This document shows positions 1 to 64,000 of a stretch of 64,000 bases of DNA, one piece after another. The notes under the pieces were generated by a model. It was not told where the DNA came from. It did no database searches and worked only from the letters and a program-made list of their open reading frames with translations. Each line of letters begins with the position of its first letter. Position 1 is the stretch's first letter. Made by a program: the position numbers and the translations under genes. The stretch comes from Sinorhizobium mexicanum (GTDB lineage: Bacteria > Pseudomonadota > Alphaproteobacteria > Rhizobiales > Rhizobiaceae), in the NCBI RefSeq assembly GCF_013488225.1, contig NZ_CP041241.1, forward strand, positions 806,001-870,000, given 5' to 3'.

Positions 1-10
1 GGAGAAAAAC

Positions 11-646
11 ATGGCAACGGAAACCACCATCGTAAGAGCGCCATCGGTCGATCTCAAGCTCGAGGTCGTCGTCATCCCTGTTTCCGACATCGATCGTGCC
101 AAGAGTTTCTATGGCGGTCTCGGTTGGAGGCTGGACGCCGACTTCGCCGTCGGTGACGCGTTCCGCGTCGTGCAGTTCACACCGCCAGGGTCGCCGAGCT
201 CTGTTCACTTCGGTAAGGGGATCACCTCGGCCGCGCCCGGCTCGGCGAGCGGGATGTACCTGGTCGTGTCGGACATCGAGGCGGCGCGCGCCGAACTCAT
301 CAGACACGGCGCCGAGGTGAGCGAAATCTTCCATCGCACCGGCCCCGGACAACCGCCGGTGAGCGGACGGCACCCGGAGCGGGGCAGCTACCGCTCCTAC
401 GCCACATTCAGCGATCCGGACGGTAACGGCTGGCTCCTGCAGGAGGTCACCGAGCGCTTGCCGGGCCGCGTCGATGCGGGCGCCACGACATTTACCTCGG
501 GGGCGGAACTTGCGAGCGCCTTCCGGCGTGCGGAGGCAGCTCACGGCGAATACGAGAAGCAACTCGGCCACCGCGACGAGGACTGGCCTAACTGGTACGC
601 CGAGTACATCGTCCGGGAACAGGCCGGCGAGCGGCAACCAGCATAA
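11..646 (+). CDS. VOC (glyoxalase/bleomycin-resistance) superfamily protein
   Basis: The 211-residue protein has one vicinal-oxygen-chelate domain at about residues 17-146: an early beta strand with VIPVSDIDRAKSFYGGLGW, then the second half ending FSDPDGNGWLLQEV. Members of this superfamily are usually metal-dependent lyases, dioxygenases or resistance proteins; the substrate here cannot be told. The last 60 residues form a charged extension with WPNWYAEYIV, a tail I associate with a subgroup of VOC proteins annotated only as glyoxalase-like. The start follows GGAGAAAAAC at the window edge. It is transcribed towards the histidine kinase on the opposite strand. Confidence 0.85.
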   Translation: MATETTIVRAPSVDLKLEVVVIPVSDIDRAKSFYGGLGWRLDADFAVGDAFRVVQFTPPGSPSSVHFGKGITSAAPGSASGMYLVVSDIEAARAELIRHGAEVSEIFHRTGPGQPPVSGRHPERGSYRSYATFSDPDGNGWLLQEVTERLPGRVDAGATTFTSGAELASAFRRAEAAHGEYEKQLGHRDEDWPNWYAEYIVREQAGERQPA

Positions 647-676
647 GCGGCGACCGCCGCATGAATGAATGCGAGA

Positions 677-700
677 GCAGGGCGGCCGATGCCGCCCTGC
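677..700. terminator. Hairpin between convergent genes
   Basis: Perfect 10-bp stem (GCAGGGCGGC / GCCGCCCTGC) with a 4-base loop, between the convergent VOC and histidine kinase genes. No clear T-run follows on either strand, so terminator activity is inferred from position and stem strength. Confidence 0.5.
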
Positions 701-783
701 TGCCGTGGAGAGCGCCAGTTCACGCTTTACGTGATGTTAAGATGCCTAACGCTTTGAAATTCAGACATTCCACATGTGTGCGA

Positions 784-2103
784 CTAGCGGAGGGCGATTT
801 CTGCCGCCAGGCCGCCGCCGTCGCGGTTCCGCAAGGTCAGCGATGCGCCGATTGCTGCCGCGAGCTGTTGGGCGATGGCAAGCCCGAGACCCGTCCCGCC
901 CGTGTCGCGGTTGCGCGACTGCTCCAAGCGGAAAAAGGGTTTCATCACGGCTTCCAGCTGGCTTTCCGGAATACCCGGACCACGATCGAGCACTCTAATC
1001 AGCACGGTGTCGTCGGCGCGACGCTGTACCTCGATTTCGGCACTGCCGCCGAACTTGAGCGCATTATCGATCAGGTTGGTGAGAATTCGTCGTAGGGCGT
1101 GCGGGCGGGTCACAAGTGCCCCGTCTCCGAGCTCGCTGACCGTTACCGCCTTACCGGTATCCTGATAGTCATAAGCAAGGCTCTCGATGAACGAGGCGAG
1201 ATCGATGCGTGACGCCTTTTCCTCTTTGCCGTGGGCGCTGCGCGCATAGGTGACGCCTTCCTTGACGAGACGTTCGACTTCGCCGAGGTCCTGGATGAGC
1301 TTGTCCCTGTCGATGGAATCTTCGGCCATTTCGGCACGGAGTTTCATGCGCGTAATCGGTGTCTGCAGATCATGTGAGATCGCCGCGAGGATCTGCACGC
1401 GCTCCTCCAGGTAATGCGCGATCCGATCCCGCATCGCATTGAAGGCGGTAGCAGCATAGGCGACTTCGCTTGGTCCGGTCTCGCTGAGCCGCGGCGTGTT
1501 GCTGTTCGGATCAAGCGTGTCGGCGGCTCTCGCCAGGTTGGCGAGGGGACGGATTGCAAGACGCATCGCGAGCCAGCTGCACAGCACCAAGAGCGAAAGC
1601 TGCGCGATGAGGACGTAAGGCAGCCAGTCAGCCACAGGCATGACGCCCCTTGGCGTGACGTCTATCGTCAGCGGTTCACCGTCGCTCAAGCGAAGATGCG
1701 CCTGAAAATGGCGGCCTCCGCCGGAGATCGATTCAACCTCGATCGGGTATTTCGGACCCAGCGCGCTCTGGATCCTGGAGGCGACCTCGGCGTCATCCGC
1801 CTCAAGCACGGGATTGCCGGACGTGCCTTCCCCCAAAACGAACCGGTAGGACCCGCGGCCAAGTTGATCCAGCCAGGCGACGCGTTCGGCCGCGGGGAGC
1901 CGGTCGAGGATGGCGATCGATGTTGCGAGATCGTTTTCGAGCGTATTGAACATCACCGACCTGGCGGCGATGTAGCGTTCCGAAAACAGCACCGCGAACG
2001 ACATGGCGTGGGCAACCGCCAAGCCGGCAAGCAGAATAACGAATAGCCGCGCTCTGAGTGTACGCGGCCACAGGCGAATTCCGTTGAGAACGCTGGGCGC
2101 CAT
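784..2103 (-). CDS. EnvZ-type sensor histidine kinase
   Basis: A 439-residue membrane kinase. Transmembrane segments lie at about residues 18-40 and 160-182 with a periplasmic sensor loop between, then a HAMP region (about 183-232), HisKA with phospho-acceptor His244 in AAISHDLQTP, and an HATPase domain with N box (LTNLIDNALKFGG), G1 (DRGPGIP) and G2 (GTGLGLAIA). The ATG overlaps the TGA of the upstream response regulator as TGATG, so the pair is translationally coupled. The frame stays open further upstream, but that part overlaps the regulator and is not likely to be translated. The stimulus is unknown. Confidence 0.92.
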   Translation of the reverse strand: MAPSVLNGIRLWPRTLRARLFVILLAGLAVAHAMSFAVLFSERYIAARSVMFNTLENDLATSIAILDRLPAAERVAWLDQLGRGSYRFVLGEGTSGNPVLEADDAEVASRIQSALGPKYPIEVESISGGGRHFQAHLRLSDGEPLTIDVTPRGVMPVADWLPYVLIAQLSLLVLCSWLAMRLAIRPLANLARAADTLDPNSNTPRLSETGPSEVAYAATAFNAMRDRIAHYLEERVQILAAISHDLQTPITRMKLRAEMAEDSIDRDKLIQDLGEVERLVKEGVTYARSAHGKEEKASRIDLASFIESLAYDYQDTGKAVTVSELGDGALVTRPHALRRILTNLIDNALKFGGSAEIEVQRRADDTVLIRVLDRGPGIPESQLEAVMKPFFRLEQSRNRDTGGTGLGLAIAQQLAAAIGASLTLRNRDGGGLAAEIALR

Positions 2104-2840
2104 CAGCGGGGCTCCACGATTTCGACCGGCATCGAAAAAACATAGCCTTCGCTGCGCACGGTCTTGATGTAGGCCGGTTCCCGGGCATCGTCGCCGAGGC
2201 GTTGGCGAACCCGGCTGACCAGAAGATCGATGGAGCGGTCGAAGAGCTCGGCATCGCGTCCCTGTGTGAGATTGAGCAGCTGGTCGCGGTTGAGGACACG
2301 TTGCGGATGGTCGACGAAGACACGCAGCAGCCGGTATTCCGCACCACTGAGCGCAACCGCCGTGCCTTCGGCATCCACGAGATGCCGGGCCGTGGTGTCG
2401 AGCTTCCATTGGCCGAAACGCAACAGTCGACCGGCCTCGGAAACCTGCAGGTTCGGAGGCAGCATGCGCGCGCGCCGCAGGACCGCCTTGATGCGGGCGA
2501 GCAGCTCGCGCGCCGAGAACGGCTTGGCGACGTAGTCGTCCGCCCCCATTTCGAGCCCGATGATGCGATCCATTTCGTCGGAGCGGGCGGTCAGCATGAC
2601 GATGGGCGTCGCCTTGTGTCTGCCCACGCGCAACTCGCGGCTCAACACAAGCCCGTCGTCGCCCGGCATCATGAGATCGAGAATGATCAGATCAACCGTA
2701 TTGGCCTCGAGGAATGTGCGCATCTGGCGTCCGTCGGCGACGGCGGTGACGCGTAAACCGTTCTTCGTCAAGTATGCCGAGACCAGCTCCCGGATTTCCC
2801 GATCGTCGTCGACGATCAGGATGTGATCTATGTGCTCCAT
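2103..2840 (-). CDS. OmpR-family response regulator
   Basis: 245 residues: a receiver domain (1-120) with acidic pocket DDD at 11-13, phospho-acceptor Asp55 in IILDLMMPG, and switch Lys in YVAKPFSARELLARI, followed by a winged-helix OmpR/PhoB DNA-binding domain (about 145-240, ending IKTVRSEGYVF). It is the first gene of the pair with the EnvZ-type kinase and overlaps it by one base. Genes controlled cannot be read from the window; the nearest are the epoxide hydrolase and cupin genes upstream on the same strand. Confidence 0.93.
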   Translation of the reverse strand: MEHIDHILIVDDDREIRELVSAYLTKNGLRVTAVADGRQMRTFLEANTVDLIILDLMMPGDDGLVLSRELRVGRHKATPIVMLTARSDEMDRIIGLEMGADDYVAKPFSARELLARIKAVLRRARMLPPNLQVSEAGRLLRFGQWKLDTTARHLVDAEGTAVALSGAEYRLLRVFVDHPQRVLNRDQLLNLTQGRDAELFDRSIDLLVSRVRQRLGDDAREPAYIKTVRSEGYVFSMPVEIVEPR

Positions 2841-2938
2841 GAGGCGATCTCCACCGTTGAACTGCCATTTATTATCAAAATGAGCGTGCCGCGGTAGGGG
2901 TACTCAAACAGCTCCTGCGCCTGTGGCGAAGCGAAGCC

Positions 2939-4270
2939 TCAGAGCCGACGCAGGGGACGGAAAGCGGCGCGCAGCTCGGCGCTGAATAGATCCGGCTCTT
3001 CCCACGCGGCGAAGTGCCCGCCCTTATCCACGCGGTTGTAGTAGATGAGATCCTTGTACGCCCGCGCAGCCCAGCTCTTCGGCGGCCTGTAGACCTCGCC
3101 CGGGAAAATCGTCACTGCTGCCGGGATCGAGATGCCGGCCGGCTTGTTGTTGCCGGCATTGTTTTCCCAGTAAATCCGGCCGCTCGAGGGCCCTGTATTC
3201 GTCAGCCAGTACAGCGTGATGTTGTCGAGGATCTCATCATGGCTGAGCGACCGCTCCGGTTCGCCACGGGTAAACACCCAGTCAGCGATCTTGTCGTAGA
3301 ACCATGCCGCCAGGCCTACTGGCGAGTCGGCGAGACCGTAGCCGACGGTCTGCGGACGCGTGCCCATGATCGCGGCATAGCCGAATCCCTTGTTGAGGAA
3401 CTCCCGGGCCTCATCAAACACCGCCCGTTCCTCCGCGCTGAGCTCAGCCGGAGCAGGACTCCCGTCCTTAAGAGCCTTCGCAACATCCGGCGGCAGCGTG
3501 GTGGAGCGCTCGATCCTGTTGACATGGATGCCGAGCAGACCGGCGGGTGCCTGGCGTCCCATGGCATCCGAAATGATGGCACCCCAGTCGCCGCCTTGTG
3601 ACACGTAGTGGCTGTAGCCAAGGCGCTTCATGAGGACGTCCCAGGCGCTGGCGATGCGGGCTGGGTTCCAGCCGCTATCCTTGGGTTTCTCGGAAAAGCC
3701 GAAGCCAGGAAGGGACGGAAGCACCAGATGGAAGGCGTCTTCCGCCGTCCCTCCGTGCGCGGTCGGATCCATCAGCGGACCGATGGTTTTCAGCAACTCG
3801 AAAATCGAGCCGGGCCAACCGTGGGTCATGATCAGCGGCAAGGCGTTCGCGTGACGGGAGCGAACGTGGATGAAATGAATGTCGAGGCCGTCGATATTCG
3901 TCTGGAACTGCTGAAGCGCGTTGAGTTTCTCCTCTGCCTTGCGCCAGTCGTAGCCGGTCTCCCAATAGCGCACGAGTTCCTGAAGCTTGTCGAGTTGCAC
4001 GCCCTGGGAGCGGTCGCTCACCGTTTCCGGGTCGGGCCAGCGCGTCGCGGCAAGGCGACGGCGGAGATCGACGAGTTCTGCTTCAGGCACATCGACGCGG
4101 AAAGGGCGGACGGCGTCTGCCGCCAGAGGCGACGGGGCGGCAGCCATCACGGAGCGCATCGTGACCGCAAGGCCTGCCGCAACCGCTCCGTTTACGAGCA
4201 AGGCCCGCCGGGAGAGAGTGAAAGCGCTGGTCGAGTTGGGTGGTGCCAAGTTCGCATCCCGTTTATCCAT
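2939..4270 (-). CDS. Tat-exported epoxide hydrolase family protein (EHN + alpha/beta hydrolase)
   Basis: About 443 residues. An N-terminal twin-arginine signal (SRRALLVNGAVAAG) precedes an epoxide hydrolase N-terminal (EHN) domain and an alpha/beta hydrolase core with the oxyanion motif HGWPGS and nucleophile-elbow motif GGDWG, whose Asp is the attacking residue in epoxide hydrolases; the C-terminal GGHFAAWEEP supplies the catalytic His. It would open epoxides to diols, unusually in the periplasm. I use the ATG at 4268-4270, which leaves a normal Tat n-region; an ATG at 4291 and a GTG at 4306 are also in frame. It lies just downstream of the cupin gene and is probably co-transcribed with it. 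Confidence 0.82.
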   Translation of the reverse strand: MDKRDANLAPPNSTSAFTLSRRALLVNGAVAAGLAVTMRSVMAAAPSPLAADAVRPFRVDVPEAELVDLRRRLAATRWPDPETVSDRSQGVQLDKLQELVRYWETGYDWRKAEEKLNALQQFQTNIDGLDIHFIHVRSRHANALPLIMTHGWPGSIFELLKTIGPLMDPTAHGGTAEDAFHLVLPSLPGFGFSEKPKDSGWNPARIASAWDVLMKRLGYSHYVSQGGDWGAIISDAMGRQAPAGLLGIHVNRIERSTTLPPDVAKALKDGSPAPAELSAEERAVFDEAREFLNKGFGYAAIMGTRPQTVGYGLADSPVGLAAWFYDKIADWVFTRGEPERSLSHDEILDNITLYWLTNTGPSSGRIYWENNAGNNKPAGISIPAAVTIFPGEVYRPPKSWAARAYKDLIYYNRVDKGGHFAAWEEPDLFSAELRAAFRPLRRL

Positions 4271-4302
4271 GGTTCCCAGTATCCATTTCATCGCAAAAAG
4301 GC

Positions 4303-4704
4303 TCACTTGACCGGCACGACGAGCGGCTTGCCCTTCGTGACGATATAGGTTGCGAGTTCCGAGGCCTTGCTGCTGCCGACATTCTTCGCCACGTGGGCCA
4401 CCCCGTCCGGAATGAACAGGGCCTCGCCGGCGCGCAGCGTTACCGGCGCTTTGCCCTCGAGCTGATACTCGAGCGCGCCTTCGAGGACATAGGCGACCTC
4501 TTCGCCCGGATGGGAATGCTTGATCGAGACCGCGCCCGGCTCGATGTCGACACGCACCTGCACGACCTCGCGCCCGGGAGTGCCAAGATCATCCTCGAGG
4601 ACATCGGTGCGATGAATTCCCGGCTGCTGCGCCTCAGCAACATTGAGCGTCCATCCGCTGCCAACGATCAGCAGGGCAGCGGCCATGATCCGAGTGGATT
4701 TCAT
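4303..4704 (-). CDS. Secreted cupin-domain protein
   Basis: 133 residues with a cleavable signal peptide (about 1-25, ending NVAEAQ) and a single small cupin barrel. Metal-ligand-type residues are visible in IKHSHPGEEVAYVLEG and in the second motif IPDGVAHVAKN. Such periplasmic cupins are usually of unknown enzymatic role. It is the promoter-proximal gene of a two-gene unit with the epoxide hydrolase. Upstream, 4705-4893 is non-coding and holds nothing else I recognise. Confidence 0.83.
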   Translation of the reverse strand: MKSTRIMAAALLIVGSGWTLNVAEAQQPGIHRTDVLEDDLGTPGREVVQVRVDIEPGAVSIKHSHPGEEVAYVLEGALEYQLEGKAPVTLRAGEALFIPDGVAHVAKNVGSSKASELATYIVTKGKPLVVPVK

Positions 4705-4893
4705 AAGGTCATCCTTTCACACCTATGATCGAGCCTACGTCTTCGAGGCCTGCGTCGATTTGAGCGAAGGCGTGTATTGGTGATGTGTCGGGCGCGCGGG
4801 AGATTTGTAAGTGCATGTATTCGCAGGCCGCGCCGACATGCCACCGTCGTTTCGGCGGGCCGGGCGCGGACCCGGCCGGCACTGGACTTACCC

Positions 4894-5832
4894 TCAGGCC
4901 GAAGCTTCACGCTGCGTGAATTCAGCGGCATGGAGCTTGACGAAGTCATACACGCTCGTCGGCGTTCTGCCTGTGAGCTTGAACAGGTCGTCGGTCATGC
5001 GGTCGTACCGGTCTTCCGCGTGTAGCTTCGACATCACGGAAAGGTGGCTGGCAAGGTGATCAGGGACACCCAAGCCGCGCAGCGCCTCGATCCAGCGGGC
5101 AAGCGGGACGTTGCGATAGGTTATCTTGCGGCCCAATGCCTCGGAGAACACTCGTGCATAATGTTCCAGGTTCGCCGACTCGTAACCGGTCAGATTGTAG
5201 ATCTTGCCGATGTGAGGCGCCGGATCGTCGAGGATGATCGAGACGGCGCGCGCCACGTCGACGGCCGAGACCGGCGAGGTCTTGCTGTCGCCGAGCGGCA
5301 GTGCCAGCTCGTCGCGCTGCTTGACGCCTGCGGCGGCTAGCCGCAGGAAAAAGCCTTCAAGGAACACCGTCGGGCGCACGGTCACGACCGGAAGCCCCGA
5401 CCAGGCCAGGGCCTGTTCGGCAAGCCAGTGTAGCTTGTGCTGTGGGCTGGCGGTGGTTTCGGTGATGCTCATCTGCGTCACCGTCATCTGCGACATGTTT
5501 ACGAATGCTTCGACGCCGTGGTGCCGCGCCACGGCGGCCGTGTTGACGGTCGCTTCGAGATAGGCCGGCGAAACGGACATTCCGAAGTAAATGCGGGAAA
5601 CGCCCTCCATGGCGCGGTGCATCGATCGAAGATCGGTCAGGTCTCCCTGCACGACTTCCGCGCCGAGCCGCCTCAGGCTCTCCGCACGCACGTCCTCCTT
5701 GCGCACCAGCGCCCGCACCTTCTTGCCCTTGGCCAGCAGCATTTCGGTGACGTTGCGGCCGATGCCGCCAAGGTCGCCGGCCGCTCCCGTTACCAGGATC
5801 GGCCTTTCATTCGCGGATATCGTGGTCATCAT
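4894..5832 (-). CDS. NmrA-like NAD(P)-binding protein
   Basis: 312 residues with an N-terminal Rossmann motif TGAAGDLGGIGRNV and the layout of atypical short-chain dehydrogenases (NmrA/HSCARG type): no Tyr-xxx-Lys pair, a conserved VRPTVFLEGF segment and a C-terminal substrate lobe. These proteins sense NAD(P)H or reduce quinones; the substrate here is unknown. The first two codons are both ATG; the AAGGA ribosome site fits the second (5829) slightly better. It is 37 bases downstream of the nitrilase and in the same transcriptional unit, presumably under the MarR-type operators further upstream. Confidence 0.83.
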   Translation of the reverse strand: MMTTISANERPILVTGAAGDLGGIGRNVTEMLLAKGKKVRALVRKEDVRAESLRRLGAEVVQGDLTDLRSMHRAMEGVSRIYFGMSVSPAYLEATVNTAAVARHHGVEAFVNMSQMTVTQMSITETTASPQHKLHWLAEQALAWSGLPVVTVRPTVFLEGFFLRLAAAGVKQRDELALPLGDSKTSPVSAVDVARAVSIILDDPAPHIGKIYNLTGYESANLEHYARVFSEALGRKITYRNVPLARWIEALRGLGVPDHLASHLSVMSKLHAEDRYDRMTDDLFKLTGRTPTSVYDFVKLHAAEFTQREASA

Positions 5833-5869
5833 GAATTCCTTTCGATTACAATTTGTTGAGGCCGTTTGT

Positions 5870-6871
5870 TCAGACGATCTCGATCGTCTTGCGCTCGTCG
5901 GCAGCCGCTCGCAGGAATTCGACCCTCGACGAAGCGGTGCGCTCGTGGACGTGAGGTGCGGGTGTCCGGTCGATAAGCAGGCTCAGCGTTTCCGGACGGC
6001 TGTAGTGGCCGGCCGCATCCATGAGCTTCTTGCGTTGATCGATCAGGGCGAAGTCGAGATCGGCGATTACTTCGCCTTCGCCCTCCGTGATCGGCTCGCC
6101 GATGATCTGGCCTTCCGGGTTCACGATGGCGGTAAAGCAACCGCCGGAGATCGGTCCGATCGAGCAGCCGGTATCCTTCATGATCTGGGCCTGCTGGTCG
6201 GCATAAAGCCAGGCCGTCGCGTTGACCACGAAGCAGGCCGATTCGAGCGCGTGCTGGCGGATGCTGACTTGCATCTTGTCCGCAAACGGCTGGCCGTAGG
6301 CCGATCCGGGGTACATCGCAGAGTGGATCTGCTCGCCGTCGGCGATGAGGGCATAGCGGGCCAGCGGCATGAAGTGCTCCCAGCAGGCGAGTTGCCCGAT
6401 GCGACCGACGGCGCTGTCGACGGCGACGAGGCCCGACCCGTCGCCCTGGCCCCAGACCAGGCGTTCGTGGTAGGTGGGCGTGAGTTTGCGACGGCGCTGG
6501 ATCAGCGTGCCGTCCGCATCGAAGAGAAGCTGCGTATTGTAGATCGTGCCACCGGCTCGCTCATTGACGCCAATCGAGACCACCATGCTCGCCGCCTTCG
6601 CAGCCTCGCCGATTGCATCGGTCTCGGGAGAGGGAACCGTGACCGACTGTTCGAGCAGCCGCTGATGCTCCTTCCCGTGCATCAGGTCGAGGGCCGACTG
6701 CACGAAAGAGAAGTAGGGGTAGTAAGGGACGAGCGTCTCGGGGAAGGTGGCGAACCGGACGCCCTGTTTGCCGAGTTCCCGGATCTTCTTCACGACCTTT
6801 GCGACCGTGCCCTCTCTACTGTAGAGCACGGGGCTGATCTGCACGGCGGCGGCTCTGACGATGGTACTCAC
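5870..6871 (-). CDS. Nitrilase-family carbon-nitrogen hydrolase
   Basis: 333 residues with the complete Glu-Lys-Cys triad of nitrilases: Glu45 (ATFPETLVPY), Lys129 (RRRKLTP) and Cys163 (LACWEHFMP). The CWEH context fits true nitrilases (nitrile to carboxylic acid plus ammonia) rather than amidases. It starts at GTG with a strong AAGGAGAA site seven bases upstream. It heads a two-gene operon with the NmrA-like gene and has one MarR-type palindrome 41 bases upstream of its start, so it is probably induced by a ligand of the neighbouring MarR protein. Confidence 0.88.
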   Translation of the reverse strand: MSTIVRAAAVQISPVLYSREGTVAKVVKKIRELGKQGVRFATFPETLVPYYPYFSFVQSALDLMHGKEHQRLLEQSVTVPSPETDAIGEAAKAASMVVSIGVNERAGGTIYNTQLLFDADGTLIQRRRKLTPTYHERLVWGQGDGSGLVAVDSAVGRIGQLACWEHFMPLARYALIADGEQIHSAMYPGSAYGQPFADKMQVSIRQHALESACFVVNATAWLYADQQAQIMKDTGCSIGPISGGCFTAIVNPEGQIIGEPITEGEGEVIADLDFALIDQRKKLMDAAGHYSRPETLSLLIDRTPAPHVHERTASSRVEFLRAAADERKTIEIV

Positions 6872-6911
6872 GCTATTCTCCTTTCAGGTTGACGGTACGA
6901 GGTCAAACTCG

Positions 6912-6927
6912 TGCTGCATATACAACA
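6912..6927. promoter_or_regulatory. Putative MarR operator upstream of the nitrilase
   Basis: TGCTGCATATACAACA is a near-perfect 16-base palindrome found in two more copies upstream of the marR gene (7475-7490, 7500-7515). It lies in the nitrilase leader/promoter region. Assignment to the MarR protein is by proximity and repetition. Confidence 0.65.
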
Positions 6928-6986
6928 TTCGACTCTGAGCAATTCCACCAACGTGGGTATCGCCCCCGTCCGGAATTGCTTTATGT

Positions 6987-7460
6987 TCAAAGGCCTTCAA
7001 GTTCATCAGGAGGGAGCCTGTCGGCCACGCCGATGATGGCATTGACACCTTCCTCGCCGAGCAACTCCCGTGCCTTGGCCTGGGCCGATCGCCACGCAGG
7101 CGCCGCGGAAACCAATAATTCCTTGCCCGTTTCCGATATGAAGACCGGGCGGCTCCGGCCGCCCGCTTCGGAAGCCATCTCCTTGACCCACCCCTCCGAC
7201 AGGAGTGGCGCCAGATTGCGCGTGAGCGTCGAGCGGTCCTGGTAGTTGGCCCGCCCGATCTCGGCGCGGCTTGCACCACCCAGTTTCGCGATCAACACCA
7301 GCAGCGAGAACTGCGAGGCATTGACACCGTGCGGCCGAAGTGCGTGATCGTAAATGCCGGTTATGACGCGCGAAATCCGACGCGTGCGCGTCATCACGCA
7401 ATTGCGGGTGACTTCGACTACCACGCCTGCATGGGCTGTCTTGATTTCGGTGCTGGTCAT
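6987..7460 (-). CDS. MarR-family transcriptional regulator
   Basis: 157 residues with a winged helix-turn-helix: VNASQFSLLVLIAKLGGASR then a recognition helix and wing at DRSTLTRNLAPLLSEGWVKEM and GRSRPVFISETGKELL. MarR proteins are dimers that bind short palindromes and are released by phenolic or oxidising ligands. The gene lies upstream of the nitrilase-NmrA operon on the same strand, and both promoters carry the same 16-base palindrome, which supports autoregulation plus control of the operon. Confidence 0.9.
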   Translation of the reverse strand: MTSTEIKTAHAGVVVEVTRNCVMTRTRRISRVITGIYDHALRPHGVNASQFSLLVLIAKLGGASRAEIGRANYQDRSTLTRNLAPLLSEGWVKEMASEAGGRSRPVFISETGKELLVSAAPAWRSAQAKARELLGEEGVNAIIGVADRLPPDELEGL

Positions 7461-7474
7461 CAGGACTCTCGCTA

Positions 7475-7515
7475 TGGTGCATATACAACAAGCCCAATAT
7501 GGTGCATATGCAGCA
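7475..7515. promoter_or_regulatory. Two tandem putative MarR operators
   Basis: TGGTGCATATACAACA at 7475-7490 and TGGTGCATATGCAGCA at 7500-7515, 25 bases apart start to start, immediately upstream of the marR ATG (7460). Both match the palindrome upstream of the nitrilase; consensus TGSTGCATATRCARCA. Confidence 0.7.
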
Positions 7516-7701
7516 TTCTGTCAATTGCCTTGACGTCATGCTGAATGTAACGCGACCAAAGCGGCTCGTCCTCCGGGTCTTGGCCGTGAGGATCTTGCGG
7601 ATCACGTCAGTTCTGCCTGCCCTCAATACGGGAGAGGGTGACTGGTGCGCAATTCTGCGATACTGTTTGTGCGCCGCACAATCTCGAAACAGGCAGGGCT
7701 G

Positions 7702-8742
7702 ATGCCGGCAACCGCGAAGGCAATGCAACGGGTCCCACTCCGCGTCGACCTTGCCCTTCAGGGCGGTGGCGCCCATGGTGCCTTTTCCTGGGGCGTGCTC
7801 GATCGCCTTCTGGAGGAACCATGGCTGGCAATCGAGGGAATTTCCGGCACCTCCGCCGGAGCCATGAACGCGGCGGTCATGGCGCACGGCTATGCCGTCG
7901 ACGGCGCGGCAGGCGCCCGCGAGGCATTGGGGGCATTCTGGCGCAAGGTATCGGAGGCGGCGCGCTTCAGTCCCTTCCAGCGCGGCCCCCTCGATGTCCT
8001 GCTCGGCCGCTGGACGCTCGACCACTCACCGGTTTTCGTGGCGATGGACATGATGGCGCGGGTGTTCTCGCCTTACAATCTCAACCCCACCGGCGCCAAC
8101 CCGCTCCGCGCCATACTGGCGGAGACCGTCGATTTCGGGCGGCTCTCGTCCAGTCCGATCAAGCTCTTCGTGACGGCAACGAATGTCCGCACCGGCCGCG
8201 GGCGTGTGTTCCGCAACGGCGAGCTGACGCCGGACGTGCTGCTTGCTTCCGCATGCCTGCCGACGCTGTTTCAGGCAGTCGAGATCGATGGTGAGGCCTA
8301 TTGGGACGGCGGCTACGCCGGCAACCCGACGATCACGCCGCTGGTTCGCGAATGCACATCGCAGGACACCATCCTCGTGCAGATCAACCCGGTTGAAAGG
8401 CCGGGCACCCCTCGGTCCGCGCGCGAGATCCTCAACCGCGTCAATGAGGTCTCGTTCAACGCGGTCCTTCTGAAGGAACTGAAGATGATCGCCCTGCTTC
8501 GCAAGGTAGCGCAGCTGGAGGATGACGAGGGCGCGCGCTGGGCGTCGATGCGCATCCATCGGGTCGCAAGCGACACCATGACCGACCTCGGCTACTCCTC
8601 AAAGCTCAATGCGGAATGGGAGTTCCTTACCATGTTGCAAGACGCGGGGCGCAGGTCCGCCGATGCCTTCCTCGCCGCCCACGGCGACGATCTCGGCCAC
8701 CGCTCATCGCTCGATCTCGATATCTTGCTGGAAGGGGTCTGA
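7702..8742 (+). CDS. Patatin-like phospholipase
   Basis: 346 residues from the ATG at 7702, which has an AGGCAGGG ribosome site; a GTG at 7645 would add 19 residues. The patatin domain has the oxyanion motif GGGAHG (21-26), the nucleophile Ser51 in GTSAG, and the catalytic Asp in YWDGGYAGNP, so a Ser-Asp lipid acyl hydrolase activity is expected. No signal peptide is seen. The stop is three bases before the GTG start of the GntP-type permease, so the two are one operon. I recall patatin/GntP/3-hydroxybutyrate dehydrogenase neighbours in other proteobacteria; the dehydrogenase is absent here. Confidence 0.88.
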   Translation: MPATAKAMQRVPLRVDLALQGGGAHGAFSWGVLDRLLEEPWLAIEGISGTSAGAMNAAVMAHGYAVDGAAGAREALGAFWRKVSEAARFSPFQRGPLDVLLGRWTLDHSPVFVAMDMMARVFSPYNLNPTGANPLRAILAETVDFGRLSSSPIKLFVTATNVRTGRGRVFRNGELTPDVLLASACLPTLFQAVEIDGEAYWDGGYAGNPTITPLVRECTSQDTILVQINPVERPGTPRSAREILNRVNEVSFNAVLLKELKMIALLRKVAQLEDDEGARWASMRIHRVASDTMTDLGYSSKLNAEWEFLTMLQDAGRRSADAFLAAHGDDLGHRSSLDLDILLEGV

Positions 8743-8745
8743 CGG

Positions 8746-10200
8746 GTGGGGCTTCTCGGCATTCTGATCGGGCTCGGGCTACTGATCTGGCTCGCCTTCC
8801 GCGGCTGGAGCGTGCTGCTGCTGGCGCCGCTTGGCGCCCTCGTTGCCGCGCTCTTTGCCCGCGAACCACTGCTGGCGCATTGGACGCAGACCTTCATGAA
8901 CAGCGCCGCAGGCTTTTTCGCTCAGTTCTTTCCGCTGTTCCTGCTCGGCGCACTCTTCGGCAAGCTGATGGAGGACAGCGGTTCAGTAACCGCCATTGCG
9001 GATTTCATGATGCGGCGACTGGGAAAGGACCACGCGATCCTTGCTGTCGTCATCGCCGGTGCGCTGATCACCTATGGCGGCGTCAGTCTTTTTGTCGCCT
9101 TCTTCGTCCTTGTGCCGATGGCGCAGGAGCTGTTCCGGTCGACGGGGGTCCCGCGGCGGCTGATACCTGCGGCGATCGTTCTTGGAACATCTACCTTCAC
9201 CATGTCGGCGTTTCCGGGCACGCCATCGATACAGAATGCCATCCCGATGCCTTTCTTCGGTACCACGCCGTTTGCGGCGCCGGGACTCGGCATCGTCGCT
9301 TCGGCGATCATGCTTTCCTTCGGCATATGGTGGCTTCGTCGCGTCGCGGCGGCGGCGCGCAGGGCCGGCGAAGGGTTCGGGGAGGGCGCCCCCGCGACGC
9401 CCGAAAGTCTTGCTTCCGACGACCGGCTCCGCGAACGCGCCACGGTGGGCAGGGAATTCGACCCGGCCGAAATCGCACGGGGCCGCCATGCCGAGGCCGG
9501 GCCGCCAATCACGGTCGCGGTGCTGCCGCTTGCTGTGGTTGTCATCGTCAATCTCAGCATGGCGCTGTTGATCCTGCCGGCGCTTGACTTCGGGTTTCTT
9601 GCGGATGATCGCTGGGGCGGGATCTCCCGCTCCGCAGTCAGCGGTGTGTGGGCCGTCGTTACGGCGCTGGCAGCCGCGGTTGCGACAGTCGTCGTGTTTA
9701 ATTTCCGGCGACTGCCGGCACTGCGCGCGACGATGGACGCAGGTGCCAACGCGTCCGTCCTCCCGGCGGTCGCCGTCGCCAGCCTGGTCGGCTTCGGAGC
9801 GGTTGTCGCGGCGATGCCCGCCTTTGAGGTCGTACGCGACTGGGTGCTCGGCATCGGTGGCGGACCTCTCGTTTCGATCGCTGTGGCCACGAATATCCTT
9901 GCGGCCCTCACCGGCTCTGCTTCCGGCGGTCTCACGATCGCCCTCGACGCGCTTGGCAGCACCTACCTGATGCGTGCGCAAGAAACGGGTCTCGACCCGG
10001 CCCTGTTGCACCGCGTCGCGGTCATCGGGGCGGGTACCCTCGATAGCCTGCCTCACAACGGGGCAGTCGTTACCCTTTTGGCTGTCTGCGGCTCAACCCA
10101 CGGAGAAAGCTACCGCGACATCGTTATCGTCGGAATCATCGGTGCTCTCCTCGCCCTGAGCCTGGTCATCGTTTTGGGGACGATTTTCGGCTCGTTCTGA
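8746..10200 (+). CDS. GntP-family permease (gluconate/hydroxy acid:H+ symporter type)
   Basis: 484 residues, highly hydrophobic with about 12 predicted membrane spans starting at residue 2, and GntP-type segments such as LITYGGVSLFVAFFVLVPMA, a conserved glycine/serine-rich stretch (LTGSASGGLTIAL) and LDSLPHNGAVVTLL near the C-terminus. The family imports gluconate or other hydroxy acids with protons; a hydroxybutyrate-like substrate is a guess from the patatin partner. The GTG start has GGAAGGGG about nine bases upstream. Its last 108 bases overlap the tail of the convergent MFS gene. Confidence 0.87.
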   Translation: MGLLGILIGLGLLIWLAFRGWSVLLLAPLGALVAALFAREPLLAHWTQTFMNSAAGFFAQFFPLFLLGALFGKLMEDSGSVTAIADFMMRRLGKDHAILAVVIAGALITYGGVSLFVAFFVLVPMAQELFRSTGVPRRLIPAAIVLGTSTFTMSAFPGTPSIQNAIPMPFFGTTPFAAPGLGIVASAIMLSFGIWWLRRVAAAARRAGEGFGEGAPATPESLASDDRLRERATVGREFDPAEIARGRHAEAGPPITVAVLPLAVVVIVNLSMALLILPALDFGFLADDRWGGISRSAVSGVWAVVTALAAAVATVVVFNFRRLPALRATMDAGANASVLPAVAVASLVGFGAVVAAMPAFEVVRDWVLGIGGGPLVSIAVATNILAALTGSASGGLTIALDALGSTYLMRAQETGLDPALLHRVAVIGAGTLDSLPHNGAVVTLLAVCGSTHGESYRDIVIVGIIGALLALSLVIVLGTIFGSF

Positions 10201-11874
10201 TACGTCCGTGAAAAAGGGGATTGCGCCTGAGCCACCGTCGGGTTCAGCGCCGGACTGCGGGTCGTGGCTGCACCCCTGCGTATCGAGAAAACGCGCCGCG
10301 CGCACTTTCGCATACCGGGCGATACCGATCTTGATGGCTACCAGCACGGGTGCGGCGAATACAAAGAGCAGGGCGACCGCGTTGAAGGCCGTGTCGAAGG
10401 CGATCACGGTGGACTGGCCTGTCACGGCTCGGCCCAGCAGGCTCGCGGCAGCCCGGCCGGCGGCCGCGGCGTCCATTCCTTTCGCCGCGAGCATCGCTGC
10501 CGTCGCCGTCAGCCGGTCGATGACCGCGTGCCCCCCTGCGGTGACATTGGCACCGAGGACCGCGACATTGCCGGCGACGTTGTGGTCGATCAGGGTCTGG
10601 AGTGCGGCGACCCCCGCAAGGCCACCAAGCTGGCGACCCGTATTGAAGAGGCCGATCCCGGAGGCGAGGTTTCGGCTGTCGAGATTGCTGAAGGCGATCA
10701 GGGTGATCGACAGGAACAGGAAGCCAAGGCCGAACCCGCGCAACAGGATCGCTGCCATCATGTCGCCTGCGCCGCTTTCGCTGGTCGATCCGGAGAGCAT
10801 CCACATCGCGACCGTGATCATCAGGATGCCAAAGGGTACGGTTGCGAACGGAGGAACGCGGCGAACCTGCATGAGAAAGGCGGCAATGAGGAGCGCGCCG
10901 ACAAAAAGCGCGCCGCTCGGCAACAGCAACTGCCCGGCATCGGTGGGGGTGAAGGCGAGGACGGACACCGCAAACGACGGGATCAGGAATGCGCTCCCGA
11001 ACAATGCCGCGCCGGCGACAAAACTGACGATAAAGGCGAAGAGAAAATCGTCCGACTTGAACACGGTAAAGTCGAGCAGGCCTTGGCCCTTTGCCAACAC
11101 CTGTTGACCGAGAAATGTAAGCAGAGCGGCCACACCGATCACTGTCAGCCACAGGATGCGTGGTTCCTCGAACCAGTCCCACCGGCTGCCCTGGCTGAAG
11201 ACGTAGGTGAAGCAGAAAAGCATGACCGATACCAGCGAGAATCCGACCCAGTCAGATGGACGCCGTGCGCTTCTGGCGGGCATCGGGCCGTCCGCGATAA
11301 GCAGGAGCCCAACAGCCGCGAGCGCGACCGGCATGATGCTGAAGAAGATCCATGTCCAGGATTGGCTATCGAGCAGCCACCCCTGAAGGGCAGGGGCGAT
11401 CGTCGCGGGGGCGACGACGGACCCCATCGCAAACAGGGCTTGAAGGATGGGCTGGCGGGATCGCCGATAGGCGAGAAAAATGACCGCCTGGCCACTGACG
11501 AGCAGGGCGGCGCCGGAGAAGCCCTGAACCATGCGCAGCGCGATCAGCAAATCCAGCCGGAACGTGACGGCAGCGATGCCGCACGCCGCGCCCATGGCGA
11601 GCGTCGCGGCGATGATCAGACTCAGCGGATTGATACGGCTCATCAGCCAGGGGACGGTCATGAATCCGATAAGTTTCAGAGCGGTGTATCCGACGTCCAG
11701 CCAGGCGAACTCATCGGGCGTCGCGTATGTGTCGCCGATGATATCACCGCGGCCGAGCGACAGCACGGTACTCGCGATCGCCTCCGTGAGCGTGGCAAGC
11801 ACGATGCCTGCGACGAGAAGGGCCCCTGTCTCTGTACTGCCGCGGCTCGGTGCGATGGCGACGACGGTGGTCAC
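10093..11874 (-). CDS. MFS efflux transporter, DHA2/EmrB type, with an antisense-encoded C-terminal tail
   Basis: 593 residues. About 14 transmembrane spans occupy residues 17-520, with the DHA2 pattern (LIALRMVQGFSGAALL around TM4). It forms an efflux pair with the HlyD-type adaptor just upstream; the GTG start overlaps the adaptor TGA (GTGA). After the last span there is a soluble Asp/Glu-rich tail of about 70 residues whose final 36 codons lie antisense to the permease gene ending at 10200. That tail is not a usual part of the family and probably arose by loss of the original stop. Substrates are unknown; the family exports hydrophobic drugs. Confidence 0.88.
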   Translation of the reverse strand: MTTVVAIAPSRGSTETGALLVAGIVLATLTEAIASTVLSLGRGDIIGDTYATPDEFAWLDVGYTALKLIGFMTVPWLMSRINPLSLIIAATLAMGAACGIAAVTFRLDLLIALRMVQGFSGAALLVSGQAVIFLAYRRSRQPILQALFAMGSVVAPATIAPALQGWLLDSQSWTWIFFSIMPVALAAVGLLLIADGPMPARSARRPSDWVGFSLVSVMLFCFTYVFSQGSRWDWFEEPRILWLTVIGVAALLTFLGQQVLAKGQGLLDFTVFKSDDFLFAFIVSFVAGAALFGSAFLIPSFAVSVLAFTPTDAGQLLLPSGALFVGALLIAAFLMQVRRVPPFATVPFGILMITVAMWMLSGSTSESGAGDMMAAILLRGFGLGFLFLSITLIAFSNLDSRNLASGIGLFNTGRQLGGLAGVAALQTLIDHNVAGNVAVLGANVTAGGHAVIDRLTATAAMLAAKGMDAAAAGRAAASLLGRAVTGQSTVIAFDTAFNAVALLFVFAAPVLVAIKIGIARYAKVRAARFLDTQGCSHDPQSGAEPDGGSGAIPFFTDVSERAENRPQNDDQAQGEESTDDSDDNDVAVAFSVG

Positions 11875-12905
11875 GAGCCGCTTCCTGTATCGACGGTGAC
11901 ACGCGCCGAAAGGCCCGGCACGAGGCGCCCAGCCAGCGGATTGCTGGCAAACCGGATCTTGACCGGAACCCGCTGCACGACGCGAACGAAGTTCCCCGTT
12001 GCATTGTCGGCAGGCAGCAAGCTGAAGGCGGACCCGCTGCCGGGCGCAAAGCTGTCGACCACGCCTTCAAGCGTTCCGTTCGGGTAGCCGTCGATGATGA
12101 CGCGGGCGCGCTGCCCGGGGTGTATGTTTTCGAGCTGGGTTTCCTTGAAATTCGCCACGAGCCACACGTCGTCGACCGGAACGATATCAAGCAGGGAGAC
12201 GCCCGGCGCCACAAGCCGGCCGACACGGACCTGGCGGTTGCCGATAACGCCGCCGACGGGCGCACGCACCACTGTGCTCTCGAGATCGATCTGGGCGAGA
12301 TCGCGCGCCGCCTCTGCCTGCGCCACCGCCGCGACGGCAGCTTCGCGCTGGGCGGCAAGGACGGCGATGCGCTGCTGTTGGGCTTCCAGCGTCGCGGAGG
12401 CGGCCGACACGCTCGCCTCGGCTCTCGTTCGCGCCGCGTCACTCTCGTCGACATGGGCCTGGCTGATGGTGTTGCTGCGGATCAGTTCGCGGCGGCGATC
12501 ATAGGCTTTTATCGCCAGAGTCAACTCGGCCACGGCCGAACGTCTCTGGGCTTCGGCCTGCCGGATGAGGGCATGCTGAAGCTCCGTCTCCGCGTCGGCA
12601 TTGACGAGCCGAGCCTGGGCGGCATCGACATTGGCCACCGCTTGCGCAAGCCGCGCGCGGTAGTCGCGATCGTCGATCCGGAACAGGACGTCACCCGTCC
12701 GGACGGTCTGGTTGTCCTTGACTTCTACCGCCGTGACGTAGCCAGCGACCTTTGGGGCGAGCGAGGTGACATCGCCGCGGACATAAGCATTATCGGTCGA
12801 CGTCGAGCCGGTCGAACGGGCCCAGGCCCAACCGGCCGCCACGACGATCACGGCGCCGAGGCACAGCGCCAAGCCGACGATCTTTTTCTTGTTAAGCTGC
12901 GCCAC
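11871..12905 (-). CDS. HlyD/EmrA-type membrane fusion protein
   Basis: 344 residues: an N-terminal membrane anchor (about 8-28), a lipoyl-like half (LAPKVAGYVTAVEVKDNQTVRTGD), a long alpha-helical hairpin rich in Ala/Glu/Arg, the second lipoyl half (VVRAPVGGVIGNRQV) and a beta-barrel (VWLVANFKETQLENI). It bridges the MFS pump to an outer-membrane channel that is not encoded here. Two GGTAA-N6-TTACC palindromes lie 11-55 bases upstream of the start, as expected for a TetR-type repressor, but no such regulator gene is adjacent. Confidence 0.92.
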   Translation of the reverse strand: MAQLNKKKIVGLALCLGAVIVVAAGWAWARSTGSTSTDNAYVRGDVTSLAPKVAGYVTAVEVKDNQTVRTGDVLFRIDDRDYRARLAQAVANVDAAQARLVNADAETELQHALIRQAEAQRRSAVAELTLAIKAYDRRRELIRSNTISQAHVDESDAARTRAEASVSAASATLEAQQQRIAVLAAQREAAVAAVAQAEAARDLAQIDLESTVVRAPVGGVIGNRQVRVGRLVAPGVSLLDIVPVDDVWLVANFKETQLENIHPGQRARVIIDGYPNGTLEGVVDSFAPGSGSAFSLLPADNATGNFVRVVQRVPVKIRFASNPLAGRLVPGLSARVTVDTGSGS

Positions 12906-12915
12906 GACGATCTCC

Positions 12916-12960
12916 GGTAATGTTCGTTACCATTGGACATCTACGGTAATGGCTGTTACC
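12916..12960. promoter_or_regulatory. Pair of palindromic operators upstream of emrAB-like genes
   Basis: GGTAATGTTCGTTACC (12916-12931) and GGTAATGGCTGTTACC (12945-12960) each have perfect GGTAA/TTACC arms and are 29 bases apart. The form fits a TetR-family repressor site. The cognate regulator is not next to the operon and may be encoded outside the window. Confidence 0.7.
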
Positions 12961-13018
12961 CGTCAAGGGGATGCATTGCCCACCGGCATTTTTTGCGTTC
13001 GTTTTTCCTGTCCTGACG

Positions 13019-13063
13019 AGCGTAGTGGCTGAAGGATTTGCAGTCGACTATACAAAGGTTGGC
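13019..13063 (-). promoter_or_regulatory. Weak FixJ/TodT-type box with -10, directed at emrAB
   Basis: Read on the minus strand: GCCAAC-CTTT-GTATAG (13048-13063), 23 bases, then TACGCT (13019-13024) as a possible -10. It is the most degenerate of six CYAAAC-N4-GTWTAS sites in the window, and it counts mainly because the spacing to the -10 matches the others. Confidence 0.35.
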
Positions 13064-13167
13064 TAGAGCCTCCCGCCTTCAAGTGGAATCGTGAAAGCCG
13101 ATAAGATGCTCTAGAATCAAAGTTCTAGAGCGTCGTTTGCCGTCCGATACGACGCGTGGCGCGGTAG
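13064..13167. repeat. RIME-like intergenic repeat, degenerate copy
   Basis: About 100 bases with TCTAGAGC-type palindromic arms and a closing CGTC/GACG hairpin. Closest to the copy at 26394-26499 (shared AAGC-GATAA-ATGCTCTAGAATC core). The rest of 12961-13255 is non-coding, apart from the putative box just upstream of this repeat. Confidence 0.55.
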
Positions 13168-13255
13168 GCGGCGACGAGCTTCGAACGTGCGGGTTGAAGC
13201 GAATCCGCGGAGAAGTTCGTGGTGATTGCCTGCGCATGCACGACGATCCCGCAGA

Positions 13256-15307
13256 TCAAAGGGCACGACCCCGATTGCCTGCGGCATAGGAGGCCGTCGC
13301 TTCCATCGTCACGTGAACCGGCAGCGTGAAGATAAACGTCGCCCCATGCGGTTCGTTGTTCTCCGCCCATAATCGTCCGCCGTGGGACTCTACGATCGAA
13401 CGACAGATTGCGAGCCCCATGCCCATCCCGTGCTCTTTGGTTGTAAAGAACGGTTCGAATATCCTGTCCGGAAACGCGACGCCGGGGCCGCGGTCACTGA
13501 TTTCGGTCTGGATCACATCCCCGATCCGGCGCACACGTATTCCAAAGACCCTCTCGCCTGCAGTGGAATCCATCGCATCCATGCCGTTGCGGATGAGATT
13601 GATCAGAACCTGCTGGATCTGGACGCGATCCAAGGCCACAAGTGGAAGGTTGCTTTCGACCTCAACATCCATACGAACGCGGCGGCGGGTCGCCTCCTCG
13701 ACCATGAGGTTACGCGCGTCTGCAATGACGCTGGCGAGCGTTGTGCTGGTCCTCGTTTCTATGGAATGCTTGAACAGGGCGCGGGTGTGGCTGACGACAT
13801 CCGCTGCCGAGCTCGCATCCTGGATGATGCGCTCCAGCCTCTTCTGCGCCCGTTCGATATTTGGAGGTTCGGCCATAAGCCAGCGTTGGCAGGCATGCGA
13901 GTTCGCCATGACAGCCGCCAAAGGTTGGTTGACCTCGTGCGCGATGGACGCGGAGAGTTCGGCAAGGCTCGCCGCCTGGCTCGCGCGGGCGAGATTTTCC
14001 TGGGACAGGCGCAATTCATCCCGTGCACGGACCTGATCCTCAATATCGAGGCAGACGCCGTTCCATTGCACGATCGCGCCGTCGTCACTGCGCATTGCGG
14101 CTGCACGCATTTCAACCCACCGGTATTCGCCGTCGAAGCGACGCAGGCGGTGGTTCTGCGCGTAGGGTTCACCAGTGGCCAAGGAGTGCGCGAGCAGCTT
14201 GCCTACCGTGGCAAGATCGTCCGGATGAATGATCGCGTTCAGCACGCTCGTGAGGCGTGAGGTGCCGGCGACATCCTTGTCCTCGACGTTGAAACCGATG
14301 AAGCCACTAAATTGCTGACTGAAGTATATGGGCTTGCCGTCCGGCGCTGCACACCAGATGAGCGCCGGCAGCGTCTCGACGAGCTCTCTGAGCGAGCGCT
14401 CGCTCTGGCGCAATGTGAGCGTCGCCAGCTGGTGCTGCCGGGATATGGCGGCCACGATGAGCGCCGAGAATGCCGAGATGGCCAGAAAAAGCTGCAGCAT
14501 GATCTGCTTTTCTTTCTGGGACGCAGGATCGCCGGCAAATTGGCTCGCACCGATTATTGTGAACCCCGCGGTGATCAGAGCGAGGAGGGCCAAGGCGACG
14601 GCTGCGCCTTTGAACTCAAACCGCGTCGCGGCCCAAAGCAGGGGCGGCATGATGATGTAGGCGAAGGGCAGATAACCGCTCAAGGAAAGGGCGGCGATAC
14701 TGAGAAAGATCAGCGCCAGGACGCCAGCCTCTATCCATCGCGCGACCGAGAGATGGGCGTCACTGCCCCAGTTCTGGAATACGACCAGCGCCAATGGCGC
14801 TACAATCAGGACCCCGGTGGCGTCTCCGATCCACCATAGGGGCCAGGCCGTGGCGAAGGATTGTATGCCAAACCATGCGAGCGTCGCACTTCCCACCGTC
14901 GCGCTTACGACAGGCGCAACTCCAGCCCCCAGCGCGACCAGGGCGAGAACTTCCTCCAAGGTTTCCAGCCGAACGGGCCGTCCGCAGGCCCGGTTCACGA
15001 GCCACGCGCCGGCCACCGCCTCCAGAGCGTTGCCGGCAAAGATCAGGCAGGCGACGGGCAGCGGATTGTGGAACCACAAGAGGTTGCCAGAGAGTTCAGC
15101 CAGAAAGCCTCCCAGTACCCACCAGGGCCAGCTCGGCCTGGAGGCGAGGATAAGGGTAGCCATGAAAAGCCCGCTCGGAGGCCAAATGGAAATACCGGTT
15201 CCCGGCACAAGTGCGAGCAACTGGGCAAATCCGCTGGCCAGCACATACGCGACGATGAAAAGCCCGAGATGCAGGAATCGAGGGCGGTGCAACCAGACGC
15301 TCATCAT
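13256..15307 (-). CDS. MASE1-PAS hybrid-less sensor histidine kinase
   Basis: 683 residues. An N-terminal MASE1-type membrane sensor (eight or more spans, residues 10-295, with GISIWPPSGL), one PAS/PAC domain (303-430; HPDD and YRWVEMRAAAM motifs), HisKA with His457 in SIAHEVNQPLAAV, and HATPase with LINLIRNGMDAM and GMGMGLAICRSIVESHGG. The HEVNQP H-box and C-terminus are of the FixL/TodS/DctB type. It starts at ATG with TAGGAGCAGCC. No response regulator is fused or directly co-transcribed; the FixJ-type regulators upstream at 16-17 kb are the nearest candidates. The upstream segment shares a block with the promoter region of the 804-codon kinase. Confidence 0.9.
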   Translation of the reverse strand: MMSVWLHRPRFLHLGLFIVAYVLASGFAQLLALVPGTGISIWPPSGLFMATLILASRPSWPWWVLGGFLAELSGNLLWFHNPLPVACLIFAGNALEAVAGAWLVNRACGRPVRLETLEEVLALVALGAGVAPVVSATVGSATLAWFGIQSFATAWPLWWIGDATGVLIVAPLALVVFQNWGSDAHLSVARWIEAGVLALIFLSIAALSLSGYLPFAYIIMPPLLWAATRFEFKGAAVALALLALITAGFTIIGASQFAGDPASQKEKQIMLQLFLAISAFSALIVAAISRQHQLATLTLRQSERSLRELVETLPALIWCAAPDGKPIYFSQQFSGFIGFNVEDKDVAGTSRLTSVLNAIIHPDDLATVGKLLAHSLATGEPYAQNHRLRRFDGEYRWVEMRAAAMRSDDGAIVQWNGVCLDIEDQVRARDELRLSQENLARASQAASLAELSASIAHEVNQPLAAVMANSHACQRWLMAEPPNIERAQKRLERIIQDASSAADVVSHTRALFKHSIETRTSTTLASVIADARNLMVEEATRRRVRMDVEVESNLPLVALDRVQIQQVLINLIRNGMDAMDSTAGERVFGIRVRRIGDVIQTEISDRGPGVAFPDRIFEPFFTTKEHGMGMGLAICRSIVESHGGRLWAENNEPHGATFIFTLPVHVTMEATASYAAGNRGRAL

Positions 15308-15360
15308 TGGCTGCTCCTAGCGGACAAAGAACGCCAGGGGACTGTAGCGCTTATCCCCGG

Positions 15361-15376
15361 TATCCGGGATGGCGAA
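15361..15376 (-). promoter_or_regulatory. Upstream block shared by two histidine kinase genes
   Basis: TATCCGGGATGGCGAA (plus strand), matched by TATCCGGGTTGGCGAA at 19333-19348 upstream of the other large kinase, with further similarity on the distal side. It lies 54 bases before this kinase gene. The remainder of 15308-15765 contains no gene I can support. Confidence 0.4.
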
Positions 15377-15765
15377 ATCGCACCCAAACCTTAACCCCCC
15401 AAGGCCCGAGCCGCACCTCATGGAAAATCCGCGTGTCACGCGGACACGCATCGCACGGAGATGTGAACCCGCTTCCGTATTTGACGGCTCGAAACCATGC
15501 TGATGACCCGTGAGAGCCGCGCTCCCACCCGCGCAACCTGGAGGCCTAGGTTTTCTTGAAAGCGTCGATATCAATCGACGCAGCGAACCATCTGGTGATA
15601 CGTTTCTTGCTCTCGCGAGACGGTCATACCCACGTTGCACCCGGTCCACTTGTACACCGCATCGTGGGCTCAATGCAAAAGGGATCGCAGGCCTGAGAGC
15701 AAAGCTCTCGTCTCGATTGCCGGCGCGGCAAGAGCCGTTGCGCATTCTCCTCTGACAGTTCGCGC

Positions 15766-16143
15766 TTATGGCGAGTTCGCCTTTCCAGAAAGGGCGTCAC
15801 TGATCGCTGCGAGCAACGCCTGCCCGTCGAAAGGCTTGCGAAAGAACCGGTTGTGCTTTGCCTCCTGCGGCTCAGGGATCTCGTGGCGGCCGGTGATCAG
15901 GATCACCGGCAAGCCGGGACGCCTCTCGCTCATCAGGCGCTTCAATTCGAAGCCGTCCATGCCAGGCATGCCAATGTCGGTGATCAGACAATCGATCTCC
16001 GGCAAAGCAGTGCTGTCCAGAAGAGTATGGGCCGACGAGAATGCCCGTACGGTGTACCCGGCCGACTCGAGAAGATCCTGGAGCGAATCGAGCACGCGCT
16101 GGTCATCATCGACGACCGCCACCACGGACTTTGAGTTGAACAT
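15766..16143 (-). CDS. Receiver-only response regulator
   Basis: 125 residues that consist solely of a FixJ-like receiver domain: acidic pocket VDDDQ (11-15), phospho-acceptor Asp56 in CLITDIGMPG, and a conserved Lys in NRFFRKPFDGQAL. No DNA-binding domain follows. The ATG at 16141-16143 is preceded by GAGGAAG; an upstream TTG overlaps the stop of the FixJ-type regulator. It ends the operon kinase - FixJ-type regulator - receiver. It could be a phosphate sink, a relay, or a protein-interaction output. Confidence 0.85.
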   Translation of the reverse strand: MFNSKSVVAVVDDDQRVLDSLQDLLESAGYTVRAFSSAHTLLDSTALPEIDCLITDIGMPGMDGFELKRLMSERRPGLPVILITGRHEIPEPQEAKHNRFFRKPFDGQALLAAISDALSGKANSP

Positions 16144-16157
16144 ACGTACCAACTTCC

Positions 16158-16787
16158 TCAACGCCTGGAACGAATGACTGGAATTTGCAATCTTTCGGCA
16201 ATTCGCGCCAGATCTGCAAGTGAGGTCACCTGCATCTTCTGCATGATCTCGCTGCGGAGCATTGCAACGGTGATCTCACTGATGCCGAGCTCGGCTGCCG
16301 ACTGCTCGTCCGGGAGGCCGCTGACCACGAGCGGCAGCACCTCGCGCCCTTGCGGTGTAAGCGCGGCCAAGCGGCGTTCGAGCTCGATCAGCTCCGTCCG
16401 TGCTGATCGTTGAACGCGGTCCCGGTCGATTGCCGCCCGAACGGCCGCGACCAGATCGCGCTCCCCGACCGGTTTCCTTAGAAAGCCGATGGTGCCGCCC
16501 TGAGTGGCGCGCACCGACGATGGAATGTCGTCATGCCCTGTAAGGAAAACGACCGGGGGATGGAGATCCCGGGACAGTTGCTTCTGAAGCTCGAGGCCGT
16601 TGATGCCAGGCAGTTCAACGTCGAGGATCAGGCAGGCAGGGAGATCGGGCTTCGCATAGGCAAGATAATCCGCCGCGGCGGCGAATGTTTCGGCTCGCCA
16701 TCCCAGGGACTCCAGCAACTCGCCGAGGGCCTCGCGGACTCTGGCGTCGTCGTCCACCACGAAGACCATTTCGTCGCGCGGGCTCAT
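16158..16787 (-). CDS. FixJ-type response regulator (receiver + LuxR HTH)
   Basis: 209 residues: receiver with VDDDARV (11-17), Asp56 in CLILDVELPG, Lys in GFLRKPVGERDL, a linker helix, and a LuxR/FixJ helix-turn-helix (LTPQGREVLPLVVSGLPDEQ, then GISEITVAMLRSEIMQKM). Its start overlaps the stop of the upstream kinase (ATGA), so the pair is coupled. It belongs to the FixJ/TodT/StyR group, whose known boxes resemble CTAAAC-N4-GTTTAG, a motif found several times nearby. Confidence 0.92.
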   Translation of the reverse strand: MSPRDEMVFVVDDDARVREALGELLESLGWRAETFAAAADYLAYAKPDLPACLILDVELPGINGLELQKQLSRDLHPPVVFLTGHDDIPSSVRATQGGTIGFLRKPVGERDLVAAVRAAIDRDRVQRSARTELIELERRLAALTPQGREVLPLVVSGLPDEQSAAELGISEITVAMLRSEIMQKMQVTSLADLARIAERLQIPVIRSRR

Positions 16788-19159
16788 GACGTCTCGGCCA
16801 CTGCCAACGGAAGCGTGAAGGCGACGGTCGCCCCGTGCGTCTCGTTATCGGCCGACCAAAGGCGGCCGCCATGCACGTCTATGATCGAGCGGCAGATCGA
16901 AAGCCCCATACCCATTCCGTGCGGCTTGGTCGTAAAGAACGGTTCGAAGGCGCGCTCGGCGTCCTTGAAACCCGTGCCGGCATCGCGAACCTCGATGCGA
17001 ATCGCGTTCAAGCCGTCACGGCACGAGCGTATCTGGAGTGCGCGAGAGGCGTCAACCACGGCGTCCATCGCCTCGATCGCGTTCCGGATCAGGTTCACCA
17101 AGACCTGTTGCACCTGGACGCGATCGAGCGCCACCGATGGCAGGTTCGGCTCGAGATTTGTCTGGATGTGAACGTCCTTTGCGGCGATCTCGTCCGTCAT
17201 CAGCCGGCACACTTCGCCGATCAGATGGTTGACGTCTTCCGATGACCTGTTCTGCGGCGCCGGACGGAAGAGAGCGCGGATCCGGCTGATGACATCCGCC
17301 GCCGAGCCGGCACTCCGGATGATGCGCTCGACCGTGACCTTCGCACGCTCGACGTTCGGCGGTTCGGCGGACAACCAATGGTGGCATGCGTGGGAACTCG
17401 CGACGATCGCGGCCAGCGGCTGGTTCATTTCGTGAGCGAGCGAGGCGGAGAGCTCGGCCAGGCTCGCAACCCGGGTCGCCTGCGCGAGCCTGTCGGAGGT
17501 GCGCCGCAGCGCTTCTTCGGCGCGGAACTGATCGTCGATGTCGTGACAGAGGCCGAACCATTGGACAATCTCTCCGCGGTCATCTCGCAGTGGCTCCGCG
17601 CGGCCCGACATCCAGCGATACACCCCATCCGCGCGACGCAGACGATACCGCATTGCAAAGCCCTTGCCGGTCACGAAGCAACGGCCGAGGACCTTCCTAA
17701 GCTCCGCTCTCTCATCTGGATGGATAACGGCCTCTATGACCGCTTCCAGTCGGGTCTTCCCCGGTTTGACCGTATCCGCTACGTCCATGCCAAGGAAATC
17801 GACCATACGCTCGTTGGAGAAGGTTGGCTCGCCGTCCGCAGTCAGCCGCCAAAGGAGACTCGGAACCATGTCGACGAGTTGCGAAAGCTCGCGCTCGCGC
17901 TCGCGCAACGCCTCCTGCGCCCGTATCAGGTCTTCGATGTCGACGGACACGCCATACCATTGGATAATCGCGCCGCACTCGTCACGCAGGGGCTCCGCGC
18001 GGCTCTCGACCCAACGGTGGGGGCCGTTGGATCGGCGTTGACGATATCTCCCCACGAAGGGCGCACCCGTCTCGAACGAGCGTGCGAGCCCGCGGTCCAC
18101 CGCATCCCGGTCATCCGGGTGGACGACCGTCAGGTATCGCGACCCGTCGGGCGCGAGCAAATCCTTCAGACTGATGCCGGTCACATCCGTGACCCGCTTG
18201 TTGAGGTAGCAAGGTATTCCTTCTGGCGTCATGCACCAGATGAGTGCTGGCACGGCGTCGATGAGCTGCTGCAACTGGCGCTCGCTCCGCCGCAGCGCTT
18301 CCTCAGCATGCACCTGGTCGTCTATGTCGTGGCAGAGGCCGTACCACTGGACGATGCGTCCGTCCTGATCCCGCAATGGCTCGGCGCGGCTCGACATCCA
18401 GCGATAGATGCCGTCGGCGCGCCGCAGGCGATACCGCATGGCGAAGCCCTCGCCGGTGACGAGGCAGCGGTTAAGGGCATTCCTAAATTCCGCGGCGTCA
18501 TCCGGATGGACGCTCCCAATGACCACCTCCAGTCGGCTCGTGCCTAACTTGTCCGTATCCGCTACGTCCATGCCGAGAAAGTCCACCATCCGCTTGTTGA
18601 AGAAGGTCGGTTCGCCGTCGGGCGTCAGCCGCCAAAGATGGCTCGGCGTCATGTCGATGAGTTGCGAGAGCTCACGCTCTCGCACCCACAACGCCTCTTC
18701 GGCCTTCTTGATGCTCAGGGATGGCGGCCCGCCAGGAGCGGTCCCTTCTTCGTAACTGGCGCCGGTCACGCCCGCGATCCATTTGTTGGCACGTGCTGAA
18801 GCTCCTTCGCCCGGCGTGCTCCGCATCGCCGCCCGCGTAACGCCGGCGCCGGAAGACGCAGACATGCCGGCGGCGATGATGGCTCCGATGCAAAGCGCCA
18901 CGGCAAAGAACGCCGCCCACAACGATGCGACATCGCGCATACCGTCCGAAAAGAAAAAGGCGGCCAGTATCGAAGCGGCGAATGCGGTCCCCAATATCGC
19001 CAACAGCAGCGGAGCCGTGCGGAGACGCGCATAGACGAACAGCGCGGCAACCGGCGCCAGCAGGCCAAATGGTGTCGTCGTCAGCCAGGACACGGCGATC
19101 CCGACGATGGACGCCGTGAGCATAAGGGCTACGCGCTGTTGCGGAGGCATTGCTATCAT
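16784..19159 (-). CDS. Sensor histidine kinase with membrane domain and three PAS domains
   Basis: 791 residues from the ATG at 19159 (CAGGAGCAG ribosome site). Short hydrophobic N-terminal domain (about 10-100, three or four spans), PAS1 (161-290), PAS2 (292-420), PAS3 (422-552), HisKA with His576 in SLAHEMNQPLAAI, and HATPase with LVNLIRNAIEAM, RDAGTGF and GMGMGLSICRSIID. PAS1 and PAS3 are clearly recent duplicates (MVDFLGMDVADT, FAMRYRLRRADG and GLCHDIDDQ in both). It is the first gene of the kinase - FixJ-type regulator - receiver operon. Ligand unknown. Confidence 0.9.
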   Translation of the reverse strand: MIAMPPQQRVALMLTASIVGIAVSWLTTTPFGLLAPVAALFVYARLRTAPLLLAILGTAFAASILAAFFFSDGMRDVASLWAAFFAVALCIGAIIAAGMSASSGAGVTRAAMRSTPGEGASARANKWIAGVTGASYEEGTAPGGPPSLSIKKAEEALWVRERELSQLIDMTPSHLWRLTPDGEPTFFNKRMVDFLGMDVADTDKLGTSRLEVVIGSVHPDDAAEFRNALNRCLVTGEGFAMRYRLRRADGIYRWMSSRAEPLRDQDGRIVQWYGLCHDIDDQVHAEEALRRSERQLQQLIDAVPALIWCMTPEGIPCYLNKRVTDVTGISLKDLLAPDGSRYLTVVHPDDRDAVDRGLARSFETGAPFVGRYRQRRSNGPHRWVESRAEPLRDECGAIIQWYGVSVDIEDLIRAQEALRERERELSQLVDMVPSLLWRLTADGEPTFSNERMVDFLGMDVADTVKPGKTRLEAVIEAVIHPDERAELRKVLGRCFVTGKGFAMRYRLRRADGVYRWMSGRAEPLRDDRGEIVQWFGLCHDIDDQFRAEEALRRTSDRLAQATRVASLAELSASLAHEMNQPLAAIVASSHACHHWLSAEPPNVERAKVTVERIIRSAGSAADVISRIRALFRPAPQNRSSEDVNHLIGEVCRLMTDEIAAKDVHIQTNLEPNLPSVALDRVQVQQVLVNLIRNAIEAMDAVVDASRALQIRSCRDGLNAIRIEVRDAGTGFKDAERAFEPFFTTKPHGMGMGLSICRSIIDVHGGRLWSADNETHGATVAFTLPLAVAETS

Positions 19160-19332
19160 GATCGGCTGCTCCTGCCGGACAAGGAAGGCCTTTTGCATGG
19201 TTCCTTGGACCGGGGCCGGTTCAAGGATAAATGTGTGCAGCGATTCGAAGGGGCCGCAGCGACCGTTGTGCGCCCGAAAAGACGCCGGCGCTACGGGGCC
19301 TCATCAGCGCCTCTTATAACACCTGTTCTCAA

Positions 19333-19348
19333 TATCCGGGTTGGCGAA
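19333..19348 (-). promoter_or_regulatory. Upstream block shared by two histidine kinase genes (second copy)
   Basis: TATCCGGGTTGGCGAA (plus strand), partner of 15361-15376, 174 bases before the kinase start at 19159. It may be a binding site for a regulator common to both kinases, or a relic of duplication. Confidence 0.35.
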
Positions 19349-19638
19349 CTCACGCGACCTATTTTAATCCCGACATTGTCCAGCTGCACTCACGGCATCC
19401 GTGCAGGGCAGGGGAGACGTGACGAACTGATCATCCGTCACTTGCAGACTCGCCGGTCTAGATCCGCGTGCGGGTCGATGTCCAGATCCACCTGCAGCCG
19501 ACGAAACGGCAGGCGAGTGTCCAACCCGTCCGGTCCACGCATGCGCTGACAACATCGTACTGAGCGAGCGAACGCGGGCCGGACGACGCGTCAGCCGGGT
19601 GATTGGGCGACCGGGGTGTGGGCCAAGATTTTGACAAC

Positions 19639-19681
19639 CTAAACTTTCGTTTAGTCGGAATAGGTGTCTCGATGTGATAGT
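19639..19681 (+). promoter_or_regulatory. Perfect FixJ/TodT-type box with -10
   Basis: CTAAAC-TTTC-GTTTAG (19639-19654) is a perfect palindrome, followed after 21 bases by GATAGT (19676-19681) as a possible -10. It would start a plus-strand transcript near 19688 that runs towards the receiver-only gene at 20037. No convincing protein gene lies in 19199-20036; an open frame at about 19714-19974 lacks a good start. Confidence 0.55.
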
Positions 19682-20036
19682 TTTGCGACGGGACTGAAGG
19701 AGGAGGCCCGGCAATTCACACGATTGGAGTATGGTATACGTTGACCGCGTCTCCCCGATGTCGGAGACAGACGCACCATTCCCTGAATAATAACGGGCAA
19801 CAAACTTTAGCGTTTCGACCTGGATGGCAGCATGCGGGGTGTGAAATGTCAGCTTCTTCCGGCGTATCCATTCGTAGGGATGTCCCGAGCGCAGAGATGA
19901 ATGTAGCATCGCATTTCGAAGTGCTGGCGACCTGTTGTATCCTCCAACCCGGGCGGCATTTGGTTTTCGCCTGAGCATGTCACGGTATGAAGGATTGACC
20001 TTCTGCCTAAGTAGTTCCCGAATTAGAGTTAGGTTC

Positions 20037-20429
20037 TTGAGTCAATCATGCACCATCGCTGTTATTGATGACGACGACGCCCTCCGCGAATCGATGAAGG
20101 ATATGTTAGAGTCGTTGGGCTACGACGCCATTGCTTTTCCATCGGCGTCGGAATTCCTCGATCTTTATAGCCAGTGCCCAATCCACTGCATTATTTCCGA
20201 CGTAAAAATGCCCGGCATCGACGGGCTGCAGTTGTTGGATATATTGAACGGTAAAGGCGCCCGAACGCCGCTCATATTCATGACGGCCTTTCGCGATCAG
20301 CGGTTAACGACGGCTGCCAAGCAAGGTGGCGCTCTAGGTGTTCTGTCCAAGCCCATCGACTCCGATCAGTTGGTTGCAATGCTTGAGTCTGCAGTTGGCG
20401 ACCACAGTGGCGGTAAGGAAACGGATTAG
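20037..20429 (+). CDS. Receiver-only response regulator
   Basis: About 130 residues forming a single FixJ-like receiver: IAVIDDDDALRESM, phospho-acceptor Asp in CIISDVKMPGIDG, and Lys in GVLSKPIDSDQL; it stops right after the last receiver helix. The TTG at 20037 places the first beta strand where receivers usually start; ATGs at 19935 and 19977 are in frame but give an atypical N-terminus. It is the second receiver-only protein of the region and lacks any output domain. The perfect CTAAAC box at 19639 points towards it. Confidence 0.75.
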   Translation: MSQSCTIAVIDDDDALRESMKDMLESLGYDAIAFPSASEFLDLYSQCPIHCIISDVKMPGIDGLQLLDILNGKGARTPLIFMTAFRDQRLTTAAKQGGALGVLSKPIDSDQLVAMLESAVGDHSGGKETD

Positions 20430-20797
20430 CCGCTCACCCTGGCTGCATCCTTCGAAGCCGCCGCGGCATTGGGCGATTTCTCTTGAACACTTAAACCAGA
20501 ACGAGGCTCTTGCGCGGAACGAGCGCCCTCTATCTCTGGCAACAGGTATCTTCGGATCGCTATCTAGGTTCGGCGAAGCCAGTGCTGAGTTCGGATCCGG
20601 GCGCATTCCTCTGAACATATGACGGAAGAGCGCCCGCGTGGGCTGGTGCACCACGCGCAGCGCACTGCGCCTGCCAGCGCGTTGTGCGTCGCCTGTGTGC
20701 GAATGGAATGACAGTCGTCGGTAATAGTTTGCAGATCTGCATGCGGGGCGGGAGGATCTCCTGGATCCCGTGAGGACCGATGCCTCCACTGGCGCGC

Positions 20798-20921
20798 AAA
20801 AATGGCCGCCCCTTTTTAGGGGAGGGGCGGCCAGGTTGGCTGCACCGCGGCGGGGGAGGGGGAGGGACTTGCCGCCTAGGACGGGGAGGGGAACCATCCT
20901 TGGGGACAACGGGTGCGCCAC
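20798..20921 (-). ncRNA. Candidate C-rich small RNA with anti-Shine-Dalgarno loops
   Basis: A minus-strand transcript is suggested by a possible -10 TACTCT (20928-20933), a FixJ/TodT-type box 23 bases further upstream (20957-20972), and a strong terminator: 10-bp stem TGGCCGCCCC/GGGGCGGCCA followed by TTTTT at 20798-20802. The RNA of about 124 nt would fold into ACAACG/CGTTGT, a GCGGC/GCCGC hairpin with a CCCUCCCCC-rich loop, and the terminator. Pyrimidine-rich loops of this kind can pair with ribosome-binding sites. No protein-coding frame is supported in 20430-21297. Confidence 0.5.
20803..20833 (-). terminator. Rho-independent terminator
   Basis: Stem TGGCCGCCCC / GGGGCGGCCA (10 bp, perfect) with an 11-base loop; on the minus strand it is followed by TTTTTGCG. 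It ends the candidate small RNA and could also stop read-through from the hmp operon. Confidence 0.7.
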
Positions 20922-20927
20922 GTTGTT

Positions 20928-20972
20928 AGAGTACGTAGAAAAGCCTGCCTGCGTAACTAAACGTTGGTTTGG
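20928..20972 (-). promoter_or_regulatory. FixJ/TodT-type box with -10 upstream of the C-rich RNA
   Basis: Minus strand: CCAAAC-CAAC-GTTTAG (20957-20972), 23 bases, TACTCT (20928-20933). Same arrangement as at the AhpD-like gene (24 bases, TACTAT). Confidence 0.5.
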
Positions 20973-21087
20973 GGTTGGGGCCTCTGGAGCCGCCCGGAAC
21001 CCGCCCAGAAGTGACGTTCGCTGCGCCGAGCCGGTAGTCCCTCGCTCGGCACGATCCAGCACGGCAACCCGCCGCGTCTAGCGCATC

Positions 21088-21184
21088 GGCCCGAAAATCG
21101 GAATCGATTTTCGCAAAGCACGATGCGTAGATTCAAAGACTTACAGCATCCTTTGTGCGTCCTGAAGGACGCACGGCGCTGTAA
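21088..21184. repeat. RIME-like repeat
   Basis: Contains CGAAAATCG/CGATTTTCG arms, then the module ACAGC-N6-GTGCGTCCT/AGGACGCAC-GGCGCTGT, shared with copies at 40435, 60255, 60416 and 63089. Confidence 0.65.
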
Positions 21185-21265
21185 AGCGCCAAAGTGAAGA
21201 CGTGAATACCGTCATCTTCGGGACTTCGGCCGCCAGAGGTCTACGAGCGAGCGAACGGGCGGGGG

Positions 21266-21290
21266 CGCCGGGGCTTGTGCAGCCCCGGCG
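21266..21290. terminator. Hairpin after the flavohaemoglobin gene
   Basis: Perfect 10-bp stem CGCCGGGGCT / AGCCCCGGCG with a 5-base loop, eight bases beyond the hmp stop codon on the minus strand. It lacks a T-run, so it may act as an mRNA 3' end stabiliser rather than a full terminator. Confidence 0.5.
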
Positions 21291-21297
21291 GACGGCA

Positions 21298-22512
21298 TCA
21301 GGCAGCGATCTGTTCATCTGCAGGCCCGAAGAACTCGAAGTGAACGCGTTCACTCGGAACTCCCGCGCGGGCCAGGTCACCGACCAGGGAGCGCAAGAAG
21401 GGCTTGGGGCCGCAGAGATAGAAGTCCGCCGACGCGAAGGGCGTATTCTCCTGCAGCCAGTTTGCGGTGATAAACCCGTCATGGTCGTGCGAATAGCCCA
21501 CAGCATCCGCCGCGCTGGGATCGCTGTAGAATGTCCGGACCGTGACACCGCCGTGTGTTTTGGCAAGCGATCGAACGTGGCGGTCCATCGCGTGCGTTGA
21601 GCTGTTGAGCGCACCGTGAACGTAGTGGGCCTCCAGCTCCGGATAATCGGAGGCAATTGCCTCCAGCATGCTCACCATCGGTGTAAGCCCAACTCCGCCC
21701 GACAGAAGGACAACCGGCCGGCCCGGTTCTTCCGGAAGGAAGAAGTCACCTGCGGGAGGGGTGACCTCGAGCATGGTGCCGACCTCCGCGTGGTCGTGCA
21801 GGAATTTCGAACCGCCCTGACCCTGCGCTTCGCGTTTCACGGAAATCCGGTAGTACTCGTCATTTGGACCGCAAGAAATCGAGTAATTGCGTTTCACGTC
21901 CGAACCGTCGGCGAGGCGGAAACGGAATGTCAGGTACTGCCCTGGCCTGTGCCTGACAACCGGCTGGCCGTCCGTCGGTCGAAGTATGAACGACGTTACA
22001 ACGTCGCTCTCCTTCCGCTTCTCGGCTATCGCGAATGTTCGCCATCCATTCCAGCCGCCCGACCTGCTGTCGAGGTCGGTGCGGATCTCGGCTTCGCGCT
22101 CCTTCAGCACATCGGCGAGGAACCAATAGGCCTCACCCCAGGCGTCAAGCAAGGCGGGAGACGCCGCGTCTCCGAGAACATCTGCTATCGCCGAAAGCAG
22201 CGCCTTGGCCACGAACGGATAGTGCTCCGGCAGGATGTGATAGCCGATGTGCTTGTGCGCGATGCGTTCGATGGCCGGACCGAGAACCGCCAGGTTCTCG
22301 ATGTTTTCGGCATATGCGAGGATCGCAGCTGCAAGGGCGTGCACTTGCGATCCCGTCTCACCTTGATTGGCGTGATTGAAAAGTGCTCGGATATGCTCAT
22401 CCTGAAAGAGCAGCGTATACATGCGCTTGGTGATTTCGCCGCCGTGCGCGGCGAGCGCCGGCGCACTCTGTTTCACGAGCTCCATAGTCTGCGGTGACAG
22501 GGGACGTGGCAT
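21298..22512 (-). CDS. hmp: Flavohaemoglobin (NO dioxygenase)
   Basis: 404 residues, the normal length. The N-terminal globin has proximal His in IAHKHIGYHI and the Tyr/Gln distal region; the FAD domain has the RNYSIS flavin motif and GQYLTFRF; the NAD domain has LLSGGVGLTPMVSML and the terminal FYLCGPKPFL plus VHFEFFGP. It oxidises NO to nitrate using O2 and NADPH/NADH. It is the second gene of a unit with the truncated haemoglobin fusion (19 bases between) and lies under two NsrR-like boxes, so NO induction is expected. Confidence 0.96.
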   Translation of the reverse strand: MPRPLSPQTMELVKQSAPALAAHGGEITKRMYTLLFQDEHIRALFNHANQGETGSQVHALAAAILAYAENIENLAVLGPAIERIAHKHIGYHILPEHYPFVAKALLSAIADVLGDAASPALLDAWGEAYWFLADVLKEREAEIRTDLDSRSGGWNGWRTFAIAEKRKESDVVTSFILRPTDGQPVVRHRPGQYLTFRFRLADGSDVKRNYSISCGPNDEYYRISVKREAQGQGGSKFLHDHAEVGTMLEVTPPAGDFFLPEEPGRPVVLLSGGVGLTPMVSMLEAIASDYPELEAHYVHGALNSSTHAMDRHVRSLAKTHGGVTVRTFYSDPSAADAVGYSHDHDGFITANWLQENTPFASADFYLCGPKPFLRSLVGDLARAGVPSERVHFEFFGPADEQIAA

Positions 22513-22530
22513 AAGAGGTCCTTTCTTCTC

Positions 22531-23211
22531 TTAGCGGATTTCAATGCTTGGGTTGCGATCGTAGAACTCGATCTGCAAGTTGACGGGCCCCGAAAGCTCA
22601 AGGCGATGGGGAACTTCCGGGGGAACGATCCCCGGTCTGTCGCGATCAAGGAGGATCGCGTGTGTCGCGCCATCGGCGCGATACTTCACTGCGCCGCCGT
22701 GGACGCGAATTACACCCCAGGTCCCGGGTTTGAGCGTGTGCGACCGAAGCAGCGCTTGGGGCAATGAAACCTCGTCGAACGCCGAGGTGATCCGGTATGG
22801 ACTACAGGGCTCTTCTGCGTTGGTCGGTTGCTTCGAGTAGGCTTGTGGTGCCTGTGGGTGAATTGCGCGCGACAGCCGCGATGCTATACGCGTGGCTTTG
22901 GCTTGCATCTCAGTCGCCAAGGACTGCGGCAACATCTCGGAGGTCGTGAGACGCCACAGAGCCAGCCAGCGATCGAACATTTCCGGACGGATCCGTTCGG
23001 CGTGGATCATGTGCATGGAGACTGGATTTCCTTTGTACCGGCCTGTCGTCAGCATCACCGACGACCAGAATTCCGACAGCCGGCCAAGGTGCTCGTCCCA
23101 ATCCGCGACGATGGCGAAGACCGGTCCAAGTTCGGCGTCGGCTCGCACGCGCTCGTAAAACCGCGCGAGAATTTTCGGAATTTCGCGCTCGTCGAGTTTT
23201 TCTCTTTGCAC
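22531..23211 (-). CDS. Group III truncated haemoglobin fused to a DUF1971 (TehB-like) domain
   Basis: 226 residues from a GTG at 23209-23211 that has an ideal GGAGG site; an ATG at 23229 overlaps the NsrR-like site region and looks less likely. Residues 1-125 are a 2/2 haemoglobin of group III (IPKILARFYERVRADAELGPVF, FWSSVMLTTGRYKGNP, and the proximal His region HMIHAERI). Residues about 145-226 match DUF1971 (LRSHTLKPGTWGVIRVHGG, PEVPHRLEL), a small beta domain known from tellurite-resistance TehB. Together with Hmp and NsrR this points to NO or nitrosative stress. Confidence 0.87.
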   Translation of the reverse strand: MQREKLDEREIPKILARFYERVRADAELGPVFAIVADWDEHLGRLSEFWSSVMLTTGRYKGNPVSMHMIHAERIRPEMFDRWLALWRLTTSEMLPQSLATEMQAKATRIASRLSRAIHPQAPQAYSKQPTNAEEPCSPYRITSAFDEVSLPQALLRSHTLKPGTWGVIRVHGGAVKYRADGATHAILLDRDRPGIVPPEVPHRLELSGPVNLQIEFYDRNPSIEIR

Positions 23212-23224
23212 CGCAAGCCTCCAT

Positions 23225-23284
23225 AACATGCTTCTGAGATACATCTATTGCGTCGCACAAAAACATGCTATTGAAATACATCTT
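23225..23284. promoter_or_regulatory. Two NsrR-like boxes
   Basis: Two 11-1-11 imperfect inverted repeats: AACATGCTTCT-G-AGATACATCTA (23225-23247) and AACATGCTATT-G-AAATACATCTT (23262-23284), 37 bases apart. The right arms match the known NsrR half-site AAGATGYATTT read in reverse. They lie between the divergent trHb-hmp operon and nsrR and could control both. Confidence 0.75.
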
Positions 23285-23316
23285 TTTGGGGCAGGCGTTT
23301 TGACGCAGGTGGGGAT

Positions 23317-23736
23317 ATGAGGCTGACGCGATACACGGACTACGCGATCCGGACGCTGACATACCTGGGCGCACGCGAGGCCGAGGTCTGCTCCATACGC
23401 GAGATCGCGGAAGCATTCGACATCTCTCAGAACCACCTGATGAAGGTCGTGCAGGACCTTGCGAACGCCGGTTTCATCAAATCGACGCGCGGAAGAAATG
23501 GTGGGATCCAGCTTGCCAGGGCCGCAGGCGAAATAAACCTCGGCGCCCTCCTCAGACACACGGAGGTCCTGACTGACCTCATTGAGTGTTCCGGCTGCGT
23601 GATAGCTCCGGCCTGCAGTCTCCCGCCAATACTTTCGGAGGCAACGAGAGCCTTTGTCTCAGTGTTTGAGAAATACACCATCGCCGATCTTCTCCGACGA
23701 AGACGCGACCTCCAGGTATTGCTGCGGGCGGCATAG
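23317..23736 (+). CDS. nsrR: NsrR, Rrf2-family NO-sensing repressor
   Basis: 139 residues with the Rrf2 N-terminal wing (MRLTRYTDYAIRTLTYLG), recognition region SQNHLMKVVQDLANAGFIKS, wing STRGRNGG, and three cluster cysteines Cys91, Cys94 and Cys100 in ECSGCVIAPAC, the NsrR spacing. The [Fe-S] cluster is nitrosylated by NO, releasing DNA. It is divergent from the trHb-hmp operon with NsrR-like boxes between, the typical arrangement. Confidence 0.93.
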   Translation: MRLTRYTDYAIRTLTYLGAREAEVCSIREIAEAFDISQNHLMKVVQDLANAGFIKSTRGRNGGIQLARAAGEINLGALLRHTEVLTDLIECSGCVIAPACSLPPILSEATRAFVSVFEKYTIADLLRRRRDLQVLLRAA

Positions 23737-23950
23737 CCGGCCGTGACGGAAGGGAGAAGCGGTGATTGATCGTTCGACCTCGATCATCGTCGACGTCGAG
23801 GCAAAAGCGGCCGGGCGGATGAAGTGACAGCCAGGCAGTTGACGGAACGAACGTAAGAAGGGACTTGGTCGCCTGGCGCGACTGGCGGATTGACTAATAT
23901 CCGGGGCGGTTCGTGTGCGCGCCACAAATTGCCTTCATCGGCAATTTGGG

Positions 23951-23973
23951 AGCCCCCAGCATCACCGGGGGCT
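23951..23973. terminator. Hairpin between nsrR and the haloperoxidase-like gene
   Basis: Stem AGCCCCC / GGGGGCT with a 9-base loop, in the 257-base gap between the two convergent genes. No other feature was seen in this gap. Confidence 0.5.
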
Positions 23974-23993
23974 GTAGTTACGCCGTCAGCAAG

Positions 23994-24968
23994 TTACGCG
24001 CTGATAAATTCGAGGATGTCCCGATTGATGATCTCGGCATGGGTCGTTGCCATGCCGTGCGGAAGCCCCTTGTACACCTTGAGTACGTTGTTCTTGAGAA
24101 GTTTGGCGGACAAGAGCGCGGAGTCGGCGACCGGAACGACCTGGTCATCATCGCCGTGCATGATGAGTGTCGGCACGTCGATGGTCTTGAGGTCTTCGGT
24201 GAAATCAGTCTCCGAGAACGCCTTGATGCCGTCGTACTGGGCCTTTGTGCTGCCCATCATTGCTTGCCGCCACCAGTTCTCGACCACCGAATTCGAAGGG
24301 ATCGCGCCGGGTCGGTTGTATCCGTAGAACGGCCCGCTTGCGAACTCTCGGTAAAGCTGGCTGCGGCTCTCCAGCAATGCTTTCCTGAAACCGTCGAACA
24401 CTTCAACCGGCAGCCCACCGGGGTTTTCCGGCGTCTTGACCATGAGCGGGGGGACTGCGCCAATGAGAACCAGCTTGGCCGCGCGCCCATTGCCGTGGCG
24501 GGCAACGTAGCGGGTTGCTTCGCCACCTCCCGTCGAGTGGCCGACGTGGATCGTCTCGCGAAGGTCCAGATGCTCGACCACGGCCGCGGCGTCGCTGGCG
24601 TAGTGGTCCATATCATGGCCGTCGTTTATGTCGCTCGATCGGCCATGCCCACGTCGATCGTGAGCGACGACTCGGTAGCCCTTCTCCATGAAGAAAAGCA
24701 GTTGTGCATCCCAGTCGTCGGAGCTGAGCGGCCAACCGTGATGAAACATGATCGGCTGCCCGCTCCTCGGGCCCCAATCCTTGTAGAAGATCTCGACGCC
24801 GTCGGCGGTGGTGACTCTGTTCGCGCGCAACGTGCCGCTCCCCGAGGGAGAAGCGGGTGTTGCGGAGGCTGGTGTCGCCGACGCCACGGGAAGAGCTGTC
24901 GCAGTGGCGAGGGCGAGCCCGGCGGTCATTACGCCACGGCGAGTGGTCTGGTTGGTATTGGGTTCCAT
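23994..24968 (-). CDS. Tat-exported alpha/beta hydrolase of the cofactor-free haloperoxidase type
   Basis: 324 residues. Twin-arginine leader ([19 protein letters not shown]) with an Ala/Ser/Pro-rich linker, then an alpha/beta hydrolase fold: oxyanion [12 protein letters not shown], nucleophile Ser in VGHSTGGGE, catalytic Asp in [11 protein letters not shown] and His in [10 protein letters not shown]. The set matches non-haem chloroperoxidase/arylesterase proteins, which can perform perhydrolysis. A FixJ/TodT-like box lies about 120 bases upstream. Confidence 0.88.
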
Positions 24969-25060
24969 TGCTTTCTCCTACATCCGCAAAACAAAGCGTC
25001 GATGCATGTTGGACGGTTTTCGTGCTTATGCTGCCCACGAGGTGGCTGAGCGCTTGCGAA

Positions 25061-25104
25061 AATGAACGTCCGGCTTCGCCGACTGTAGATGTACAAAGGT
25101 TTGG
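25061..25104 (-). promoter_or_regulatory. FixJ/TodT-like box with -10 upstream of the haloperoxidase gene
   Basis: Minus strand: CCAAAC-CTTT-GTACAT (25089-25104), 22 bases, TTCATT (25061-25066). Weaker in the proximal arm than the best copies. The rest of 24969-25507 is non-coding and nothing else was recognised. Confidence 0.4.
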
Positions 25105-25507
25105 GTGCCCCAGGAAGATGAGCAAGTCCCCATGAGCCCCGCTTTACCTTAAGTCAGGTGGGCGGGAGAAACTCGTTCGTCCTGTTGCTGCCTGCGCGGG
25201 AATAATGCGTCACGGTTGACCGTGCCGGAGTCATTAACGGCGCCGAACTGCTGCCCGGTTGGGCCAGGTTGCTGCAGGGTGCCCGTAGTCGCGACTGCGC
25301 CGACAGAAGCGCGCGCCACCGGTTAGTTGAGGTCATTCAAGACAAAGCGGCAAAGGCGACGTGCCAAGCCGACGGCTAATAAAAACCTCCGCTTATGATA
25401 GATAAAGTTGGCTCCTGTCAGCAGGAATGAAGAGCAAATCGTTCATGTGGCAAAGATCAGGTGTTGCCAATGACGACCACGATTAAGCAAAATTAAGAGG
25501 TTTAGTG

Positions 25508-26251
25508 ATGCGCGATCTAGTCGCAATCGTAACCGGTGGCAGTTCTGGCATCGGACGCGAAGTAGCTATTACATTAGCAAAACTCGGCACTCGTGTCCTG
25601 ATAACGGCACGGCGTCAGGCAGGAATTGATGAAGTCTGCGCCCGATCGGAAAATATCAAAGGTATTATTGCCGATGTAGCGAAGCCGGCCGACGTCCGGC
25701 GAACGGTTGAGGAAGCAATCGGTCTTTGGGGGAGGCTGGATGTTCTGATCAACAACGCCGGTGCAGGTGGCATTATGCCGCTCGCGGAAGCAACGGAGGA
25801 GCGCATAAAGGATATTTTCGCTGTCAACGTGACGGGTCCGAGTCTTTTGGCCGCTGCAGCCCTTCCGCACTTGAGCGGGAGGGGCGGAGCGATCACCAAC
25901 ATCTCCAGCACCTATGGGCACAAGGCTGCTGCAGGCCTCTCGCACTATGCGGCGAGCAAAGCGGCCCTCGAGCACCTTACGCGCTGCTGGGCGCTTGAAC
26001 TTGCACCCCATGGAGTGCGCGTCAATGCAATTGCCGCCGGGCCGACAGAAACCGGGGCGCTGACGGGGATGATGGGATTGACTGCCGAAGAAGCGGAGAA
26101 CGTCAAGGAGTATGAGCGCAATCTGATCCCATTGAAGCGTCGCGGCACACCGCACGACGTCGCGCAATGGATAGCGATGTTTGCGAACCCGGAGGCGGCA
26201 TGGACGACGGGTCAAATTCTGTCGGTCGATGGAGGGCTTTCGGTCGTCTGA
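25508..26251 (+). CDS. Short-chain dehydrogenase/reductase (classical SDR)
   Basis: 247 residues with a Rossmann motif TGGSSGIGREV, the NNAG stabilising motif, catalytic Ser in TNISSTYG, and the Tyr-xxx-Lys pair in HYAASKAALEHL; C-terminal SVDGG is typical. It would oxidise or reduce an alcohol/carbonyl with NAD(P). The ATG at 25508 is preceded by AAGAGG; a GTG three bases earlier is also possible. It is a lone gene; the substrate cannot be inferred. Confidence 0.9.
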   Translation: MRDLVAIVTGGSSGIGREVAITLAKLGTRVLITARRQAGIDEVCARSENIKGIIADVAKPADVRRTVEEAIGLWGRLDVLINNAGAGGIMPLAEATEERIKDIFAVNVTGPSLLAAAALPHLSGRGGAITNISSTYGHKAAAGLSHYAASKAALEHLTRCWALELAPHGVRVNAIAAGPTETGALTGMMGLTAEEAENVKEYERNLIPLKRRGTPHDVAQWIAMFANPEAAWTTGQILSVDGGLSVV

Positions 26252-26334
26252 GAGATCGGCTCACTCCCCATGGCCCGCCTCGCGCAATTGAATGCATTGA
26301 CGCGTGTGCATGGTCCACTTGGATATTTGCAGGA

Positions 26335-26365
26335 ATTGGCCGCGAACCTTGTGCTCGCGGCCAAT
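26335..26365. terminator. Hairpin after the SDR gene
   Basis: Perfect 11-bp stem ATTGGCCGCGA / TCGCGGCCAAT with a 9-base loop, about 85 bases after the SDR stop. No T-run. Confidence 0.5.
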
Positions 26366-26393
26366 AGCGCGTCGTTGGAAAAGCGTTCTCGTC

Positions 26394-26499
26394 TAGAGCA
26401 TCCAGTTTCAATGGAATTGTTGAAAGCGGATAATATGCTCTAGAATCGAAGTGCCAGAGCATCCTTTGTGCGTTCATTCGAAGGCACGACGCTCTAGAC
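26394..26499. repeat. RIME-like repeat
   Basis: About 105 bases bounded by GTCTAGAGC and GCTCTAGAC, with internal ATGCTCTAGAATC and a CCTTTGTGCG-type hairpin. Sister copy at 13064-13167; occupies most of the gap between the SDR and NmrA-like genes. Confidence 0.65.
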
Positions 26500-26508
26500 C
26501 GAAGATCG

Positions 26509-27267
26509 CTACGCGACTTTCTTCGGCTGGGCGTCGAACCACTGTTCGAATGTAACCCGACCAAGGCGCGGGCTCTTGTCCGAAACGAGAGAATTGTCGT
26601 CGATACGCGCGCCGAAATAGCGTGCCTCCGGATCCGCTACCACCTTTCTCGGGTCGTTCATCTTCTTGAGATAACGCCCGATCAAATCACTGAGCTTCAC
26701 ACGCTCAGGACCGGCAATTTCGACGATGCCGTTCTGCGGTTGGCTCAGCGCCACGTCGGTCATTGCGTCCGCGACATCGTCCGAGGCGATCGGCTGTATC
26801 GCAGCGGGCGACAGGTGAACCGTGTCGCCGACGGTACCCGATTGGGCGATACCATTAACGAACTCCATGAACTGCGTGGAGTGCACAATCGTATAAGGAA
26901 TGCCGGATGCCCGGATCAGGTTTTCCTGCGCCAGCTTGGCGCGGAAATAGCCACTCTCTTGCAGGCGTTCGGTGCCGACCACGGACAGAGCGATGTGGTG
27001 CTTCACGCCTGCGATTTGCTCCGCGGCCAACAGGTTCGTGCCCGATCTCTCGAAGAACTCGAGTACGGCCTTGTCTTCGAATGATGGGGAGTTTGCGAGA
27101 TCAAGGACGACTTCGGCGCTCTTAAGTGCGTCGGCGAGCCCTTCGCCGGTAATCGTGTTGACGCCCGTATTTGGTGCCGCAGCGATGACTTCGTGACCGC
27201 GCTTGCGCAAGCGATCGGCGGTCTTCGAACCGATAAGTCCGGTCCCACCAATAATGACAATTTTCAT
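26509..27267 (-). CDS. NmrA/NAD(P)H-binding family protein
   Basis: 252 residues from an ATG with a perfect GGAGG site (six bases). Rossmann motif IIGGTGLIGSKTADRL, then an atypical SDR layout with YFRAKLAQENLI and ASGIPYTIVHSTQFMEF. Similar proteins are described as NAD(P)H:quinone or sugar-nucleotide-like reductases, but no substrate can be given. It is the second gene of an operon with the AhpD-like gene (59 bases between). Confidence 0.85.
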   Translation of the reverse strand: MKIVIIGGTGLIGSKTADRLRKRGHEVIAAAPNTGVNTITGEGLADALKSAEVVLDLANSPSFEDKAVLEFFERSGTNLLAAEQIAGVKHHIALSVVGTERLQESGYFRAKLAQENLIRASGIPYTIVHSTQFMEFVNGIAQSGTVGDTVHLSPAAIQPIASDDVADAMTDVALSQPQNGIVEIAGPERVKLSDLIGRYLKKMNDPRKVVADPEARYFGARIDDNSLVSDKSPRLGRVTFEQWFDAQPKKVA

Positions 27268-27326
27268 AATATACCTCCGGTTGCAGCTCAAGTCGCGTTT
27301 GGAATCGAGCAAGTAAGAGAGACGAG

Positions 27327-27806
27327 TTAGCTCAAACCGGCCTTGTCGAGGCCAAATGCCTTGTCGGCTGATCCCGGCACGGCTTTGAACCCGATGCTGG
27401 CCCGGTTCCAGGCATTGATAGTCATGACCGCGAATGTGAGGTCGGAAATCTCTTTCTCGGACAGCTGACCGCGGACACGTTCGTAGATATCATCCGGAAC
27501 GCCGCCGGCTGGCAGGTTCGTCAGCACTTCCGTCCAGGCCAGCGCAGCCCGTTCGCGAGGGGCGAAGAGGTTTGACTCGCGCCAGATCGCCACATGGTGG
27601 ACGCGCAATTCGCTTTCGCCGTGGATCTTTGCTTCCTTGACATGCATGTCCAGGCAGAAGGCGCACCCGTTCAACTGCGAGGCCCGGATCTGCACCAGGT
27701 CTCGGGTCTTCTGGTCGATGGCGCTGTTGTTCACTGCGGCGCTGAGCTCCATCAACTTCTTGAAGAGCTCCGGGGACTGCTGTGCGTAGTTCAGTCGCTG
27801 TGTCAT
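27327..27806 (-). CDS. AhpD/carboxymuconolactone decarboxylase family protein
   Basis: 159 residues, all-helical CMD fold with the redox motif GCAFCLDMHVKEA: a Cys-xx-Cys pair followed by His, preceded by an acidic residue upstream, as in AhpD-type alkylhydroperoxidases. It probably detoxifies peroxides using thiol chemistry. It is first in a two-gene operon with the NmrA-like gene. A perfect CTAAAC-N4-GTTTAG box within an extended 26-base palindrome and a -10 (TACTAT) lie upstream, giving a 73-base leader. Confidence 0.88.
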   Translation of the reverse strand: MTQRLNYAQQSPELFKKLMELSAAVNNSAIDQKTRDLVQIRASQLNGCAFCLDMHVKEAKIHGESELRVHHVAIWRESNLFAPRERAALAWTEVLTNLPAGGVPDDIYERVRGQLSEKEISDLTFAVMTINAWNRASIGFKAVPGSADKAFGLDKAGLS

Positions 27807-27885
27807 TGAAACCTTACCTTGCTTATTCGCCTATGGATGCCGGCTGAACACCGGCCGGCACATGGGAGGTGTTGGAACATCATGG

Positions 27886-27936
27886 ATAGTAGTTGGAACG
27901 CTCTTCCCGGGGATCCTAAACATTGGTTTAGGATCC
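27886..27936 (-). promoter_or_regulatory. Best FixJ/TodT-type box, extended palindrome, with -10
   Basis: Arms GGATCCTAAAC (27911-27921) and GTTTAGGATCC (27926-27936) are perfect inverted repeats of 11 bases around ATTG; the core is CTAAAC-N4-GTTTAG. On the minus strand TACTAT (27886-27891) follows after 24 bases, so the box would sit near -45, suitable for a FixJ-family activator. The remainder of 27807-28224 is non-coding. Confidence 0.7.
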
Positions 27937-28224
27937 ACTTTCCAGGCTCGAGCGCACTTTGTGCTTTCACTGGAATGCCGGCGCTCTGGCGGCGATGCGT
28001 CGAAGTTGACGAGCGCCGTGAATGACGCGATCACACCTGCCGAGTGGCCGCGGATCCTGTGCGTAGATGAGAATTGGGGGCAATGCTTCGCAACGTATCG
28101 TTGCGTCAAGCGCGTTTCGCCGCCGTCTCCGACGGGCCGCGTTGTGGCTCGCGTAAATCGGGCGTGTCGAGAAACCGTGATGCCGAGCAATTGTGCTCGG
28201 GTGGCTTCTTAATGGTGGCAGGGA

Positions 28225-28857
28225 TTAGATGAGCTCTGATTTTTTCACGAGGTCGGCCAGCGAGCGGGCTTCCATCTTTCGCATCACGCTGGCTCTGTGA
28301 ATCTTGACCATGATCTCACTGATCCCGAGCTCATAAGCTATCTGCTTGTTCATGAGGCCGTCGGTGACGTGCTGCATTACTTCCTTTTCCCGAGGCGTCA
28401 AAGTCGATGCTTTCTGCTTGATGGCATTCCTGACGACGGCATCCTGTCGTCTGGACCGATCAGTCTCGAAAGCCCTGCCTACTGCATCGAGCAGTTCCTC
28501 ATTGGTGAAGGGCTTCAGCAGAAAGTCTACCGCGCCCGCCTTCATTGCTGTCACGCTCGTTGGCACGTCGCCATGGCCTGTCACGAAGACTACCGGAGTC
28601 TGGCATCCGAGATCCTCCAGCCGGGATTGAAACTCGATGCCGCTCATGCCCGGCATCCGAACATCCAGCACAATGCAGCCTGAAGCGTTCAGGCAACCAT
28701 TCTCGATGAAATCCAGAGCGTCGCGGAAAGACGATGATTTAATGCCCACAGACTCAAATAGATCGATCATAGAGAGACGGATGTCAGCATCGTCGTCAAT
28801 TACAACCACAACTTGTTCTTCGATCGGGGCGTCTACGATTTTGCGTGCGGTCGACAT
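28225..28857 (-). CDS. FixJ-type response regulator (receiver + LuxR HTH)
   Basis: 210 residues: receiver with VIDDDADIR, phospho-acceptor Asp65 in CIVLDVRMPGMSG, Lys in FLLKPFTNEELL, then a LuxR/FixJ domain (LTPREKEVMQHVTDGLMNKQ, GISEIMVKIHRASVMRKM). It lies 120 bases downstream of the matching kinase on the same strand. Its own upstream region holds a CTAAAC-N4-GTATAC site with a possible -10 (GACAAT), suggesting autoregulation by this or a paralogous regulator. Confidence 0.92.
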   Translation of the reverse strand: MSTARKIVDAPIEEQVVVVIDDDADIRLSMIDLFESVGIKSSSFRDALDFIENGCLNASGCIVLDVRMPGMSGIEFQSRLEDLGCQTPVVFVTGHGDVPTSVTAMKAGAVDFLLKPFTNEELLDAVGRAFETDRSRRQDAVVRNAIKQKASTLTPREKEVMQHVTDGLMNKQIAYELGISEIMVKIHRASVMRKMEARSLADLVKKSELI

Positions 28858-28904
28858 TGTGCTGTCTCCTCGAATGCCGGAACGGTGGTTGCATTCTGCC
28901 TTGA

Positions 28905-28948
28905 ATTGTCTCGGGAGGCACCCTGTTTCAAAGTATACAATGGTTTAG
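28905..28948 (-). promoter_or_regulatory. FixJ/TodT-type box upstream of the FixJ-like gene
   Basis: Minus strand: CTAAAC-CATT-GTATAC (28933-28948), 22 bases, GACAAT (28905-28910). Transcription would start about 40 bases before the regulator ATG. Confidence 0.5.
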
Positions 28949-28977
28949 TCCGCCCTCGTATCGGGCTGCGGGGGCGA

Positions 28978-29820
28978 TCAGGCCTCCGCCGGCGCGCTCG
29001 CGGGCAACAGCACTCGAAACAATGCGCCATGCGGCTCGCAGTTGGCAGCCCTGATCATACCACCATGGTCGGTTATGATTGAGCGGCAAATTGCCAGGCC
29101 CATACCCATGCCATCGGGCTTAGTCGAAAAGAAGCCCTCGAACACCCGCTCGAGAGCTGCCGCGGGTATACCGCCGCCGGTATCGCGTATCGTCAGCGAA
29201 ACGGTCTCGCCTTCGGCTTGCGAGGTGTCGACGACGATTTCTCGGTCTTCCGTAGCCGTTTGAGTGATTGCCTGGATGCTGTTGATCAAGAGATTGACGG
29301 CAACCTGCTGCAATTGAACCCGATCGCCCGTTATGCTTGGCAGTTCCTCGGCCAGCTGAAGGCGCAGCGAGATCGAGTGAGCCTCCGTCTCTGCCTTTAT
29401 GAACAGAACGGCCTCCTTGACGATGTCATTGATGTCGATGGCTTGCCGTACGGGATCGCTGCGGACCGCCATGTCCTTGATGCGTTGTATGACGCGGTTC
29501 GCGCGGAGCGCATTTTCCTTGATCCGCGAAACAAGTTGTTGAACCTTCGCGAGGTTGGGATCAGTTCTCCCGAGCCATCTCGACGCGGTATCAGCGTCGG
29601 TAACGATCACCGAGAGCGGTTGGCGCACTTCGTGAGCTATCGACGTCACGAGTTCGCCGAGTGCCGACACCCGTGCCGCATGGGCGAAATCCGTCCCTAT
29701 TTGTCTCAACTGCAGCTCAATGCGGCGCTGCTCCGTATCCCCGATTAATTCATCGGGGCGAGCACTTGATAGCCGTACGTCGGTGGAAGCATTCATCTGT
29801 TTCGTTCCAGTCACGGCCAT
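28978..29820 (-). CDS. Soluble sensor histidine kinase (no PAS domain)
   Basis: 280 residues with no transmembrane segment and only a short N-terminal region before a coiled-coil/HisKA domain (His63 in SIAHEVRQPLSVI) and HATPase (LLINSIQAIT, IRDTGGGIP, GMGMGLAICRSII). The catalytic half closely resembles the other two kinases of the region. With no sensor domain it probably takes its signal from a partner protein. A GTG at 29814 has a better ribosome site (AAGGA) than the first ATG. It precedes the FixJ-like regulator on the same strand. Confidence 0.88.
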   Translation of the reverse strand: MAVTGTKQMNASTDVRLSSARPDELIGDTEQRRIELQLRQIGTDFAHAARVSALGELVTSIAHEVRQPLSVIVTDADTASRWLGRTDPNLAKVQQLVSRIKENALRANRVIQRIKDMAVRSDPVRQAIDINDIVKEAVLFIKAETEAHSISLRLQLAEELPSITGDRVQLQQVAVNLLINSIQAITQTATEDREIVVDTSQAEGETVSLTIRDTGGGIPAAALERVFEGFFSTKPDGMGMGLAICRSIITDHGGMIRAANCEPHGALFRVLLPASAPAEA

Positions 29821-29925
29821 CCTTTGCAGAGTGGGTCAGGCGGTGCGGCGCTTGAAGTCTATACTCATTACACCCTGGACAATCCGGCTCATAAGTGCCT
29901 AGCTCGGCACAGCATTTGTGCTGGG

Positions 29926-30852
29926 ATGTCCGTAATGGCGATTATTGGTGATAAGACTGCCGGATTATCGGCCTTCGTTTTGGCGGTGGAGACCGGCTCC
30001 TTTAGCGCGGCTTCAAAGCTTCTGGGAACCACTCCATCTGCGGTCTCAAAGAGTGTCGCCAGATTGGAACAGCGCCTTGGAGCTAAACTCTTCAGGCGTT
30101 CCACGCGCTCGCTCACGCTAACAGTCGAAGGGACAGCCTACTACGAGCGAATCGTACCGTTGCTCCACGGGCTTGAGGATGCGGAGGAAGTGGTTCGTTC
30201 GGCCTCCACCGCTCGCGGCACGCTGCGCGTGACGATGCCAAGCGAGCTCGGAAGAATTTTGATGGATGCGCTTACAACCGATTTCCTGCGCGCGCACCCG
30301 GAGATCAGGCTGGAAATGGGGTGGGCGGATCGCCGTGTGGACTTGATCCGCGAGGGCTACGATCTGGCATTGCGCGCCGGTGCGCCTGACGACAGCGAAC
30401 TCAATCTCCGCACACTCGGCGAACTGCCGATGGTCCTGGTGGCGTCGCCCGAGTACTTGAGCGAGATCGGGCGCCCCGCCTCCATCGACGAACTCGGTCG
30501 CGCAAATCACTTACGCTACGTCCTCGGCGGGCGGCCTTTTCTGATCCGGTTCCTGGATGGTGAAATCACCGAACCCGAAGGCCGCCTTGATCTGGACAGC
30601 GGATTCGCACTTCGGGCCGCGGCGTTAAACGGATTTGGAGTGGCTCATCTCCTGCGTTGCGTCGTCGAAGCGGACATCAGTGCGGGCCGGTTGGAAGTCG
30701 TCTTGCCTTCACGCCCGCTCAAACGCGTGCCACTTCATTTTCTTCATGCTTTTGGCAGGACGCCACCGTTGCGGGCGCGACTGTTCATGGACTTCGTGGC
30801 GGAGCAAATCAAACCGTTCCTTCATGATCCACGCCAGGAAAGGGTCCGATAA
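29926..30852 (+). CDS. LysR-family transcriptional regulator
   Basis: About 308 residues. N-terminal winged HTH (FVLAVETGSFSAASKLLGTTPSAVSKSVARLEQRLGAKLF in pattern), then a periplasmic-binding-protein-like effector domain (RGTLRVTMPSELGRILM). It belongs to the DsdC/CrgA-like LysR subgroup that often regulates a divergent gene; here the divergent gene is the soluble kinase. ATGs at 29926 and 29935 are both plausible; neither has a strong ribosome site. Confidence 0.9.
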   Translation: MSVMAIIGDKTAGLSAFVLAVETGSFSAASKLLGTTPSAVSKSVARLEQRLGAKLFRRSTRSLTLTVEGTAYYERIVPLLHGLEDAEEVVRSASTARGTLRVTMPSELGRILMDALTTDFLRAHPEIRLEMGWADRRVDLIREGYDLALRAGAPDDSELNLRTLGELPMVLVASPEYLSEIGRPASIDELGRANHLRYVLGGRPFLIRFLDGEITEPEGRLDLDSGFALRAAALNGFGVAHLLRCVVEADISAGRLEVVLPSRPLKRVPLHFLHAFGRTPPLRARLFMDFVAEQIKPFLHDPRQERVR

Positions 30853-30932
30853 CGCCAGCGGAGAGGGCCGGCTTCGCTATAACCCATAGGACCATCGCGG
30901 AGAGAGGCCAACGACCGGCAGGCTCCTCCTGC

Positions 30933-32084
30933 CTACTTCTGCGCCTGGCCGGCCGGGACCGGCTTCACCGGCGCACCGGGGAAGATTTTCTGTAGGTTCC
31001 CGGCGATCACCTTGTCGCCTTCCGAAACCCCGGATGACAGGCCCACGAGGCCGCCATTGCTGGGGCCGAGGGAGACCAGCCGCTGCTCGACGACGTCGCC
31101 CTTGCCGACGACATAGACATATTTCCCGAGCTGGCTGGACCCGAGTGCGGTCTCCGGCACCATTAGCACGTTCGGTTCATCCCGGACGCGGAGGCGGACG
31201 CGGACGTACTGGCCGGGCAGCAAGGTCAGATCGGTGTTGTCGATCGTTGCGCGCGCCACGACCGTGCCGGTACTGCGCTCGACCGCGTTGTTGATGAAGG
31301 TCAGGTCGCCGCGGTTGCGCGGCTCGCTGTCCCCCGGCAAAAACACTTCGGCCTGAACCCGCCCGGCCGCCCGTGCCTTCTGAATGTCCGCCAGTTCGGC
31401 TTCGCTCGGATTGAAGGAGACATAGATCGGCGAGAGTTGCACGAGATTGTTGAGTGGCGTGCCGGCCGTGTCGCTGACCAACGTTCCCTCGGGAGCCAGG
31501 TTTCGCCCGAGCCGCCCTGCAAAGGGTGCCCGGATTTCAGTGTAAGCGAGGTTGATCTCGGCGGTGCGAACCGCCGCCCGCGACATAGCCAGGGCCGCCT
31601 CCGCCTGGCGCACGGCGCTTGCGCGTTGGTCGAAGCTGTCCTTGTCCAGGTAGCCTGTCGTGGCCAGTTCGTTGCCGCGTGTGAGATTGCTGCGAAGATA
31701 GGCGAGCGATGCCTCGTCACGTTGGATCTGGGCTTTCGCCTGATCGAGCTCCGCCTCGTAGTCGCGCGGGTCGATCCGGTAAAGGAGCTCGCCCTGCTTG
31801 ACGTCGGAGCCGTCCGGAACTTCCTGCGACTGTATATAGCCGGAGATCTTAGCGCGGAGCGTCACGTTGCGGATCGCCTCCGTCCGCGCGGAATACTCGA
31901 GGTAAATGGGGATCGTCTTCTTGACGACCGCGGCGACGGGAACAGGCATGGCAGGAGGTGCCGTCGCAACCGCGGCCCCTGCGTCACCGCCGTTCAGGTC
32001 AAGCCTGCCGCCAGTGTACGAATAGGCCGCAGCCAGAGCCGCGATCGCGACTGCTGCGGCAAGGCCAAGTTTCAAACCGCGCAT
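30933..32084 (-). CDS. RND efflux periplasmic adaptor (AcrA/MexE type)
   Basis: 383 residues. Signal/anchor at 5-25, then lipoyl half VTLRAKISGYIQSQEVPDGSDVKQGE, alpha-hairpin, second lipoyl half IRAPFAGRLGRNLAPEGTLV, beta-barrel (LSPIYVSFNPSEAELADIQK pattern) and membrane-proximal domain ending in a Pro/Ala-rich tail. It links the RND pump to an outer-membrane channel that is missing here. The gene lies downstream of the pump gene (15 bases), the reverse of the usual adaptor-first order. Confidence 0.93.
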   Translation of the reverse strand: MRGLKLGLAAAVAIAALAAAYSYTGGRLDLNGGDAGAAVATAPPAMPVPVAAVVKKTIPIYLEYSARTEAIRNVTLRAKISGYIQSQEVPDGSDVKQGELLYRIDPRDYEAELDQAKAQIQRDEASLAYLRSNLTRGNELATTGYLDKDSFDQRASAVRQAEAALAMSRAAVRTAEINLAYTEIRAPFAGRLGRNLAPEGTLVSDTAGTPLNNLVQLSPIYVSFNPSEAELADIQKARAAGRVQAEVFLPGDSEPRNRGDLTFINNAVERSTGTVVARATIDNTDLTLLPGQYVRVRLRVRDEPNVLMVPETALGSSQLGKYVYVVGKGDVVEQRLVSLGPSNGGLVGLSSGVSEGDKVIAGNLQKIFPGAPVKPVPAGQAQK

Positions 32085-32099
32085 ATCAAGCTCCAGTCC

Positions 32100-35000
32100 C
32101 TATTCGGCCGCTTCGGGCTCCCGCTGCCCCTTGGCAGGGCTAAGCCCTTCCCGCCATTGCTCAATGACAGCATAGAAAACCGGGACAAAAATAAGTGTCA
32201 GAACGGTGTCCATGAGCATACCGCCAAACACCGTCGTGCCGATCGACTGCCTGCTGGCGGCACCGGCGCCCGTCGCGTACATCAGCGGGACGACGCCGAG
32301 AATGAAGGCGAACGCCGTCATCAAAATCGGCCGTAGCCGCAGGCGGGCCGCCTCGGCAGCGGCCGTGATGATGTCCAAGCCTTCCTGTCGGCGCCGCTTG
32401 GCGAACTCGACGATCAGAATAGCGTTTTTCGCGGCAAGGCCAACCAGCATCACGAAGCCGATCTGCGAGTAGACGTCGATCTGCTTGGCGCGCAGCCACA
32501 GGGCGAGCAGGGCGCCGAGGAGAGCGAGCGGCACGGAAAGCAGCACCATGAAGGGCATCGACCAGCTTTCATACTGCGCCGCCAGGATCAGGAAACAAAA
32601 GATTATTGCCAGCGCGAAGACGAGCGCGGCGATCGATCCGGCCCTGATCTCCTGATAGGTGATGCCCGTCCATTCGAAGCCGAAGTCCCGCGGCAGAGTG
32701 GCCGCGGCGGCGCGCTCCATCGCGGCCACCGCCTGGCTCGAACTGTAGCCCGGCGCGGCCGCGCCATTTACGAGCGCAGACGGATAGTTGTTGTAGTGGC
32801 TGACGGTTTCGGGGCCGACGGTCGGCTTCAGCGCCCCGAGCGTGCTGAGCGGCACCATGTCGCCAGCCGAATTGCGCACGTAAAGCCGGGAAATGTCGGC
32901 GGGATTGGAGCGAGCGCTTTGATCGGCCTGCAGCGTTACACGAAAAGTGCGACCGAACAGGTTGAAGTCGTTGACATAAAGCGAGCCGAAATAGATCTGC
33001 AAGGTGTTGAATATATCCGGCAGGTTGAGGCCCAACTGCTTTGCCTTGTCCCGGTCGAGGTCATAGTTGAATTGCGGGCTCGACGTGCTGAACGCGGTGA
33101 AGAGCTGGTGCGGATTGATTTCCGGCTGCTTTCGTGCTTCGGCGATCAGGGCCTGCGTGGCGTCGTTCAGCGCCACGCTGCTGTGGCCGCCGAGGTCCTC
33201 GACCTGGAATTCAAAACCGCCCGTTGCGCCGAGCCCTTGTATCGACGGCGGATCGAAGGCGAGCACCAGAGCGTCGGGGATCTGCAAGAGGATCGGCTGC
33301 ACCGCTTCGCGCAGCGCCGACGCGCCCTCTTCGGGGGGCCGCTCGTCCCATGGCTTCAGGACCGCAAACTGCACCGCGGAATTCGACTGACTTGCGAAAC
33401 TCAGGAAATTGAAGCCGACTACGGAGCCGACGAAATCCACGCCCGCCGTGCCGCGAAGGATTTCCTCCGACTGCCTCGCGACGGCTTCGGTTCGTTCTAT
33501 CGACGCGCCGTCGGGGAGTTGGATGACCACGAAGAAATATCCCTGGTCTTCGACCGGCAGGAAGGTCGAGGGAATGCGCTGCCACAATGCGTAGGTGGAA
33601 CCGATGGCGATCAGGAAGAGTCCGAACAGCGCCCAACGCCACCGGACGAGTCTCGCAATGCTGTGCGCATACGCATGCGAGAGCCAGTGAAAACCGGTGT
33701 TGAACCAGCGGAACAGCACGAACCGCGCCGCTCCGCGATGGCGCAGGAACGCGGCGCTGAGCGCGGGACTGAGCGTCAGCGAATTGAATGCGGAGAACGC
33801 AACCGAGATCGCGACCGTCAGGGCGAACTGATTGTAAAGGCTTCCCGCAACACCCGGAATGAAGGCGACCGGCACAAAGACGGCCAGAAGCACGGCGGTC
33901 GTCGCGATGATCGGTCCCGTCACCTCCTGCATTGCCTTGTGCGTTGCGGCGAGTGGTGGCAGGCCGGACTCTAACTGTCGCTCGACGTTCTCGACCACCA
34001 CGATCGCATCGTCGACCACAAGGCCGATGGCGAGCACCATTCCGAGCAGGCTCAGCATGTTCAACGAGAAGCCGAGCAGGTACATGACGATGAGCGTCGC
34101 GATCAGCGACACCGGAATGGCGATCGTCGGGATAATCGTGGTGCGCACGTTCTGGAGGAAGATGAAGACGACCGCGATGACGAGAGCCAGCGCCTCGACC
34201 AGCGTGATCACCACATCCTGCATCGCCGCGGACACGAAGCGCGTGGTGTCGTAGAACATGTGGTAGGCGATACCTTCGGGGAAGCGCTGCGACAGTTCGT
34301 CCATCTTGGCCTTGACCCGGCTCTGGAGATCGAGAGCGTTCGATCCAGGCGCCTGGAACACTGCCAGGACGACGCTCTCCTTGCCGTTGAAGGTTACCGA
34401 TGAAGAATAGAGCAGGGCACCGAGCTCGATGCGTGCCACGTCGCGCAGCCGGATCGTCGCCCCCGTGCCTTGGTCAGCCCGCAGCACAATATCGCCGAAT
34501 TGCTCGGGATCGCTCAGCCGCCCGAGTGCATTGATCTGCATCTCGAAGGGTGTGCCGGCCGGCGCCGGGGACTGCCCGATCTTTCCGCCGGCAACCTGGA
34601 CGTTCTGCTCCTCGATGACGTTCTGCACGTCGACCGCGGTGATGCCCAGATTGGCCATCCGGTCCGGATCGAGCCAAACGCGCATCGAGTAACGCCGCTC
34701 GCCGAAGAGCTGGACATCGCCGACACCCGGCAGGCGCTTGAGCGGATCGAGGATCTGCAGGTAGGCATAGTTGCTGACGGACGCGAAATCGACGGAGTCA
34801 TCGGGCGAATCGAGGCTGACCAGCACGGTGAAGTTCGGTATCTGCTTGGCGATCGTCACCCCGCTCTGGTTGACCAGGGCCGGAAGCGAGGACGCTGCTT
34901 GCGAAACGCGGTTCTGCACGTCGAGCGCCGCGACGTCGATCGGATAGCCGACGTCGAAGGAGATGATGATCCTCGAAGAGCCGTCATTGGAGCTCGTCGA

Positions 35001-35237
35001 AGACATGTAGAGCATGCCCGGCACGCCGTTGATCTGCTGTTCGAGCGGAGTGGTGACGGTATCGGCGACGACCTGGGCGCTGGCGCCCGGATAGTTGGCG
35101 GAGACGACGATCTGCGGCGGCGTAATGTCCGGGAACTGCGACACCGGCAGCAGGAAATAGCAAATGGCGCCCGCAAGCGTCATGACGATGGCGATAGCAG
35201 AGGCGAAAATCGGTCGGCGGATAAAGAACTCGATCAT
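32100..35237 (-). CDS. RND multidrug efflux pump (HAE1/AcrB type)
   Basis: 1045 residues, normal family length: TM1 at the N-terminus (IFASAIAIVMTLAGAICYFL), porter domains, TM2-6 block with LGMVLAIGLVVDDAIVVVENVER (the proton-relay Asp-Asp pair in TM4), second porter/docking half and TM7-12 including FVMLVGLAAKNAILIVEFAK (Lys of TM10). It exports hydrophobic drugs from periplasm to medium by proton antiport. The ATG overlaps the TGA of an 80-codon ORF (ATGA). It is likely repressed by the TetR protein at 35711. Confidence 0.95.
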   Translation of the reverse strand: MIEFFIRRPIFASAIAIVMTLAGAICYFLLPVSQFPDITPPQIVVSANYPGASAQVVADTVTTPLEQQINGVPGMLYMSSTSSNDGSSRIIISFDVGYPIDVAALDVQNRVSQAASSLPALVNQSGVTIAKQIPNFTVLVSLDSPDDSVDFASVSNYAYLQILDPLKRLPGVGDVQLFGERRYSMRVWLDPDRMANLGITAVDVQNVIEEQNVQVAGGKIGQSPAPAGTPFEMQINALGRLSDPEQFGDIVLRADQGTGATIRLRDVARIELGALLYSSSVTFNGKESVVLAVFQAPGSNALDLQSRVKAKMDELSQRFPEGIAYHMFYDTTRFVSAAMQDVVITLVEALALVIAVVFIFLQNVRTTIIPTIAIPVSLIATLIVMYLLGFSLNMLSLLGMVLAIGLVVDDAIVVVENVERQLESGLPPLAATHKAMQEVTGPIIATTAVLLAVFVPVAFIPGVAGSLYNQFALTVAISVAFSAFNSLTLSPALSAAFLRHRGAARFVLFRWFNTGFHWLSHAYAHSIARLVRWRWALFGLFLIAIGSTYALWQRIPSTFLPVEDQGYFFVVIQLPDGASIERTEAVARQSEEILRGTAGVDFVGSVVGFNFLSFASQSNSAVQFAVLKPWDERPPEEGASALREAVQPILLQIPDALVLAFDPPSIQGLGATGGFEFQVEDLGGHSSVALNDATQALIAEARKQPEINPHQLFTAFSTSSPQFNYDLDRDKAKQLGLNLPDIFNTLQIYFGSLYVNDFNLFGRTFRVTLQADQSARSNPADISRLYVRNSAGDMVPLSTLGALKPTVGPETVSHYNNYPSALVNGAAAPGYSSSQAVAAMERAAAATLPRDFGFEWTGITYQEIRAGSIAALVFALAIIFCFLILAAQYESWSMPFMVLLSVPLALLGALLALWLRAKQIDVYSQIGFVMLVGLAAKNAILIVEFAKRRRQEGLDIITAAAEAARLRLRPILMTAFAFILGVVPLMYATGAGAASRQSIGTTVFGGMLMDTVLTLIFVPVFYAVIEQWREGLSPAKGQREPEAAE

Positions 35238-35476
35238 GGCCCGATCAATCCATGTACGACGCGGGCGCCAGCGTGGGCCGCGCCGGCCGGCAACGGCCGA
35301 TGTGCATCCTTGAATATCGCGCGATCCGACCTGTCGTCGACCCGGAGGGCGACATTCGCGGGCGCTTTGCCGGGCGGCTTCAACGCGCCGAAATCGAGCT
35401 TCTCCGCGGTCACCGACACGCGGTTTATCCGGTCGGTAAGGAGTTTTCCCGCCGTCGGCCTATCCAGCTTGCGCAT
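35234..35476 (-). CDS. Small ORF translationally coupled to the RND pump gene
   Basis: 80 residues, basic at the N-terminus (MRKLDRPTAGKLLTDR) and without a signal peptide or membrane span; I do not recognise it. It is supported by a GGAG site seven bases before the ATG, by high G+C at third codon positions, and by an ATGA overlap with the pump gene, which otherwise has only a weak ribosome site. It could be a real small protein or a leader ORF that sets pump translation. The rest of 35477-35710 is non-coding. Confidence 0.5.
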   Translation of the reverse strand: MRKLDRPTAGKLLTDRINRVSVTAEKLDFGALKPPGKAPANVALRVDDRSDRAIFKDAHRPLPAGAAHAGARVVHGLIGP

Positions 35477-35710
35477 CGCCAGGCTCCAGCATCAGCAATC
35501 GCGATCTGCACCGTCGTTAACTAGACGTTTGACGATCGGGCGAACCGACATTGTGACATTGTGCCAGAAATTTTTCGTGCGGTTATCATCACGCTCGGAA
35601 GCGTTCGAGAAATCGGCTGCTCCTTGATCTCCCTCGACCGATCCGGGACCAGCGTTCACGGTCAAGCGTCTTTCCGTACGAAAATAGGCCGGCCGAACCT
35701 GATGACGACC

Positions 35711-36298
35711 TCATTCGCGAGTGTGCTCGGCAATCCCCGGCTCCAGCAGCCGAAGGATTTCTGGCAGGCGTTCGTTCATTTCTGCCGGGATCTTCTCGTT
35801 CATCAGAAGCGTCACGAGCCCATGCACCAAAGACCAAGCGGCAATCGGGCCGGGATCGTCAAATGCATTCGGCCCTTTCCGACCCGCCTTCACGGCAAGA
35901 AGTTCAAAGGCTTGACGACTGGCTAGAGACAAATGCACGTCTCCGCTGTCGATGTGTTCCCGGGATCCAAACATCAGCGTGTAAAGGCCCGGGTTGGCTT
36001 TTGCGAAGTCGATGTAGGCAACGCCAAGATCACCGATGCCGCTGGCGGGGTCGGATGCAAGCGGCGCAATCATATCTCGCAGCCTAGAAAATCCCACGGC
36101 GGCAATGGCTGACATCAGTTCGCGCTTGCCGGCGAAGTGCGCGTAAGGAGCGGCCTGGCTGACACCAGCTTGGCGCGCCACGGCACGTAAACTTACTCCT
36201 GCTGGGCCTTCGCGCTCGAGCAGCACTAACCCTGCCTCGATCAGCGCGGAGCGTAGATCACCGTGGTGATATCCTCGCGCTTGTGTTTTCGAGTTCAT
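35711..36298 (-). CDS. TetR-family repressor
   Basis: 195 residues: N-terminal TetR HTH (LRSALIEAGLVLLEREG, VSLRAVARQAGVSQAAPYAHF), then a TetR_C ligand domain (WHG-like GPIAAWSLVHGLVTLLMNE). It is upstream of the RND pump operon on the same strand and divergent from the DUF2214 membrane protein. Two tandem TTGAC-N3-GTTAAG elements lie in the divergent intergenic region (36314-36357) and are its likely operators. Confidence 0.92.
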   Translation of the reverse strand: MNSKTQARGYHHGDLRSALIEAGLVLLEREGPAGVSLRAVARQAGVSQAAPYAHFAGKRELMSAIAAVGFSRLRDMIAPLASDPASGIGDLGVAYIDFAKANPGLYTLMFGSREHIDSGDVHLSLASRQAFELLAVKAGRKGPNAFDDPGPIAAWSLVHGLVTLLMNEKIPAEMNERLPEILRLLEPGIAEHTRE

Positions 36299-36313
36299 TC
36301 CGCCTACCCAATC

Positions 36314-36357
36314 TTGACACTGTTAAGAACGCCGCTATGTTGACGACGTTAAGATCG
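36314..36357. promoter_or_regulatory. Tandem putative TetR operators
   Basis: TTGACACTGTTAAGAACG (36314-36331) and TTGACGACGTTAAGATCG (36340-36357), 26 bases apart. Each contains an imperfect CTTRAC-N3-GTTAAG palindrome, next to the tetR start and upstream of the DUF2214 gene. Confidence 0.55.
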
Positions 36358-36432
36358 ACGTGCCCGCACGAAAGTCAAGGTCGGCCCACGATGTCGGACC
36401 GCGGTCATTTGTTGGAAAGGCGGGAATTTCAG

Positions 36433-36879
36433 ATGTTCACGGATCTTGTCCTCGCTAGCGCCCACCACCTCCTGGTCTTCTTGCTGGCGGCGATCATCGC
36501 GATGGAAGCAGTGATTGTGCGGCCGGATATGTCCGGGGAAGGCGCCAGGTTCCTCTCCCGTATCGACGCGTATTACGGCGCGACCGCCGCGCTTGTGCTC
36601 CTCATCGGGATCGGCCGCGTCCTCTTCGGACTCAAGGGATGGGAAGCATATGTTTACAATTGGGCGTTCTGGCTGAAGATGGCGGCCTTTGTCGTGGTCG
36701 GGCTCCTCTCCATCAGGCCCACGCTGCAAATCCGCAAGTGGAGAAAGAACGCGGACGAAGGCGCGTTCACCCCGCTACCCGAGGACGTTGCCAAGGTGCG
36801 CGGCTCCATTCTGGCGCAGATCGGCGTCTTCGCGCTCATTCCAGTTCTGGCGGCGACGATGGCTCGCTACGGTTATTGA
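36433..36879 (+). CDS. DUF2214 family membrane protein
   Basis: 148 residues with four predicted transmembrane helices (roughly 5-25, 48-70, 78-100, 122-142), starting MFTDLVLASAHHLLVF. The frame is open upstream to 36283 but the ATG at 36433 begins the conserved protein; AAGGCGGGAA lies upstream. The family has no known function. The conserved His near the N-terminus (SAHHLL) recalls haem-binding membrane proteins, but this is not enough to assign a role. Confidence 0.8.
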   Translation: MFTDLVLASAHHLLVFLLAAIIAMEAVIVRPDMSGEGARFLSRIDAYYGATAALVLLIGIGRVLFGLKGWEAYVYNWAFWLKMAAFVVVGLLSIRPTLQIRKWRKNADEGAFTPLPEDVAKVRGSILAQIGVFALIPVLAATMARYGY

Positions 36880-36914
36880 AAGTTCATCTGGGCCGGCCAG
36901 ATGAGTTTTGGCAT

Positions 36915-36940
36915 GGGTGTCACACACCCTTTACATTTTA
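36915..36940 (+). terminator. Terminator after the DUF2214 gene
   Basis: Short hairpin GGGTGT/ACACCC with a 3-base loop followed by TTTACATTTTA. The rest of 36941-37228 is non-coding and shows nothing I recognise. Confidence 0.5.
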
Positions 36941-37228
36941 CGCCGAAACTTGGAGGGTAGCTCCATGGCACAGTCATCCTGAACAGGATTGGCAGGGGTC
37001 GCTTCAAAAGCGGTTGACGCCGCAGTCGATCCGGCAGAGGCGTCCATCCCGTAGTGCCGGAAATCCTTCGTGCGGCGGATCTGGACGACAACCATCCGAG
37101 GCAGATCCGCGGCTTCGCAGCCGCCGGGGCGCGACCGCCCAGTCCCTAGGACGACGAGCGGATGATCCTGGCTTCCGAACCCGATTTGAATTGGAATTAT
37201 CGGGCAAGCTTCAACCGAGGAAGTAGAG

Positions 37229-37420
37229 ATGAGCAAGTTTGTTATTCTCGCACTGACGGCGGTGGCAATCAGCGTCGGCAGCGTGGCCTGCGTATCAGAG
37301 AACCCTGACACGGCATCGATAGCGCCCAATGCCGAGAACCGGAACGGGACGGTCAACCCCAGGGCAAGCGGTGCCCCGCCAAGGAACGGTTCTTACTACA
37401 AGGGCATCTTTCGGGAATGA
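37229..37420 (+). CDS. Small secreted lipoprotein
   Basis: 63 residues: MSKFVILALTAVAISVG hydrophobic signal then a lipobox-like VGSVAC with Cys21 as the lipid anchor, followed by a short hydrophilic Asn/Pro/Gly-rich tail ending YYKGIFRE. It has a good GAGGAAG ribosome site and high G+C third positions. I do not recognise a family. It is a single gene between the DUF2214 gene and the chemoreceptor. Confidence 0.7.
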   Translation: MSKFVILALTAVAISVGSVACVSENPDTASIAPNAENRNGTVNPRASGAPPRNGSYYKGIFRE

Positions 37421-37623
37421 TCTGACGCTTTGAGATCAGCCAATTCCAGACGGAAAGCCGCTACGCGCTGCCGCCCGCTACCAAGATTCGTCTTCCTCGC
37501 AGGGGAGACGCGTTGTTTGTGCCGCATCAAAGAGATGCACCCGGCAACGGTGTAGGTGCACCGGGCCGAAAATGAATTGCGGCGCGTCGGCATGAGGTCG
37601 AACTTCCTCTGGAGCGTTGCCTC

Positions 37624-39792
37624 ATGCGTTTGTCGGACGTCTCGCTGACCAAGCGAATCCTCTGGTGTGTTGCCCTGCCGGCGCTCGTCGCTGCCTGGCT
37701 CGCCTATGGGCGGGTCGAGGCGAGCCTGGCGAGCTACCGGGACGCCGCGCACCTGGTGAAGATCAGCGATTACATATCGATCCTTGGGGACGCAGTACAC
37801 TCCCTGCAGATGGAGCGCGCTGCGACGGCTCTGTTTCTCGCAAATAATCCGAGTGGCGATGATGCACCTCTGAGTGCCGCGCGGCGTGGTTTCGACGGGC
37901 GCGCGGAAACGGCTTTGGCTGCCGCGTCGAAACTCGCCATCGATCAGGATGCCACCTTGCGAGAGGCGAGACAGCAGCTTGCAGCGCTGCGCGGGCGCGT
38001 CGACCGGCGTGAGTTGGCGCCGGCGGAGAGCAATGCGCAGTACAGCCAGTTCGTTTCCCGCTTGCTGGCCATGCTGCGGGCGCTCACCAATGGCGGGCGC
38101 ATCGACGATGCGCTTGCCGGGAAGGTGGAAGCCTACAACCTCTTCTCGTTGGCGAAGGAATATGCGGGCCAGGAACGGGCGGCAGGCAATGCGTTGATCG
38201 CCACAGGTCTGGCTGATCGCGAGGGCCTGCTCCGCTTGGCCAAGCTCTATGGCGCACAGACGATGCTGCTCAATGAGTTCGTCACCAAGTTGCCGGCCTT
38301 CGCGGATCGGGCGAAAACCGTCACACCGGAGGCCTCGGCACCGCTGGCGGAAATCCGGAAGGTGCTGTTGGCAACCGGCGAAGGGGGAGACCTCTCCGCC
38401 CTTGATGCCGCCGAATGGTATCGTCTGGCGAGTGCACGGATCAACACAATGCACGAGGTCGAGAAGGCGCTGCTCGAGGATACGCGCGCGGACGCGGGTG
38501 ACCTCGCCCGACGGCAGATGACGGCTCTGCTGGCGATTGGTGGCGGCCTGACCGTCGCGCTCTCCGCCGCCACCTGTGTATCTGTGCTGATCGCGCTCGG
38601 AGTGGTCCGACCGATCCGGGAACTCACCAAGGCAATCGAGCGTCTCGCTGACGGCGATGCCGGGACGACAGTAGGCCAGACGGATGCCAAGGATGAGGTT
38701 GGAGCCATGGGGCGCGCAGTCGCCAAGGCCGTAGAGGTAGCCAGGCGCCAGGCGGAAGCACAGCGCGAGGAGGATCAGCGTCGTGCGGCGGAACGACAGG
38801 CGGAGGCGCGGGCGCGCGATGAAGAGCGGGTTGCACGGGCAAGGGACCTCGAACAGGCGCTGGACAATGTAAACCGCGGTTTGGACGAACTTTCCCGGGG
38901 GAACCTGCGCTTCCGGATCGCCCAGACGCTCGCCCCGGACTTCGACGCGCTTCGGACGGCCTTCAACGGGTCGGTCGAGACGCTGGAGCGGCTCGTTTCT
39001 CTCGCTGGCGAGAATGCGAATGTCATTGACGGCAGTTGCGCAGAGTTGCGGACGGCCGCGGACGACCTCGCGCGGCGCACGGGCAGCCAGGCGACAGCAT
39101 TGGAGGAAGCGGCCGCCGCTCTGGAGGAGGTCGCGACTGCGGTCAAGATGTCATCGGTTGGCGCTGACGAGGCACAGCGCTCGGTCGGCATCGCAAGCAG
39201 CGATGCGGCCGAGGCGATCCGTGTCGTCGCCGAAACCGTCGGCGCGATGCACGACATTGCCAATTCCTCGCAGCGGATTGGACAGATCATCGGTGCGATC
39301 GACGAGATCGCCTTCCAGACCAATCTGCTGGCGCTCAATGCCGGGGTCGAGGCGGCGCGTGCAGGCGAAGCGGGCAAGGGATTTGCTGTCGTAGCGCAGG
39401 AGGTTAGAGAACTGGCGCAGCGTTCAGCCGCCGCAGCGCGGGAGATCAAGACGTTGATAGACCAGGCGACGAACGACGTTTCGGCTGGCGTCGCCCTAGT
39501 GGGCAAGACCGGTGAGGCGCTTTCCGGTATCGAGCGCCACGTGCAGCTTATCAGCAGGCAGGTTCTCACCATCGCACAGTCTGCCAAGGAACAGGCCTCG
39601 GCGCTGGGCGAGATTACTGCCACGGTCAGCCAGCTTGACCAGATCACCCAGCAGAATGCCAGCATGGTCGAGGAGACGACAGCCGCCTCGGAAAGCCTGG
39701 CAGTGGAGGCTGGCAAGCTGCGCAATCAACTGGCGACCTTCCAGACGGGGCAGGGCAGGGTGGAGAGGCACTGGCAAGCCAATGCCGCCTGA
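37624..39792 (+). CDS. Methyl-accepting chemotaxis protein with NIT (nitrate/nitrite-sensing) domain
   Basis: 722 residues: TM1 (about 12-30), a large periplasmic all-helical domain with the NIT signature (HSLQMERAATALFLANN), TM2 (about 300-325), HAMP (VVRPIRELTKAIERLADGD), a long coiled coil, and the MCP signalling tip (IGAIDEIAFQTNLLALNAGVEAARAGEAGKGFAVVAQEVR in pattern). NIT domains are proposed nitrate/nitrite sensors. The gene lies directly before the denitrification cluster, so it may steer cells towards respirable nitrogen oxides. The ATG follows TCTGGAGCG. Confidence 0.92.
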   Translation: MRLSDVSLTKRILWCVALPALVAAWLAYGRVEASLASYRDAAHLVKISDYISILGDAVHSLQMERAATALFLANNPSGDDAPLSAARRGFDGRAETALAAASKLAIDQDATLREARQQLAALRGRVDRRELAPAESNAQYSQFVSRLLAMLRALTNGGRIDDALAGKVEAYNLFSLAKEYAGQERAAGNALIATGLADREGLLRLAKLYGAQTMLLNEFVTKLPAFADRAKTVTPEASAPLAEIRKVLLATGEGGDLSALDAAEWYRLASARINTMHEVEKALLEDTRADAGDLARRQMTALLAIGGGLTVALSAATCVSVLIALGVVRPIRELTKAIERLADGDAGTTVGQTDAKDEVGAMGRAVAKAVEVARRQAEAQREEDQRRAAERQAEARARDEERVARARDLEQALDNVNRGLDELSRGNLRFRIAQTLAPDFDALRTAFNGSVETLERLVSLAGENANVIDGSCAELRTAADDLARRTGSQATALEEAAAALEEVATAVKMSSVGADEAQRSVGIASSDAAEAIRVVAETVGAMHDIANSSQRIGQIIGAIDEIAFQTNLLALNAGVEAARAGEAGKGFAVVAQEVRELAQRSAAAAREIKTLIDQATNDVSAGVALVGKTGEALSGIERHVQLISRQVLTIAQSAKEQASALGEITATVSQLDQITQQNASMVEETTAASESLAVEAGKLRNQLATFQTGQGRVERHWQANAA

Positions 39793-39811
39793 CCCCGCGC
39801 CAAACCTGCGA

Positions 39812-39839
39812 TCACGGCGACATCTTTGCTTCGCCGTGA
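39812..39839. terminator. Bidirectional hairpin between MCP and pseudoazurin genes
   Basis: Perfect 9-bp stem TCACGGCGA / TCGCCGTGA with a 10-base loop in the 66-base gap between convergent genes. Confidence 0.6.
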
Positions 39840-39858
39840 GTCGCAATCTTTATGAGCC

Positions 39859-40296
39859 TCAAAGGTCGCTGAGCGCGGCGTCGATTCGTTCACGTGCCTT
39901 CTTCGGGAACTTTGCGGCCTTGACTTGCTCGACATTGGCCGGTGCCTCGCCGACGACAACGACGGCAACCATGCCCATGCTGAAGTGCGGCGTGCACTTG
40001 ACCACGTAGATGCCTTCCTGGGTCAGGGTCACTTTAACCGCTTCGTTTATCTTCCCTTTGAACGGTTCGGCACCCTGCGGGATCATGTCCTTGACCGTTT
40101 CGGCATTGTGGCCCTTGTCCGCAGGCACAAAAGTCACGGTATCTCCCGGGTTGGCCCTGAGTATCGACGGTTCGAAGACCATCACGCCTTCCGCGCCCTT
40201 GTTGAGCATCTTGATCTCATGGTCGGCGGCAAAAGCGGGAACGCTCAGGACACTCAGGAACGCTGCACCGACGAGGAACTTGGTCATGGAACGCAT
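39859..40296 (-). CDS. Pseudoazurin (periplasmic blue copper protein)
   Basis: 145 residues with a cleavable signal peptide (ends VPAFAA) and a type I copper site: His in DKGHNAETV and the Cys-Pro-His-xxxx-Met motif in [11 protein letters not shown]. It carries electrons from cytochrome bc1/cytochromes to nitrite and N2O reductases. The ATG at 40294-40296 has an AAGGAG site seven bases upstream. An FNR/NnrR-type box (TTGAC-N4-CGCAA) lies 80 bases upstream of the start, consistent with induction under low oxygen and NO. Confidence 0.94.
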
Positions 40297-40375
40297 TGCA
40301 ATTCTCCTTGCTGGAAGACACCCCGCATGGGCGCCTTGCAAGGACGATGACTAAGCCGTGCGGCCGGCTCGTTCT

Positions 40376-40389
40376 TTGACATAACGCAA
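40376..40389. promoter_or_regulatory. FNR/NnrR-type box upstream of pseudoazurin
   Basis: TTGACATAACGCAA fits TTG-N8-CAA with the NnrR-like right arm CGCAA. Confidence 0.65.
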
Positions 40390-40434
40390 ATTTCGCTCGC
40401 GTCAGAACGCCGCAATCTTCGCTGCCCTCTGTCG

Positions 40435-40532
40435 CATGTTTCCTTAAACGCATCGGTTCAAGGAAAAAGCATGCAGTAATTCAAAGTGCCTCGGCGCCCT
40501 TTGCGCGTCCGACAAGACGCGCGGCGCTATAG
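40435..40532. repeat. RIME-like repeat
   Basis: GCATGTTTCCTTAAAC...GGTTCAAGGA arms followed by CCTTTGCGCGTC/GACGCGCGGCGC; close to the copies at 60255, 60416 and 63089. Confidence 0.75.
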
Positions 40533-40556
40533 TCGAGGGAAGTCCACTTGGATGCG

Positions 40557-41396
40557 TTACGGGATCGGAAGCGCCCGCACACCCTGCAGACAGCGGATCA
40601 TGTCGCCCGCAAACGTCTGCGCCCGCTTCCGTCCTGCCTCCGTGCGCTCCCGTTCCGCCAAGTCGAGGTAGCAATCGAGGAGGAACTCACAAAGCGGGAC
40701 CAATCGCTCCGTGACATTCTGCGGCACGTGCTGCAGGAGAGGCGTTTCGGCGGATGGTTCTCGCGAAAGATGCTGCGCCCGCTCGGCTGCTTCCGCCGAA
40801 TGCGCGCGCAAGCGCTCCGCAACCAGTGCCCCAACCGAATCGGCCTGTTTCATCAGGAGGCTGGAAAGTCGTTGCTCCAGAGTCGGCAAATTCCCCTTGT
40901 CGGCCTGCGCGTCGGCGTGGCGCATTGCGTGGAACGCCCGGCGTCGTTCTCGCCGGAGCGTTGCGACATGGCCCAGCTCTTCCATGGCCAGTCGCTCCGC
41001 GGCATGCCTTATCTCGTCGTTTGGCGCATGGGCGGCCGCATAGCTCCAGAATACGAATGCTCTTTCCTCGTTGCGAACCGCCATGGAAAAAGCGCGGTAC
41101 GAGGTCAGCAGCTCCGGAGCAACGAGCCCGGCACCTTCGTCGTCGAAGAGCGGTTCAGGCAGCGTGACGGGTAGCGGTGTCCGGCCACCGAGCCACCGAT
41201 CGACATTCCCGAGATGTCCCTCTTCTTCAGCGATCAGGCGGCCGAACACAGCCGCCAAATCGGGACGGTTTTCTAACCGCATGCGCGCCGCCAGCGAAAC
41301 GTAGCCGTCGATCGCCTCTTGTTCCATGGCCCGCGCAAAGGCGAGCAATTCGTCCATCGACGCCATTGTCCATGGTTCCGTCTTCTTGTCTGGCAT
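40557..41396 (-). CDS. Ferritin-like (rubrerythrin-type) protein with two helical metal-binding modules
   Basis: 279 residues. Two paired Glu/His motifs typical of di-iron four-helix bundles are seen: AMEQEAIDGY with IAEEEGHLGNV, and VRNEERAFVFW with AMEELGHVATL; a Cys-containing helical C-terminal part follows. The ATG at 41394-41396 has GGGAGAG upstream; a TTG at 41483 is unlikely. It is divergent from nosR and may serve oxidative or nitrosative stress protection of the denitrification apparatus, but its chemistry is unknown. Confidence 0.75.
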   Translation of the reverse strand: MPDKKTEPWTMASMDELLAFARAMEQEAIDGYVSLAARMRLENRPDLAAVFGRLIAEEEGHLGNVDRWLGGRTPLPVTLPEPLFDDEGAGLVAPELLTSYRAFSMAVRNEERAFVFWSYAAAHAPNDEIRHAAERLAMEELGHVATLRRERRRAFHAMRHADAQADKGNLPTLEQRLSSLLMKQADSVGALVAERLRAHSAEAAERAQHLSREPSAETPLLQHVPQNVTERLVPLCEFLLDCYLDLAERERTEAGRKRAQTFAGDMIRCLQGVRALPIP

Positions 41397-41469
41397 TTCT
41401 GCTCTCCCGGCTCGCGCGCGAAACGATTCCTCTGACGGCGCAGACTGGCCCAAATTGAATTTGATCGGG

Positions 41470-41483
41470 TTGATTTGGCTCAA
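41470..41483. promoter_or_regulatory. Imperfect FNR-like box in the nosR intergenic region
   Basis: TTGATTTGGCTCAA has a perfect left arm and one mismatch in the right arm (consensus TTGAT-N4-ATCAA). It lies between the divergent ferritin-like gene and nosR, 66 bases before the first nosR ATG. Confidence 0.45.
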
Positions 41484-41548
41484 AGAAGCTCCGTCTCGGT
41501 CGTGTCAGATGGCTGCGACGCAGTGGCCGAGTACGGCCAGAAAACTCG

Positions 41549-43834
41549 ATGTGCCAGACAGCGATCAATCAAATGCCTTTGCAAAGCCTTGTCCGCGCTC
41601 TCACCGTTCTCTGTATCGCCCTGCTTGTGGCCTTTCCAAGCATGGCCGGCCAGCTGTCCGAAAAGCTTCAAAAGGTGCAGCCGGGGGAAATCTTCCCTGG
41701 AGCAACCCGTTTCGGCGAGGCGACAGGCGACCCGCCGATTGCGCCGATTTTCCGCGGCGAGGAGTTGTTGGGATACGCCTTTCTCAACTCCGACGTTACG
41801 AGCTCGGTCGGCTATTCCGGCAAGCCGATCCATATTGTCGTCGGCATTGATCCCAAGGGCATCGTACGCGGGCTGAAGCTGGTCGAGCACAAGGAACCGA
41901 TCGTCCTCATCGGCATTCCGGAGGCCAAGGTTGTCGCTTCCGTCAATTCATTGATAGGCAAAGATCTGGGCCGCGTCTCGGCAGGTGCCGAACGGCCGCC
42001 GCAGGTCGACATCGTCAGCGGCGCAACCGTTACTGTCCTCGTCATGGGCGACAGCATCGTCCGCTCCGCTCTCAAGCTCATCCGCAGCAACAGGCTCGGC
42101 GCGGAGACCGCTGCCCTGGCTGGGCCTTCCGCCGAGATCCGCCGGGTGGATCCTGGCACGAGCAACGTGAGCGATTGGCAGACCCTTGTCGGTGACGGTT
42201 CGGTCAGAAGCCTTCGGCTGACGGTCGGAGAGGTGTCGGATGCATTCCGGCAGGCGGGGCAGCCAAGCGCAGCCGAGCACCCGGAGACGCGCAAGCCGGG
42301 TGACAGGTTCATCGACCTTTACATCGCGCCAGTCAGCGTCCCGAGCATTGGACGGTCGCTGCTGGGCGAAGCGCGCTATGAGCAGATGCGCGCCAAACTC
42401 AAGCCCGGCGAAGAAGCGATCATCGTGGCGGGGGACGGCGCCTATTCATTCAAGGGATCAGGTTACGTTCGAGGCGGCATTTTCGACCGGATCGAGCTCC
42501 TGCAGGATGGCCAGGGGCTGCGGTTCCGAGACCGCTATCACACGCGTCTGCCGGCACTTGCAGCCGCCGGCGCTCCGCATCTTCGCGAAATCGCGCTTTT
42601 CGTGGTTCCGGCAGACTTCGGCTTCGATGTGACGGCTCCCTGGGAACTGCAGTTGCTGGTCCAGCGCAGTTCGGTAGGGCGCGAGAAGGCAGTGCTTCCC
42701 TATAATCTTGGCTACACGCTTCCCGATGCTTACGTGAAGGTCGAAGCAGCGCCGGCACCGCCGCCGCCTGTTGAGCCGAGCGCCGCCGAGCCGGGCGAAC
42801 CGCTTGCTTTAAGCGAGCCCCTTTGGATGAAGATGTGGGATATGAACCGCACATCGGTGGCGATTGCCGCCGCAGCGGTGCTCGTCCTCACCCTCATCTT
42901 CTTCTTCCAGGACTGGCTCGTGAAACGACCGGTGTTGTTCGGGTGGGTGAGGCGTGGCTATCTCACCTTCACGCTTGTCTGGCTCGGCTGGTATGCCAAT
43001 GCCCAGCTCTCCGTCGTCAACGTCCTGACCTTCTTCAACTCTCTTGTGACGGGTTTCCACTGGGAGTTCTTTCTCTCCGCGCCCCTGGTCTTCCTCCTGT
43101 GGGCAAGCGTTGCCGCCGCGTTGCTGTTCTGGGGGCGCGGTCCGTTCTGCGGATGGCTATGCCCGTTCGGCGCCTTGCAGGAACTGACCAACAACATTGC
43201 ACAGTGGCTGAAAGTGCCGCAGGTCCGCGTACCCTGGGGACTGCATGAACGCCTCTGGCCGATCAAGTACATCATCTTCCTCGGCCTGTTCGGCCTTTCG
43301 CTCTATTCGCTCGCGCTTGCTGAAATGTTCTCGGAAGTGGAACCGTTCAAGACGGCCATCATTCTGAAATTCGCGCGCGAATGGCCCTTCGTCATCTTTG
43401 CGCTGACCGTGCTCGCCGCCGGGCTGTTCATCGAACGGTTCTATTGCCGCTACCTTTGCCCTCTGGGCGCCGCCCTCGCCATACCAGGGCGAATCCGGAT
43501 GTTCGAGTGGCTGAAGCGGTGGCCGGAATGCGGTTCGCCCTGCCAGCGCTGCGCGAAGGAATGCCCCGTCCAGTCGATCCACCCGGAGGGCGGAATCAAC
43601 GTCAACGAGTGCATCTACTGCATGCACTGCCAGGAGCTTTACCACGACGATCAGCGTTGTCCGCACATGATCCAGGTGCGGCTGAAACGCGAAAAGTTCA
43701 TGGCGCTTTCCACCCCGGCTTCACGGGGGGAGGCGCCGGCGAAAACCGCCGTGACCCACAAGGGGGTCCCGATCAGGAGACCCGAGAAGACACCGGAAAT
43801 CCCGTCTGACGCCAACATCCAAGGAGAGGCATAA
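41549..43834 (+). CDS. nosR: NosR, membrane flavo-iron-sulfur protein for N2O reductase
   Basis: 761 residues: signal peptide, periplasmic FMN-binding domain with covalent-flavin motif SGATVT (about residue 155), a second periplasmic part, TM segments from about 440, the first CxxxCP motif ([10 protein letters not shown]), the second ([11 protein letters not shown]), and two 4Fe-4S binding motifs at the C-terminus ([21 protein letters not shown]). It delivers electrons to NosZ. A second ATG at 41573 is an alternative start. Its stop overlaps nosZ as TAATG. Confidence 0.96.
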
Positions 43835-45753
43835 TGTCAAACGAAGAAACCAAAATGCGTCTGAACAGACGACAAATGCTGGGCACGTCCGCGTTCGTGG
43901 CGGCGGCCGGCGCAATGGGCGCCGGTGGTGCGCTGACGCTCTCGGGCGGAACGGCAACGCCGGCAAAGGCGCAGGAAACATCCGGCTCCAGCTACGAGGT
44001 CAAGCCCGGCGAACTCGACGAATACTACGTCTTCTTCTCATCGGGGCAGACGGGCGAAGTCCGCGTCGTCGGCGCACCTTCCATGCGCGAAATGATGCGA
44101 ATTCCCGTCTTCAACCGGTGCAGCGCCACGGGCTGGGGCCAGACGAATGAAAGCCGAAAGATCCTGACGGAAGGGCTGCTTCCCGAGACAGTGGAGTTCC
44201 TGAACGAGCGCGGCGGCATCTATCTCAACGGCGATCTCCACCACCCGCATCCTTCGTTCACCGACGGGACCTATGACGGGCGCTATCTCTTTGCCAACGA
44301 CAAGGCGAATACGCGCGTTTGCCGTATCCGGCTCGATGTGATGAAGTGCGACAAAATCATCCAGCTTCCCAACCAGCACACGGTTCACGGGCTTCGGGTG
44401 CAGAAGTATCCGAAGACCGGCTACGTCTTCTGCAACGGCGAGGATCGCGTTCCGATCCCGAACGACGGCAAGATCCTCGACGATCACAAGCAGTACCACG
44501 CGATTTTCACCGCGGTCGACGGCGAAACCATGAAGGTGGCCTGGCAGGTCATGGTCGACGGTAACCTCGACAACGTCGATGCCGACTATCAGGGCAAGTA
44601 TTGCTTTGCGACCTGCTACAACTCCGAAGAAGGCGTCAACCTTGCGGAGATGATGGCCAGCGAGCAGGACTGGGTCGTCGTGTTCAATCTCAAGCGCATC
44701 GAGGAAGCGGTTGCCAAGGGCGATTACAAGGAAATCGGCGGTGTGCCGGTGCTCGACGGCCGCAAGGGCTCGCCCTACACGCGCTATATTCCGGTTTCGA
44801 ACAGCCCGCACGGCATCAACACGGCACCTGACGGCATCCACGTCGTCGCGAACGGCAAGCTGTCTCCGACCGTGACCGTCTTCGACGTGCGCAAGTTCGA
44901 TGATCTTTTCGAAGACAAGATCAAGCCACGCGACACCGTCGTTGCCGAACCTGAACTCGGCCTCGGCCCATTGCACACCGCCTACGATGGCAAGGGCAAC
45001 GCCTACACGACGCTGTTCATCGACAGCCAGGTCTGCAAATGGAACATCGAGGACGCCAAGCGCGCCTTCAAGGGTGAAAAGGTCGATCCCATTCGCCAAA
45101 AGCTCGATGTCCACTATCAGCCCGGCCACAACCACACCTCCATGGGACAGACGAAGGACGCCGACGGCAAATGGCTGATTTCGCTAAATAAGTTCTCCAA
45201 GGACCGTTACCTGAACGTCGGCCCGCTGAAGCCGGAAAACGATCAACTGATCGACATCTCCGGGGACGAAATGGTTATCGTCCACGACAACCCGACCTTC
45301 GCCGAACCCCATGACGCGACGATCGTGCATGCCTCCAAGATCAACCCCGTACACGTCTGGAACCGCGAGGACCCGTTCTTCGCTGACGCGGTCGCTCAAG
45401 CCAAGGCGGACAACATCGATCTGCTGGTCGACTCGGAGGTCATCCGCGACGGCAACAAGGTGCGCGTCTATATGACGTCCTCGGCCCCGGCCTTCGGCCT
45501 GGAAAGCTTCACGGTGAAGCAGGGCGACGACGTCACGGTCTACGTGACCAACATCGACGAGGTCGAGGACCTAACGCACGGCTTCTCTATCATCAACTAC
45601 GGGATCAATATGGAAGTGGCTCCACAGGCGACCGCTTCCGTCACCTTCAAGGCCAGCAAGCCAGGCGTCTACTGGTATTATTGCTCGTGGTTCTGCCACG
45701 CCATGCATATGGAAATGAAGGGACGCATGTTCGTCGAACCTACGGCAGCATGA
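43834..45753 (+). CDS. nosZ: NosZ, nitrous oxide reductase (clade I, Tat-exported)
   Basis: 639 residues. Twin-arginine leader ([18 protein letters not shown]), seven-bladed beta-propeller with CuZ histidines ([18 protein letters not shown], and further His residues), and C-terminal cupredoxin domain with the CuA motif [16 protein letters not shown]. It reduces N2O to N2 in the periplasm. The Tat leader and NosR partner place it in clade I. AAGGAGAGG precedes the ATG. No broken motifs were seen. Confidence 0.98.
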
Positions 45754-47129
45754 TGAACTTGCGAGCCCTGACAGTGCAAATCGGGACGGCGGCCATATTG
45801 GCCGCCTTACCGGTGCTCGCGCGAGCGGAAACCCGCGTCGTTGCAGCGGACGACGTACGGCCCCTGCAAGCGGTGATCGACGCGGCGAGGCCCGGCGACG
45901 TCATCACGTTGCAGGCGGGCGAGTACAAGGGGCCGATCACGATCGACAAGGCCCTGTCGCTGGTGGGGCAGGGGCAGGCATCCGTCATCGGAAACGGCAA
46001 AGGCAGCGTCATCACGATCGTCGCGGAGGGCGTGACGGTTCGCGGTCTTCAGGTGAGCGGTTCCGGCACTGATCTCGCGAAGCTCGATTCGGGTGTCTTT
46101 GCGGCAAAAACCGCCAAGCGCGCCGTGATCGAGGACAACACGATCACGGGCAATCTCATTGGTGTCTATCTTCACGGAGCGCCAGAAAGCGTCGTCAGGA
46201 GAAATCGGATAGCCGGCCTGAAGGAAGGCCGCCTCAGTGAAGCAGGAAATGGCGTCACCGTATGGAATGCGCCCGGCTCGATGGTTCTCGACAACGATAT
46301 CAGCTTCGGGCGCGACGGGATTTCGACCAACGCGAGCAAGCGCAATGTCTTCAGCGGCAATCGCTTTAGCAACCTGCGTTTCGCGATCCACTACATGTAC
46401 ACAAACGATAGCGAGATCAGCAACAACGTGTCGACGGGCAATGCCGTCGGCTATGCGGTCATGTTTTCCAATCGCCTGAAAATAAAAGGCAATCGCTCAG
46501 ATGGCGACCGTGATCACGGTCTTCTGTTGAACTACGCGAATGGTTCCGAGATCACCGGCAACGTCGTCGTCGGCCGCCTGCAGCCGGCCGAGCGCTGGTT
46601 AACGGCAGGAACGAGATCCGACGAACACGGCACGCCCAAGATAGAGGAGGGGAGTTCGGTTGCCGACGGAAACCGCCGCCTCGGACCGGAAAAATGCGTC
46701 TTCATCTACAACGCCAACAAAAATCGCTTCCGGGACAACATATTCGAAGGGTGCGCGATCGGCATTCACTTCACGGCAGGATCGGAAGGCAACAACATCA
46801 GCCGCAACGCATTCATAAACAACCGCAACCAGGTCAAATATGTCGGAACGCGCCACCTCGATTGGTCCTCGGACGGCAGGGGCAACTATTGGAGCGACAA
46901 TCCGGCGTTCGATCTCAACGGCGACGGGATCGGCGACAGTTCCTATAGGCCCAACGATCTCATCGACAGGGTACTTTGGACATCACCCCAGGCGAAGCTT
47001 CTGACGAGCAGCCCCGCCGTTCAGGTCATTCGCTGGGCCCAGGCGCAGTTTCCGGCGCTTCTGCCCGGCGGCGTAATCGACAGCCATCCGCTGATGCTGT
47101 CGCCCGAACGCAAGGAAGCACAACAATGA
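45750..47129 (+). CDS. nosD: NosD, periplasmic copper-chaperone/sulfur-transfer beta-helix protein
   Basis: 459 residues: signal peptide ending LARA, then a right-handed parallel beta-helix of CASH type with repeated segments ([41 protein letters not shown]). It accepts Cu(I) from NosL and works with the NosFY ABC transporter to build the CuZ site. The ATG overlaps the nosZ stop (ATGATGA). The end overlaps nosF by four bases. Confidence 0.95.
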
Positions 47130-48040
47130 ATGAAACCGTCCAGGTTGCAGGCATAGCCAAGCGCTATGGGAAGTCGACCGTGGTCAAAGACGTATCCTTC
47201 ACGCTTCGCGCGGGAGAGACGGTCGCGCTCGTCGGGCACAACGGCGCCGGCAAGACGACCCTCATCAAGCTGATGCTCGGCTTGATCCGTCCCACGACAG
47301 GCGCGGTGCGTGTCCTCGGCGAGGATCCCGCCACCGGCGACTTCGCGGTGCGTCAGCGCCTCGGCTACCTGCCGGAAAGCGTCTCGTTCAACATGGCTCT
47401 GTCGGGACGCGAGACCTTGCGCTTCTACGCGCGACTGAAGCGCGTCGACATTGCCGCCGCAGAGGGACTCTTCGAGCGGGTAGGGCTCGCAGCGGAAGCC
47501 GTCGATCGCCCCGTTCGAACTTACTCAAAGGGCATGCGTCAACGCCTCGGGCTCGCGCAAGCTCTGCTCGGGGCACCACGGATCCTGTTGCTCGACGAAC
47601 CGACCAGCGGCCTCGACCCCGCGTTGCGACGGAATTTCTACGATCTGATCTCGGAGCTGCGAGGGAAGGGCACCACGGTGTTGCTCTCGTCGCACGCGCT
47701 GACCGAGCTCGAAGGGCGCACGGATCGCGTCATCATCATCAACAACGGCGTGGCGATTGCCGACGGGACGCTCGACGATTTGCGGCACATCGCTCAACTG
47801 CCAACGCGCATCAGCGTCAGACTTTCGCAAACTGACGCAGCACCAAAATGGGCGAATGGCGGCATGAACTGGCGGCGTGGTGCGGACGGTGTCCTTGACG
47901 CGGACATCTTGCCGGACCGGAAAATCCGCCTGCTGCACGACATCACCGCGGACGCGGCGCTGATCTCCGGTTTGGCGATCACGGAACCGACGCTCGATGA
48001 CCTCTACGCCCATTTTCTCAAAGCCCCGGTGACGAAATGA
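47126..48040 (+). CDS. nosF: NosF, ABC transporter ATPase
   Basis: 304 residues: Walker A VGHNGAGKTT, signature YSKGMRQRLGLAQALLG, Walker B ILLLDEPTSGLDP and H-loop SSHALTE. With NosY it forms the ABC transporter that supplies sulfur/energy for CuZ assembly on NosD. The C-terminal 100 residues are a family-specific tail. Overlaps nosD and nosY by four bases each. Confidence 0.96.
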   Translation: MNETVQVAGIAKRYGKSTVVKDVSFTLRAGETVALVGHNGAGKTTLIKLMLGLIRPTTGAVRVLGEDPATGDFAVRQRLGYLPESVSFNMALSGRETLRFYARLKRVDIAAAEGLFERVGLAAEAVDRPVRTYSKGMRQRLGLAQALLGAPRILLLDEPTSGLDPALRRNFYDLISELRGKGTTVLLSSHALTELEGRTDRVIIINNGVAIADGTLDDLRHIAQLPTRISVRLSQTDAAPKWANGGMNWRRGADGVLDADILPDRKIRLLHDITADAALISGLAITEPTLDDLYAHFLKAPVTK

Positions 48041-48864
48041 GAAATGTTCTGACGATCGCCGGGAAGGAGATCCAGGAAGGCACCCGCAATCGCTGGGTCC
48101 TCGCAACGACGCTGCTGATGGCTGCCCTTGCCTTGACATTGGCGTTTCTCGGAAGCGCGCCGACCGGCACGGTTGGAGTCAACAAGCTCGATGTCGTCAT
48201 CGTCAGCCTTTCAAGCCTCACGATCTTTCTCGTACCCTTGATTGCGCTCCTCCTTTCCCATGACGCTATTGTCGGTGAGATGGAGCGGGGGACGATGCTG
48301 CTTCTTCTGAGCTACCCGATTGGACGCCGGGAGATCGTTCTCGGCAAGTTCCTCGGGCACCTGGCGATACTCGCCTTCGCAACGCTGTTCGGCTACGGCG
48401 TGGCCGCCATTGCGCTGATGGCGACAGGAAGCGAGATCGGACCGGAAAGCTGGCGTGCCTTCGCATCGATGATCGCGTCGTCGGTCCTGCTCGGCGCGGT
48501 GTTCGCGGCAATCGGCTACCTGACGAGTGCTTTGGCGAGCGAGCGGAGCACGGCCGGTGGCATCGCCATCGGGATCTGGCTGTTCTTCGTGCTGATCTAT
48601 GACATGGCGCTGCTTGGTGGCCTCGTTGCCGCTCAGGGGCAGACAATCCCGGCGGGCGTTCTCAACGCGTTCCTGCTCGCCAATCCCACCGACGTCTATC
48701 GCCTGCTCAATCTTGGCTCTGGCGGTGCAAGCACCCTTTCGGCCATGGGCGGCGTCGCGCAGTATACGGGCCTTTCTTCGCCAGTTCTGCTTGCCGCCCT
48801 CGGGCTCTGGGCGCTTGCTCCACTTGGTTTCGCCACAGTGATCTTCTCAAGGAGGGAATTATGA
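48037..48864 (+). CDS. nosY: NosY, ABC transporter permease
   Basis: 275 residues with six predicted transmembrane helices and the ABC-2 type coupling segment HDAIVGEMERGTMLLLLSYPIGRREIVLGK. Forms the membrane part of the NosFY transporter. Four-base overlaps with nosF and nosL show translational coupling. Confidence 0.95.
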   Translation: MRNVLTIAGKEIQEGTRNRWVLATTLLMAALALTLAFLGSAPTGTVGVNKLDVVIVSLSSLTIFLVPLIALLLSHDAIVGEMERGTMLLLLSYPIGRREIVLGKFLGHLAILAFATLFGYGVAAIALMATGSEIGPESWRAFASMIASSVLLGAVFAAIGYLTSALASERSTAGGIAIGIWLFFVLIYDMALLGGLVAAQGQTIPAGVLNAFLLANPTDVYRLLNLGSGGASTLSAMGGVAQYTGLSSPVLLAALGLWALAPLGFATVIFSRREL

Positions 48865-49418
48865 GGCTGGCGCTCACGGCGGTTATGCTGACCGCAATGT
48901 TTCTCCTCGGCGGTTGCGAAAAGGAGGAGGCGAAAACGCCCGCTCCCTACGCGCTTACCGCCGACGCCATGGGACGCTATTGCGGCATGAATGTCCTTGA
49001 ACATCCCGGGCCGAAGGGGCAGGTCATCCTCCGGGACATTCCCGAGCCGATCTGGTTCTCCTCCGCGCGGGACACCGTGGCATTCACGATGCTGCCGGAG
49101 GAGCCCAAAGACATCGCAGCCATCTATGTCTCGGACATGGGCTCTGCCAAGAGCTGGGAAGATCCTGGTGCAGAGAATTGGATCGACGCAAAGAAGGCGT
49201 TTTACGTCATCCGCAGCAGCGTGAAGAGCGGCATGGGCGCGGAGGAAGCTGTACCGTTCCTCACCGAAAGCGCCGCACGGGAGTTCGCTGCGAAGAACGG
49301 CGGGCAGGTGACAGGATTTACCGACCTTCCCGAGGACTACGTGCTGGGAACCGATGCTGGCGATCAGGACGTGGGCTTGGACATTGACAGCCGCGGCAGA
49401 GGGCAAACTCATGGGTAA
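48861..49418 (+). CDS. nosL: NosL, Cu(I) chaperone lipoprotein
   Basis: 185 residues: lipoprotein signal with lipobox FLLGGCEK, conserved copper-binding region GRYCGMNVLEHPGPKGQ (Cys and Met ligands), and WIDAKKAFYVIRS. Delivers Cu(I) to NosD for NosZ maturation. Overlaps nosY by four and nosX by eight bases. Confidence 0.95.
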   Translation: MRLALTAVMLTAMFLLGGCEKEEAKTPAPYALTADAMGRYCGMNVLEHPGPKGQVILRDIPEPIWFSSARDTVAFTMLPEEPKDIAAIYVSDMGSAKSWEDPGAENWIDAKKAFYVIRSSVKSGMGAEEAVPFLTESAAREFAAKNGGQVTGFTDLPEDYVLGTDAGDQDVGLDIDSRGRGQTHG

Positions 49419-50406
49419 TCCGATTACGCGCCGCCGGGCCATCTGCATTATGGCCGCCGCTGCCGGACTTCCACTGTTGGGGTCAAGCACAGGTGCTAAA
49501 GCCGCCGCACCCGCAGTCACCTGGAAAGGGCAGGCCCTGGGAGCGCCGGCGACACTGGTTCTGCACCTCGATGACAAGGCACAAGCGGAACGCCTGATCG
49601 ACCGCGTCTTCGCGGAAGTCTCACGGCTCGAGAGCGTGTTCAGCCTCTACCGGAGCGACTCGATCCTCTCGGAACTGAACCGGGCGGGAGCCATTGCGGC
49701 CCCGCCTTCCGATCTGGTGCGCCTGCTTGAAGCGTGCCGTAGTTGCTGGGAGGCGACGAATGGCGCCTTCGACCCCACCGTCCAGCCGCTGTGGGCGCTT
49801 TACGCACGGCATTTCTCCGTCGACGGCGCCGATCCCGCAGGCCCGTCCGACGACGAGAAGCGACGAGCGTTGGCGCGGGTCGGTTTCGACAAGCTCAGGC
49901 TCGGCCGCGACCGAGTGGTGTTTACCCGGCCAGGAATGGCGCTGACACTGAACGGCGTCGCGCAAGGTTACATAACCGACTGTGTCGTCGAATTGCTAAA
50001 AGACGCGGGTGTCGCAACCAGTCTCGTCAGTATGGGGGAAATACGGGCAATCGGGGCGCGGAGCGACGGCACCCCATGGCGCGTCGGTCTTGCGCCCACG
50101 GAAGACACATCGACACCGGACAGCATTCTGGATCTTGTCAACAAGGCGGTTGCCACCTCGAGCCAGGACGGCTTTGTTTTCGGCGATTCAGGCCGCTCCG
50201 GCCACATCGTCGATCCGCATAGCGGGGAAGTGCCAAGACACTTCAAAAGGCTCAGTGTCATAGCCCCGACGGCGACCGAGGCGGATGCCTTCTCAACCGC
50301 GTTCAGCCTGATGGACACGTCCGACATCCAACGCGTCCGCGAGCGGCACCCTGATCTTGCCGTCGACCTCGTCTCTATCTCGGGTGAGCGCAGCCGCCTC
50401 GGCTAA
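49411..50406 (+). CDS. nosX: NosX, ApbE-family FMN transferase for NosR
   Basis: 331 residues from the ATG at 49411 (AGAGGG site), with a Tat-like leader (ITRRRAICIMAAAAG) and ApbE fold: VFSLYRSDSILSELN, TNGAFDPTVQPLW, LNGVAQGYITDCVVE, GEIRAIGARSDG and HIVDPHSG. It attaches FMN covalently to NosR. The stop codon TAA (50404-50406) is built from the TA target of an IS630-type insertion plus the first A of the element; before insertion the codon would have been TAG, so the protein is unchanged. Confidence 0.94.
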   Translation: MGNPITRRRAICIMAAAAGLPLLGSSTGAKAAAPAVTWKGQALGAPATLVLHLDDKAQAERLIDRVFAEVSRLESVFSLYRSDSILSELNRAGAIAAPPSDLVRLLEACRSCWEATNGAFDPTVQPLWALYARHFSVDGADPAGPSDDEKRRALARVGFDKLRLGRDRVVFTRPGMALTLNGVAQGYITDCVVELLKDAGVATSLVSMGEIRAIGARSDGTPWRVGLAPTEDTSTPDSILDLVNKAVATSSQDGFVFGDSGRSGHIVDPHSGEVPRHFKRLSVIAPTATEADAFSTAFSLMDTSDIQRVRERHPDLAVDLVSISGERSRLG

Positions 50407-50487
50407 AGCGTGTCGCGGCTTTTGAGATTCAGGATTCTCAAATCAGTGGAGATGTGATTCCCTTTGATTGACAGAGGGAGGAGCGCC

Positions 50488-50880
50488 GTGGGCAAATCAC
50501 ATCCGATCGCGTTGCGTGTGCGTGTTGTTGCGTTTGTCGAGGAAGGCCATAGCCATCGAGAGGCGGCTCGGCACTTCCGCGTGTCGCCGCGTTTTGTGAA
50601 CAATCTGATGATCCTGAAACGCGCGACCGGATCGCTTGCGCCCCGGCGGCAAGGTCATCTGGGTGGCGGCAAGTTGAATGCCCATGATGCATGGATGCGC
50701 GAGCGCCTGGCGGAGAATGGCGAGTTGACGCTGGACGAGCTGTGCGTGGAACTGGCTGGCCGCGGCGTCCTCGTGCACCGCTCCAATGTCGGCCGTTTTC
50801 TCCATCGGCTCGGGCTGAGCCACAAAAAAAAGCCTGCGGGCAAGCGAGCATCGACGCCCGGAGATCGCGCGAGCCCGTGA
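50488..50880 (+). CDS. IS630 transposase, first part (HTH domain)
   Basis: 131 codons from a GTG with GGGAGGAG upstream: HTH region VAFVEEGHSHREAARHFRVS and second DNA-binding part ending HRLGLSHKKK. The frame reaches eight A at 50824-50831; removal of one A would continue directly into the catalytic part (T-K-K-S-L-R-A-S-E). Fusion thus needs +1 ribosomal shift or transcriptional slippage, a known way to control IS630-type transposases, or else the copy is inactive. Confidence 0.85.
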   Translation: MGKSHPIALRVRVVAFVEEGHSHREAARHFRVSPRFVNNLMILKRATGSLAPRRQGHLGGGKLNAHDAWMRERLAENGELTLDELCVELAGRGVLVHRSNVGRFLHRLGLSHKKKPAGKRASTPGDRASP

Positions 50881-50881
50881 G

Positions 50882-51439
50882 TTGTGGATCAGGCGGCGCC
50901 GGCGTTTCTTCAACAAGGCACTGGCGCGGCTGATTTTTATCGATGAAACATCGACCAACACAAAGCTGACCAAGCGCTCAGGATGGTCACCGAGAGGGCG
51001 GCGCTACCGCAGTCACGCGCCATTCGGTTCGTGGAAAACACAGACCTTCATCGCCGGCCTGCGCTCGCATGGAATGGTTGCGCCCTGGATCGTCAATGCG
51101 CCGATGAACCGGCGCATCTTCGACACCTGGGTCGAAACGCAACTCGCCCCGACCCTGTCACCGGGTGACGTCGTCATTCTCGACAATGTCGGCTTCCATA
51201 GGAGCGAACGGGCCGAGGACCTGGTCAAAGCGCGCGGCGCTTGGCTGTTGTTCCTGCCGCCCTATTCGCCCGATCTCAACCCGATCGAGATGGCCTTCTC
51301 CAAACTCAAGACACTCTTGCGAAAACGCGCCGCCCGCAGCTTTGACGCCATCGCACAGGCGCTCGGCGACATCTGCAACCTCTTCTCCGTCACAGAATGC
51401 CGCAACTACTTCAAGGCTGCCGGATATGAGGCCGATTAA
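50882..51439 (+). CDS. IS630 transposase, second part (DDE catalytic domain)
   Basis: About 186 codons after the shift site. DDE residues are all present: Asp in LIFIDETSTN, Asp in VVILDNVGFHRS, Glu in SPDLNPIEMAFSKLKTLL. The coding frame continues upstream to the poly-A run, so the start shown (TTG) is only where the frame opens after the last stop in the first frame; it is expressed as a fusion. Confidence 0.85.
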   Translation: MWIRRRRRFFNKALARLIFIDETSTNTKLTKRSGWSPRGRRYRSHAPFGSWKTQTFIAGLRSHGMVAPWIVNAPMNRRIFDTWVETQLAPTLSPGDVVILDNVGFHRSERAEDLVKARGAWLLFLPPYSPDLNPIEMAFSKLKTLLRKRAARSFDAIAQALGDICNLFSVTECRNYFKAAGYEAD

Positions 51440-51507
51440 ACGCGATACGCTTTAGGCTTGTCCGGTTCGGGGACAGGGGGGCGGTCGTTTATCAATCGGC
51501 TTGGTTC

Positions 51508-51792
51508 TCACACCGAGGATCGGGGCCGCACGCGTCCGCGAAGAATTGTCATTTCTTCGCTCGCGACACGACCCTGGCCGTCCAGGATCGCGCGCCACAC
51601 CCGGTTTCCGAGCCGTACGCTAAGGCGGCAAGTGCCGGCATCCTCGGCCTCGCCACGCTCGACGATGCTCATCACCGAACCTCTTCTCATGTGTTGGCGG
51701 AACTCCTCGCTCGACAATCCGAACCGACCTGCGAGTTCGTTGGATTCGAGTATGAAGTCCCCGGTCTGATTGCGTTCAATGTACATTGGCAT
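51508..51792 (-). CDS. Small NnrS-linked protein (DUF6522-like)
   Basis: 94 residues without signal peptide or membrane span; begins MPMYIERNQTGDFILE and contains GLSSEEFRQHMRRGSVMS and LGNRVWRAILDGQG. It is 11 bases downstream of nnrS in the same operon. I recall such proteins as DUF6522 beside nnrS, unverified. Function unknown; a link to NO metabolism is inferred from position. Confidence 0.7.
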   Translation of the reverse strand: MPMYIERNQTGDFILESNELAGRFGLSSEEFRQHMRRGSVMSIVERGEAEDAGTCRLSVRLGNRVWRAILDGQGRVASEEMTILRGRVRPRSSV

Positions 51793-51803
51793 TCCACTGC
51801 GGT

Positions 51804-53054
51804 TCAGTCGTTACCATTGATTGTTGTCGTCGATTCCGATCGGCGTGACAAAATCGTGCGCGTATCGGGCCGACCAACGCCTGCGGTCGAGGCCTCGACC
51901 CGGTTGCTGAGTGCCGCGCTGAACACCGGTCTCGGAACAGGACCGATTAAGGCCGGTATATAGGCGATCAGGAAGAGCGTCCAACCCGCCATCCAGCAGA
52001 TCGTAGCCGCAACCACGGGGTCGAAACGCGCTTCGCCCGGCAATCCGCCGAGAACGCGCAGCAGCGCCGAAAGAGATACGAGGCCGAATGCACATGCCAT
52101 AGTCCCATTGGCGATCAGGGTCTGTCCATCTCGTCTCATGGCCGAGCGCATCATCATGGCGGCCATCATCGTTCCCATAGCGCCCATGGTCAGCGCATGC
52201 AGAGCGGCGGCAGGCGGGATCCGGTCGGGAAAGACAACCGCGAGACCGTTCAGTACAAGACCCGCCGGTGTCCAGGCAAAAGCAAGGTGCAACATGAACA
52301 AGGCAGGATAGCGGTAGGTCCTCACGCTTTGCCACCCGCTCATTTGTGCGAGCAACAGGGCGCCCGAAAAAATCAGCGCGTAACCCGATGCCGGATGCTG
52401 ACGGAAAGCCTCGATCAAGGCAGTGGCGAGGACGCCGACTATCGCGAGGCACGAGAGCGCGGGCCGATCGCGAAGTGGGCTCGCACCTGTCCCGTCGAGC
52501 CATCGACGGGTAAAGGCAGGTACGGCGCGCCCGCCGATCAGGATGATCAAGACAATATACAAGAGCGGTGTGATCGTGGTGTCCACACCTTCAGCGAGAA
52601 GGAACAGGGCGTTGGCACCGAGCACGGCCATGCCGATCGGTGCCCAGAGCCGATGCCAGGCCCCGGAGGACGCCACGCCATGCGCCAGGATCACCGCCAG
52701 ACATACGAAATAGGCGGATGCACCTATAGCCGCGATGACGAACGGCAGCTGGGCTGAAAATGCAGCCGTCAGGCGGGCGGCACACCAGAGGCAGGTGACA
52801 AGGATTGTGACGGCTGGCGCGAGGGCGCCGCCTTTCGTCCAGGCAGGCAAGGCTGTCAGAAGATAGCCTCCGGCCGCAGCGCTGGTCATACCGAAGAGAA
52901 GTTCATGGCGGTGCCAGGCGACGGGCTCCGGACGTGTTCCCTCCGGGAGCAGCCAGACGGCAGGCGCGACCAACGCCCATAGTCCCGCCAGAAGAAACAA
53001 GGGCCGGTGAGGCGCCTGCCAGATGGACATCCAAGTCTTGGGTGCGGCACCCAT
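51804..53054 (-). CDS. nnrS: NnrS, haem-copper membrane protein of NO stress
   Basis: 416 residues with about 12 transmembrane helices and the family motifs HRPLFLLAGLWALV and WHRHELLFGM, whose His residues bind haem/copper. NnrS protects against NO-derived metal-thiol complexes. It follows the ric gene by nine bases and precedes the small ORF, all on the minus strand, under an FNR/NnrR-type box upstream of ric. Confidence 0.94.
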   Translation of the reverse strand: MGAAPKTWMSIWQAPHRPLFLLAGLWALVAPAVWLLPEGTRPEPVAWHRHELLFGMTSAAAGGYLLTALPAWTKGGALAPAVTILVTCLWCAARLTAAFSAQLPFVIAAIGASAYFVCLAVILAHGVASSGAWHRLWAPIGMAVLGANALFLLAEGVDTTITPLLYIVLIILIGGRAVPAFTRRWLDGTGASPLRDRPALSCLAIVGVLATALIEAFRQHPASGYALIFSGALLLAQMSGWQSVRTYRYPALFMLHLAFAWTPAGLVLNGLAVVFPDRIPPAAALHALTMGAMGTMMAAMMMRSAMRRDGQTLIANGTMACAFGLVSLSALLRVLGGLPGEARFDPVVAATICWMAGWTLFLIAYIPALIGPVPRPVFSAALSNRVEASTAGVGRPDTRTILSRRSESTTTINGND

Positions 53055-53063
53055 CCAGGCCCG

Positions 53064-53723
53064 TCATGCCGGTTCGAAACGCGGAAACAGCACGGCGTTT
53101 TCGAGATGCATATGCGCTACGAGGTCGTCGGTGAACTTGCGCAGTCCCGTATAAAGCGCAGTCCAGGAGCCACAGGCCCCGGCCGGCAGCGAAAGCCCAT
53201 GGGTGAGATGTTCGATCGTGCGGAGGTGCTCCGCCTCGTCATCATGTTCATGCCGCATCTGCGCGATCGGATGGACAATTGTCCCGCTGCCACCGGACCG
53301 CATCATCGGGAAAAGAACGAGTTCCTCTTTCACCATATGGCTCTGAAGTTCGTCCCGCAGGTGCTCCAAGGCCTGCGAAAGACCGATCGGAGCCGACGGA
53401 TGGTCGCCATGAACCCGCTCGACCTTCTGCGCGAGCGGAATGAGCCAGGCGAGCTCCGAGCGGTGGGTTTCGTGGTACCTGGCAAGGATATGGGCGATGA
53501 GGTCAGGGGTTTCTTCAGGCGCGTCCCGCCTTGCCGCCTCCACCAGTGCTTCCAGCTCGGAAAGCAGCGCCGACGGCGCAAGGCCGGCCTTAACGGCAGC
53601 TTCCGAGAGCCGGACGTTGCCGCCGCAACAGAAGCTGATGTCATGGCGGCGGAAGAGTTCCGCGGCCCCCGGCAACTCTGCGGCGATGGTTGCGACGGTC
53701 TTATCGAGGCTTATTCCGGTCAT
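53064..53723 (-). CDS. ric: Ric/ScdA/YtfE-type iron-sulfur repair di-iron protein
   Basis: 219 residues from an ATG with AAGGAAC. N-terminal ScdA_N domain with DISFCCGGNVRL (the Cys-Cys-Gly-Gly motif), then a hemerythrin-like four-helix domain with ligands in ILARYHETHR, LQSHMVKEELVLFP, RHEHDDEAEHL and MHLENAVLFP. It repairs NO- or oxidant-damaged Fe-S clusters. First gene of the ric-nnrS-small ORF operon. Confidence 0.92.
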   Translation of the reverse strand: MTGISLDKTVATIAAELPGAAELFRRHDISFCCGGNVRLSEAAVKAGLAPSALLSELEALVEAARRDAPEETPDLIAHILARYHETHRSELAWLIPLAQKVERVHGDHPSAPIGLSQALEHLRDELQSHMVKEELVLFPMMRSGGSGTIVHPIAQMRHEHDDEAEHLRTIEHLTHGLSLPAGACGSWTALYTGLRKFTDDLVAHMHLENAVLFPRFEPA

Positions 53724-53846
53724 GGTCTGTTCCTTGATGCCTGCTGGCGGGACCTTTCGAGCCGATGACGCCAGGACTGGAGCCGGCCCGATGATCCAAC
53801 AGCTGAATGTGTTCGTCATTCTGTCGAAGAAGATGCCGTCTCGTCT

Positions 53847-53860
53847 TTGTGCCTGCGCAA
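53847..53860. promoter_or_regulatory. FNR/NnrR-type box
   Basis: TTGTGCCTGCGCAA (TTGTG-N4-CGCAA) in the divergent region between ric (minus) and the SRPBCC gene (plus), 116-124 bases from each start. Nothing else was found in 53724-53975. Confidence 0.7.
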
Positions 53861-53975
53861 ACAGACTGAAGCGGTCGAAGTCTGAATGACTAGAAACGGA
53901 GCCCATCAAGCTGGCTCAAGTGAGCCGATGAAGTCAGAATGTTCGCCTCGCTCGCCTGCCAGGAAGGGGTTCTGA

Positions 53976-54443
53976 ATGCCGTCGACCGAGTTTCAGCTTG
54001 TTACGAGATGGGTCATCGACGCGTCGGTCGAGGATGTCTGGCGGATGCTGAACACCCCCGAGACTTGGCCGGAATGGTGGCCCACGGTGAAAGACGTCAC
54101 GCTTTTGCGCGAAAGCGACGAGATCGGAATCGGCGCCGTCCACCGAATGAAATGGTCGACTGCATTACCTTATGATCTGACCTTCGAAATCGAAACGATC
54201 AGGATAGTGCCGTTATCCATCATCGAAGGGAGAGCTTACGGCGAGCTTGAGGGTATCGGTCGATGGACGCTGCAACCCGAAGGCTCGAAATGCAACGTCC
54301 GCTATGACTGGATCGTCAGGCTCACGAAGCCCTGGATGATCCGACTTTCATTCATCCTGAAGCCTGTCTTCAGTTGGAACCACGCGGTCGTCATGGAACG
54401 CGGCCGGCGAGGTCTCGTGCATCGCCTGGCCCGCGATCTTTGA
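53976..54443 (+). CDS. SRPBCC (START-like) family protein
   Basis: 155 residues with the SRPBCC/polyketide cyclase-like fold: an N-terminal strand TRWVIDASVEDVWRMLNTPETWPEWWPTV in pattern, central strands and a C-terminal helix. Such proteins bind hydrophobic ligands. It is divergent from ric and shares the FNR/NnrR-type box, so a role in NO/denitrification physiology is plausible but unproven. Confidence 0.85.
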   Translation: MPSTEFQLVTRWVIDASVEDVWRMLNTPETWPEWWPTVKDVTLLRESDEIGIGAVHRMKWSTALPYDLTFEIETIRIVPLSIIEGRAYGELEGIGRWTLQPEGSKCNVRYDWIVRLTKPWMIRLSFILKPVFSWNHAVVMERGRRGLVHRLARDL

Positions 54444-54553
54444 AGAAATCCCGCTTTGGCGTTGGCTTGGGTGCGTTAACTGGCTCATATCGGCCCACAA
54501 CGCATCCTGGCATCACACCCCGGGCCCAGAGGTTCTCCCGACCGGAACCCGGA

Positions 54554-55777
54554 TCAGGCGACCTGCGGCACGGCGGCCCACCCCAGATCACTGCCGACAG
54601 CGAGGAGCGCGTCGACGAGCGAACGCATGTGGTCTTCGGTGTGGAATGGCGTCGGCGTGATGCGAAGCCGCTCCTGTCCGCGCGCCACGGTCGGATAGTT
54701 GATCGGCTGGACGTAGATGCTGTGTTCGTCGAGCAGGCGCTCGCTGATCCTGCGGCATAGATGTGCGTTTCCGACGATGACCGGAAGGATGTGACTCGGC
54801 GTATCGAGCACCGGCAATCCCTCATCGGCCAGCATCGCCTTGAGCCGCGCCGCGTTCGCCGCCTGGCGGCCGCGCTCTTCCGGATGCTGCCTGACATGCT
54901 GGATCGCAGCCAAGGCTCCGGCCGCAAGATGTGGGCAGAGCGAGGTCGTGAAGATGAAGCTGTCGGCCATGCTGCGGATGACGTCGATCAGCAGCGCTGG
55001 CCCGGAGACGTAACCGCCCATCACGCCAAATGCCTTGGCAAGCGTGCCCTCGATGATGGTGAGGCGCTCAGCCAGTCCATCGCGCTCGGCGATCCCGCCG
55101 CCGCCTGGGCCGTAGAGGCCAACGGCATGCACTTCATCGAGATAGGTGATTGCGCCGTGTTTCTCCGCGACATCGCAGATCTCGGCTATCGGCGCGATGT
55201 CACCATCCATGCTGTAGACGCTCTCGAAGGCGACGATCTTGGGGCGGCTGGGATCAATGCCACTGATCAGCTCGTCCAGATGAGCAGCATCGTTGTGGCG
55301 GAAAATGAAACGCTCGGCGCCCGACCTGCGAATGCCCTCGATCATCGAGTTGTGGTTCAGTGCGTCCGAGAAGATGGCGCAGTCCGGCAGTACGCGACCG
55401 AGCGTACCGAGAGCCGCGAGGTTGGATATCCACCCTGAGGTGAAGATCAAAGCGGCTTCCTTGCCATGAAGATCAGCCAGCTCCGATTCCAGCGCGACGT
55501 GCTGCCGGTTGGTTCCGGAGATGTTGCGTGTGCCGCCGGTCCCGGCTCCGGAAAGGTCGATGGCGGTATGCATCGCGTTAAGGACGTCCGGGTGCTGCCC
55601 CATCCCGAGATAGTCGTTGCTGCACCAGACGGTGACGCGCTGCGTCCGGCCGTCCGGGCGATGCCGGAGCGCTGTCGGAAACTCCCCTGCGATGCGCTCG
55701 AGCTCCGCGAAAGTTCGATAACGACCATCGAGCTTCATTTCCGAGAGTAGGGTTTGGAGCCGTTCACTGTAGTCCAT
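54554..55777 (-). CDS. hemA: 5-aminolevulinate synthase
   Basis: 407 residues, the PLP-dependent alpha-oxoamine synthase of the C4 haem pathway: glycine + succinyl-CoA to 5-aminolevulinate. Motifs: [31 protein letters not shown] region, [10 protein letters not shown], and the PLP lysine in [15 protein letters not shown]. The ATG at 55777 follows AGAGGTG. It is the haem source for denitrification cytochromes and Hmp. A three-element operator (55833-55872) identical in geometry to one at the mocR gene lies upstream. The 110 bases after it hold nothing clear. Confidence 0.95.
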
Positions 55778-55832
55778 GTGCGCGTACACCTCTCTTGTCC
55801 GGCTGAGCTTATCAGCTCCAGTCGGTGCATGA

Positions 55833-55872
55833 CCATACACATCTAGAGTTATGTACGCCTATAGACCATACA
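55833..55872. promoter_or_regulatory. Three-element operator upstream of hemA
   Basis: CCATACA (55833-55839) - 11 bases - ATGTACG (55851-55857, inverted copy) - 8 bases - CCATACA (55866-55872). The same order and spacing recur at 56939-56978. The direct repeats are 33 bases apart, three helical turns, as expected for a MocR/GntR-type factor. Confidence 0.7.
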
Positions 55873-55940
55873 TGGCAAGTTTGACTCGTTGCCGCAGTCA
55901 CTGAAGGCTTGCGCGGCTCCGCCGAGATGCGCCCGTTATT

Positions 55941-56816
55941 TCACGCCTCAGTCGGCGGCATGGAATAGTGGTTCGGCACGCGACCGTTCATCCAACGAAC
56001 GCCCTCTATGATCCCGCCGAATGGATAGAGGTGATAGAGGACGGTTCCGAGATTTCGTGCGTTGATCCCGGCAGCAAGTCGATCCCAATAGCGTTCCGGA
56101 CCGACGCGCTGGAGGAGGTTGACCATCGATAGGCCATATCGCCGGGCGATCGCTGCGGATGTCACCACGCCAAATTGCTTGGCAAATCTGAGGAGCTTTC
56201 CGACTTCGGCTGGGCCCGGTACGCCGATACGGACAGGTGCGCCGATCCCTTCGTGGCGCAATCGCTCTATCCATTGCACAACGGCATCGGCATCAAATCC
56301 GAACTGCGTCGTAATCTCGACCGAGCACCCTCTGTCCTGAAGAAATCCGAGTTTCCACTTGAGGGCGTGCCAGAGCGTCTCCGTGTCGATCTTCGGATGC
56401 CCTTCCGGATAGGCCACGATGCCCACATGGCGTATTGCATGGCGCTGCAGGACGTTGCTCTTCAGGAGTGCCAGCGAGTCCGCAAATGGGCCGGCGGGGA
56501 TTGCCGGATCACCGCCTACAAGGATGAACCGCCGCGGCGCCGCCTCCGCGATCAGGGCGCCGATCAGATAGTCCCGGTCCTGTTCAGAGCGCAGCCGGCG
56601 CGATGAAATGATCGGGACAGGCTCCAATCCACATGCTCGTATCACCCGCGCTGCGTTGATGCGGTGGGCATGGTCTTCGTTTCCGAGGAATGCAATGTTG
56701 ATCTGCGTTCCCGGCGGAATCGCAGTCCTGGAGGCCTCGATTTGTGCAATGTCCTTCCCCGTCACCTCCAGGGCATAGTGCCCGCCTTCGGACGCTTCTT
56801 TGTGACCATAGGGCAT
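55941..56816 (-). CDS. MetF-like 5,10-methylenetetrahydrofolate reductase family protein
   Basis: 291 residues, TIM-barrel MTHFR layout: IAFLGNEDHAHRINAARVI, FILVGGDPAIPAG, the YPEGHPKI motif, ITTQFGFDADAVVQWIERL and the PIRIGVPGP-like segment VRIGVPGPAEVGKLL. Residues match MetF better than other folds. The ATG at 56816 has AGGAAG. It lies upstream of hemA on the same strand, 163 bases apart, and shares the MocR-type operators. It may supply or remove one-carbon units linked to glycine, the HemA substrate; this is inference. It is probably a paralogue of the housekeeping metF. Confidence 0.8.
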   Translation of the reverse strand: MPYGHKEASEGGHYALEVTGKDIAQIEASRTAIPPGTQINIAFLGNEDHAHRINAARVIRACGLEPVPIISSRRLRSEQDRDYLIGALIAEAAPRRFILVGGDPAIPAGPFADSLALLKSNVLQRHAIRHVGIVAYPEGHPKIDTETLWHALKWKLGFLQDRGCSVEITTQFGFDADAVVQWIERLRHEGIGAPVRIGVPGPAEVGKLLRFAKQFGVVTSAAIARRYGLSMVNLLQRVGPERYWDRLAAGINARNLGTVLYHLYPFGGIIEGVRWMNGRVPNHYSMPPTEA

Positions 56817-56938
56817 ACGCTTGCTTCCTGGGTCGGGCCGCATGATGCGGCCGAGTTGATGAAAACTTGAATTTGCGTAAGGCCGGCGTTGCGTCCTGCA
56901 TCGGTCTCGCCAACACGATCGCCACTTCCTTCACGCGG

Positions 56939-56978
56939 CCATACATGCTAAATGAAATGTATGTCAATGTACCATACA
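56939..56978. promoter_or_regulatory. Three-element operator between metF-like and mocR genes
   Basis: CCATACA (56939-56945) - 11 bases - ATGTATG (56957-56963) - 8 bases - CCATACA (56972-56978), 14 bases before the mocR ATG and 122 before the metF-like start. Identical spacing to the hemA copy. Confidence 0.75.
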
Positions 56979-56992
56979 CATAGGGCGACGAT

Positions 56993-58369
56993 ATGTGGAA
57001 GCCGAGACTGATCGAGAGCGCCCGGATGAAGTACCTCGGCATCGTCGAGGCGCTGGAGGCCGATATCCGCTCGGGTCAGGTTTCCCGGGGGGATCGGCTG
57101 CCTGCACAACGCGCCATCGCAGAAGCACTGGGGGTCGACCTGACTACGGTGACGCGAGCCTTCAACGAGGCACGCCGCCGAGGGCTCGTGGCGGCACAGG
57201 CCGGTCGCGGAACCTTCATCGCTGAAACGCGCGATGGGGAAGCGGTCGATCGGGTGCAGCCCCTAGTTGATCTCAGCATGAACATTCCGCCGCAGCCCAT
57301 GGATCTCGACTTCCGGAAGATCTTTCCGAACAGCGTTGCGGGCGTCCTTGGAAGTCCAAAGGGACTGTTGCACCTCCATTATCAGGAAAGCACCGGTTCA
57401 GAACCAGACCGGCTGGCCGCCGCCAACTGGCTCGGTCCCCGGATCGAGGCAGTAACGTCCGACCGGATCGTCGTGACCGGTGGAGCTCAATGTGCGCTGT
57501 TCGCTGTTTGTGAGCTGCTGCTTAATCGCGGCGATGTCGTGGCCGCTGGAGCGATGACCTATCCTGGCCTGAAGGCGGTCGCCATCCAGAAAGGGTTCGC
57601 GCTCGAGCCTCTGGACATGGACGACAGCGGCATCGTTCCCGATGCCTTCGAGGGGGCCTGCCGCAATCTTGCGCTCAAGCTGCTCTACGTTGTTCCGAAC
57701 ATAGATAATCCGACGACCGCGACGCTTCCGGAAGACCGCCGCGGGGCTTTGGCAGCCATCGCGCGAAGGCATGGCGTCACTATCGTCGAAGACGATCCAT
57801 ATGCGCCATTGAGACCCGACCGAACCGTCTCCCTGGCGGAGCTTGCGCCAGACATCACATGGCACATTGCAACCCTGTCTAAATGCGCGACGCCGGCTCT
57901 TCGGGTCGCCTATGTGGTGGCGCCCAGCGCGACAAGAGCATTGCGCCTTGCCGGCGTGCTGCGAGCGACGATGTTGATGGCTCCGCCGCTGATGTCGGCC
58001 TTGGCGAGTCGCTGGATCTCCGACGGCGTCTTGGATGAGATCGCAAGGTCGATCCGCGCCGAGAACACCGAACGCCAGAAGCTCGCATCGTCGATCCTCG
58101 GAGGCCTGCACTTTGCCGCCGATCCCCATGGTCATCACCTTTGGCTCCGGCTACCGGACCACTGGCGCGCCGCGGATTTTGCAGAACATGCCGACCGCGC
58201 GGGCGTTTCGATCGTGCCGAGTTCGGCTTTCGCTACCGTCGTCCATCCAATCGAAGCGGTCAGGATTTCCCTGGGCATTGCCCCCGACCGAGGCGATCTC
58301 GAGGACGGCCTGACGCTGCTCGCGAGCCTGATTTCTCAACCGTCGCTCGGCACGAAAGCCGTCGTTTAG
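56993..58369 (+). CDS. MocR-family regulator (GntR HTH + PLP aminotransferase-like domain)
   Basis: 458 residues: GntR wHTH ([50 protein letters not shown] in pattern, GRGTFIAE) then an aminotransferase class I/II-like domain ([38 protein letters not shown] lysine in [15 protein letters not shown]). MocR factors bind PLP or amino ligands and direct-repeat DNA. The operator repeats near it and near hemA suggest it controls hemA and itself; PLP is also the HemA cofactor. Confidence 0.93.
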
Positions 58370-58389
58370 TTTCTTCAAGGATTGATCCG

Positions 58390-59391
58390 ATGTCCAAAAC
58401 CATCAAAGCAGCCGTCGTTCAGGCCGGGCCTGTTCTGTTCGACACCCCGAAAACGATCGCGAAGCTTGCCGATCTCGCACGCGATGCGGCGGGACAGGGG
58501 GCCGAGCTCGTGGTGTTTCCCGAGGCGTTTCTCGGCGGTTATCCGAAGGGTATCGACTTCGGGGCACGTCTTGGCATGAGAAGCCCGGAGGGGCGCGAGG
58601 ATTTTCGGCGCTACTATGAGAGCGCCATCGCCCTGCCAGGGCCGGAGGCGGCACGCCTTGGCGAAATCGCCCGCGACAACAACATCCATCTCGTCGTCGG
58701 CATCATCGAACGCGACGGCGGGACGCTCTACTGCAGCGCAGTGACCTATGCGCCCTCCGGCAAGCTCATCTCCAAGCACCGCAAGCTGATGCCGACGGCG
58801 CTTGAACGACTGGTCTGGGGTTTCGGCGACGGCTCGACCATCGGCGTGGTCGACACGCCGCTCGGCCGCATCGGCAGCGTCATCTGCTGGGAGAACTACA
58901 TGCCCCTGCTGCGAACGGCCATGTATGCCCAGGGCATCGAACTCTACTGCGCACCGACGGTCGATGACCGCGACACCTGGTTGCCGACGATGCGCACCAT
59001 CGCGCTTGAAGGCCGGTGCTTCGTAATTTCGGCCTGCCAGTATTTCACGCGGGGGGACGGGCCTGCCGGCTATGCCCCAATCCAGGGCGACGATCCCGCT
59101 ACCGTCTTGATCAGGGGCGGTTCCTGCATTGTCGACCCGCTCGGTAACGTTCTTATCGAACCGGACTTCACGGGCGAAGCGATCAAGGTTGCGGAGATCG
59201 ATCGACGCATCATCGCGCGCGGCAAGTACGACCTCGATGTTGTCGGCCACTATGCGCGCTCGGACGTCTTCACGCTCTCGGTCGACACCAGATCTCGGTC
59301 TGCTGTGGCCTTCATGGGGGCCGTCCCGGTATCGACCGGCGAGGAGACCGCGACCGAGCTTGAACGGCACGTGACGGTATCTCGGGATTGA
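58390..59391 (+). CDS. Nitrilase-family hydrolase
   Basis: 333 residues with the catalytic triad Glu45 (VVFPEAFLGGYP), Lys132 (KHRKLMPTALERLVWG) and Cys166 (VICWENYMPLLR). The HRKLMPT and CWENYMPL context is that of true nitrilases of the aliphatic/cyanoalanine type. ATG 58390 with AAGGA upstream. It follows the mocR gene by 20 bases in the same direction and may be co-transcribed. Distinct from the first nitrilase of the window (CWEHFMP). Confidence 0.9.
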   Translation: MSKTIKAAVVQAGPVLFDTPKTIAKLADLARDAAGQGAELVVFPEAFLGGYPKGIDFGARLGMRSPEGREDFRRYYESAIALPGPEAARLGEIARDNNIHLVVGIIERDGGTLYCSAVTYAPSGKLISKHRKLMPTALERLVWGFGDGSTIGVVDTPLGRIGSVICWENYMPLLRTAMYAQGIELYCAPTVDDRDTWLPTMRTIALEGRCFVISACQYFTRGDGPAGYAPIQGDDPATVLIRGGSCIVDPLGNVLIEPDFTGEAIKVAEIDRRIIARGKYDLDVVGHYARSDVFTLSVDTRSRSAVAFMGAVPVSTGEETATELERHVTVSRD

Positions 59392-59488
59392 CCGCTCTCG
59401 CCAGCTTTCCGAGGCGGACGGATCGAACGCTCCGAACGGGTCTGCGCCGACCCGCATCGGTAAGCAGGAGCGGAGCAGACCCGCTTCG

Positions 59489-59746
59489 TCACATGCTTTC
59501 GCCGCCAACAGGCCATGCGGGACTTTTCGGGCCGATGAAATCGACCCGCGGATCGATCACGGCAACGCGTTTGAGATCAAGCTGCATACCGGTCGCCGGC
59601 AGTGCGGCATTGGGCAGGTCGCCGTGCGCGCCAACATCCGCGCCACGAGTAGTTCCGGATGACGTGACCGCAAAAGCTCCGGCGGCAGCGGTACCAGCCA
59701 ATGCGCCAAGGCAGGAACGTCTGCAGGTTTCGCAATTGTTGCACAT
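59489..59746 (-). pseudogene. N-terminal remnant of a Tat-exported isochorismatase-family hydrolase
   Basis: About 85 codons from an ATG with a GGAG site: a Cys/Arg-rich twin-arginine-like leader (CRRSCLGALAGTAAAGAF), then LKRVAVIDPRVDFIGPKSPAWPVGGES, a segment matching the start of cysteine-hydrolase (isochorismatase) domains, which normally continue for another 150 residues. It stops after that, so most of the enzyme, including the catalytic Cys region, is missing. The identification rests on this short match. Confidence 0.5.
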
Positions 59747-60254
59747 GCTGGTTCTCCGATCTGGCTCCATAAGAGCGCCTCAAGAAGCTCCAACGTCTTT
59801 CCTTTGCCGCGTCCGGACAAGGTATATGGTGGTATGCTTAAATGCCGCTACTACCTTCGTCAGATCTTGAGGCCCCCGTCTTAAGCGCTCTGTCGTCGAG
59901 ACAAGATATCGCGGTCGGTGTCCAGCCGAGATCTGCGGATGCGTGGAGAAGCGCGGCAAACCGATGTTCGCCATCAATGCTGGACTCGCGACATCAGGAG
60001 CTGGAACGGAGCATCAAGTGGGTGCCGCCACAAGACGGCGAATGCCCGGTCTACCCGAACAAGGAAGATGCGGCAGCTTGGCCCCACGCCAGCCGAAGCT
60101 TCGCGTGGTCGCGACAGGCTGCTAGATGGACAGGGCAGCCACAACGGCAACGATCGCCGCAGCTATCAGGACCCATCCACTGATCCTCAGCATCCTCGTT
60201 CGGCGTGCCCGCTCGCCGCTCCAATCGTAGCTCATCATGTGCTCCGAGGTTCCT
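59747..60254. other. Non-coding stretch without recognised features
   Basis: About 500 bases between the hydrolase remnant and the first of two RIME-like repeats. Open frames here have no ribosome site, no recognisable family and inconsistent third-position composition. Probably decayed sequence. Confidence 0.5.
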
Positions 60255-60360
60255 GCTGCATGTTTCCTTAAGTCGTAGCCGATTTAAGGACGGAAAAATC
60301 AGCAATTCAAAAGTGCTACAGCGTCCTTTCGTGCGTCTGAAAGGACGCACGGCGCTGTAG
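60255..60360. repeat. RIME-like repeat
   Basis: CTGCATGTTTCCTTAA...TTTAAGGA arms, then CAGCGTCCTTTCGTGCGTC / GGACGCACGGCGCTGTAG. Near-tandem with the next copy. Confidence 0.8.
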
Positions 60361-60415
60361 TTCGAACTACGGACAATGAGCAAATTTGGTTAACAAATGG
60401 GAAACTGCCGTCCTA

Positions 60416-60521
60416 CTGCATGTCTCCTTAAATCGACCTCGGTTTAAGGACAAAGAGACATGCAGCAATTCAAAATGCTACAGCGACCTTTGCGCGTCTG
60501 ATAAGACGCGCGGCGCTGTAG
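60416..60521. repeat. RIME-like repeat
   Basis: CTGCATGTCTCCTTAAAT...GTTTAAGGA arms, then CAGCGACCTTTGCGCGTC / GACGCGCGGCGCTGTAG. About 160 bases after the previous copy, immediately before the MFS gene end. It resembles the 108-bp RIME1 of rhizobia as I recall it. Confidence 0.8.
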
Positions 60522-60527
60522 TACGGA

Positions 60528-61706
60528 TCAGGCGTCGGCTGCCGGTGCAGTCTGCGCCCCTCCGTCGCCAAACAGCCGGCCGTTCTCGGCGGCCAGGAAG
60601 CAGGCAAGCACGCAGGTGCCGAAGATGCAAAGGCTCGCTATCACCGGTGTCAGTGTTCCGTCGAAGGTTTGCGCCACCGCCCAGCCCAGGATCGCGCCGC
60701 CAACGGTCTGGATGGCGCCGAAGATCGCGGAAGCCGTGCCGGCGACTTCCCCGAGCTGTTCCATCGCGAGTGCCCCGGTATTGGGAAAACCAAATGCGAC
60801 CATGGGAGTAACCAGCACGACCATGAGCAAAAACAGCCAGAGCGGCGGCGTTGCAAGCTGGACCATGACAAGCCAGGCAACGCTCCCCGCAAGGAAGAGG
60901 AGCATTGCGCCGTGCGCCAGCCGGCGCATTCCGAACCTTGCCACCAGACCTGAGTTGACCAGGAAACCGATGATGGCGGCGCCGGGCATGGCCGCGAAGG
61001 CGAGCGGATAGTAGGGACCCAGCCCGTATATGTCGACATAGACCTGCTGCGACGTGTTGATCAGCGCGAGGATAATTCCGAGTAGGAACATACTGGACAG
61101 GCCGTAACTGAACGCAGCCCGGTTGCGGATCACGATCGCAAAGGCGTCCGCTATGCTCGTGAAGTCGAGTGGTCGGCGGTTTGCTGGCGTGAGGGTCTCC
61201 GGCATGCGCAGGAAGGCCCACACACCAATCATCGCCGCAAGCCCGCCCATGGCGACGAAGATCAACTCCCACGGGCCCAGCAGAAGAATGATCTGCCCGA
61301 CACCGGGCATAAACAGAGGAATAAGCAGGAAGATCGATAAGGCGACCGACAGGACCTCTGACATCGCAGCACCCTCGTATCGGTCGCGGATCGCCGAAAT
61401 CATTCCGACGCGGATCGCCGCCGCGGCGAGACCCTGGGCAAAGCGAAGCGAAAGCAGCTCCGTGAAGTCGCGGACGGCGGCCGACGCCAGAGCGCAGGCG
61501 ATATAGACAGCGAGGCCGATCAATATCGGCCGGCGGCGGCCGAAGCGATCGGACAGCGGCCCGAACACCACTTGCGGCAAGCCGAACCCGATGAGAAACA
61601 CCGTCAGGACAAGCGAGCGGTCGTTGGGATCGGCCACCTGGAATGCTGTGCCAATATCAGGCAGCGCCGGCAGCATGATGTCAAGCGCCAACGCCTCGAT
61701 GGCCAT
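60528..61706 (-). CDS. MFS drug transporter, Bcr/CflA type
   Basis: 392 residues from the first ATG, about 12 membrane spans, with motif A GPLSDRFGRRRPILIG, motif in TM4 LRFAQGLAAAAIRVG, and LRMPETL after TM6. Exports drugs or sulfonamide-like compounds by proton antiport. Eighteen in-frame codons upstream read LKSKSLSRREFVALVAAL, the usual start of TM1, but with no ATG/GTG/TTG; a CTG at 61760 has GAGGG nearby. The true start may therefore be CTG, or the gene lost its start. Confidence 0.85.
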   Translation of the reverse strand: MAIEALALDIMLPALPDIGTAFQVADPNDRSLVLTVFLIGFGLPQVVFGPLSDRFGRRRPILIGLAVYIACALASAAVRDFTELLSLRFAQGLAAAAIRVGMISAIRDRYEGAAMSEVLSVALSIFLLIPLFMPGVGQIILLLGPWELIFVAMGGLAAMIGVWAFLRMPETLTPANRRPLDFTSIADAFAIVIRNRAAFSYGLSSMFLLGIILALINTSQQVYVDIYGLGPYYPLAFAAMPGAAIIGFLVNSGLVARFGMRRLAHGAMLLFLAGSVAWLVMVQLATPPLWLFLLMVVLVTPMVAFGFPNTGALAMEQLGEVAGTASAIFGAIQTVGGAILGWAVAQTFDGTLTPVIASLCIFGTCVLACFLAAENGRLFGDGGAQTAPAADA

Positions 61707-61924
61707 GAGAGCGGCGACGAGTGCGACGAATTCTCTTCGGGAGAGGCTCTTCGATTTCAGGTTGCGCCCTCAAGCAACGATCGCGGCAGTATAGCCATCG
61801 TGCGCGCTCTGTCCAATCCGTCTATTTCATGGGCCGCGACCAGAGCGAAAGTCGCGCAGATCGTCACGCGGATCGGATGGTTGCAGATTGCCGACGGCCC
61901 GACGCCACGCGTCGCGTATCTCGA

Positions 61925-62054
61925 CAGTAAACAAACGGGCCGTCTGCGACGGAAGCAGACGGCCCAAGAGAGCGGATCAGTCTTGATTGTCGTGCCACAG
62001 CGGAGGGAGGACCGGGGCACCATCACCTGTTGGGAGCGGCGACAAGTGATGATT
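61925..62054 (-). ncRNA. Candidate trans-acting small RNA with anti-Shine-Dalgarno loops (alpha-r14/NfeR1-like)
   Basis: Minus strand. A possible promoter has ACTGAC then GTATAT (62061-62066) at 18 bases. The RNA of about 130 nt would form stem 1 ATCACTTGT/ACAGGTGAT (62042-62050 with 62022-62030; one G-U), stem 2 GTGCC/GGCAC (62016-62020 with 61992-61996) whose loop contains UCCUCCCUCC (62002-62011), and the terminator stem. Three hairpins with an anti-SD loop and a length near 125 nt match the alpha-r14/NfeR1 family as I remember it. No protein start fits this stretch. Confidence 0.6.
61937..61965 (-). terminator. Rho-independent terminator of the small RNA
   Basis: Perfect 11-bp stem GGGCCGTCTGC / GCAGACGGCCC with a 7-base loop; on the minus strand GTTTGTTT follows. 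Confidence 0.75.
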
Positions 62055-62330
62055 TGATGAATATACTATCTCTCGGCTGTCGCAGTCAGTGTACAGAAGT
62101 ATAGTGCTTCCATAGCTGGCGCTATTGGGGCGCCACGCTTAGGACGAGATGAGGAAAAGTGTGCGCAGCTTTCCGCCCGCGTCCTGCTCTAACCCATTAG
62201 AATAGTTCACGGCTCATGCAGCGGTTAGCCACGTTGCTTTCGGCGGTGCTGGTCGGGAAATTCCATGAAGCCGGAGCGCCCCTGTCCGCCCCGACCGCTT
62301 TCCCTACGAATGCATGTCGCGGCTGGCGCG

Positions 62331-62909
62331 TTAGCCCGGTGTACGCATCGTTTGACGGTCCCCTTTTGGATCCGACCGACGAAGGCGTCGCCATCTCGCC
62401 GGAGTCGTGCCTTCGAACCGCCTGAACATACGTGTGAGATGTGCTTGATCCGCCAGACCGCAGTTGCCGGCTATCTCGGTGAGCGTCTGACCGGTGTTCA
62501 GCATCAGATTGCGGGCGTGGCGTATCCTTTGTTCCATGATAAAGGCGTATGGCGATTTTCCAAGACGCACCGAGAACGCGCGGGTGAAGTGGCTGGGGCT
62601 GAGCCCGACCTCCGCAGCCAGTTCACGAACCCTGAGCGGGCCGTCCATGTTGCGCAATACGTAGGCCACAACACGCTTGAGCTGGAGATCGCTGAGTGCC
62701 GTGTCGCCCTCGGGATAGATATAAATACCGACGGCCGGCTCGCTGGTCTCGGCCCCGGTCCGATCATTCTTGCCATCACGCAAAACTTCGGATCCGAGCG
62801 CGATTGATGAGGATACGCGTACACAGCCAGGCGCGACTGTGACACGTTCCCCATCCGTTAGACCCATCGGTGTTTCATTCACGTTTTTGGGCTGGACAAG
62901 GCGGTCCAT
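62331..62909 (-). CDS. AraC-family transcriptional regulator
   Basis: 192 residues from the ATG at 62909 (GGAGCAACC upstream). An N-terminal region of about 85 residues has no recognised domain; the C-terminal AraC/XylS domain has two HTH motifs (LRVRELAAEVGLSPSHFTRAF, and LTEIAGNCGLADQAHLTRMFRRFEGTTPARWRR in pattern). Short single-partner AraC proteins of this type are common. A perfect 10+10 palindrome lies about 100 bases upstream. The gap 62055-62330 is non-coding. Confidence 0.88.
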   Translation of the reverse strand: MDRLVQPKNVNETPMGLTDGERVTVAPGCVRVSSSIALGSEVLRDGKNDRTGAETSEPAVGIYIYPEGDTALSDLQLKRVVAYVLRNMDGPLRVRELAAEVGLSPSHFTRAFSVRLGKSPYAFIMEQRIRHARNLMLNTGQTLTEIAGNCGLADQAHLTRMFRRFEGTTPARWRRLRRSDPKGDRQTMRTPG

Positions 62910-63007
62910 GGTTGCTCCATTCGCGGCGGCACCATAAGCATATGGCTCCAAGCAAACATGATTAGACCTCAATATCCCGGCGGCGTTCTATCGTATGGTA
63001 GTATCGT

Positions 63008-63031
63008 CGACCTATACGATGGTATAGGTCG
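63008..63031. promoter_or_regulatory. Palindrome upstream of the AraC-family gene
   Basis: CGACCTATAC-GATG-GTATAGGTCG, perfect 10-base arms. Could be an operator for the AraC protein or another factor, or an RNA hairpin. Confidence 0.55.
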
Positions 63032-63088
63032 CCTTTGCTTCACAGATCGGAGCGGCCGCGACAACCGACAGATTTGGTGAGCCGGCTG

Positions 63089-63188
63089 TCTACAGCGCCG
63101 TGCGTCTAAACGGACGCCCAAAGGTCGCTGCACCTTGAATTGCTGCATGATTTTGTCCTTAAATCGATTCCGATCTAAGGAATCATAC
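63089..63188. repeat. RIME-like repeat, inverted orientation
   Basis: Reverse of the other copies: CAGCGCCGTGCGTC...GGACGCCCAAAGGTCGCTG, then TTGAATTGCTGCATG and TCCTTAAATCG. Confidence 0.75.
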
Positions 63189-63196
63189 TGCTGCGC

Positions 63197-64000
63197 TTAC
63201 AGTTCGATTCGCGGATCTGTGAGCGATTGAGCGATTTCCACGGCAATACTAGCGAGGATATAGATCGTCCCGAAAACCATCGAGACCCCAAGTATCGCCG
63301 GCAGGTCGGCAGTGGCGAAGGATTCGGTCATGTAGAGCCCAAGGCCGGGCCAACCAAACACCGATTCGACCACCAGCAGGTTACCGAACAGCAGCCTTAT
63401 CTGCAGGCCCGTCATTGCCAATGGGGCGGAGGCGGCGTTCCTGAGACCATGTCGCAACACAACGGCCGCCTCGCCGAGACCCTTGCCTCGCGCTGTTCGG
63501 ATATAGGGTTGTCGCATCACATCGTGCAGTGACCCTGCAAGGCTGCGAACGATCGCTACCGCAAATGGCAGGGCCAAAGCTGTTGCAGGCAGCGTCAGAT
63601 GTGCCAGCGCATCGATGCTGACGTCCGGCCGGCCCGCAAGAAGACCGTCCATGACGTAAAAGCCCGTGGTTCCAACGAAGTCGCGAAATTGAAGACGACC
63701 GCTTCCCGGCAGCCAATCCACACGGAACCAGAAGACATAGGCCAACAACACGGCCAACAAAATAATTGGTATCGATCCCAGCGCAACAAACACGTGGCGC
63801 AGGATCTGTGACCGTGCGCCGCCCAATAGAAGCAGTGTCAGGCTGAACGCCAATCCCATCGCCAGGATTGTAGACACCAGAATGAGTTCGAGCGTAGCGG
63901 GCAGGTACCGCAGAAGGTCGTCACCTACGGGTTGGCGCGTGCGAACCGATTTGCCGAAGTCTCCTGCGGTTACGCGCAACAGGAAATGGCCGTATTGGAC
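63197..64000 (-). CDS. DppB-type ABC transporter permease (partial, start outside the window)
   Basis: About 267 residues are visible, the C-terminal part of an oligopeptide/dipeptide-type inner-membrane permease: VQYGHFLLRVTAGDFGKSVRTRQPV at the window edge in pattern, then several membrane spans, the EAA-loop motif YIRTARGKGLGEAAVVLRHGLRNA, VESVFGWPGLGLYMTES and C-terminal DPRIEL. It imports peptides, nickel or similar solutes with partner subunits outside the window. The window end cuts off the N-terminus. Confidence 0.9.
   Translation of the reverse strand, partial: VQYGHFLLRVTAGDFGKSVRTRQPVGDDLLRYLPATLELILVSTILAMGLAFSLTLLLLGGARSQILRHVFVALGSIPIILLAVLLAYVFWFRVDWLPGSGRLQFRDFVGTTGFYVMDGLLAGRPDVSIDALAHLTLPATALALPFAVAIVRSLAGSLHDVMRQPYIRTARGKGLGEAAVVLRHGLRNAASAPLAMTGLQIRLLFGNLLVVESVFGWPGLGLYMTESFATADLPAILGVSMVFGTIYILASIAVEIAQSLTDPRIEL

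Follow-up and report, generated by a model that had tools for sequence, protein, structure and literature searches.

The 64,000-nucleotide stretch of Sinorhizobium mexicanum DNA analysed here (NZ_CP041241.1, positions 806,001 to 870,000; hereafter the window) raises the question of which protein reads a palindrome that recurs upstream of several of its genes, at a near-fixed distance from a -10-like hexamer. The preliminary description had proposed an autoregulated FixJ-type regulon whose operator resembles those of TodT and StyR, a proposal now backed by the conservation of the sites and by their co-occurrence with the regulator. On comparative grounds, the box is likely to be the operator of an autoregulated StyR/TodT-type regulator encoded at 28225-28857 on the minus strand (RR), a StyR-like FixJ-family response regulator in which Pfam recognises a receiver and a GerE domain. 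Genomes with and without an ortholog of RR are referred to as RR+ and RR-.

The box, its promoters and the proposed target genes

Across the genome of 7.14 Mb the exact box, defined as CYAAAC-N4-GTWTAS, was counted at six distinct sites, five of them in the window, and the reversed-pattern control gave 2 matches genome-wide. Four of the sites lie within 19.6-28.9 kb of the window and are intergenic. An exact match at 38869..38884 (minus strand) lies within the MCP coding gene 37624-39792 and was set aside as probably due to chance, as was a site at 22415 inside the hmp coding sequence. At up to two mismatches the window holds 24 matches, a palindrome being counted on both strands, versus 6.7 expected; this number was reached by none of 100 shuffles. 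No excess appeared at one mismatch (41 matches vs 106 in the control), and the loose consensus is consequently useless as evidence. Because the sites at 13048 and 25089 are two-mismatch matches, it is solely their conservation that argues for them.

All six sites and their hexamers lie exactly where they had been placed, with spacers of 21 (19639), 23 (20957), 22 (25089), 24 (27916), 22 (28933) and 23 (13048) bases; the predicted box centres range from -41.5 to -44.5. The -10-like hexamers match TATAAT at only 3-4 of 6 positions, the weakest being those of the alpha/beta-hydrolase (TTCATT) and cupin (GATTAG) genes, and they were picked inside a 4-base range of distances, so the fixed spacing rests on its conservation between genomes. 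The -35 elements match at 2-4 of 6 positions, with 4/6 to TTGACA in three of nine promoters versus about 9% of random places, and are weak yet not plainly absent. Both the box and the spacing are common to eight promoters, which belong to unrelated genes and are spread over two contigs. Across the RR+ genomes the box is kept where the upstream flanks are not, its columns in this comparison being partly fixed by the picking patterns, and similarity between genomes often starts at the box and runs on into the gene.

Upstream of RR itself, the box CTAAAC-CATT-GTATAC (28933..28948, minus) fits CTAAACCNTTSTATAC in all ten RR+ genomes, with a second half-site that starts with C instead of G in six of them, and is followed in the alignment by GACAAT (28905..28910). 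Sequence comparison supports its reading as a mark of autoregulation. The box CTAAAC-CAAT-GTTTAG (27916..27931, minus), part of an inverted repeat of 26 bases around a 4-base centre, precedes a gene for an AhpD-like/carboxymuconolactone decarboxylase family protein (27327..27806, minus), downstream of which an NmrA-like gene (26509-27312) lies on the same strand. It matches at 11 or 12 of 12 positions in 9/9 linked orthologs of RR+ genomes, and its -10-like TACTAT (27886..27891) is identical in nine of nine aligned genomes; a distant ahpD homolog in G006 (80%) is without a box. The next proposed target, which had been called peroxidase-like, is an alpha/beta-hydrolase according to Pfam (23994..24968, minus). 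Its box CCAAAC-CTTT-GTACAT (25089..25104, minus; weak -10-like TTCATT at 25061..25066) was aligned in eight genomes, G005 deviating most (CCACACTTAGGTACAT), and in 6/7 other genomes similarity starts no more than 6 bases from it.

On the plus strand, the palindromic box CTAAAC-TTTC-GTTTAG (19639..19654), present in nine genomes with one change in G005, is conserved jointly with a GATAGT-type -10 on the same side (19676..19681). Its target is probably a receiver-only response regulator (20038..20429, plus; Pfam on the ORF 19935-20429, start codon inferred from alignment), which would imply a leader of about 350 nt; the alternative is an unrecognised transcript. Inspection by eye found no conserved small ORF in this leader. 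The pump that had been named among the targets corresponds to EmrAB at 10093-12905, namely an EmrA-like membrane fusion protein (11871..12905, minus) and an EmrB-like MFS transporter (10093..11874, minus). The emrA box GCCAAC-CTTT-GTATAG (13048..13063, minus) is identical in all nine RR+ emrA copies, which also share TACGCT (13019..13024), and occurs at the corresponding place in none of the 21 scored RR- copies; in the RR- genome G008 a 10/12 match, oriented the opposite way, lies no farther than 350 bases from emrA, with a score equal to that of the true emrA box. The RND pump at 30933-35237 was rejected as a target, there being no match at up to two mismatches between 28949 and 38868.

The predicted small RNA (20797..20921, minus) consists of two stem-loops with CCUCCCC-type loops and a terminator, with a minimum free energy of -55.6 kcal/mol and a z score of -4.88. 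A consensus fold from seven sequences likewise gives two stem-loops with C/U-rich loops and a terminator, covariation being uninformative because the pairs are nearly invariant. Its box CCAAAC-CAAC-GTTTAG (20957..20972, minus), aligned in nine RR+ genomes, has two deviating positions in G031 and G032 (CCATACCAACGTCTAG), and the -10-like hexamer (20928..20933) reads TACTCT in eight of the nine and TATCCT in G006. The RNA is present in 9/10 RR+ genomes (missing in G010) and in 0/23 RR- genomes. The Rfam model ar14 matches it over the full length at 22.0 bits, under the cutoff of 58.8, and CcsR1 reaches 13.9 bits against a cutoff of 65.3. NfeR1 is presumably the same family as ar14.

Two unlinked genes on another contig, one for a cupin protein and one for a DUF900 hydrolase, also carry the box. 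The cupin and isochorismatase promoters emerged from the searches rather than from the earlier list. The DUF900 hydrolase box is found in 9/10 RR+ versus 0/7 RR- genomes, and a G006 DUF900 homolog (~52%) is without it; the cupin homologs of RR- genomes, at 57-71% identity, are probably paralogs. Of the 28 distinct one-mismatch sites of this genome, 20 were retrieved and 19 scored, the stretch on C3 being too short; the remaining eight include the cupin site, a site in hmp and a palindrome at window position 63012. An intergenic site at C4:492676 has TANNNT 23 bases on and lies upstream of an isochorismatase-family gene that probably belongs to the regulon; the other 18 were set aside because TANNNT is missing at 21-25 bases from them.

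The box follows the regulator across the genus

An RR ortholog (at least 87% identity) is present in 10 of the 33 genomes of the genus, and the box follows it across all 33. With the refined pattern YMAACCWWNGTWTAS, which was drawn from RR+ sites and whose distinct sites were merged by hand, 52 sites were counted in the ten RR+ genomes against 6 in the 23 RR- genomes, the reversed control giving 14 and 24 matches, respectively. The difference is significant (Mann-Whitney p 1e-6) with relatedness ignored; since the RR+ genomes are related, the sites are not independent events. Boxes recur in RR+ genomes upstream of RR, the ahpD-like and alpha/beta-hydrolase genes, emrAB, the receiver-only gene, the small RNA, the cupin gene and the DUF900 hydrolase gene. 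In a sample of 394 genomes of the family, the ortholog was found in the genus only (2/394 among those listed, which include 8 of the genus's 33 genomes, with few candidates scored per genome). For the 77% RR ortholog of Shinella L007, no box was found at one mismatch, and a degraded one is discernible by eye before RR.

Other genomes of the genus carry a homologous gene cluster with a diverged regulator and without the proposed RR operator. A search of 29 upstream regions for a dyad common to these RR- clusters found nothing convincing. Applied to 21 upstream regions of this genome, the same type of search placed the box second (CTAAA-N6-TTTAG) and fifth, behind an unrelated dyad; it can therefore recover such a box, yet it places noise high too.

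Which protein reads the box

The best solved structure for RR is StyR (1yio, 180.6 bits, vs 141.6 for FixJ), and its score against the NCBIfam FixJ model, 198.4 bits, is below the cutoff of 255. DNA contacts of StyR-type regulators are assigned to K175, V176 and H179 in PMC5874301; RR keeps K175, with isoleucine for V176 and alanine for H179. The preliminary description had named two candidate binders, of which RR is very probably correct. The other, FixJ2 (16158..16787, minus), is encoded in the same region, matches StyR at 160.4 bits and has full-length orthologs (at least 79%) in 7 of 10 RR+ genomes, G000 included. In its recognition helix, VAMLR stands in place of the VKVHR of StyR, so the StyR lysine is missing; furthermore, in G025 the match covers only residues 1-109, in G026 only 1-175, and G006 has no ortholog (best 45%), although boxes persist in all three. 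FixJ2 homologs (59-62%) also occur in 11 RR- genomes alongside only 0-2 exact boxes each. On these grounds FixJ2 was rejected, and binding by it, alone or with RR, is very unlikely.

This genome encodes six further FixJ-type paralogs (44-52% identity) that retain the helix lysine and HR and could bind similar boxes; a duplicated paralog on C2 has one-mismatch boxes (CTAAATCTAGGTTTAC) nearby. That one of them is the main binder, or that several share the box, is nevertheless improbable, taking into account that RR carries its own conserved box and that RR- genomes have many 44-51% paralogs of RR yet few boxes. It is harder still to credit that the boxes arose by chance or are an inherited promoter element with no dedicated regulator. 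Common ancestry and the lack of excess over the control at one mismatch speak for this extremely unlikely reading; the recurrence of box and spacing at unrelated promoters, the conservation of the box where upstream flanks have diverged and its absence from RR- homologs of emrA and DUF900 speak against it.

With RR as the preferred binder, the sign of its action has to be weighed. The box sits where RNA polymerase would contact the -35 element, three of nine promoters have a 4/6 match to TTGACA, and StyR-P is described in PMC2442086 as repressing too, when on further low-affinity sites. Repression is nonetheless considered unlikely: -35 matches never above 4/6 and weak -10 hexamers are expected of activator-dependent promoters, and the predicted box centre agrees with the site at about -40 from which StyR activates (PMC2442086). 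In the preferred reading, RR, presumably phosphorylated, would bind as a dimer to the palindrome YMAAC-N4-GTWTA, which has its centre near -43 and covers the -35 position, and would switch on its promoters as a class II activator. Its targets would be its own gene, the ahpD-like gene (probably with nmrA), the alpha/beta-hydrolase, emrAB, the receiver-only protein and the CCUCCCC-loop small RNA, together with at least the cupin and DUF900 hydrolase genes on another contig and probably the isochorismatase-family hydrolase; the set may serve in detoxification.

A short histidine kinase of 280 aa with HisKA and HATPase domains and no PAS (28978..29820, minus), which adjoins RR, is the candidate cognate kinase; it is found at 55% or more in 3/10 RR+ loci. 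The alternative is a MASE1-PAS kinase (13256..15307, minus) seen in 6/10 RR+ loci, several of the ten being truncated. The region's kinases (280-aa HisKA/HATPase, MASE1-PAS or multi-PAS single kinases) include no TodS/StyS-type double kinase.

Meaning and comparison with known systems

No published description of the RR regulon was found among the titles and abstract openings of the papers listed. The switch protein is of a known type, and the gene set that it appears to control is described in none of them. The result is a concrete regulon, made up of an operator, its proposed regulator and about nine promoters, for a StyR-like protein of a nodule-forming genus, in which it may determine how cells survive toxicants of plant or microbial origin. 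It also puts a two-component system in charge of a possible anti-Shine-Dalgarno small RNA, and the homologous clusters elsewhere in the genus invite comparison. Tentatively, RR may be a stress-sensing two-component regulator, independent of its neighbouring kinase in most species, whose single operator couples detoxification enzymes and an efflux pump to an anti-Shine-Dalgarno RNA of the ar14/CcsR type that damps translation of competing mRNAs and perhaps of the mRNA for RR itself.

The closest parallel is StyS/StyR of Pseudomonas styrene catabolism, likewise with a FixJ-family regulator; its TAAAC-N4-GTTTA core (PMC5874301) and its activating site at about -40 (PMC2442086) resemble the core seen at most sites here and the predicted box centres. 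StyR-type regulators, including TodT, TmoT and TutB, are stated in PMC5874301 to read ATAAACN4GTTTAT; the core here is YAAAC-N4-GTWTA at most sites, and the outer bases are mostly C and G/C in place of A..T. StyR controls a catabolic operon, whereas the genes here are of detoxification type together with a pump and a small RNA, and no aromatic-hydrocarbon catabolic operon is among the targets found; nor was a StyS-type double kinase seen beside RR. TodT, in the account of PMC2442086, uses three sites and IHF, farther upstream, in contrast to the one proximal site predicted per promoter here. FixL/FixJ of rhizobia shares the receiver and GerE architecture, but solved FixJ has glutamate at the place of K175 where RR has lysine, and no fix genes fall within the RR target set.

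Two of the predicted targets have known counterparts. The EmrAB of S. meliloti, a pump of the same type with the TetR-type regulator EmrR, is stated in PMC4990936 to be flavonoid-induced, whereas emrA here is preceded by a response-regulator box. The small RNA resembles ar14/NfeR1 and CcsR-type RNAs (CCUCCUCCC motifs) in its C-rich CCUCCCC loops, two stem-loops and terminator. S. meliloti NfeR1 is LsrB-driven and NtrC-repressed according to PMC10746234, unlike the RNA of the present locus, which is preceded by a StyR-type box.

Box sites and additional targets

All six palindromic boxes of the preliminary description were found at the positions it gave: 13048 (emrA), 19639 (probably the receiver-only gene), 20957 (small RNA), 25089 (alpha/beta-hydrolase), 27916 (ahpD-like gene) and 28933 (the FixJ-family regulator at 28225-28857, minus strand, here RR). 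In this genome the spacers to the -10-like hexamer measure 21-24 bases, giving predicted box centres at -41.5 to -44.5. Across the genome (7.14 Mb, four contigs; the window is C4:806001-870000), the exact pattern CYAAACNNNNGTWTAS occurs at six distinct places, one at C1:2590011 and five in the window (19639, 20957, 27916, 28933 and 38869), against two for the reversed pattern; the sites at 13048 and 25089 match at two mismatches. With one mismatch allowed, the motif is scarcer than its control (41 matches against 106), so that only the strict box is informative. The 38869 site was discarded, because it lies within an MCP gene (37624-39792) and, as is usual for coding sequence, the whole stretch around it is conserved in three relatives. 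A separate, perfect palindrome of the CTATAC-GATG-GTATAG type lies at 63012-63027, between AraC-type regulator and ABC permease genes.

The refined pattern YMAACCWWNGTWTAS, derived from sites already seen, has six sites in this genome (RR, ahpD, small RNA, emrA, C1:2590011 and C1:2512941) against one in the control. C1 (4.3 Mb) is presumably the chromosome; downstream of its two boxes lie genes for a DUF900 alpha/beta-hydrolase (C1:2590011) and a small cupin protein (C1:2512941), both with a signal-like N-terminus by eye. Among the ten genomes with an RR ortholog (RR+), the cupin promoter box is kept in all (one mismatch in G006) and the DUF900 box in nine (one mismatch in G027), the G006 DUF900 homolog (~52%) having no box. 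There are 28 distinct sites at one mismatch, of which 20 were retrieved and 19 scored; one of these, C4:492676, shows box-N23-TAGCGT before an isochorismatase-family gene, a layout also seen in G029. Within the regulon region, 21298-23736 carries an NO-inducible flavohemoprotein gene, a DUF1971 gene and a divergent NsrR-like Rrf2 regulator, for which the window scan gave no intergenic box match.

Conservation and co-occurrence with RR

Of the 33 genomes in the genus, ten have an RR ortholog (at least 87%). Judged by RR, the nearest named relatives are Sinorhizobium/Ensifer strains (93-96% among the best five). The exact pattern has 41 distinct sites in these ten genomes against 13 in the 23 lacking RR (RR-). 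For the refined pattern, itself taken from RR+ sites, the counts are 52 and 6, with 14 and 24 reversed-control matches; overlapping strand matches were merged by hand, and p-values overstate the independent events because the genomes are related.

The same distribution is apparent at individual promoters. The emrA box, GCCAACCTTTGTATAG at -141 to -145 with TACGCT, is present in 9/9 RR+ genomes holding emrA and at the corresponding place in none of 21 scored copies from 20 RR- genomes (30 of the 33 emrA matches being covered); G008, an RR- genome, has a 10/12 match on the opposite strand, scoring equal to the emrA box itself. The box precedes 9/9 linked ahpD orthologs, 0/9 RR- homologs (four only 45-47% identical) and not the G006 homolog. 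It is absent from seven RR- DUF900 homologs, five of them 76-79% identical, and from 20 RR- cupin homologs (57-71%), which are probably paralogs. The small RNA is found in nine RR+ genomes (not G010) and in none of the 23 RR- ones.

Aligned promoters contain the box for RR (n=10), the ahpD-like gene (n=9), the alpha/beta-hydrolase (n=8), the small RNA (n=9), the 19639 site (n=9), emrA (n=9), and the cupin and DUF900 genes. Similarity begins near the upstream edge of the box at the hydrolase, at the small RNA and, in three genomes, at emrA, and mean column conservation is 0.86-1.00 in the box, whose columns are partly fixed by the picking patterns, against 0.46-0.87 in the 30 bases upstream. 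Deviations are a C for G in the second half-site of the RR box (6/10 genomes), two positions of the small RNA box in G031 and G032, and the hydrolase and 19639 boxes in G005. The -10 hexamers TACTAT (ahpD) and TACGCT (emrA) are each invariant in 9/9. In most genomes the ~350-base leader at 19682-20037 opens close to a stretch of the AGGAGG type; no conserved reading frame was found in it across the aligned genomes.

The predicted small RNA (20797-20921, minus strand), downstream of its box and -10, folds at -55.6 kcal/mol (z -4.88). The consensus fold of seven sequences comprises two stem-loops with CCUCCCC-type loops and a terminator, the pairs being nearly invariant. The RNA may have an anti-Shine-Dalgarno role. 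Its full-length match to Rfam ar14, which we take to be NfeR1 of S. meliloti, scores far below the cutoff (22.0 vs 58.8, E 0.14). In S. meliloti, NfeR1 has LsrB as its activator and NtrC as its repressor (PMC10746234).

The probable reader of the box

The box is very probably read by RR and not by the second FixJ-type regulator, FixJ2 (16158-16787, minus strand). FixJ2 orthologs (at least 79%) are full-length in 7/10 RR+ genomes; G026 matches over residues 1-175 only, G025 over 1-109 only, and G006 lacks an ortholog, and all three keep boxes. Eleven RR- genomes have FixJ2 homologs at 59-62%, each with 0-2 exact box matches. The best solved-structure alignment of RR is with StyR, whose DNA contacts are K175, V176 and H179; regulators like StyR have ATAAACN4GTTTAT as their operator (PMC5874301). 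At the three contact positions RR has K, I and A and FixJ2 A, M and S. Since six further paralogs of this genome also retain the K175 lysine, the box may be common to RR and other lysine-bearing paralogs. The proposed regulon is largely supported, with RR tracking the box, and extends to the cupin and DUF900 genes and probably to the isochorismatase-family gene; the part given to FixJ2 is weakened by the persistence of boxes where it is partial or absent. The FixJ2 branch shows signs of decay: the partial matches lie in loci L120 (G026) and L121 (G025), and the kinase at 16784-19198 is missing or in pieces in several RR+ loci (among L120, L121, L003, L113 and L118).

The box overlies the position of the -35 element. 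Matches to the -35 number 2-4 of 6, four being reached in three of nine promoters against ~9% of random places, so that the elements, though weak, are not clearly missing. Weak -35 and -10 elements fit activator-dependent promoters and, together with the box position and the StyR-P activating site at about -40 (PMC2442086), suggest that phosphorylated RR would act by class II activation, including positive autoregulation through its own box. Candidate cognate kinases are the short kinase adjoining RR (28978-29820), found in 3/10 RR+ loci, and the MASE1-PAS kinase, found in 6/10, several loci being truncated by contig ends or by the extent of the stretch retrieved.

Related clusters and known systems

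Thirteen stretches from 11 RR- genomes (L245-L257) carry, in varied combinations, a MASE1 kinase, a second kinase, FixJ2-like and RR-like (45-50%) regulators, NmrA, cupin, AhpD-like, hydrolase, DUF900 and emrAB genes. This homologous cluster of kinases, paired FixJ-type regulators and matching enzyme families lacks the box. A shared-dyad search in these clusters gave nothing convincing; the same kind of search on the S. mexicanum genome ranked the box second and fifth. A related yet distinct element, (A/T)TAAACTCCCGTATAG or CTAAACCTCCGTATAG, occurs at L002:8363, L003:8416 and L005:8381 and in RR- genomes G012, G020, G024 and G030, and may serve as operator for a different regulator of the FixJ type; in the three loci it is followed by TTACGG, giving a CCGTA-N4-TACGG palindrome before a small unknown gene. 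Elements of the type CTAAATCTAGGTTTAC / CTAAACCTAGGTTTAC adjoin a FixJ-type paralog in S. mexicanum (C2:245269 and C2:250509, with two near-identical paralog copies) and in G005 (C2:56156).

Among the papers listed, none describes this regulon by its title or the beginning of its abstract. The system is most likely a StyR/TodT-type regulon, a type already known.
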